Source: a virus. Taken from it: a stretch of 29,333 nt of DNA. The DNA is taken from IMG/VR virus record IMGVR_UViG_3300032173_000637, positions 1-29,333 of that record, one strand, 5' to 3'. The notes under the pieces were generated by a model that did not search any database, had not been told where the DNA came from, and saw nothing but the letters and a program-made list of their open reading frames with translations. The translations under genes were made by a program, and so were the position numbers. Positions 1 through 29,333 of the stretch are shown piece after piece; positions within the stretch are counted from its first letter, which is position 1; each line of letters begins with the position of its first letter.

Positions 1-1266
1 CCATCCGTTCCAGTTTACCGGCATGCGCACATCAGTCATAGTGAACACTGTCGAGTGCCAGTACAGGTAGTGCCAAAAGGCCAGGAACGGATTCAGGTTG
101 CGCATCTTGACCCACGTATCTGGCTCGCCACTGTTGATGTCGTCGAGAGCAGTCGGCACCTGCTCTGTCGCCTTGATTAGGCCAGATATACCGAGCAGGT
201 GGAACGAGACGGACTTCGACTGGTCATCGAACTTGATTGAGTCTTCTGCAATCCATCCAATTCCACGAATGTTCTCACGATAGGAATCGGGTGTGCCGAA
301 AGTCTTCGGGTACACACCCCCCTGTGCATCCGTGTACTCCGTCTCCGCAAAGAGAATCACTAGGGCTCCAGGGGGGTACTGAGACGTATCTGCCTGATCG
401 TAGACAGTGACGTCCCACTCCCATCCGCCATTCTGAAGAGACCCGCCTGCTTTAGTGATCTCGAAGCTAGTGTATGGTCCATATCCGCCCAGCTCAGTTG
501 CGACTCGATCGAAGACGAACACCTGTCTGTGTGCGGTAGTGTGTGCTCCAGAAGTCGTTCCTACAACGAGAGATACTAGGTGTACTCCTGTCTCCGCCCA
601 AGTGACTTCTCCAGGTGTTATGCCACTGTAGGTAGCCGGAGTTCCTCCCTCAAACGTCCACTCCCACGAGTTTACAGAAGCAGCTCCCTCTGTCGTATAG
701 GAGTACTGACCGTCAAAGTAGACGTGGGCAGCTCCCGCTTCGAGCCACGCGACGGCATGTGAGCCCATGATAGGCACAGGGCCACGAGTCCAGTTCTGTC
801 CGTTGTACTCGAGGTCGTAGTCCTTGTACCAGGTGACTGTTGGGTTCTCTGTGGTGCCTCCTTTTACTGCACGCGGATACACACACCAGAATCGGTAGTC
901 CTTCTCCACCCACAAGATATCGCCCGTCTCCCAGCTGATATTGTTCTCAGCTACCAGGAGATCGTAGGTACTTCCTGATACCAGAGTTGCACTACGCAGT
1001 CGTAGCCGACCCTTCTCGACTGGGACTACATCCGACGTACGAACAACGACTGTAGCACCTGCCATGAACGCGAAGGTAGGATCGCCTATCCCCGAAGCAA
1101 GACATCTGAGAGTGCGAGCTCCTACAGCAGGAGATGTAGTTGTTACTTCGAACATCTCGATCATCTCTGGGTGATGAACACACAGATATGGCTTAACTCG
1201 ATGCGGGTGATCGTTCCGCACCTTATTTTGGTCTGCCAGAGCTAGCTTGTACGTAACAGGGTTCAT
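1..1266 (-). CDS. PKD-like tail protein, 3' end outside window
   Basis: The frame is open from an ATG at 1266 to the window edge (422 codons, no stop), so the C-terminus is missing. The start overlaps the stop of the preceding gene as ATGA, and GGAG lies about 9 nt upstream. I read MNPVTYKLALADQNKV at the N-terminus and a PKD/Ig-like stretch around residues 195-250 (WEWTFEGGTPATYSG, then VTWAETGVHLVSLVV), the usual turn and last strands of PKD folds. Downstream are many aromatic residues, typical of beta-rich tail proteins. It directly follows the tape measure and a small distal tail gene, where phages encode baseplate, tail-tip or receptor-binding proteins. A carbohydrate- or host-binding minor tail role is inferred from position and the PKD-like segment. 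I do not recognise a specific family. Confidence 0.75.
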   Translation of the reverse strand, partial: MNPVTYKLALADQNKVRNDHPHRVKPYLCVHHPEMIEMFEVTTTSPAVGARTLRCLASGIGDPTFAFMAGATVVVRTSDVVPVEKGRLRLRSATLVSGSTYDLLVAENNISWETGDILWVEKDYRFWCVYPRAVKGGTTENPTVTWYKDYDLEYNGQNWTRGPVPIMGSHAVAWLEAGAAHVYFDGQYSYTTEGAASVNSWEWTFEGGTPATYSGITPGEVTWAETGVHLVSLVVGTTSGAHTTAHRQVFVFDRVATELGGYGPYTSFEITKAGGSLQNGGWEWDVTVYDQADTSQYPPGALVILFAETEYTDAQGGVYPKTFGTPDSYRENIRGIGWIAEDSIKFDDQSKSVSFHLLGISGLIKATEQVPTALDDINSGEPDTWVKMRNLNPFLAFWHYLYWHSTVFTMTDVRMPVNWNGW

Positions 1267-1649
1267 GGCACAAGCTCCAGATGAGTGAATCGAATAGTTA
1301 CATCCTTGTATCCCAGGAATGCAGGTGACATCTCATCAGGAATCTTGGGACGATTCATGATCGCCCGATACATATTCCACACATTGAGATCATCGCGCGT
1401 GCGTATCGTAGCTTTCCCCGATGCTCCTGTGCCTATGAAGTGGAACAGAGCAGTCACCATGGCGTACGTGAGGTAGTCGAAAGTCCACTTGCATTGCGCG
1501 AAGCCGTCGCTGACCACGAGCCCAGAGCCCGTGATGCGCGTTACCGGAAACCCAAGCCATTCAGTATGCGGCTCGGCTATCGCAAGCTGTACTAGCGACA
1601 TTGGACTGACTGCCTGTGCGTGACCCAGTCTATACACGTTATCGGTCAT
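1263..1649 (-). CDS. Small distal tail / tail-tip protein (hypothetical)
   Basis: This 128-residue protein starts at an ATG that overlaps the tape measure stop as ATGA. A GAGGTGAT ribosome binding site sits just upstream inside the tape measure end, so translation is probably coupled. The sequence starts MTDNVYRLGHAQAVSP, has mixed alpha/beta character and no signal peptide or membrane segment. Its gene lies immediately after the tape measure and before a PKD-containing tail protein, a slot normally used by distal tail or tail-tip components. The function is inferred from position only; no catalytic motif is visible. Confidence 0.75.
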   Translation of the reverse strand: MTDNVYRLGHAQAVSPMSLVQLAIAEPHTEWLGFPVTRITGSGLVVSDGFAQCKWTFDYLTYAMVTALFHFIGTGASGKATIRTRDDLNVWNMYRAIMNRPKIPDEMSPAFLGYKDVTIRFTHLELVP

Positions 1650-4600
1650 TTTATCACCTCAGTTAGAACATCATCCATTGCTGCGTAGGCTGCATCACGA
1701 GCTTCGCGGCGGAACCACTCTTTGTCTGCGTTCGTAAACGACCCTTGGAAGCGCCAGTCTACTTGACGAACCTCAACAGATACTCCTCCTCGACTTCCGC
1801 CCGAGCGTGCTATCTGACCTGAGACCATCATAGACATTAGCTGGTTAGCCAGGACCTCCGACGAGCTCCTGGAGAAGCCCAGTCCTACAGGAGCAGGAAG
1901 AGGAGCAGGCTCAGGCAGCTTATACTCGCCCGTCTTTCCGAAGAGCGGATCTTCAGGGTTCACTCCGTACGCTGCAAGAAGGGCCGCACGACGCTTTAGG
2001 AAGTCCTCTAGCTTATTGTTCAGCTCGTCGTAGTAGGCCTGCATCTCGATCTTCTTTTGATCGTTGGACTTACGAAGCTCCGCAATCTCGTCAGCAGCAG
2101 CATCTTGCAGTCGCTTGACGTCGTCCTTGAGCTTCTGGTTGAGAGCTGCATACTCCTTGTCGTATGCCTCTTTCTGCTCCGCTTCCATCTTTTCGTGCGC
2201 TGCTGCTTCCTTCTCCTTCTGCTTGGCTAATGCGTTGTCACGTTCCTGCTGCTCCTTCTCCCACTGTTTGCGCGCATCCGCAAGCGCCTTCTCTAGATCC
2301 TTTCGGGCCTCTTCGCGAGCCTTCTCTCGATCCTTCGCAGCATCAGCATACGCACGATCGCGATCCTTCGCAGCCTCTTGACGGGCCTTCTCAGCTTCCT
2401 TTGCAGCCTCTTCGCGTTCCTTCTGAGCCGCCTTCTCCTGCTCTGCCAGACGCTCGTCCTTGTCTTCCTCCGCTCGTCTGCGCTCCTTCTCGTACCGTTG
2501 CATCTCCTTAAGGATACCACGTGCATCTCGTTCGCGGATGAGATCGTCAAGAGAATCATTATGATCCTCCGCCATCCGCTTGAGATTCTTGTAGTACTCC
2601 TCCATGATCTTCTCACGAGCTTCAACGTTTTTCTGGTCGATGTCGGCCATCTTCTCGTTGTAGCCTGCAGAGATGTCGGCTAGCTTCTCCTGATAGCCCT
2701 CGGCGATATCAGCTAACTTATCTTGATAGCTTTGTTCTATGTCAATTAGCTTGTCGCCATAGTTCTCACGCATCTCCGCCATCTTGTCAAGAAGGGCGTT
2801 CCAGGCTTCATATTTCTGCTCCTGGTAGTCGGCGTCTAGCTGCGCGAGACGATCATAGTACTCCTTATCAGTTTGCTCCCACTGTTCGAAGTATTGTTTG
2901 TCTAGTTCGTTCAAGGCATCGACGGCTTCTTTGCGTCTCTCGACAATTGCCTTCTGTAGCTCGTCGAATCGTTTAAGGGCCTCTACCTCTTCTGAACTCA
3001 GACCACGCTTTGGAGTAGCCATAATACCCGAGTTCATTCCATACGGGTCGTAGAGCTCTCTCCATCGAGCTGCTTCCTGGGCATTCTGTGTCTGCCAGTT
3101 ACCTAACAATTTCGCCTGTGTGACAGCACTGGACATCGCAATCGCTGCATTGTAGGCCGAGTGGCCAAACCTCTTAGTAGCCTCATCTGACACACCAATC
3201 AATGTGGCCAGGTTCATCACCTGTAGATTTACAGCAGCAAATGATAGTGCTAGTATGTCTTTGCCAAGAGCAAACGGCTTACCGACAAGAGGCGCCAGAC
3301 CCGCATCCTCACGGTTGCCTAGGTATGGATTCTTGGCCTTCATCTCCTTAGGCATGACAGTACGTGCAGCTACCATTCCGCCCACGTATACTAGGAGGGC
3401 AGGAATAGCTACCTTCGCTGCAACAATTGCTGCAGATGCGACAGTCTTGCCCACCGAGACTATCCACGTACCCTCGACCAGACCCGTGAGTAGTTTCTTA
3501 AGACTCTGGTCGCCTGGAACGGGAATCTTTCCTTCGATTCCTTGAGAGGCGGAGAACATAAGTACTGCCTGCATGAACGTTGCAGTGGCAGCAGCATACT
3601 CTCCTGCAGCTATCTTAAGAATCAGATAGTTTGACGCAAACCCAGCGAGCACTCCTGCTACAGAGAGAAGAGCACCAATGATAGCAGCTCCTCCTCCTAT
3701 TACTCCAGCTAGAGTAGCAAGAGCAGGCACCCTCTGGACTATCTTAGATAAGCTCTCAACAGCCTCTGCTGCTGCAGTAAGCGTTGGCAGCATGAGCTTC
3801 TGCCACGCCTCTCCAATCGACGTACGGGCGTTCGACCAGGCAGTCTCCATACGCTTTGTAGCAGTCTGCGTAGACTGTGCATACTTATTACTCATCTCGC
3901 CAAACAGCTTATAAGCGTTTTCCATAGAGAAGGTAGTCTTGGTAACCTCCTCCATGAGAACCTTGAACTGACCTGTCTCCCTAGTCGTGACGCCTTTTTG
4001 AATGTCTGTCCAGGCACGAATGGCGTTTATACCACGCTCACGAGCCTTAGTCTGTAGGTCAGTAAGCGTGACGAGAGCCGGTACTTCACTGGTGGTAGCA
4101 ATCGTACTGAAGAATGCTACCTTCTCTGCCTGCGTGTACCTCTCTGTAGCTGCTGTGAGTAGATCAATATACTTTGCTAGACCAATGAACTCGCCTCCAG
4201 GAAAAACTATATCCTTCCACTGGTCCTGCATCATACCAGTGTACCCCAATGCACGATTCATAGCATCGTCGTACTCTTTAGTATGATCGGTCAGCAACAG
4301 TAACATCTGTCGCATTGCTCGACCGGCCATCGTTCCACGAATGTTCGCGTTAGCTAAGATACCGAAGGCAACTGCAGTCTCCTCAATAGACAGACCTAGA
4401 GTCTTAGCGAGTGGGCCTACCATCCTAAAGGAGTCACCGACGTCGTCAAGAGATGCAAAGGTCTTAGCGGCTGTGTAGTTGAAGATAGAGACTACTCTCT
4501 CCGTATCGGCCATCGTTAGACCGAACTCGGAGATGGCACCACCAACCTGTGTCGTTGTACCTGCCAGAGCAGCATTGTTCATAGCAGCCAGCATTTGGAT

Positions 4601-7600
4601 CTGAGTTGACTGCGCCATTATCCTATTGAGGTCCTCTTGATTTGTGACGACCGCACCAATACCAGCACCCCAAATACGCAGCCCCTCAGCAACCTCTGCA
4701 GGCTTGAACAGGCCAAGGGTCTGCGCAGTATCCTTAATCGCCTGCTCCAACATCGGCATCTTCTCAGATGGAAGGCTAATGGCGGCCGCAGCACGCGTTG
4801 CAACCTCACTAAGCTCAGCGTACTCTTTGCCCATGTCACTAAGAGACTTAATGATGCCACTACCCCAACGTTCGAGAACTCTACCCGACTCAGCTAGAGC
4901 GTAGCCAGCACGCCTAAGTCCGAAGTACTTCATCGTACCTACGTTGATCGCCTGTGATAGAACGTCAATCTTAGTGGCTAAACTCATAGCCACTTGCTGA
5001 TTGGTTCGCATCGCCTTAGTGCCCGCTTCTATCGCCTGAATTCTATATGGGTAGCGAAGTGGATCGGGCATCGTAACGTTAGGAATCGTAGGACCACGAG
5101 CTTCCTTCTCGATGGTAGCTCCCTGTCGACGAGCTCTGATGTCAGCATCTATCATCCCCTGAACGGCGGGGTGCACCGTCTTGCCAAGGTCATCGACTGC
5201 AGCTGCAGCATTAGTTGATGCAGAAGCAAGCCGTCTATCAGCTCCAACCTGTTGTACAGTAGCCGCGGTGACCGCGCCCTGCACAGGGGGCAGGGAAGCT
5301 TCAGCGGAAGTAACGACCTTTGTTGCGTCGTCCAACGCCTGCTTAGCAGCTATTGCTTGCTGGTCTAAGGCAACAACCTTGCGAACCGACTCTTGCTTGT
5401 TGGCTTCCTCAGCATCCATGAGCGCCTGCATCTTAGCAGCGCCCTGCTCCCTCTTGCGTAAGAAGCCCTCTTCCTCAATTCTCCTTTTGTCTTCGAGAGC
5501 GGCCAACACATCGGCCTGCTCACCCGTTGGAACAGTCCCTGCAGCCTGTGCAGCAGCTATGTCCTTTCCCAGCTCGGCCCACAGGGTCTTCTGCTCTTGA
5601 TTCAGAGCATCCAATCGAGCGATAAGATCTTTCTGCCGCTCTATCTGCTCGGCAGCTAGTCCTGCCCTTACTCGCTCGAGGTCTCCTTGCTTTGTCCATA
5701 TGTCTAGGCGCTCTACACCTTGACCCTCGAGAGCCACTTGAGCAGCACCCGCTCCCTGCGTCTTAGTTAGTTCCGCGATGTGAGCGTCTAGAGCTGCTAG
5801 CCGATCGGCAAGCTCCTTCTCCGATGCAACTAGCTCAGATCGATCCTTGCCCTTCTCAGACAAGATGGTTTCGAGTTCTCTCGTGATGGCTGTACGCTCA
5901 GGCTCCTGTGCTTCTCGTGCAGCTACTATCTCTGCAGATCTCTGTGTGAAAGGAGCCTTCGCAGCTATCTGTGCCGTTGTCGGTAGCTTTCCTGCCTTGC
6001 TAGCTGCAGCGAACTCTTTCTCTAGTGCTGCAGCTGCTCTCTCGTGTGCCGCAGTGACTGCAGATAGCTCTTTAGCAAGAGCTTTCTGCTGTACGAGCAG
6101 GGCAGCCTCTTGGTCTGTCTCGTCCTTGATGACACGCTTTTTCTCGGCGGATATCGTGATTAGTTCGTTTTGCTGCTTGACGCCTTCGCTAGCCGCACGA
6201 GCCTTTACTTCATCCAGCTTCGCCTGTATCTGAGCTTGTATAGCAAGTTGCTCTGCATCGAAGGGATTTGCCTCTTTGGCTGCTATCTCTGCTGCGACTG
6301 CTGCGGTAGCCTTAGCAGATACATCTGCTCGCTTCTGGTCGATAGCTACTGCAGCGGCTAGGGCCACGACGCCCTTAGTGGTCATCTCGGCGTCGACTTT
6401 TCTCTCTTCGATCAGTGCATACCCAGCCTTTACTGATTCTTCGGTAGGCACTATGCTGTTAGCCATCGATCGACCGACTGAAGCAAACTGCTCTGCTAGA
6501 GCGCCAGAAGCCAAAGCAATGTCGGTATTCTGCCAAGGCTGTAGCTGCACTCCCGGAACCAACGCATCCGCTAATGTTCCGGGACGTGACTGCATAAGGG
6601 CTTTAGCTGGCCACGCCTCTAGGTACTTCTGCAAGAACTGGAATATTGCTTTGTCGACCTGCTTCTGATAGTTAGGCGGCAGAACGCCAGCGCCCGCACC
6701 AATCACTCCAAGGTTTATGACACGCTGTTGTGCAGGACCAGCATTTGTAATTTTACCTAAGTACTTGAGTACGTCGGGAAGCCGTAGATTAGCCTCCCGA
6801 ATGGACTCCAGAAACCACTTCATGGGGTCCTTTTCGCGAGCGCCTATCGTTAGGTTGTCCCACTCAACCATGATCCTGCGCATGCCCTCCGAGACGAGCG
6901 TTATCTCCTTCTCGCTTAGCGCACGCATGTTCTCATAGTTGCTCATGCCTACTTGCTCGGCATAAGCCGCCATGGCGTTAACGCCTACTCTAACGTGCTC
7001 TGGGTCGCCAAAAGGACCTAGGTCTCCGGTCTTTGCCATCTCCTCGCTGAGCTGTTCAACCGATATGCGTATCTTGTCTAGTGAAGGAGGTACGTCCGCT
7101 CGAACCTTCTGGGCGCCTGCTTCTATTATGGCTGCCTGGTTAGTAGACTCCTTAGTGTAGTAAGTCTCATTCGCGACACTCTTCAGTGCTCCAGCAACCT
7201 GTAGCAGCTTAGCCTTTAATTCCACAAGGGCTGCAGGAGACATCAGTCCTCGATCAACGCCCCCGACGCCCTTGAGCTCCAAAAGTGAAGCACCAATATG
7301 AGTCGCGTGGCCTTCGATAGCTTCGCGCTTCTGTAGACGCGTCTGCAACGGATCGACTGTGACTAGACCAGCCATCAAGTTGGCTTGTCTGCCAACTAGA
7401 GACGATCTCCTCCCGGGCTGACCTGGTAGAAGCGCGGTTGCCTCCGCAAGGTACCTTATGAACTCTTTGACTCCAATCCCAGCGTTCTTGCAAGCGAGCG
7501 TAAGCGACTCCGCAGGACGCACCATGAGATCGGTGTCGCTAAACTTGCCTAGCTCGATCACCGCCTTGCGAATATTGTCAGGTACCTCACTGACCTGCAT

Positions 7601-10306
7601 CTTTCGCGTTCGCTCTGCCTGAGTTGTACGACCTGCTGCCTTGGCAACTTCGTTGATTGTAGCAGCCAACTTGAACGCAGCAGGATCTGCCTTTCTCACT
7701 TCGCTAGCGACACGTGCAAGCGAAGAAGCAAAGTCATGTACGGCGGCAGCATTCGCTGTTTGAACAGATTCCGGAGCAGTTCCCCCTATCTGCTCCTGAG
7801 CCTTAAAGGATCCCAACAGCTTTAGCAGTGCAGCGGAAGCCGCAAGGTTCCACTTTGCTGTCTGTTCCTCAGACGCTGATGTCGTTCCGGGACGCCCCGC
7901 CTCAAGGCCTGTCTGTAGGATCTGAGGCCCTACCGGACCCATCGACTGACTGCGTAACTTCACCATTTCGGCTATCTTAGCCATTACGTCGGTGACTTGT
8001 ACACCAGCCTTCTTAGCAGCTTCTTCAAAGGCCAAGAATGGGTTGGTTGCAATCATGTCCTTGTTAAGGGTCCCCATCCACCAGATAACCTTAGTGACTA
8101 GGTCGGGTATGGATGAGTGACCAACTATCTCATCGTAGGCGTGCTGAGCAGCATCGATAAGGGCTTGAAAAGCATCCTTGCCAATGTCAGGCCAGCCCAT
8201 TGCTTCGGCCTGTGCATACGCTTGCTTAAGCTCAGCAAGTACTGTATCGGGTCCTACAGGAGACGCTCTCTGAGAGATCGGAGCTACTCGTCCCATAAAG
8301 AAGGAGCTGTATTTCTTCAACTCCTCGGGATCTATATCTAGCTCTGATGGGCTAATCGATCGCTCGGCCTCCTGTAAAAATCCAGCTACCTTGGGAGCCA
8401 TCTGGCTGTATAGTTGAGGATTCGTTGTGAACTTAGCTTTGTAGAACTTAGCAGCCTGGTCGGCCCACGTCTCGATAAACGTGTTTGTGATAGTGCTCTG
8501 GAGGTGCTGGCTCCACTCTACCATCTGCGGTGCTAGAGCCTTCACACCTTCATCAATGAGACGGTCGGTCTCTTCCTTGTTCAAGGTACGACCGATTACG
8601 TCTTGAACACCATGCCCAAGGACCTCATGCAAATAGGTAGTGACGAGAGAGCCGATCCGTAACGGCAGCAGTTCGCCTGTCTTGGGTAGTGACTGAACTG
8701 AGTTTACCTGAACCTCTGGCTGAGTTGTCGGATAATAGTTTCCGAGCGCAGTAGCAGAGATCCCACCGTACCTTGTGGTAGAGATGAACTTATCCAGGAG
8801 ATCTCCGATAGGTAGGGTCGACTTCACCTTCTCTGCAAGAGCTACCAGAGCCTGATATCTCTTCTGAAGATCCTCAAGGATATCTACTTGCTCTCGAAGG
8901 GTACCTAGGCTCTCTTCCGGAATCCCCTGTGCAAGCGCGCTATCGATGAACTGCTTCATCCGAGTGATTTCTTCTATGACAGCGCCAACCATCTCAGGAA
9001 CGATCGAGTGACCGACAATCTCATCAGACATCTGCTGAGCGTTTGCAGTTACTGAAGCGAACACATCAATAGCAGCTACTTCTTGTTCCGCCTCTGCCAT
9101 CGATGATGGAAACTCTTTTGCAATCTTCTCGAGCTCCGCTTTTACCTTCTCATAGCTAGCTGCGAGAGACTGAGGAATCCTTCCCTCAAGCTTCTGTAGC
9201 TCAAGGGCGTTAGCAGCCCACTCGGCCGTCTGCAGACCCGATGATCGGTAGTCGTATCCTCCAGACTGGAATCGTGGGCTCGGGTACTCTTCCATCTGTT
9301 TGTACGGATCGACAGCAGCTCCTCTCTTGTTCATCTTGGTCAAGAAGGCTGCAGCATCCGCCGAGACATCCTGAGGATTCATGAAGTACTCAGATGCGGT
9401 TCTGGCCCACGTCTCGAAGAAGGCAGTGGTAAGATCCGACTCGTACTTGACCATGAACTCAGCCATCTGAGGCGCGAGAGCACCAATGCCCTCTTTGATT
9501 ATCTCGTCTGTCTGGGCTTCATCCATGCCGCGAGTGACCATGTCCTGCAGACCATGACCAAGAACCTCGTGAGCAAATGTTGCGACCATCTGCGTGAAGC
9601 TATGTAGTGCACCGCCCTGCGAGTTGAAACCAGATGCAAGGTTTACAGATGGCTCATATCCCACCCAAGGACTTCCGGAGCTATAGGTGCCAAAAGCCTC
9701 CGGATCCGTTGTGCCATACTTCGACTTCCCAGCCACAAACTTATTGAGGTTTGCAGCTACAGGAGAGGTCTGAACCTGCTTCCCTATGAACTTGGCGAGG
9801 TCTTGGTGTATGGTTACGATCCTGTGAAGTTCGGCTTCGTAATCCCTAAGACCTTTCGCGGTCTCAGGAGACATCCCCTCAGCAAAGACAGTTCGCATGA
9901 ACTTCTTTACTGATACCAACTCTGCATAGATCCTGGCAGCCATATCAGGAATGATCGAGTGATTGACAAGCTCATCGGCCATAGCCTTAGCGCCCACGAT
10001 CAAAGGATCGAAGACGCCTTGGTAAGCAACACGAATTCGTGCAGCAGATGCTTCTGCAGCATCGGCAACACTAGAGAGAGCTACGTTTACGCTCTTGGCA
10101 CCTTTGACTAGTTTCTTCCAGTCTTCAGTGCGACCGGCAATAGTTGAGCTAAGAGCTTCTAGAGAGGCAATTGCCTTTTGCGCACCAGCAATGCCTATGT
10201 CTCCAGCTAGCTCCTTAACAACGTTAGCTCGTATCGCCTTAGCGTAACCAGAAGCTTTGTCTTCAATTGTTACTTGGAAAACGTATCCAGGTTTTGTGTC
10301 AGCCAT
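1646..10306 (-). CDS. Tape measure protein with duplicated zincin-like domain
   Basis: Sets tail length and is threaded through the tail tube. I chose ATG 10306 (GAGG about 7 nt upstream, overlapping the previous stop) over GTG 10318; this gives about 2,886 residues, very long for the family. Order by residue: two copies of a domain with HEVLGHG near 246 and 560, each followed 47 residues later by ETWA; the tape-measure motif DE(L/I)V.HS(I/S).PD near 111, 429 and 725; Ala/Lys/Glu coiled coil about 1300-1700; a TP901-type tape measure core about 1790-2110 (LRRAGYALAESG onward); hydrophobic segments near 2200-2230 and 2290-2320 that could insert in the host membrane; and a highly charged coiled coil about 2450-2775. 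The core assignment is strong. Protease activity of the HEVLGH repeats is inference. Confidence 0.95.
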   Translation of the reverse strand: MADTKPGYVFQVTIEDKASGYAKAIRANVVKELAGDIGIAGAQKAIASLEALSSTIAGRTEDWKKLVKGAKSVNVALSSVADAAEASAARIRVAYQGVFDPLIVGAKAMADELVNHSIIPDMAARIYAELVSVKKFMRTVFAEGMSPETAKGLRDYEAELHRIVTIHQDLAKFIGKQVQTSPVAANLNKFVAGKSKYGTTDPEAFGTYSSGSPWVGYEPSVNLASGFNSQGGALHSFTQMVATFAHEVLGHGLQDMVTRGMDEAQTDEIIKEGIGALAPQMAEFMVKYESDLTTAFFETWARTASEYFMNPQDVSADAAAFLTKMNKRGAAVDPYKQMEEYPSPRFQSGGYDYRSSGLQTAEWAANALELQKLEGRIPQSLAASYEKVKAELEKIAKEFPSSMAEAEQEVAAIDVFASVTANAQQMSDEIVGHSIVPEMVGAVIEEITRMKQFIDSALAQGIPEESLGTLREQVDILEDLQKRYQALVALAEKVKSTLPIGDLLDKFISTTRYGGISATALGNYYPTTQPEVQVNSVQSLPKTGELLPLRIGSLVTTYLHEVLGHGVQDVIGRTLNKEETDRLIDEGVKALAPQMVEWSQHLQSTITNTFIETWADQAAKFYKAKFTTNPQLYSQMAPKVAGFLQEAERSISPSELDIDPEELKKYSSFFMGRVAPISQRASPVGPDTVLAELKQAYAQAEAMGWPDIGKDAFQALIDAAQHAYDEIVGHSSIPDLVTKVIWWMGTLNKDMIATNPFLAFEEAAKKAGVQVTDVMAKIAEMVKLRSQSMGPVGPQILQTGLEAGRPGTTSASEEQTAKWNLAASAALLKLLGSFKAQEQIGGTAPESVQTANAAAVHDFASSLARVASEVRKADPAAFKLAATINEVAKAAGRTTQAERTRKMQVSEVPDNIRKAVIELGKFSDTDLMVRPAESLTLACKNAGIGVKEFIRYLAEATALLPGQPGRRSSLVGRQANLMAGLVTVDPLQTRLQKREAIEGHATHIGASLLELKGVGGVDRGLMSPAALVELKAKLLQVAGALKSVANETYYTKESTNQAAIIEAGAQKVRADVPPSLDKIRISVEQLSEEMAKTGDLGPFGDPEHVRVGVNAMAAYAEQVGMSNYENMRALSEKEITLVSEGMRRIMVEWDNLTIGAREKDPMKWFLESIREANLRLPDVLKYLGKITNAGPAQQRVINLGVIGAGAGVLPPNYQKQVDKAIFQFLQKYLEAWPAKALMQSRPGTLADALVPGVQLQPWQNTDIALASGALAEQFASVGRSMANSIVPTEESVKAGYALIEERKVDAEMTTKGVVALAAAVAIDQKRADVSAKATAAVAAEIAAKEANPFDAEQLAIQAQIQAKLDEVKARAASEGVKQQNELITISAEKKRVIKDETDQEAALLVQQKALAKELSAVTAAHERAAAALEKEFAAASKAGKLPTTAQIAAKAPFTQRSAEIVAAREAQEPERTAITRELETILSEKGKDRSELVASEKELADRLAALDAHIAELTKTQGAGAAQVALEGQGVERLDIWTKQGDLERVRAGLAAEQIERQKDLIARLDALNQEQKTLWAELGKDIAAAQAAGTVPTGEQADVLAALEDKRRIEEEGFLRKREQGAAKMQALMDAEEANKQESVRKVVALDQQAIAAKQALDDATKVVTSAEASLPPVQGAVTAATVQQVGADRRLASASTNAAAAVDDLGKTVHPAVQGMIDADIRARRQGATIEKEARGPTIPNVTMPDPLRYPYRIQAIEAGTKAMRTNQQVAMSLATKIDVLSQAINVGTMKYFGLRRAGYALAESGRVLERWGSGIIKSLSDMGKEYAELSEVATRAAAAISLPSEKMPMLEQAIKDTAQTLGLFKPAEVAEGLRIWGAGIGAVVTNQEDLNRIMAQSTQIQMLAAMNNAALAGTTTQVGGAISEFGLTMADTERVVSIFNYTAAKTFASLDDVGDSFRMVGPLAKTLGLSIEETAVAFGILANANIRGTMAGRAMRQMLLLLTDHTKEYDDAMNRALGYTGMMQDQWKDIVFPGGEFIGLAKYIDLLTAATERYTQAEKVAFFSTIATTSEVPALVTLTDLQTKARERGINAIRAWTDIQKGVTTRETGQFKVLMEEVTKTTFSMENAYKLFGEMSNKYAQSTQTATKRMETAWSNARTSIGEAWQKLMLPTLTAAAEAVESLSKIVQRVPALATLAGVIGGGAAIIGALLSVAGVLAGFASNYLILKIAAGEYAAATATFMQAVLMFSASQGIEGKIPVPGDQSLKKLLTGLVEGTWIVSVGKTVASAAIVAAKVAIPALLVYVGGMVAARTVMPKEMKAKNPYLGNREDAGLAPLVGKPFALGKDILALSFAAVNLQVMNLATLIGVSDEATKRFGHSAYNAAIAMSSAVTQAKLLGNWQTQNAQEAARWRELYDPYGMNSGIMATPKRGLSSEEVEALKRFDELQKAIVERRKEAVDALNELDKQYFEQWEQTDKEYYDRLAQLDADYQEQKYEAWNALLDKMAEMRENYGDKLIDIEQSYQDKLADIAEGYQEKLADISAGYNEKMADIDQKNVEAREKIMEEYYKNLKRMAEDHNDSLDDLIRERDARGILKEMQRYEKERRRAEEDKDERLAEQEKAAQKEREEAAKEAEKARQEAAKDRDRAYADAAKDREKAREEARKDLEKALADARKQWEKEQQERDNALAKQKEKEAAAHEKMEAEQKEAYDKEYAALNQKLKDDVKRLQDAAADEIAELRKSNDQKKIEMQAYYDELNNKLEDFLKRRAALLAAYGVNPEDPLFGKTGEYKLPEPAPLPAPVGLGFSRSSSEVLANQLMSMMVSGQIARSGGSRGGVSVEVRQVDWRFQGSFTNADKEWFRREARDAAYAAMDDVLTEVIK

Positions 10307-10901
10307 TTCCCGCCTCACGTTCGAGCTCAGCTTCGAATAGCGGAATAATCACGCTCGATCCCAGATTCCTAGCTACCCTCCAATATCCCTCACCTACAGG
10401 AAGCATTGGTCTTGCGGGCAGATCCCTCTCGGGAGCACCTGCGAACAGGCTATTGAATCTGACATCACTCGAAGTTATCTGAACGGTACGTGAGTTCTTT
10501 GGCCCGGTGATAGTTGACCCCTCTGGAACAAGAGACCTAAGTAGGGAACCTGTAAACAGTAGCGGACGAGCCCAACGAGAGGGCTGGTACTTTTCCTGAC
10601 CTGCTCGTTGGTCCTCGCGTTTGACACGTGCAAGCTGGAGGCCACGCATCCCTCCAGAAAATGACTTCCTTGCCCTACGTCGGAGAGTACTCCACGCCAG
10701 AGCATCCCAAGCAGTCCCGTTGTAGTCGTAGTCTGGAGTACTCCCCGACCCAGTAAAGATTGCTATTACGAGGTTTTCCATGCGCCTCTGAATCTCAGGT
10801 GCGACAGCAGTAGGAAACGCGGCTATACGAGCAACCGTCTTGTTGTAGTCTCGTGCAACCGCGTCTATACTATTCTTGCTCAGAGCCAGACGGAGCGACA
10901 T
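10299..10901 (-). CDS. Tail completion / virion morphogenesis protein, Mu gpG-like
   Basis: The 200-residue protein starts MSLRLALSKNSIDAVARD and overlaps the end of the frameshifted chaperone frame by about 30 nt; its stop overlaps the tape measure ATG. The centre carries LLFTGSLLRSL (about 115-125) and the C-terminal part has LPARPMLP, the pattern of the phage virion morphogenesis family (Mu gpG, P2 gpS), where a TG.L..S strand is followed by an RP.L motif. Family members act in tail completion or head-tail joining. An odd point is its place between the chaperones and the tape measure, since joining proteins are normally encoded before the major tail protein. The family call is by motif pattern and moderately sure. 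Confidence 0.7.
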   Translation of the reverse strand: MSLRLALSKNSIDAVARDYNKTVARIAAFPTAVAPEIQRRMENLVIAIFTGSGSTPDYDYNGTAWDALAWSTLRRRARKSFSGGMRGLQLARVKREDQRAGQEKYQPSRWARPLLFTGSLLRSLVPEGSTITGPKNSRTVQITSSDVRFNSLFAGAPERDLPARPMLPVGEGYWRVARNLGSSVIIPLFEAELEREAGNG

Positions 10902-11148
10902 GTCTACCTACCTGTACTGAACCTGTGTTCTTTAGCATCTTCTCGATTTGAGCTTTGCGCCACGAGATCGTGGTTAGGTCACGCATCAACGCGTCGTCCT
11001 GATCTAGAAGTCCTCCAGCATCTGGTAGAAACTTCCAGTCCATAGACTCCATCAACATCCACACGGACCACGAGAACTCAGGTTGTGTGAGGTCCCAACC
11101 GTCATCCTGCTCCCCTTCGTCCTCGCCCTTGCGGTCTAGCCGTTTAAC
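10870..11148 (-). CDS. Tail assembly chaperone GT extension, made by -1 frameshift
   Basis: This frame has no good start of its own. Read back from its stop at 10870 it stays open through and past the upstream stop at 11136. It joins the upstream chaperone frame exactly at a slippery heptamer GTTAAAC (11142-11148): GTT AAA CGG CTA GAC continues as VKRLDRKGEDEGEQDDGWD. The fusion product would be about 245 residues. An ATG at 11064 could give a 64-residue internal product, but no ribosome binding site supports it. G/GT frameshift pairs just upstream of the tape measure are a conserved feature of siphophages, and the acidic KGEDEGEQDD linker is typical of the T domain side. The product helps assemble tape measure and tail tube subunits and is absent from the virion. 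Confidence 0.85.
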   Translation of the reverse strand, partial: VKRLDRKGEDEGEQDDGWDLTQPEFSWSVWMLMESMDWKFLPDAGGLLDQDDALMRDLTTISWRKAQIEKMLKNTGSVQVGRHVAPSGSEQE

Positions 11149-11606
11149 CCAGGCGATGAGGTGGGTGTCAAGGGCTCGCTGCCGCTTATGGCGGGCACGG
11201 GCAAAGGGCTCTCAATCTCTGTATCAGCCTCCGGTGCTTCTCCACCAGGCATCCAATGCGGATTGAGTATCAGTGCTGCTGCCTCCCACGAGTTCACAAG
11301 CCTATCTGGTAGATTGATAAACGCTAGTCCTGTTACATCTAGCCCCAGCGCTGTTCGGAATGGGCTGACGTTCTCGATCGCAGAAGTACACGCGATTACC
11401 GACGGATACGAAAACAGCAGAGCCATCTGGTCGGCTAGCATGTCTATCGAAAGATCCACACCTGCCGCATCATTCTCCAGCTTAGCGGCAGTACGAGCTC
11501 TCTCGGTCAGAAGCGACCTCTTGAATCCGTCACGATACGTTGCGCGTCGCACTGTGATGCGAACGTTGTACTCGTCGTCTCTGTACTCTACTACTTTGCT
11601 ATCCAT
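11136..11606 (-). CDS. Tail assembly chaperone G
   Basis: The best start is ATG 11606 (MDSKVVEYRDDEYNV), with AGGAG 8 nt upstream; the longer reading from 11654 would begin inside a stem-loop and lacks a ribosome binding site. The protein is 156 residues and ends with a Pro/Ser/Thr-rich tail (SEPLTPTSSPGLNG). The slippery site lies two codons before the final GGC and stop, so a minority of ribosomes would pass into the GT frame. Position between the major tail protein and the tape measure is that of lambda gpG and its analogues. A stem-loop (11627-11655) separates this gene from the abundant major tail gene and may lower its expression. Confidence 0.85.
   Translation of the reverse strand: MDSKVVEYRDDEYNVRITVRRATYRDGFKRSLLTERARTAAKLENDAAGVDLSIDMLADQMALLFSYPSVIACTSAIENVSPFRTALGLDVTGLAFINLPDRLVNSWEAAALILNPHWMPGGEAPEADTEIESPLPVPAISGSEPLTPTSSPGLNG
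11142..11148 (-). other. Programmed -1 frameshift slippery site GTTAAAC
   Basis: In the zero frame the codons are CCT GGG TTA AAC GGC TAG. The heptamer G TTA AAC lets the P- and A-site tRNAs re-pair on GTT AAA, the standard -1 geometry; GTTAAAC is a known slippery sequence in other frameshifting systems. The stop codon follows after one more codon. The -1 frame is open for about 90 codons on the far side, and the arrangement matches the conserved siphophage chaperone position. Confidence 0.85.
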
Positions 11607-11626
11607 GTGTGCTCTCCTGTTGAGCT

Positions 11627-11655
11627 GGTGGGAGCCCCGAAAGAGGGCTCCCACC
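11627..11655 (-). terminator. Strong stem-loop between major tail and chaperone genes
   Basis: A perfect 11-bp inverted repeat (GGTGGGAGCCC and GGGCTCCCACC, 7-nt loop) lies in the short gap between the major tail stop at 11677 and the chaperone start at 11606. On the transcribed strand it is not followed by a run of T, so a full intrinsic terminator is doubtful. It more likely acts as an attenuating or mRNA-stabilising hairpin that keeps major tail protein levels above those of the downstream genes. Function is inferred from position. Confidence 0.6.
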
Positions 11656-11676
11656 TACTACATGACGAGTGTTAGA

Positions 11677-12510
11677 CTACCACTCGTACTCGACCATGAC
11701 CTTCACTCCGGCGCCGGCAGCGGGATTGAACGTGATCGTGTTGCCGGACAGCACCCAGCCACTCGAAGCAATGGTGCCGTCCTTGGTGACCAACGTGACC
11801 GAGTCAGCAGTGGGCGTGTGCGAGAGAACGAACTCGTCCTCGCTGTTGTTGCCGACGAACGCGTCGAGGCCGAAGCGGCCCTTCGTGACGATCATCAGGT
11901 ATGCAGCCTTCGTGAATCCGTTGAGGCCTTCGGTGAATGCTACACCCAGTTCGTCCACGCCAGCGTCGTTGGCGGTGATCGAGTAGGTGGTCTCACCCAC
12001 GGTTGCGTCTTCCATTGGCGCCGGCTTGACAACCGCCTGCGCATTCAGGAGGAAGTACGTCTGCCACAACTGCTGGCCGAAGTACGCACTCTCCTCGTCC
12101 GAGTCGATGCCCTGACGACTGCCCCAGAGCACGACGGCCTTCTCAAGGCCCTGCAAGTCGGTCGCGAGACCGATCTTCTTCACGTTGGGCGGAGAACCGG
12201 TAACCAGAGCGCCCTGCAACAAGGCAAGCACGGCCATGTTGGTCTTCGTGACGCGAAGCTCACCAGTCACACCCTCGGTGGGCGGGAGCTGGAAGGTGTA
12301 GTAGATGCGGTCATCACCTTTTGCCGGAACCTTCTGCGGATCAGGAATCGTGATCGTCAGTGCTTCCGCACCACCGATGCGCTGACCCTGATAGCCCAGG
12401 CCGGGCGTCTGCAGAGTAGGAACCTTGATCTTGTTGTCGGTATCGCGCAACGCCACACGAACGTAGCGAAGGCCAATACCCGTCGAAACTGGGGATCCTG
12501 CGTATGCCAT
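11677..12510 (-). CDS. Major tail (tube) protein
   Basis: The 277-residue protein begins MAYAGSPVSTGIGLRYVRVA, with GGAGGA about 7 nt upstream. It is rich in beta-forming residues and ends in a domain of short strands (DEFVLSHTPTADSVTLVT, then TITFNPAAGAGVKVMVEYEW). That C-terminal part looks like an added Ig-like or carboxy domain of the kind fused to many tail tube proteins. Codons end in C or G more often than in neighbours, as expected for one of the two most abundant structural proteins. It lies between the tail terminator and the chaperones, the conserved place for the tube protein. The assignment rests on position, size, composition and codon use. Confidence 0.85.
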   Translation of the reverse strand: MAYAGSPVSTGIGLRYVRVALRDTDNKIKVPTLQTPGLGYQGQRIGGAEALTITIPDPQKVPAKGDDRIYYTFQLPPTEGVTGELRVTKTNMAVLALLQGALVTGSPPNVKKIGLATDLQGLEKAVVLWGSRQGIDSDEESAYFGQQLWQTYFLLNAQAVVKPAPMEDATVGETTYSITANDAGVDELGVAFTEGLNGFTKAAYLMIVTKGRFGLDAFVGNNSEDEFVLSHTPTADSVTLVTKDGTIASSGWVLSGNTITFNPAAGAGVKVMVEYEW

Positions 12511-12526
12511 GGTATTCCTCCTACCA

Positions 12527-13027
12527 CTAGTCTAGTTCTGCGTGCTCTATGGTGACTATGAAGCTTACCGCCTCGTACTCTACCGCGAACGCGCTGTCGT
12601 ACCGATGACCAGTCCGTCCGATCCATTCGATGTTCAGCACCCCTTGAGATTCACCTCCGTCGGCGATTACGTTGGCTACAAACCCATGGAGAAGCCTAAT
12701 GAGCTCTTGTCGGACGGCGCGGATGTTACGATAGCCTTTCAATCGATCATAGACGCGGACTGTTACAGTGGTCCGTTCCGTCCTCATATTCATCGGGGAC
12801 GAACCGGCATCCTGAACTGCTACAGCAAGTGCCTTCGCCTGCGCGGGCGGAGATTCGTTCTGACGGAGACTCTCCGCAGAAGCTATCACGCTGGGAGTGA
12901 GATCTCCTGCTTCGTATACTCCATCCGCTTCCCCAACAACAAGCTCACGAAGGTCTGCAGCGAAGTCACCCGTGCGCAGCAAGTTATAGATCGCAGTTGA
13001 CGCATCAATGTCGAATGGATCAGCCAT
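12527..13027 (-). CDS. Tail terminator / neck protein
   Basis: The 166-residue protein starts MADPFDIDASTAIYNLLRTG, with GGAGGG upstream, and overlaps the preceding gene by 8 nt. An N-terminal helix (IYNLLRTGDFAADLRELV), a middle YDRLKGYRNIRAVRQELIRLLHG and a final strand pattern (YDSAFAVEYEAVSFIVTIEHAE) match the layout of tail terminator proteins (lambda gpU-like or DUF3168-like), which cap the tail tube and join it to the head. It is followed directly by the major tail gene, the usual order. The family call is by layout and position, not by a diagnostic residue. Confidence 0.7.
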   Translation of the reverse strand: MADPFDIDASTAIYNLLRTGDFAADLRELVVGEADGVYEAGDLTPSVIASAESLRQNESPPAQAKALAVAVQDAGSSPMNMRTERTTVTVRVYDRLKGYRNIRAVRQELIRLLHGFVANVIADGGESQGVLNIEWIGRTGHRYDSAFAVEYEAVSFIVTIEHAELD

Positions 13028-13286
13028 CGCTTCCCTCCGGTTCTACAGTTACTTCATCAATCACCTCCACAACCGCAAAGTCCATATGATTCTTGCAGTC
13101 AGTACATAGTAGACGTATTACGGGATCTTCAATAACAATCGCCAGTAGTACGCTACCGCACTTACTACAAACAAAGAAGCCCTCCTCTCCACCAGTACTG
13201 GGAGGCCCCGGTATGATGAAGGCTCCTTGATCCGCGTCTTCGTCCCGCGGCTGCACAGGGGGAGTGGTGGGGATTCGAGAGTTCAT
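13020..13286 (-). CDS. Small zinc-ribbon protein
   Basis: The 88-residue protein has two CxxC knuckles, CSKC (about 41-44) and CTDC (about 62-65), separated by a short beta stretch, which is a zinc-ribbon pattern. The N-terminus is Pro- and acid-rich (IPTTPPVQPRDEDADQ) and encodes one copy of the repeated 10-mer CCCCCTGTGC. Its ATG overlaps the stop of the preceding connector gene as TAATG. It lies among head-tail joining genes, so it could be a small virion or assembly factor, but nothing shows this directly. I do not recognise a named family. Confidence 0.75.
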   Translation of the reverse strand: MNSRIPTTPPVQPRDEDADQGAFIIPGPPSTGGEEGFFVCSKCGSVLLAIVIEDPVIRLLCTDCKNHMDFAVVEVIDEVTVEPEGSDG

Positions 13287-13645
13287 TATTTAGCCTCAAC
13301 AGCATGTGCAATCACTTTGTACGAGTACTGATCGCAAACGATCACTCGTAGAAGTCGTGTGATCGTATCACACACGACTGTTACCACGTCGCCTGTCTTC
13401 ATCAGAGTTGTGTCGTACGCAGACACGATGAGCCAACGAGCCTGTCCGATAGCTTCCTCACTTGGCTGTGCACTAGGGCTTCGCTCCCCCTGATTCTCTA
13501 GCACGACGGGCGCTACGCGACACGTGAAGCTAAACGTGATCTCAGAATCGCCCTGACGTACCGGACGACGGTGCACTGTCGCAGTCCACGGCTCTTCTGC
13601 GATGTAGTTGGTGATCTCTCTTCGTCTTACGATAACATCGCGCAT
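13286..13645 (-). CDS. Head-tail connector / head closure protein
   Basis: The 119-residue protein (MRDVIVRRREITNYIAEEPW) overlaps the previous connector gene by about 19 nt, with GGAG 9 nt upstream of its ATG. The second half contains TTLMKTGDVVTVVCDTITRLLRVIVCDQYS, a small beta-barrel pattern seen in head closure proteins of siphophages (phi-13 or SPP1 gp16 type), where a polar loop is followed by paired strands. Order in the cluster (adaptor, this gene, terminator, tail tube) supports a head-closure or stopper role. No catalytic residues are visible. The call is from position and fold-like pattern only. Confidence 0.65.
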   Translation of the reverse strand: MRDVIVRRREITNYIAEEPWTATVHRRPVRQGDSEITFSFTCRVAPVVLENQGERSPSAQPSEEAIGQARWLIVSAYDTTLMKTGDVVTVVCDTITRLLRVIVCDQYSYKVIAHAVEAK

Positions 13646-14337
13646 TGACCGTCTCCGTACTTGCGTCGAAGTCCGTTACGCAAGTTCTCTGCAACCACAC
13701 GAGTGTTCTCCGGGATAGTATGACGAGTCTCTCTCTGCGATCCTTCGGAGAAGTCGGGCTCGATCGACATCTCGACCCCTGCGCCCTCGACATACTCGGC
13801 TCTCATGAGATCTACGAAGATCGACAGATCCTCTATGGGCATGGTCTCGATCTCATCCACGGGAACCGTATCGGTAGTAGGAGAGATCACGTGCGGCGAG
13901 TAGTACTCGTACGCGATCTCGAAGTCGGCCGCTGCCGGTACAGGGAAGAGTCTAACCTTCAGACCGATCTGCTCCCAGTCTCCCCTTCTCCTCAGTAGGA
14001 CCTCGTTCTGCTCGATGTTGCGTGTGATACGGTCGAGCATCCTAGATCCCGTACGAGCAGGTACTAGATACTCCGAAGTAGCAACGGGTAGTGGTAGCTC
14101 ACCAGCAACCCATTCGCCCTCTGGGAAGTACGCCACAGAGATTACGGTCTGACAATCGTCCTCAACATCGTAGTCCTGAATACCCGCTTCAGTGGTAATG
14201 ATCCCGTCCTTATGCATGGGATTGTAGCGGTTGTAAAACAACAGAGCTCTACCGACGAGGTTGCTGAGCGCAGCAGCATCGAACACTCGCGTAGTGAAGT
14301 TCGCCGTGAAGCTTGCCGTGATGTCACTTACTAACAT
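13627..14337 (-). CDS. Head-tail adaptor protein
   Basis: The 236-residue protein starts at ATG 14337, overlapping the upstream stop as TAATG with GGAGG 8 nt before it. The N-terminal part is helical (FDAAALSNLVGRALLFYNRY), followed by a beta-rich middle and a C-terminal helix with LSIFVDLMRAEYVEG. This resembles gp6/gp15-type adaptors that bind under the portal and start the neck. It is the first gene of the connector run after the repeat protein. Structure-specific families cannot be separated by eye, so the exact adaptor type is open. Confidence 0.65.
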   Translation of the reverse strand: MLVSDITASFTANFTTRVFDAAALSNLVGRALLFYNRYNPMHKDGIITTEAGIQDYDVEDDCQTVISVAYFPEGEWVAGELPLPVATSEYLVPARTGSRMLDRITRNIEQNEVLLRRRGDWEQIGLKVRLFPVPAAADFEIAYEYYSPHVISPTTDTVPVDEIETMPIEDLSIFVDLMRAEYVEGAGVEMSIEPDFSEGSQRETRHTIPENTRVVAENLRNGLRRKYGDGQCAMLS

Positions 14338-16565
14338 TAGTGGCCCTCCTCCTCAACCGATTCGGGCTTGTGTCCAAGCCATCCGCGATTTCGGTGGACA
14401 CGTAGGTACATCAAATCACGTGCCCCGTGAACTCGACCAACTGCTACGATCTCGGATCTGCCCACTAGGATCGCGAAGCTGAATATAGTATCGACAGCTT
14501 GGCTACCCACACTACCCTTGCCTTGTAGGTTGACCGATCCCAAGATCAGTAGTACTCCCGTTGCCTCTATGATTCCACCTGCTCGTAAGACTGCACTTCC
14601 GCTAACGCCGCCAGTCTCGATCTCGCCCCCAGCAACAACATCACCTGTACCAGTAAGCACTCCACTCGCCTGTACCTCTACGAGTGCTCGTGCACTTGTA
14701 TCTGACGTTCCGTCGAGTACGGCCTGCGCTTGCACAGTGGGCAAGCCAGCGGCCTCGAGAGCGGAAGAACCGGTCAATGTTGCAGCTGCAAGTGCGGTAA
14801 CCAGGCTATCGGCCTCGAGAGCGGCAGTTCCCTCTAGTACGGCATTGGCAATGATCTGCAAGAGGCCTGCTGCCGAAACCTCTCCGCTACCCTCCAGCAC
14901 TGACTGGCCATACACCAGAACCAGGCCGTCTGCATCCAAATCCCCTGTGCCTTCAAGAAGGGCGTTCGCGAGTGCCTCGTTTAATCCGAGCGCGCTAAGA
15001 TCCCCTGTGCCTTCAAGGGTTCCAACAGCTAGCGAGATGTTCAACCCCGCAACGACCAGATCGGCGGTGCCCTCGAGTGTCGCTCCTGCAAGAGCCTCGT
15101 TCAGTCCTGCTGCAGCTATTTCCGCAGTTCCCTCGAGAGTTGCAACCGCAAGCTCCGTAACGATCCCTGCTGCTGTGACTCCTCCCGTACCCTGAATGGT
15201 AGCCACACCACTAGTCGTTAGAGCACCGGCGGCGGTTATCGACCCCTTCCCTTGGATTGTAGCTGCTCCGCTAGTCGTTAGGACACCTGCAGCTGTTACA
15301 GCGCCTTTCCCTTGGATCGTAGCGGTAGCTATCTTAGTCATCAACCCCGCAGCAGTAACCGATCCCTTTCCCTTGATGGTCGAAGTCGCAACCTTGGTTA
15401 TCAGACCTGTTGATGTTATGGAGCTTCGGCCTGATAGCGTAGCTGAACCAGCCCACCGACCAACAAATGTAGCGTAGATCGAGTTCTTCTTGTCGTCCGT
15501 TACATAGTCAGACGGATCTGTCGGCGTCGTGTAGCTGTTTGAGAGATCGTACCTTCCTGCATTGGATAGCGTATCGTAGTACGACCAGGTTGCACTCAGG
15601 TTACAGATCCGATATAGCTGGAACGAAGCGTTGATAATCTCCGGCTTAGTTGCGAATGTCGACGTATACCACCCAGCTGCACCGATCGTACCCGTCGAAC
15701 CTCCGACTCCATTTGTCAGGATGTAGCCAAGATTGTCGGCAATAACCGCTTTGACGGTGCGACCCGTGTTAAGGTTCTGCGTGTATAGCTTGATGTTGGT
15801 AACGTCACCAAAGTCGATACTGCCAGCTGCATACTGCGATCCATGAAGGTCGTCTCCTGCAGCACTTACCCACGTCGTTCCACCAATACCAGTGAACCCA
15901 AAGGTTGGGTCGACGTGGACCGGATACTTAGCCTTGTTCATCCAGGCTGTTGGCAGATCTATGGTCAGCTGATTGGTTACCGTGTTGACATTGAGTACGG
16001 CCCATGCCGTATCACCTTTGTCGTCGATCAGCTGCGGTCGGTAAAGATGAAACGCTTTGCCGACCTTGTATACCTTACCCCCTTCAAAGTTAGGAGGACA
16101 GTCTTTGTAGAAGACTGCGTACGAACCAACCACTCTATCGGGTCGGTTGTGTCCGTCAGCAATCTCAGTCGGTGTCAGGGTCGGCTGGTACCAGAACTCT
16201 AGGTTCCTCGACAGAATGTTGAACGTCATCCTGTCAGAGCTCGGCCTCTTGTCGAAGATCGTGTCGAACTCGAACGCATCTTCGATAGTTGGGTCGATCG
16301 GGTAGAACTCGACCGACACGCCGCCCTTCGACCACTTGACCTTACTGCCATCCTCGGAAGTAATAGCAGTACCTACTTGAGCATCGACTAGCTCTAGCGC
16401 GAAGCTAACCTCGTTGTCCCACCGCTCAATCGCCAGCTTCGGTCTGAGTGCATCAACCTTAGCATCGATCTTGTCCTTAGGATCCTTACTCTTCTCATAG
16501 AGATAGTAGTCACCTTTGGGATCGATTATCTTCTTTGGCTTGAGATTGGGATCAGGAGTTCCCAT
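14337..16565 (-). CDS. Structural protein with C-terminal 20-residue repeats
   Basis: ATG 16565 is preferred: AGGAG lies 7 nt upstream, whereas the longer reading from 16598 overlaps the preceding gene without a site. This gives about 742 residues starting MGTPDPNLKPKKIIDPKGDY. Residues 1 to about 360 form an aromatic- and beta-rich head (PVHVDPTFGFTGIGGTTW). Residues about 365-690 are some fifteen tandem 20-residue repeats with pattern A.ATL.GTG.L.AAGL...., and a basic tail ends in EEEGH. Such small-residue repeats are common in phage fibres and head- or tail-decorating proteins and suggest a beta-solenoid or fibrous stalk. Its place between capsid-side genes and connectors points to a head- or neck-attached fibre. 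It is a plausible acceptor for the adjacent glycan cassette, but that is inference. Confidence 0.8.
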   Translation of the reverse strand: MGTPDPNLKPKKIIDPKGDYYLYEKSKDPKDKIDAKVDALRPKLAIERWDNEVSFALELVDAQVGTAITSEDGSKVKWSKGGVSVEFYPIDPTIEDAFEFDTIFDKRPSSDRMTFNILSRNLEFWYQPTLTPTEIADGHNRPDRVVGSYAVFYKDCPPNFEGGKVYKVGKAFHLYRPQLIDDKGDTAWAVLNVNTVTNQLTIDLPTAWMNKAKYPVHVDPTFGFTGIGGTTWVSAAGDDLHGSQYAAGSIDFGDVTNIKLYTQNLNTGRTVKAVIADNLGYILTNGVGGSTGTIGAAGWYTSTFATKPEIINASFQLYRICNLSATWSYYDTLSNAGRYDLSNSYTTPTDPSDYVTDDKKNSIYATFVGRWAGSATLSGRSSITSTGLITKVATSTIKGKGSVTAAGLMTKIATATIQGKGAVTAAGVLTTSGAATIQGKGSITAAGALTTSGVATIQGTGGVTAAGIVTELAVATLEGTAEIAAAGLNEALAGATLEGTADLVVAGLNISLAVGTLEGTGDLSALGLNEALANALLEGTGDLDADGLVLVYGQSVLEGSGEVSAAGLLQIIANAVLEGTAALEADSLVTALAAATLTGSSALEAAGLPTVQAQAVLDGTSDTSARALVEVQASGVLTGTGDVVAGGEIETGGVSGSAVLRAGGIIEATGVLLILGSVNLQGKGSVGSQAVDTIFSFAILVGRSEIVAVGRVHGARDLMYLRVHRNRGWLGHKPESVEEEGH
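14540..15455 (-). repeat. 60-bp tandem coding repeats (about 15 units)
   Basis: The repeats encode the 20-residue units of the structural protein. Unit examples are ATSTIKGKGSVTAAGLMTKI and AVGTLEGTGDLSALGLNEAL. Neighbouring units keep near-identical DNA blocks 60 bp apart, for example TCCCCTGTGCCTTCAAG at 14941 and 15001, so units have been copied recently or are being homogenised. Units nearer the N-terminus carry IQGKG and distal ones LEGTG, showing two sub-groups. Unit number could vary between relatives by recombination. Confidence 0.85.
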
Positions 16566-16584
16566 GTGAGCTCCTACCCTTCGT

Positions 16585-16968
16585 CTACACGTCCACATCG
16601 CTTAGCTTGAGAGCGTTGATGGCAAACGTGAATGTATCGCCGGCGTTGACGACCTTGTCCGCTGTGAGCTGGCCGCCCCACAACCAGTTGCCTGCGATGG
16701 CATCCCACACACCCACATACTTCACCGTGCACGCAGGCATAACAGTCCAGGTGATGGCCACGTCGTTGCGACACTCACCAGCAGCACCAGCACCTGAGGC
16801 CTCGAAGCTCGCCGACTTGCGGACGTAGTCACCGCCAGTGCACTCGTTCGCACCTGTGGTGCTCGGGTCGCCCGTGTGAAGTGAGATGAAGGGCGCCGTG
16901 ACATCAAGCGCCGTGTGGTTGCAGATCGCGTCCAAGATTCGGTTCTTAAGACCAGTTGACCTTGTCAT
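16585..16968 (-). CDS. Gp80-like small virion protein
   Basis: The 127-residue protein (MTRSTGLKNRILDAICNHTA) has the pattern of the widespread phage family in which an N-terminal helix is followed by FISLHTGDPSTTGANECTGG, then beta strands with ITWTVMPACTVKYVGVWDA and a C-terminal INAL strand. Members are usually annotated as tail fibre or Gp80-like and form a compact beta-sandwich. Four Cys (C16, C43, C66, C80 approximately) could form pairs. Codons are mainly C- or G-ending, like the capsid and major tail genes and unlike the cassette next door. I infer an abundant virion protein, for example head decoration. The family pattern is clear, the exact role is not. Confidence 0.75.
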   Translation of the reverse strand: MTRSTGLKNRILDAICNHTALDVTAPFISLHTGDPSTTGANECTGGDYVRKSASFEASGAGAAGECRNDVAITWTVMPACTVKYVGVWDAIAGNWLWGGQLTADKVVNAGDTFTFAINALKLSDVDV

Positions 16969-16980
16969 CGTGCTTTCTCC

Positions 16981-17976
16981 TTACGCTTCTAGGGTTGCTA
17001 CCGTTTCAGCGTCCGATACATACCCCAAGGCTTCGAGTCGTCTACCCATGATGTTTGTAGCAATTGGAGTCGATGCTGGGAACGGGCTTCTAATTCCGAA
17101 CGCTCGTAGGATGAGCGGAGCGACATCCAGGTTACGCCAGCCATCACGATCATCTGTTAGATTACGAATATCTCCATCGGCAACTAGCATTCCCACACGG
17201 GTATGCGTACCTATGTCCACGTTCTCTACGGGTCTGCTGAACCCATGATCAGACACAATCAGTAGATTCTCCGGATGTAGATGAAACAGAACGTCCATGA
17301 TTGCATGAGTAACTACGCCACACGTGCCGAGAACGGTCTTTGTCAGACCCCAGATGTGCGCCATTCGATCGATATAGGTGAACGTAATCCACCCGAAGTC
17401 GAAGAACCGAGCACGTGTAGCAAACCACTCAGCCATCTCGATGCTGCTCAACCTAATATACTCGAAAATGTTAAGAGCGCCTTGTAGCTGGTACTCAACA
17501 TTCTGTGGCCAGTCATCGTGCCATCTGCCTTGTCCCAGATACGTTCCGAAGTGGTTTAGGTCACACATCTGAGCCCACCGTAACGGTACTTCTGGCATGT
17601 ACGTAGGCCACGTGAACGCCCTAGGATCGATTGGACACCCCCCTACGTGAACTCCGTTTATCTCGCGTACCGGCGAAGCACAGGGGAGGTTGCAGAGGAT
17701 CGATCGGAAACCCTTGGTCGCGAGCCGATCCCAAACCATCTTTCCCTTTAGGTCGGCATACGTCTTACTCATCGTGCCGAGCACCTTTAACGGTCTCCCC
17801 AGAACCTCGGTTACTCCATGCTCAAGTATGGACAGACCAGTGTACATAGTCGTCCATGACGGTCCCGACATGGCTACTTCGATATCGAGTGACTTGATGG
17901 GCAGGGTCTGACGAATAGCCATCCGTCTGAATAGGTCCGGTGATAGACCGTCAAGTCCAATCACTAAGAGCTTCAC
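16981..17976 (-). CDS. Alkaline phosphatase superfamily phosphodiesterase
   Basis: I start at GTG 17976 (MKLLVIGLDGLSPDLF), which overlaps the upstream stop as GTGA; a TTG at 17991 is the alternative. The 331-residue protein has the type I phosphodiesterase/nucleotide pyrophosphatase signature: LLVIGLDG with a metal-binding Asp near residue 9, PSWTTMYTG with the Ser/Thr nucleophile near 40-43, FTYIDRMAHIWG with metal ligands D and H, LLIVSDHGF near 235-245 and GTHTRVG for the last His. Family members cleave phosphodiester or pyrophosphate bonds or transfer phosphoryl-alcohol groups. It is the last gene of the glycan cassette, so it could hydrolyse a nucleotide sugar or add or remove a phospho-substituent. 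The superfamily is secure; the substrate is unknown. Confidence 0.85.
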   Translation of the reverse strand: MKLLVIGLDGLSPDLFRRMAIRQTLPIKSLDIEVAMSGPSWTTMYTGLSILEHGVTEVLGRPLKVLGTMSKTYADLKGKMVWDRLATKGFRSILCNLPCASPVREINGVHVGGCPIDPRAFTWPTYMPEVPLRWAQMCDLNHFGTYLGQGRWHDDWPQNVEYQLQGALNIFEYIRLSSIEMAEWFATRARFFDFGWITFTYIDRMAHIWGLTKTVLGTCGVVTHAIMDVLFHLHPENLLIVSDHGFSRPVENVDIGTHTRVGMLVADGDIRNLTDDRDGWRNLDVAPLILRAFGIRSPFPASTPIATNIMGRRLEALGYVSDAETVATLEA

Positions 17977-18506
17977 AATTGTACCATCCAAATATTCCCA
18001 TGCGGGTCAGGAGTAGTCACACGCGACTCAGGAAAGCGATCAAGTACAGCGGGTCGGACTTCTGGCCAGCTCTTGAAGTCATGTCCTACCAAATGTCCTC
18101 TCGGGGCTATCTTAGTAGACCATGCGTTGATGTCCGCAATGACCGACAGGCGATCGTGTGCACCGTCGATAAACACGAGATCGAATACGTAGTCTGGAAG
18201 ACGCTCGGCAGCACTCACTGATGGCACACGCCAGAGGTGTGCACGCGCGCCACGACCTATAGTCCATTTCGAAAGTCTCTCAGCAGCTCTCTGATAGTCG
18301 TTGTCCCATAGCTTCTGATCCTGTCCGCCCATCGTTCCGTCGTTGTACTGACGATATGGGTCGATCAGATAGATCATGCGTAACTGGTCGTAGCATGCTT
18401 CGAGAATCGCAACTGCATTGTCTCCAACGTTTACGCCTATCTCGGCAAACGACACTACGTGAAACTCTCGGATGAGCTTGATCAGTGTTTGACTATGAGT
18501 CTCCAT
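17973..18506 (-). CDS. Class I SAM-dependent methyltransferase (Methyltransf_24 type)
   Basis: ATG 18506 (METHSQTLIKLIREF) has TAGGAG 4-5 nt upstream and follows the radical SAM stop by 10 nt; the longer reading to 18623 only overlaps that gene. The 177-residue protein has motif I FAEIGVNVGDNA (about 20-31), an acidic strand end in MIYLIDPYRQY, and DLVFIDGAHD (about 104-113) followed by APRGHLVGHDF, the pattern of O-methyltransferases that modify sugars or glycan-linked groups. The GTGA overlap with the phosphodiesterase suggests translational coupling within the cassette. A role in methylating the glycan product is inferred from neighbours. Confidence 0.85.
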   Translation of the reverse strand: METHSQTLIKLIREFHVVSFAEIGVNVGDNAVAILEACYDQLRMIYLIDPYRQYNDGTMGGQDQKLWDNDYQRAAERLSKWTIGRGARAHLWRVPSVSAAERLPDYVFDLVFIDGAHDRLSVIADINAWSTKIAPRGHLVGHDFKSWPEVRPAVLDRFPESRVTTPDPHGNIWMVQL

Positions 18507-18516
18507 AGGTCTCCTA

Positions 18517-19377
18517 TCAAAAATGTGTGGCACACGCGGAGCACAGGGGGATGTCAGACTTCGACCCATCATTATGACACTTGCGAATTGTCTCAAGCGC
18601 TTCCCCATTCCACACAGCAGCAACTCCGTTGTCGAATACGTTTCCCAAGGGTAGTGTCGGCTTGTAGTCCATACAGCACATGACGAACGTTCCGTCGGTG
18701 AGAATGTTGGCTACCCCGAACGGGGAGTAGCACGGACCCTCTGTGCCATGTCGTGATAGTGCAGGATCTCTGTCGGCTCCTCCTCTACCGTCGCATGGTA
18801 GATATGAAGCCTCGTCAACACCCTCTTGAGTAGACCACCGTCGAATGAACTCTCCAAGATCGTTTAATGTCTCAGGCTGTACGGTCATGTGCACACGCGT
18901 GCGCACAGGGTGCCGCATCTGCTCGTTCAAGTGAAGGAACTTTAGGATGTTCCCGATGACCTGAGCCCACGACAGACCCCTTCGAATTCTCTCGTACTTC
19001 TCCCGGTCGACCGCATCGACACTGAACGTAATCCACTTCAAGCCTGCATCGATGAGGTCCTGTGCTAGCGTCTCAGTGAGCAGCGACCCATTGGTGAAGA
19101 AGCCTATCTTCGCTGCAGGCAGTGTCTGCTTCGCTCGCATCACCATGTCCACGATGCTCGGGTTCATTAGAGGCTCGCCGTAGAGCGACAAGCTTATCGT
19201 ATCGACCCCTCCAGCAGCTCTTGCCTCGTCGAGAATGGACTGATACTTGTAGATGCACATATACGCAGGACGTGTGTCGAGCTTGCCGTACGGACACATG
19301 GTACAGCGCGAGTTGCATCGGGCTGACGCCTCGATGTTCAGACTCTGTGGGAATGGCTCCTTCACAAAGGTAGTCAC
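18517..19377 (-). CDS. Radical SAM/SPASM enzyme
   Basis: GTG 19377 is chosen because it overlaps the upstream stop as GTGA and has GGAG 8 nt upstream; the longer frame merely runs into the preceding gene. The 286-residue protein carries the radical SAM cluster motif CNSRCTMC at residues 21-28, the SAM-contact segment ISLSLYGEPLMNP and a core with WITFSVDAVDREKYERIRRG. The C-terminus has a SPASM-type set of Cys (GPCYSPFG, FVMCCMDY, IPLCSAC) that would hold a further iron-sulfur cluster. SPASM enzymes modify peptides or act as oxidoreductases, epimerases or dehydratases on other substrates. Sitting between a glycosyltransferase-methyltransferase fusion and a methyltransferase, it probably alters a sugar, though peptide modification cannot be excluded. 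Confidence 0.88.
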   Translation of the reverse strand: MTTFVKEPFPQSLNIEASARCNSRCTMCPYGKLDTRPAYMCIYKYQSILDEARAAGGVDTISLSLYGEPLMNPSIVDMVMRAKQTLPAAKIGFFTNGSLLTETLAQDLIDAGLKWITFSVDAVDREKYERIRRGLSWAQVIGNILKFLHLNEQMRHPVRTRVHMTVQPETLNDLGEFIRRWSTQEGVDEASYLPCDGRGGADRDPALSRHGTEGPCYSPFGVANILTDGTFVMCCMDYKPTLPLGNVFDNGVAAVWNGEALETIRKCHNDGSKSDIPLCSACATHF

Positions 19378-20426
19378 AGTATGCTCTCCACGTGTCGTAC
19401 CTTCACTGCTCGCACGACCAGGTTCTGCCACGATTCCGGGATGCGTTCGATCTGCTCGGCCCCCCACCAGCCAAGCTGGCCAGCTATCCATGGCCAGTCG
19501 AAGGCATTACGGTGAGTGTTGTACGTGTCTGTTCCGAGCCCGTATAGAGCTGAGATTAGATCCACGTACTGTAGATTCCCCTCATGATATCTTTCAAGAA
19601 TCGCTGCAAGATCAGGGAACGCCAGTTCAATGATACCTCCAACCTTTAGTACGCGCATCCAGTCGCTAAGTACACCACTCGCAACTCTTGGGTTGAAGTG
19701 CTCGAGCACGTGCGATGCCCAGACACGAGTTGCGTACTGATCTGGATAGGGCAGAGGCTCGTGCATGTCGTGTACCTTATCTACCCCTGGGAGAGCTTGA
19801 GCGTCTACGTTTATCCAGTTACGTATTGTCTTACCTCCACAGCCAAGATTGAGGTAGATCCTTCTGTCAGTTCCAATTCGCGTATAGAGAGCATTCTGCT
19901 CTGTTTGTCTGATCGATGGCTTATCGTGTACCAGATGCGACTTGCGCGGAGCGACCATTGAACGCTCCTCGGGTACTACAACCGATTCGTGTAGACCGGA
20001 CTCATACCGATAGCTTTGACGAAACAGCCGCATATGATTTTCCCACTCGAGACCGCCAACCAACGGTTTCCCGTCGAGAAGGTTGTGGCGAGGAAGGAAT
20101 ACTCCGTCGATGTGGTCAGGAGGTGTGAACGACCTGATCCACTCCAGCAGCTCGTCGGTTGGCCACTCGTCCGCATCGATCACTAAGGTCCACGGCCTAT
20201 GCGTTTGTGAAAGACCAGTGTTACGCGCTGCTCCAAAGTCTCCGGTCAGAGGCCAGTAGAGAAGCGAAGGCGTGTACTGCAATGCGATTGTCTGAGTGCC
20301 ATCGGAACTCCCAGTATCAACAATGACAAACTCGCTCACAAGTGTCTTAACGCGATCGAGTAACCTTCCTAGCAAAGGCGCCTCGTTCTTCACGACCATT
20401 GCGAATGCTAGGTCCCTGGCCTCCAT
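19374..20426 (-). CDS. GT2 glycosyltransferase fused to SAM methyltransferase
   Basis: ATG 20426 has AAGGAGG about 6 nt upstream and overlaps the GT4-like gene by 19 nt. Residues 1 to about 175 are a GT-A fold: AMVVKNEAPLLGRLLDRVK, FVIVDTGSSDGTQ and VIDADEW, the last with the DxD-type metal site. The layout resembles short GT2 enzymes that glycosylate proteins or lipids. Residues about 188-350 are a class I methyltransferase: IYLNLGCGGKTIRNWINVDA, VWASHVLEHF and MRVLKVGGIIELAFPDL. The two domains form one uninterrupted frame. A single protein could add a sugar and methylate it or a neighbouring residue. The family calls are secure; the acceptor is not known. Confidence 0.9.
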   Translation of the reverse strand: MEARDLAFAMVVKNEAPLLGRLLDRVKTLVSEFVIVDTGSSDGTQTIALQYTPSLLYWPLTGDFGAARNTGLSQTHRPWTLVIDADEWPTDELLEWIRSFTPPDHIDGVFLPRHNLLDGKPLVGGLEWENHMRLFRQSYRYESGLHESVVVPEERSMVAPRKSHLVHDKPSIRQTEQNALYTRIGTDRRIYLNLGCGGKTIRNWINVDAQALPGVDKVHDMHEPLPYPDQYATRVWASHVLEHFNPRVASGVLSDWMRVLKVGGIIELAFPDLAAILERYHEGNLQYVDLISALYGLGTDTYNTHRNAFDWPWIAGQLGWWGAEQIERIPESWQNLVVRAVKVRHVESIL

Positions 20427-22198
20427 ACTCCCTCCTTGACATAGCCTAACTGTCTGACCATAGTACCTCTTTTCACGGGCATCGCTGTGACTATCCCGTA
20501 CAGGTACTGTAGATCCTTTCGATACTCAAGACGAGCAACCTCTAGTCTCTTCAGAATGTAGGCCCACTGCTCAACACGAAGAAGTCTCTCGTTCTCGTTT
20601 CCAACTATCTTCCTGTTCACCGACGGGGCGGCAAAGTATACACGCGTATCGTTGTGCAGGAACTTCTGTAGCATTCGCTGTATCTCGCCATCGTAAAGCC
20701 ACTCGAACATCCCAACCAGAATCACCGTCGAGATCTCGTGAGCGTACACCTTCGTAGGCACAACGCGCGGACAATACTGAGCAAGCTTTGCGCGTATCAC
20801 GTCGTCCAGGTTAGGTACGTATGCTACTCCAGTCACACCCTCGTTCGCCAGAACTTCGTAGAAGTAGTCGAACTCGGTGGACATCTCCTCCCTGATAAAG
20901 CTCGCATGGAGGGCTAACGACTCTTGAAGATCCATCACCTTCTTTACGATAGCAGTGGATGGATCCAGACCTTGCATTAGCCCTACCGCCACCTGCGCTG
21001 CCGAGTCAGGACCGTGGTTCTCGATGAACCACTGCGCACCGTCGTAGGCCTTATCGTAGGCCTTCTCCCTATTGTCGTACATCCAACGAAGAGTATCGAC
21101 GGCTACATCCCAATCAGGTGTGTACCAGTTGCCCCCCAGGTGGGCCTCTTCGACTGCCTTCGTCCTAATAGGCCAGTTGTATCGGCTATCGCATACGGGA
21201 AGGTGACCCGTGTTCTCGGATAGGATCGTAGGTACACCTCGAGCCATTGCTTCTCGGGGGGTCATCCCGAATCCCTCTCCGCGCGACAAGTACATCATCA
21301 CGTCGGCACTATCTAGATATGCAACAACTTCTTCAGGCATCCAGTTAGTCGATGTAACCGTTACGCGGGGATCGGTGATATTAGGCAGTTGATTTTCACC
21401 TAACCCTAAAAAGTTCATTCGTGTCTTGAAGTGTAACCGAGCGTCGGGATACTTGTCCTTCGGGAACGCTCTCTCGAAGACACGCATGGTCTCGATCGGT
21501 GCTTTGCGCTCGGTCAGTGTTGCGTAACAGATCACCTTGAACAGGTCGTTCCGAGCGCGCTTTAGCACAGGAGCGCAGTAGATCGGATTGATTGCTAACG
21601 GCGCGACGTCGATGGGTACCTTTACAAAGTTCGAGAACACTTCAGCGCACCAGTCACAGGGAACCCACAAGCGATCCACTAGGTTACACTCGTGACGCCA
21701 CTCCGCATGCATCTCGAGAGGATTGGTCGACTCGTACATTGTCCAACCAATTCGATAGGGTGTGGGTAGCTTCTTGAACTCGCCAGGAGTGGCCATGCAT
21801 ATGCCTACGGCATACTTGCCCTTCTCCGGCTCCTTCAACTTCTGGATGGTCTCGGGAAGCAGACCATCCTCAACTAGAAACCACAGATGCCGAGCATGCA
21901 CTTGTACGCCTTGACGTACAAGTGCATGCACCATGTTTTCGGCCGCTGTGGCATAGCCGTCACCGATTGAGAACGGCGACATCCAGTGGACGTGGTACTG
22001 GCCGTCGGCCATCCATAGAAAGTCGTCGATGCTTACAGTGTCGGCTATGACCACAGTGCCTTGCCTCTGAAGATCGTGGGCGAGGGGGACTGGGATAGGA
22101 TCCGACAGTCCGTCGGCGGGCAGCAGGTAGCTATAACCGTTATGGTAGTGTAGCTGCGGCACGCCTGTGATATTTCTCACACGTACCTGGTATGCCAT
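20408..22198 (-). CDS. GT4-like glycosyltransferase with extra terminal domains
   Basis: ATG 22198 (MAYQVRVRNITGVPQLHYHN) has a GAGGGGG site upstream and follows the capsid stop by 22 nt; upstream codons in this frame are capsid gene shadow. The 596-residue protein has an unusual N-terminal stretch of about 60 residues, then a GT-B fold: HWMSPFSIGDGYATAAENMV (about 71-90), a second Rossmann half with VICYATLTERKAPIETMRVF, and SRGEGFGMTPREAMARGVP (about 305-323) with the two Glu of the EX7E-like GT4 motif. Residues beyond about 430 form an extra domain I do not recognise. It opens the glycan cassette directly after the major capsid gene. A perfect 15-bp inverted repeat lies in the coding sequence at 21894-21929. 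Confidence 0.88.
   Translation of the reverse strand: MAYQVRVRNITGVPQLHYHNGYSYLLPADGLSDPIPVPLAHDLQRQGTVVIADTVSIDDFLWMADGQYHVHWMSPFSIGDGYATAAENMVHALVRQGVQVHARHLWFLVEDGLLPETIQKLKEPEKGKYAVGICMATPGEFKKLPTPYRIGWTMYESTNPLEMHAEWRHECNLVDRLWVPCDWCAEVFSNFVKVPIDVAPLAINPIYCAPVLKRARNDLFKVICYATLTERKAPIETMRVFERAFPKDKYPDARLHFKTRMNFLGLGENQLPNITDPRVTVTSTNWMPEEVVAYLDSADVMMYLSRGEGFGMTPREAMARGVPTILSENTGHLPVCDSRYNWPIRTKAVEEAHLGGNWYTPDWDVAVDTLRWMYDNREKAYDKAYDGAQWFIENHGPDSAAQVAVGLMQGLDPSTAIVKKVMDLQESLALHASFIREEMSTEFDYFYEVLANEGVTGVAYVPNLDDVIRAKLAQYCPRVVPTKVYAHEISTVILVGMFEWLYDGEIQRMLQKFLHNDTRVYFAAPSVNRKIVGNENERLLRVEQWAYILKRLEVARLEYRKDLQYLYGIVTAMPVKRGTMVRQLGYVKEGVWRPGT
21894..21929. repeat. Perfect 15-bp inverted repeat inside the GT4 gene
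   Basis: GCATGCACTTGTACG and its exact reverse complement CGTACAAGTGCATGC flank a 6-nt loop (CCTTGA). The repeat encodes VHALVRQGVQVHA of the glycosyltransferase, just after its donor-binding Gly-rich segment. The stem would form on either mRNA strand or as a DNA cruciform. No T-run follows on the coding strand, so it is not a simple terminator. Confidence 0.85.
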
Positions 22199-22220
22199 TA
22201 CCAGTTCCCCCTCATGAAGG

Positions 22221-23432
22221 TTAGGACGCCACGGTAAGCGTCGCGAACGCGTTCGCCTGGACCATCTTCTTGCCGTTGCGCGTGCGGATATTGCGGCTCC
22301 ACTTGTCGGTGTTGAGGTACGCACCGGGCAGAGTAGCTCCGTTGATTCCGATGAACTCTGCATACACCAACGGCATAGGAGCCATTGGGATGTAGGGCGC
22401 GAAGATGTAGCCAGCGTCGGTGATCGAGCTCGGGTAGTACCCCATGATGCCCCGGGTCGCCGACAGGCCTGCGCACGTGTACACGTCCCACATGCCGTTG
22501 TACGTCCCGATGCGCATGGTGCCAGTGCTGAACTGATCCAGCGCTCCCCGACCACTCGTCACGAAGTTCTGCATCTTGCTGATGTACGACGCGAGGGTCG
22601 TTCCGGCAACGATGTAGTCCGCCTTGCGGAACCGCTTCTTCCAGATGAGCATCTCGGCGTCCAGAAGGGCATGGCCGAGAGTCTCGTACCACTGTTGCAC
22701 CGTGTAGCCCGAGCCCACAGTGTAGTGCCACGTGGTGTCGCCAGCCGTCGCCTGCGTCAGGATGTCGTCCAGGATGCGAGCGTCAAGCTCTCGCTGGATT
22801 TCCATCCGCATCTGATCGACCAACTCCGCTTCGACATCGAGGCCCAGGGCGCCACGAGCGTCCTCCATCACTTCGGTGCTCCACGACGCTCCAAGGATGT
22901 CCTTGAAGACAGTGATCGTGTCGCTCGTGATGGTCATCTTGATGCGCCGCGGGATGCTGTCTTCGGCACCACGAGCGTAGTCCGAATCGGCAGCTCCCGT
23001 CGAAAGAACGCGACCGGCAGCAGGAGCTCCGCCGTATCCGGTATCTTCCGTCTCGAAGTCCTGATAGAAGATCCGACCGACGCCTCCGCTTTCGAGCGGT
23101 AGCGGCTGGATGGAGCACATCTTCATCGCCAGCAGATTGGGGAAGATGTTGCGGACGAGAGGCAGCGTGAACTTCTGCGGCAGGGTCAGATCGCCTGTCG
23201 TGGTTGCCTCGAGCAGACCAGGCATCGAAGCCGCCTGCTGATTCTCGAGCAACATCGCCATCGCCTCTTCGTACATGGGCGGGATCGGACGCAGCTTCCC
23301 GTCATGGTCTTCCAGCAACCACTTCCACTTCTTCACAAGTGCGCGCCGATATGCGCGCTGGCGCTCCTGGTAGGCCTGAAACTCCATACCGCTTTCGAGC
23401 ACCATGTCTCGGCTAACCAAAGGCATAGTCAT
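22221..23432 (-). CDS. Major capsid protein, T4 gp23-like
   Basis: ATG 23432 has GGAGGA 7 nt upstream. The 403-residue protein contains LVRNIFPNLLAMKMCSIQPL (about 92-111), closely like the LVRRVFPN...VQPM block of the T4 gp23 family, followed by RIFYQDFETE and an HK97-fold-like body ending in strands around SITDAGYIFAPYIPMAP. Codons are strongly C/G-ending, as expected for the most abundant protein. LLE at residues 73-75 fits the (L/I)xE cleavage rule of gp21-type proteases, so the first 75 residues may be removed during maturation. It follows the protease/scaffold gene, the standard head order. Fold and role are secure; the gp23 relationship is by motif reading. Confidence 0.9.
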   Translation of the reverse strand: MTMPLVSRDMVLESGMEFQAYQERQRAYRRALVKKWKWLLEDHDGKLRPIPPMYEEAMAMLLENQQAASMPGLLEATTTGDLTLPQKFTLPLVRNIFPNLLAMKMCSIQPLPLESGGVGRIFYQDFETEDTGYGGAPAAGRVLSTGAADSDYARGAEDSIPRRIKMTITSDTITVFKDILGASWSTEVMEDARGALGLDVEAELVDQMRMEIQRELDARILDDILTQATAGDTTWHYTVGSGYTVQQWYETLGHALLDAEMLIWKKRFRKADYIVAGTTLASYISKMQNFVTSGRGALDQFSTGTMRIGTYNGMWDVYTCAGLSATRGIMGYYPSSITDAGYIFAPYIPMAPMPLVYAEFIGINGATLPGAYLNTDKWSRNIRTRNGKKMVQANAFATLTVAS

Positions 23433-23471
23433 AGCATTTCCTCCACGTTCCGATTGTGCCGCTTTTGCGGA

Positions 23472-24554
23472 CTAGCTGTGCACTCCGGCGAGCCGCAGCA
23501 TCTCGATCTGATCCTTGTCAAGGCCGCCAGCGTTCTTGTCCTCGAGGAGCTGCTTGCCCTTGCCCTTGCCGTCATCCCCGCCGATTCCCTTGAACGCCTC
23601 TTCCAGAGCAGCCGCGCGAATGCTCGGCAGCACGCCTGCGATATCCTCGACCTTCTTGACTTTTGCCTCCAGCGCGGTAGCGATGACGCCCGAGATACCG
23701 ATGTGGGCCGACTTCGCGATCGCCACCTGGAGTTCCAAACCCTGAATCTTCTCCTCGAGCGCCGGGTTCGGGTTCGAGACCTTCTTAGCCTCTTCAAGCG
23801 CCAGAGCAGCGGTAGCCATCTGATCCTCGACCTCTTTGACACGTGCATTAGGAGCCTTCACAGCCTCCTCGACTTGCGTCTGCACGTATGCCTTGAGAGC
23901 GACTCCCATGTTGGCCACCACATCTTCGATGGTTACCTTGGTCCAGTCCATGACATCCTCCTCAACCATAACAGGCACCGATATCGCATCTCCCTCGAGC
24001 ACTTCGTCAATTCCTGCTCCCTCAATCCCAGCTTCCTCGGCCAAGTCGATTCCTTGGATGACTGCAGTGTCCATTTCGTCCACTGTGCGGTCGCCGATCC
24101 GTGCAGTGTGAAATGTGTACTTGGTCGATCGAAGTGAGGTACCGCGCATTCCGCCATGCTCGATGATTACACGTACGTCGTTGCCCTCTGAAGTGGGAAA
24201 GATCATCCCTTGGTAGCGGATGCGATTCCCCTCCCGCCAAAGTGGTTTCTCGACCTTGCCAACGGGCAGCCCGAGTGGCAGGCCAGAGTTCGAAGGCGTT
24301 CCCACTGCCTTCCCATGCCTACTGTACATTGTCACAATGCCACCGTTTCGCATATACATGTTGGTGGCTTCCATTGCCGCGTCGTTGAATCGCGGCGGAT
24401 AATAGCGTCCCACTGCGCTGATTGCATTGTCCACGAGCACAGTGCCCTTAAAACGCAGCACGCCTCCCGAAGACTCCTCAGCAAGCACTTCAACATCGTT
24501 GACGAACCAGTCGTCGACCTTCGGAAGTCCCTTTACTATAGCTGTAACCGGCAT
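23472..24554 (-). CDS. Prohead protease with C-terminal scaffold region
   Basis: The 360-residue protein starts MPVTAIVKGLPKVDDWFVND with GGAGG upstream. Residues 30-145 look like a gp21-type serine protease: RYYPPRFNDAAMEATNMYM, the catalytic-His candidate H80 in YSRHGKA, and the Ser candidate S140 in MRGTSLRS, at nearly the same numbers as in T4 gp21. From about residue 190 the chain is acidic then strongly helical with Ala/Glu/Lys coiled coil, typical of an internal scaffold. The C-terminal part holds several LxE/IxE sites (for example around ALEEAF and LLEDKN) that the protease itself could cut. It lies between portal and capsid genes. The fusion of protease and scaffold in one chain is common in siphophages. 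Confidence 0.88.
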   Translation of the reverse strand: MPVTAIVKGLPKVDDWFVNDVEVLAEESSGGVLRFKGTVLVDNAISAVGRYYPPRFNDAAMEATNMYMRNGGIVTMYSRHGKAVGTPSNSGLPLGLPVGKVEKPLWREGNRIRYQGMIFPTSEGNDVRVIIEHGGMRGTSLRSTKYTFHTARIGDRTVDEMDTAVIQGIDLAEEAGIEGAGIDEVLEGDAISVPVMVEEDVMDWTKVTIEDVVANMGVALKAYVQTQVEEAVKAPNARVKEVEDQMATAALALEEAKKVSNPNPALEEKIQGLELQVAIAKSAHIGISGVIATALEAKVKKVEDIAGVLPSIRAAALEEAFKGIGGDDGKGKGKQLLEDKNAGGLDKDQIEMLRLAGVHS

Positions 24555-24563
24555 GATGCCCTC

Positions 24564-26126
24564 CTAAGCGTTCGTGTCCGACGCATTCCCAGCAGGCACA
24601 GGTTGTCTGCCGTTCCCGTTGCCACCCGCAGGCACAGGGGGCTGGTTGGGTTGAGCTGCAGCCAACGCAAGCGCTTCTTCCTGCTTCTGCGCGTTCGCTT
24701 TTTCAATCCGCTTATACATTTCGGCCCACTGATCAGGCCGGAGGTTCATGATCTGTGTAGCGACAAACTCAGCATCGACCACTCCGAGGTCAGCGAGTAC
24801 CTTTGCTGCCTGTGCTTGGTTGTGGAGGATCTGCGATTGCTCGAGCTCGTCCCGACGAGATGGGTTCGGCCAATCAATCAGGTACTTCACCGAGCCTGGG
24901 TTGATTCCCTCAAGGATCAACTGCACTATGATCAGGTGCGACACTAGCTCGCTCAACATCGCCTGGACGCGACGAACCGTTCGAGCAAACCGTCTGTCCT
25001 CGTAAGCGAGCGTCGCCTTTGAGTTGATGTCCTTCTCGATCCCCAGGTACGCCTTCGGAACGAGCAAGCTCGCCATGATCTTGTCGCGGTAGTACAATAG
25101 CGGATCAAGATTAGAGAACGCAGTACTTGAGGTATCCAGGACTTTCACATCGCCCAGGCCTGGATACACTTTACCACCGAACTCTCGGTAGCCCGTGCCG
25201 ATGAAGATGTCCTTCACGACACTCAGCTCATCCTTGCCAACGACACCCGACGAGATCTTCTGCATCATCAGGTCTCGCTTGAACTTGCGAACGAATGCCT
25301 CTGACTCCTTGCGGCTCATGCCAGAGGTGTCGACGATGAACATCAGACGGGCAAATGCACGCGTGAGCCAGTTAGCGCACATTGCCTCTTCCATCGCCTT
25401 CAGCTTTTGCCACGACACTCTCGCAGTAGCTAGAAGCGAACGTCCGTACGGACTCGCTCCACTTCGGTTCCAGCGGAGGTGCTCGATCTGCCACGGGTAG
25501 AAGCCTGCCAGGAACGTATCCGAGCCAATCTCTTTCTGCTCAAAAGCCCAGGAGCCTGTCTCCGTGCCGTCCATCAGCAGACCTTGCGGGTCCTCGTTGC
25601 GGAACATCGATCGGGGTGGCATGAACATCAGTCGAGAGATATCCATACCGCTGTTGACTACAATCTGCTGGAAGTTGTCGCCGTACAGGAGCGCATCGCG
25701 TGCAACTCCTACGATCTTCTCCTTCAGCTTCGTACGCTCGAGCATGTCTTCGACGATTGTCTGTGTGCGTACGGAACCGCCCCTCTGAAACACGACGCGA
25801 AACGGCTCCTGCGAGCCTCCCTCAGAGTTCACTGCCTCGTCGGCAAGGATCTGAAGAGATGCTGCCACCTCATCAATCGTCCGCTCCATCTCCTCGACGT
25901 CGGAGTAAACCTCGAAGCGGGTACTCGACTGAGGGTCGAAAGCCTTAGTCCATCGATTCCATGTGGCGTCAAGAAGGCCAACAGTGGTATCATGATCATC
26001 GGGAGCTGGATAGTCCGCCTTGAGACCAATCACGCGTGCAATACGCGCGCGCAGTCTGTTTGTCCAGGGCTCGACCCTGGTTAGCTCGTCGATCGTGGTC
26101 ATTACAGCACCGTTACCGGAAACCAT
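24564..26126 (-). CDS. Portal protein, T4 gp20-like
   Basis: ATG 26126 has GGAGGAG 6 nt upstream and overlaps the terminase end by 25 nt; a second ATG at 26102 would form a TAATG junction but has no site. The 520-residue protein shows the gp20 pattern: DALLYGDNFQQIVVN, a middle segment GGKVYPGLGDVKVLDTSS, and LLYYRDKIMASLLVPKAYLG followed by the YEDRRFARTVRRVQ helix. Portals form the dodecameric DNA channel at the capsid vertex and dock the terminase. The C-terminus is low complexity: QPPVPAGGNGNGRQPVPAGN contains a doubled PVPAG unit and one copy of the repeated 10-mer. The call is secure. Confidence 0.92.
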   Translation of the reverse strand: MVSGNGAVMTTIDELTRVEPWTNRLRARIARVIGLKADYPAPDDHDTTVGLLDATWNRWTKAFDPQSSTRFEVYSDVEEMERTIDEVAASLQILADEAVNSEGGSQEPFRVVFQRGGSVRTQTIVEDMLERTKLKEKIVGVARDALLYGDNFQQIVVNSGMDISRLMFMPPRSMFRNEDPQGLLMDGTETGSWAFEQKEIGSDTFLAGFYPWQIEHLRWNRSGASPYGRSLLATARVSWQKLKAMEEAMCANWLTRAFARLMFIVDTSGMSRKESEAFVRKFKRDLMMQKISSGVVGKDELSVVKDIFIGTGYREFGGKVYPGLGDVKVLDTSSTAFSNLDPLLYYRDKIMASLLVPKAYLGIEKDINSKATLAYEDRRFARTVRRVQAMLSELVSHLIIVQLILEGINPGSVKYLIDWPNPSRRDELEQSQILHNQAQAAKVLADLGVVDAEFVATQIMNLRPDQWAEMYKRIEKANAQKQEEALALAAAQPNQPPVPAGGNGNGRQPVPAGNASDTNA

Positions 26127-27940
26127 CTTCGCTCCTCCACGTGCTCTGCACTCTCTTCATCGTCAGGTGCTTTGCTGACGTCTCGTACGTAGGCCGCTAT
26201 CGTATCGTCAGCCAGATCGTCCCACTGCGACCAGGGATCTTTCTCGGCCACTGCCATTTCTGCTCTGGTTAGACGTTCGCCATACGTATGAATGTCGCTC
26301 TGCAACGTACTTACTGAGTTGAGTGCATCCCACTGCTGTGCTAATCGCCAAGCCATCTCGAGTGCGTCTAGTGCATCGTCCTCGCCACCACCGCCAGCTT
26401 GCTCTAGCTCAAGCTCCAGGTTCTCTTGTCCTCTATTGCATACCAGAATGTACTCGTTCTCCATGTCTGGCTGCAGCGATTGAATCCTGAGTTCCTTCGC
26501 ACCCCTGTGCGCCTGCTGAATGGGCACGATCGGAAGATATGTGCCGTCTTCCATCGATGCCTTAGCCGACTGCGTTGCGTAGAACGCTTGGAACTGTACT
26601 GCTTCAATACCATACCGGGAGAACGTGTACTGTCTTCCCCACTTGTTCTGATCCAACATGATCTGGTCAGGGGGCCGACGCCTCTTGTCGACCTCTAGCA
26701 CAAATCCCTGACCCATAGGCGACTTCGCCATGATGACGATAGCTGACGGATCCGATCTGAGGTTCTTTCCTAGCGAGGGATCAGTCGCACCAAAGATTGC
26801 ACAATCAATGAGCCGAACCGATGGACGACCATTGAGCGGTACCAGCCACAGCTCAGGAATCCCTTCAGCGCTTTTGCGAAGCTGCTTTTCATACTTGCCC
26901 CACTTCTTGAACAACCTTGTCTCGGGGTCGACCGGTTCATTCTGTAGTTCCATTGCGAACGACGAAGTTCCCTCGGACACCCTCATCGTCATTAAGTCGT
27001 AGTACGTGTAGGCCTCAGGCCATGCAGTCTCAACACCCTGTAGCATTTCCCTACGATGTGACAGGAAGTACTGCCGCGCAGTTAGCTCCTTCGCCGGGTC
27101 CGCCAGGTTCGTCAGAATCTGTCGCCACTCCTCCCACAGGTCCTCCCGATCCGCCCAATGTATCACTGCCTTGTACACTTTGCTCTTGAAGAGCGGATTC
27201 TTCGCAAGTCTCGCAGTCAGACAATTGAAGTGGATGAAGTTGCCGACTACGACTACTTTCGTATCGTCCCACCCAGCACGCATCACAGACCGAGTGAACC
27301 ACTCCCAGGTTCCTTCTCGCTGCACATCGCTTTGGACGGCCTTGATTTCCTCTGGATCGTCTACGACGATCAGGTCGGGGCGCCACTGCATGTATTTGCG
27401 CCCACGGATCTTCATCCCCGACCCCAGGGCTGACACCTTCACCAGGTTGCTCGTCTCGATGTCGTCTTCCTGCCACTTGCGCCCCCGAAAGCTTCCGAAG
27501 TCTTCCTCGATGCGCTCGTTGTGTTCCAGGTCGTCTTTTATCGTGGCCAGCTGGCCCTTCGCCTGTGACTCCGAGTCGGAGATGACTAAGATGTGATGGC
27601 GCTTCGTAAACACGATCGCGTACATCGGGAGTCCGAGTGTTGCCCACGTTGTCTTCGCATGACCACGCGGCCACGCAAGAACTTGGTTAGCCCTCCCCTT
27701 CGTCTGAAACAGTGCCTGGCACTCTAGTGCAAACTCCCTGTGCATCTTCGCAGGCTCTTTGCTGAAGTGCTTACCTAAGTAGAACCTGCAAAAGAACTCG
27801 ATGTCGATCTCTGCTAACTGTACACGAAGACTCTTGTCCGGTCGCTTATCAAGCAGTCCCGAAGACTCCAACGTTCCAACGTCGAAGTTCCGCAGGAGCG
27901 CTTCCTGTATTAGTCTTAGATCAAGATCCGTCAGGTTCAT
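26102..27940 (-). CDS. terL: Terminase large subunit
   Basis: The 612-residue packaging motor starts at ATG 27940; an in-frame TGA lies two codons upstream, so no longer start exists. The ATPase domain has a Walker A-like WPRGHAKTT at about 90-98 and Walker B LIVVDDPEE at about 190-198. The nuclease domain has an Asp in GATDPSLG (about residue 387), and EDDALDALEMA near 520 carries later metal-binding acids. It packages DNA into proheads and cuts it at the end of packaging. The ribosome binding site (GGTGA) is weak, which suggests coupling to an upstream reading frame. This is the landmark gene for orientation of the head module. Confidence 0.97.
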   Translation of the reverse strand: MNLTDLDLRLIQEALLRNFDVGTLESSGLLDKRPDKSLRVQLAEIDIEFFCRFYLGKHFSKEPAKMHREFALECQALFQTKGRANQVLAWPRGHAKTTWATLGLPMYAIVFTKRHHILVISDSESQAKGQLATIKDDLEHNERIEEDFGSFRGRKWQEDDIETSNLVKVSALGSGMKIRGRKYMQWRPDLIVVDDPEEIKAVQSDVQREGTWEWFTRSVMRAGWDDTKVVVVGNFIHFNCLTARLAKNPLFKSKVYKAVIHWADREDLWEEWRQILTNLADPAKELTARQYFLSHRREMLQGVETAWPEAYTYYDLMTMRVSEGTSSFAMELQNEPVDPETRLFKKWGKYEKQLRKSAEGIPELWLVPLNGRPSVRLIDCAIFGATDPSLGKNLRSDPSAIVIMAKSPMGQGFVLEVDKRRRPPDQIMLDQNKWGRQYTFSRYGIEAVQFQAFYATQSAKASMEDGTYLPIVPIQQAHRGAKELRIQSLQPDMENEYILVCNRGQENLELELEQAGGGGEDDALDALEMAWRLAQQWDALNSVSTLQSDIHTYGERLTRAEMAVAEKDPWSQWDDLADDTIAAYVRDVSKAPDDEESAEHVEERRWFPVTVL

Positions 27941-28055
27941 GCGTCACCAGTGGTAGGCCCCTCGCTGTCCCCTCGCGGCTCTCGGGAGGCACAGGGGGAA
28001 GGGAGCGTCGAAAGAGAGACGCGCCCAATGGGATCCGCGAGACTGCTAGAGGAGG
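27921..28055 (-). pseudogene. Putative 3' remnant of the gene interrupted by the HNH body
   Basis: After the HNH stop codon the same frame stays open to a TGA at 27921-27923 inside the terminase start. It reads RRSLPPVPPESREGTARGLP and ends THEPDGS. PPVPPE repeats the N-terminal PPVPPE of the HNH protein, in the same frame exactly 591 bp (197 codons) away. Removing one repeat and the DNA between leaves a 72-residue frame that overlaps terL by 20 nt, in keeping with the operon. No start codon with a site is visible, so it is probably not translated on its own. Confidence 0.45.
27985..27999 (-). repeat. 15-bp direct repeat, copy downstream of HNH body
   Basis: Minus-strand TCCCCCTGTGCCTCC, identical to 28576-28590 and followed in both by a GAG-containing stretch. 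It includes the 10-mer CCCCCTGTGC found elsewhere in the window. This copy lies between the HNH stop and terL. Confidence 0.85.
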
Positions 28056-28730
28056 TTATGCTAGCGGAACGCCCCACGGATCGGTATATTCAGGAATCAC
28101 GTTCAGATATGCGAACTCGCCATACACTTCGATGGCCTTGTGGTTGTAGGCCAACGCGGCGAGCTCCTGGTTAGGGAACTTAGATCCAATGTAGTAGGTG
28201 TGCCCTTCGCTCGTGATGGCCGACTCGTAATGGCCTGTACGCTTGTTCAGCCACACACCCTTGTATTCCGAGGTTGTGCCATCACGTCGCTTGCCGATGT
28301 TATGTAGGTTAGCCGCATGCGAGCAGACACGAAGGTTCAGTCGGCGATTGTCGAGTGAGTCGCCGTTAATGTGATCAACCTTCAAAGTCATAGGTGCACC
28401 TGTGATCTCTCGGTGCATCTGGATCTTCCCACCGCCCTTGCGCCATCTCGTCGCGATGCCGTATCCAGCCACATCCTCGGAGTAGTGCCACTTGTGCATA
28501 TTTAGTCCGTGAAAGTCGGCCGCGTCTACGATCGCGTAATAACCTTTAGAGAGAATGATGACCGCAGCGCCCTCCGGAGGCACAGGGGGAGGTGAGTCTG
28601 CTTGGAGACGAGTGTGAACGCTCCGTGTTCCTTCTGCCATCGCACGTGCACGTAGCTTGGCAACAAGGTCGACAGGAATGTTGGGATCTGTTCGAATAGG
28701 CTCGGTGGCATTCACACTCGCGTCAGTCAT
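28056..28730 (-). CDS. HNH-AP2 homing-type endonuclease
   Basis: The 224-residue protein starts at ATG 28730, overlapping the upstream stop as ATGA with AAGGA 6 nt before it. Residues about 57-144 are an HNH_3-type domain: YYAIVDAADFHGLNMHKWHY, MHREITGAP, KVDHINGDSLDNRRLNLRVC and NLHN, with the expected His, Asp-His and Asn residues. Residues about 155-210 are an AP2-type DNA-binding domain (SEYKGVWLNKRTGHYESAI, then AALAYNHKAIEVYGEFAYLN). HNH genes often sit beside terminase genes and either spread as homing elements or assist packaging. Residues 1-50 are unlike the HNH family and end at PPPVPPE, where the HNH domain begins; they may belong to a gene into which the element moved. Confidence 0.9.
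   Translation of the reverse strand: MTDASVNATEPIRTDPNIPVDLVAKLRARAMAEGTRSVHTRLQADSPPPVPPEGAAVIILSKGYYAIVDAADFHGLNMHKWHYSEDVAGYGIATRWRKGGGKIQMHREITGAPMTLKVDHINGDSLDNRRLNLRVCSHAANLHNIGKRRDGTTSEYKGVWLNKRTGHYESAITSEGHTYYIGSKFPNQELAALAYNHKAIEVYGEFAYLNVIPEYTDPWGVPLA
28576..28590 (-). repeat. 15-bp direct repeat, copy inside HNH N-terminus
   Basis: Minus-strand TCCCCCTGTGCCTCC encoding PPVP just before the HNH domain starts. Its partner is at 27985-27999; the distance between copies is an exact multiple of three. Confidence 0.85.
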
Positions 28731-28837
28731 TTCTTGTCCTTGGCCTTTGGCTTCGCCTTCGGTTTTACCTTAGGCTTGGGCTTGGGCTTGTCCTTCTTGA
28801 CCTTTTCGACTCCGACTACGGGATCAGACTTGGCCAT
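28727..28837 (-). CDS. Small Lys/Pro-rich protein
   Basis: A 36-residue frame starts at ATG 28837 with AGGAG 7 nt upstream and ends ATGA with the HNH gene start. It begins MAKSDPVVGVEKVKK and continues as alternating Lys-Pro and Lys-Ala (KPKPKPKVKPKAKPKAK), ending KDKK. The charge is strongly positive, so DNA or RNA binding, or an internal virion role, is possible. Good ribosome binding site, tight coupling and lack of other frames make it likely real despite its size. No family is recognised. Confidence 0.65.
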   Translation of the reverse strand: MAKSDPVVGVEKVKKDKPKPKPKVKPKAKPKAKDKK

Positions 28838-28840
28838 TGT

Positions 28841-28875
28841 AGCTCCTCTCTAGATGCGGTTAGGAGACTAGGAGA
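28841..28875. repeat. Short 8-bp tandem repeat in a small intergenic gap
   Basis: Minus-strand CTCCTAGT occurs twice in a row with a third partial copy, directly after the stop of the upstream gene and before the ribosome binding site of the Lys/Pro gene. Probably replication slippage; no function is evident. Confidence 0.5.
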
Positions 28876-29333
28876 CTAGGAGCTAGAGGGCGGCTCACCG
28901 ATGGCAGCAGCAGAGTCGCCCTCATCCCCCATATCGTCTACAGCCGCGCTGGTAGCGGTCACACGCTGCGCAAGGAGGTCCCGCAGAGTGGGCGTACCAG
29001 TCCCGCTGTTAAGACGCACGTCGATAGGAACGGGTTCACTGGGCATATCGCCAATGGACTGTTGTAGTTGAACGAACTCGCGCAACATTTGCCAGTACAT
29101 CTGGGTCATGCGCGTGGCTTCGATAGTGATCCCTCTTCCCGCGCCGGCACCTTTCCCACCGGTACCGCCCCCATCTTGAGAGGGAGCGATGTCTTCTAGG
29201 AGAAGGGCGGTCGACAAGCGATCCTCCGTCGTACGGAGCAGTCGCTCCATTTGGCCGACGGCATCGACCTTGACATCCAAGTCTTGTAGGGCTTTGCGGA
29301 GATGTGAGACTGGAAGGATCCAGGTGATGGGAA
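28876..29333 (-). CDS. Hypothetical protein upstream of HNH/terL, 5' end outside window
   Basis: The frame is open to the window edge. A TTG at 29280 is possible as a start but has no ribosome binding site, and the upstream codons read on as helix (HLRKALQDLDVKVDAV), so I treat the gene as 5'-partial with about 152 residues visible. It has an N-terminal helix, a Gly-rich linker (GGGTGGKGAGAGRG), a second helix (MTQMYWQMLREFVQLQQSIG) and an acidic tail (DDMGDEGDSAAAIGEPPSSS). Helix, linker and helix before terL would suit a small terminase or assembly factor, but no helix-turn-helix is seen in the visible part. Function unknown. Confidence 0.65.
   Translation of the reverse strand, partial: PITWILPVSHLRKALQDLDVKVDAVGQMERLLRTTEDRLSTALLLEDIAPSQDGGGTGGKGAGAGRGITIEATRMTQMYWQMLREFVQLQQSIGDMPSEPVPIDVRLNSGTGTPTLRDLLAQRVTATSAAVDDMGDEGDSAAAIGEPPSSS

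Follow-up and report, generated by a model that had tools for sequence, protein, structure and literature searches.

Polarity of Chi is a trait of host chromosomes and is not a requirement in phages. The DNA uptake sequences of Neisseriaceae and Pasteurellaceae are likewise features of the bacterial chromosome, and non-palindromic words of 9-10 bp that occur on both strands and in flexible frames are typical of uptake sequences. With regard to phages, lambdoid phages without a recombinase of their own strongly over-represent Chi, at 0.2 per kb (Bobay, Touchon and Rocha 2013, PMC3784561), and these Chi sites cluster between the origin and the packaging site (PMC3784561). Here we describe a 9-bp word, CCCCTGTGC, and its 10-bp form, CCCCCTGTGC, which very probably represent a real DNA recognition signal and which, as far as tested, are confined to one clade of uncultured T4-like phages.

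The window, that is the whole 29-kb stretch of DNA analysed, is a free-standing virus record without its surrounding genome, in which nearly all genes lie on the minus strand and no tRNAs were found. It encodes an HNH endonuclease, the terminase large subunit, a T4-like portal and a T4 gp23-like major capsid protein, in addition to glycosyltransferases, a radical SAM/SPASM protein, methyltransferase and phosphodiesterase domains and a tape-measure-like protein of 2890 residues. The genes for a T4-like capsid (gp23) and a T4-like portal (gp20), at 22221-26126, are combined with a terminase whose best matches among cultured phages are Mushuvirus and BalMu-1 (37% identity) and not the T4-like phages. 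In the capsid-to-tail interval (16981-22195), the glycosyltransferases and the radical SAM/SPASM, methyltransferase and phosphodiesterase domains form a block, with similar blocks in relatives, that possibly serves the modification of the virion or of the host surface. The tape-measure-like protein (1646-10318) contains the motif HEVLGHG twice (FAHEVLGHGLQD and YLHEVLGHGVQD) inside repeated segments, and this motif resembles a zinc metalloprotease signature.

By exact-match counting on both strands, the window holds seven copies of CCCCCTGTGC, its most frequent 10-mer, and twelve of the core CCCCTGTGC, at exactly the positions listed in a first-pass annotation of this DNA for seven 10-mers and five extra 9-mers. 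Six of the 10-mers are on the minus strand, where they lie within the tape-measure-like gene (5281..5290, encoding PPVQ), close to the start of the gene at 13020-13286 (13253..13262, PPVQ), at the 3' end of the radical SAM/SPASM gene (18541..18550, IPLC), in the C-terminal linker of the portal gene (24632..24641, PPVP), in the intergenic region that separates the HNH and terminase large subunit genes (27989..27998) and in the N-terminal linker of the HNH gene (28580..28589, PPVP). The seventh, on the plus strand (318..327), is antisense to a tail-region gene (3-1268) whose coding strand reads AQGG at this point; this diversity agrees with the earlier remark that no single peptide lies behind the copies. 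The extra 9-mers comprise one minus-strand copy in the phosphodiesterase-like gene (17678..17686, encoding LPCA) and four plus-strand copies antisense to the tape-measure-like gene (8924..8932, coding strand AQG), a repeat protein (14942..14950 and 15002..15010, both with coding strand GTGD) and the terminase large subunit gene (26502..26510, coding strand AHRG). The pair at 14942 and 15002, previously taken to be a single internal repeat, is indeed one protein repeat (GTGDL) in two copies. The protein encoded there (14337-16598) has 753 residues with many short GTG/GKG repeats (xLEGTGDLxAxGL) and no PHROGs or Pfam match.

Under Markov models of orders 1-4 fitted to the window, 0.02-0.07 copies of CCCCCTGTGC would be expected against the seven present (simple counting had previously given about 0.06), and in windows simulated under the same orders the top 10-mer of any kind reached 3-5 copies, never seven. 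The Poisson probability of seven copies given 0.07 is ~1.5e-12, uncorrected for the choice of word; models of order 5 or above are trained on the word's own copies and account for part of the excess by construction. A codon-matched comparison, also suggested in the first-pass annotation, places CCCCTGTGC far above its null. In this analysis of nine contigs, based on automatic gene calls that contain a few wrong-strand ORFs, the proteins were kept fixed and the codons resampled according to the usage of each contig in 300 runs, which gave 30 coding copies of CCCCTGTGC against 1.7 expected (~18-fold, with a maximum of 6 in the 300 runs) and seventeen coding copies of CCCCCTGTGC against 0.65 (maximum 3). 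When every 9-mer was scored under this null, CCCCTGTGC ranked first with a log-likelihood of 51.9, against 9.1 for the best unrelated word. The copies are partly dependent, through homologous positions (HNH, portal and radical SAM) and the repeat pair 14942/15002; with homologous and repeat copies counted once, the excess is by our estimate still more than tenfold. Since the excess persists with proteins fixed and codons resampled, the copies are maintained by selection at the nucleotide level, whichever strand they are on and in several reading frames. In the proteome of the window, all four PPV tripeptides are written as CCC CCT GTG.

Eight related contigs (116.5 kb) came out of the terminase, portal and capsid searches; they show 45-56% identity in the capsid and have their genes in the corresponding order. 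All contigs are fragments carrying chiefly structural genes, and the enrichment figures apply to that gene set. In five of these relatives (88.9 kb, coding strand, window excluded), the top 8-, 9- and 10-mers are CCCCTGTG, CCCCTGTGC and CCCCCTGTGC, the last with seven copies against 0.02 expected, and the comparison with related phages proposed at the outset thus puts this word in first place in independent relatives as well. Conversely, distant capsid relatives (at most 30% identity, GC of at least 0.49, ~180 kb by our sum) contain no CCCCTGTGC, none of six contigs with distant HNH relatives carries the word, and a search for further tail-gene relatives returned the query contig alone. One of the close relatives, G003, has a terminase large subunit (L010:3142-6156) of 1004 residues, with an insert of ~390 residues at Walker A (GHGK/CDVAE...VVHN/TSWAV) that, from its sequence, looks like an intein.

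Individual sites show both conservation and turnover among these phages. In the HNH genes of the window, G005 and G006, only 28% of identical residues use the same codon in all three, yet the site reads CCC CCT GTG in each of them, and no other stretch of three codons was found to be shared by the three genes. The portal linker word is present in the window and in G006, with nine of its ten bases in G005. The radical SAM site has the same codons in the window and G001 and is lost in G003 (CCA TTA TGT). G001, in turn, lacks the terminase site at 26502 through a synonymous Arg codon. As the differing homologous columns of the radical SAM and terminase genes are ungapped, the word is gained and lost by substitution. 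The excess beyond codon choice, the first rank in relatives and the codon conservation at the HNH site together uphold the DNA-level signal put forward in the first-pass annotation.

Over the window and its relatives, CCCCTGTGC occurs 32 times in ~146 kb, or 0.22 per kb. It is a short (9 bp), non-palindromic word with one G-rich strand, found in several frames and on both strands without significant bias over all contigs (19:13, p = 0.38; 7:5 in the window). The skew of the window's 10-mers towards one strand (six of seven), to which attention had been drawn, is not significant (p = 0.13) and is weaker in the 9-mer. Similarly, the NNCCG thought to follow the word is not conserved, with no clear motif 3' of the 32 copies; the only clear flank signal is a C-rich tendency upstream, the base preceding CCCCTGTGC being C in 19 of the 32. 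For the core TGTGC, virtually no excess of one-mismatch neighbours was observed among the 32 copies, and recognition is sharp because mismatched cores are not in excess. A phage promoter or terminator element was considered and rejected, as 30 of the 32 copies are inside called genes and not upstream of or between them. A packaging signal (pac/cos), suggested earlier, is unlikely since the copies span the whole contig.

The best explanation, held tentatively and by analogy, is that CCCCTGTGC may be a Chi-like recombination signal of the host. On one strand, GCACAGGGG would be recognised by a host end-processing nuclease-helicase (RecBCD, AddAB or AdnAB class): entering from a broken or unprotected phage end, the enzyme would halt degradation at GCACAGGGG and load a recombinase. 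The phage would thus survive breaks and exploit host recombination, for instance for concatemers, with sites on both strands serving ends that come in from either side. Several observations count against this reading. The strand polarity is not significant (19:13, as above) and the sequence of GCACAGGGG is unlike that of any Chi motif known to us. It neither equals nor is one base away from the E. coli motif GCTGGTGG; since motifs related to GCTGGTGG are conserved just in E. coli relatives (PMC8022716), this excludes a Chi of the E. coli type and leaves room for the Chi of other hosts. In the literature searched, CCCCTGTGC never appeared alongside 'chi site', and the matches to GCACAGGGG came from unrelated human, dog and mouse studies.

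The search for a host bears on the same question. No enrichment of CCCCTGTGC was found in 398 Pseudomonadota genomes, with a peak of ~37 per Mb, it was at background in 78 Bdellovibrionota genomes, and plasmids of Prosthecochloris, Trichlorobacter and Isosphaera held 0-1 copies in 50 kb; the lack of an enriched host in these two phyla and three plasmids counts against a Chi-like signal. Two spaced-pair scans of IMG/VR, of low power and low expected yield, returned mainly collagen-like and other repeat genes and no unrelated word-rich virus, which also speaks, weakly, against Chi, since a host signal might recur in the host's other viruses. An 87-kb virus record, L142 (G428), carries five CCCCTGTGC within 17.8-29.0 kb, on both strands and with dissimilar flanks, and is possibly another enriched virus. 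With regard to the origin of the relatives, G005 and G006 come from a co-assembly of Ace Lake, a lake in Antarctica whose anaerobic candidate phyla have been investigated (PMC8542988), and the host may therefore be an anaerobe from a poorly sampled phylum. Green sulfur bacteria were also considered as hosts in view of the Ace Lake origin, and the one Prosthecochloris plasmid tested contained no copy.

In the main rival reading, which is less probable, a phage DNA-binding protein would bind the word and so tag the phage's DNA for packaging, compaction, recombination or self/non-self recognition. The candidate reader is the terminase-adjacent HNH endonuclease with an AP2-like C-terminal domain (28056..28730, minus strand), whose HNH_3 match is above the Pfam cut-off. 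In the window, G005 and G006, its gene is flanked by those of the terminase subunits and contains the word, and in the window one CCCCCTGTGC copy is found directly downstream of it. A cyanobacterial AP2-HNH domain reportedly binds G/C runs. Furthermore, the enrichment tracks the phage clade and does not extend to distant capsid relatives with comparable GC, and none of the searched host genomes is word-rich. However, the AP2 match of this protein is below the Pfam cut-off, the HNH-AP2 gene was not seen in the available parts of the word-rich G003 and L041, and the contigs of distant HNH relatives are without the word. We regard as doubtful the more specific proposal that a T4-like clade keeps a 9 bp address word genome-wide, which a phage protein, possibly HNH-AP2, would read to recognise its own DNA, and we are just as hesitant about its second part, that such recognition would act in packaging, recombination or attack on competing DNA. 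We know of no described phage system with such an address word.

It is unlikely that the word is a non-Chi signal used host-wide, for example a DNA uptake sequence or a chromosome-organising motif, carried by the phages through shared or exploited host machinery. Its form would suit an uptake sequence, being a non-palindromic word of 9-10 bp found on both strands in flexible frames, but phages do not need uptake, and no enriched genome was found among the Pseudomonadota and Bdellovibrionota searched. An mRNA-level element, CCCCCUGUGC, acting in the translation, stability or regulation of structural transcripts, seems more unlikely still. The 10-mers are on the coding strand in 6 of 7 cases in the window and 14 of 19 overall, and the enrichment over the codon null is higher in sense (~31-fold) than in antisense (~11-fold). 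Nevertheless, the coding antisense copies of CCCCTGTGC number 12 against 1.1 expected, which disfavours the purely RNA-level signal that had been entertained; relative L041 has four CCCCCTGTGC in 16 kb, three of them antisense, and word positions relative to genes vary.

The footprints of a small mobile repeat, another early suggestion that would suit many exact copies at scattered positions, are very improbable, as the copies share 9-10 bp and a C-rich tendency and nothing more, without defined common ends, and the turnover is by point changes in ungapped homologous columns, with no insertion or deletion of the word seen at clean empty sites. The least probable reading of all, that chance, composition or Pro-Pro-Val linkers produced the word, draws on the several copies that encode PPV, but chance and composition were ruled out by the Markov nulls of orders 1-4 and the peptide by codon resampling, with the ~18-fold excess left when peptides are fixed, and several frames, both strands and independent relatives agree.

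If the word is Chi-like, it would provide a sequence fingerprint tying uncultured phages to their host and a first clue to the recombination signal of that host; if a phage protein reads it, it would represent a novel means by which a phage labels its genome. Among known systems, cyanobacterial HIP1 (GCGATCGC) shows a similarly extreme genome-wide excess of one short word (PMC4390886). HIP1 is palindromic and methyltransferase-linked, whereas CCCCTGTGC is non-palindromic and was seen with no link to a methylase. The DNA uptake sequences of Neisseriaceae and Pasteurellaceae are likewise dispersed words of 9-12 bp, on both strands and tolerant of frame, but their sequence differs and the present word is known from phage contigs alone. 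Compared with Chi in recombinase-less lambdoid phages, the word itself is different (GCACAGGGG here, GCTGGTGG there). Nonetheless, the length and the G-rich strand are like those of known Chi motifs such as GCTGGTGG (PMC8022716), and the likeness to lambdoid Chi extends to a short, non-palindromic and mostly intragenic word with one G-rich strand, at 0.22 per kb here and 0.2 per kb in those phages (PMC3784561).
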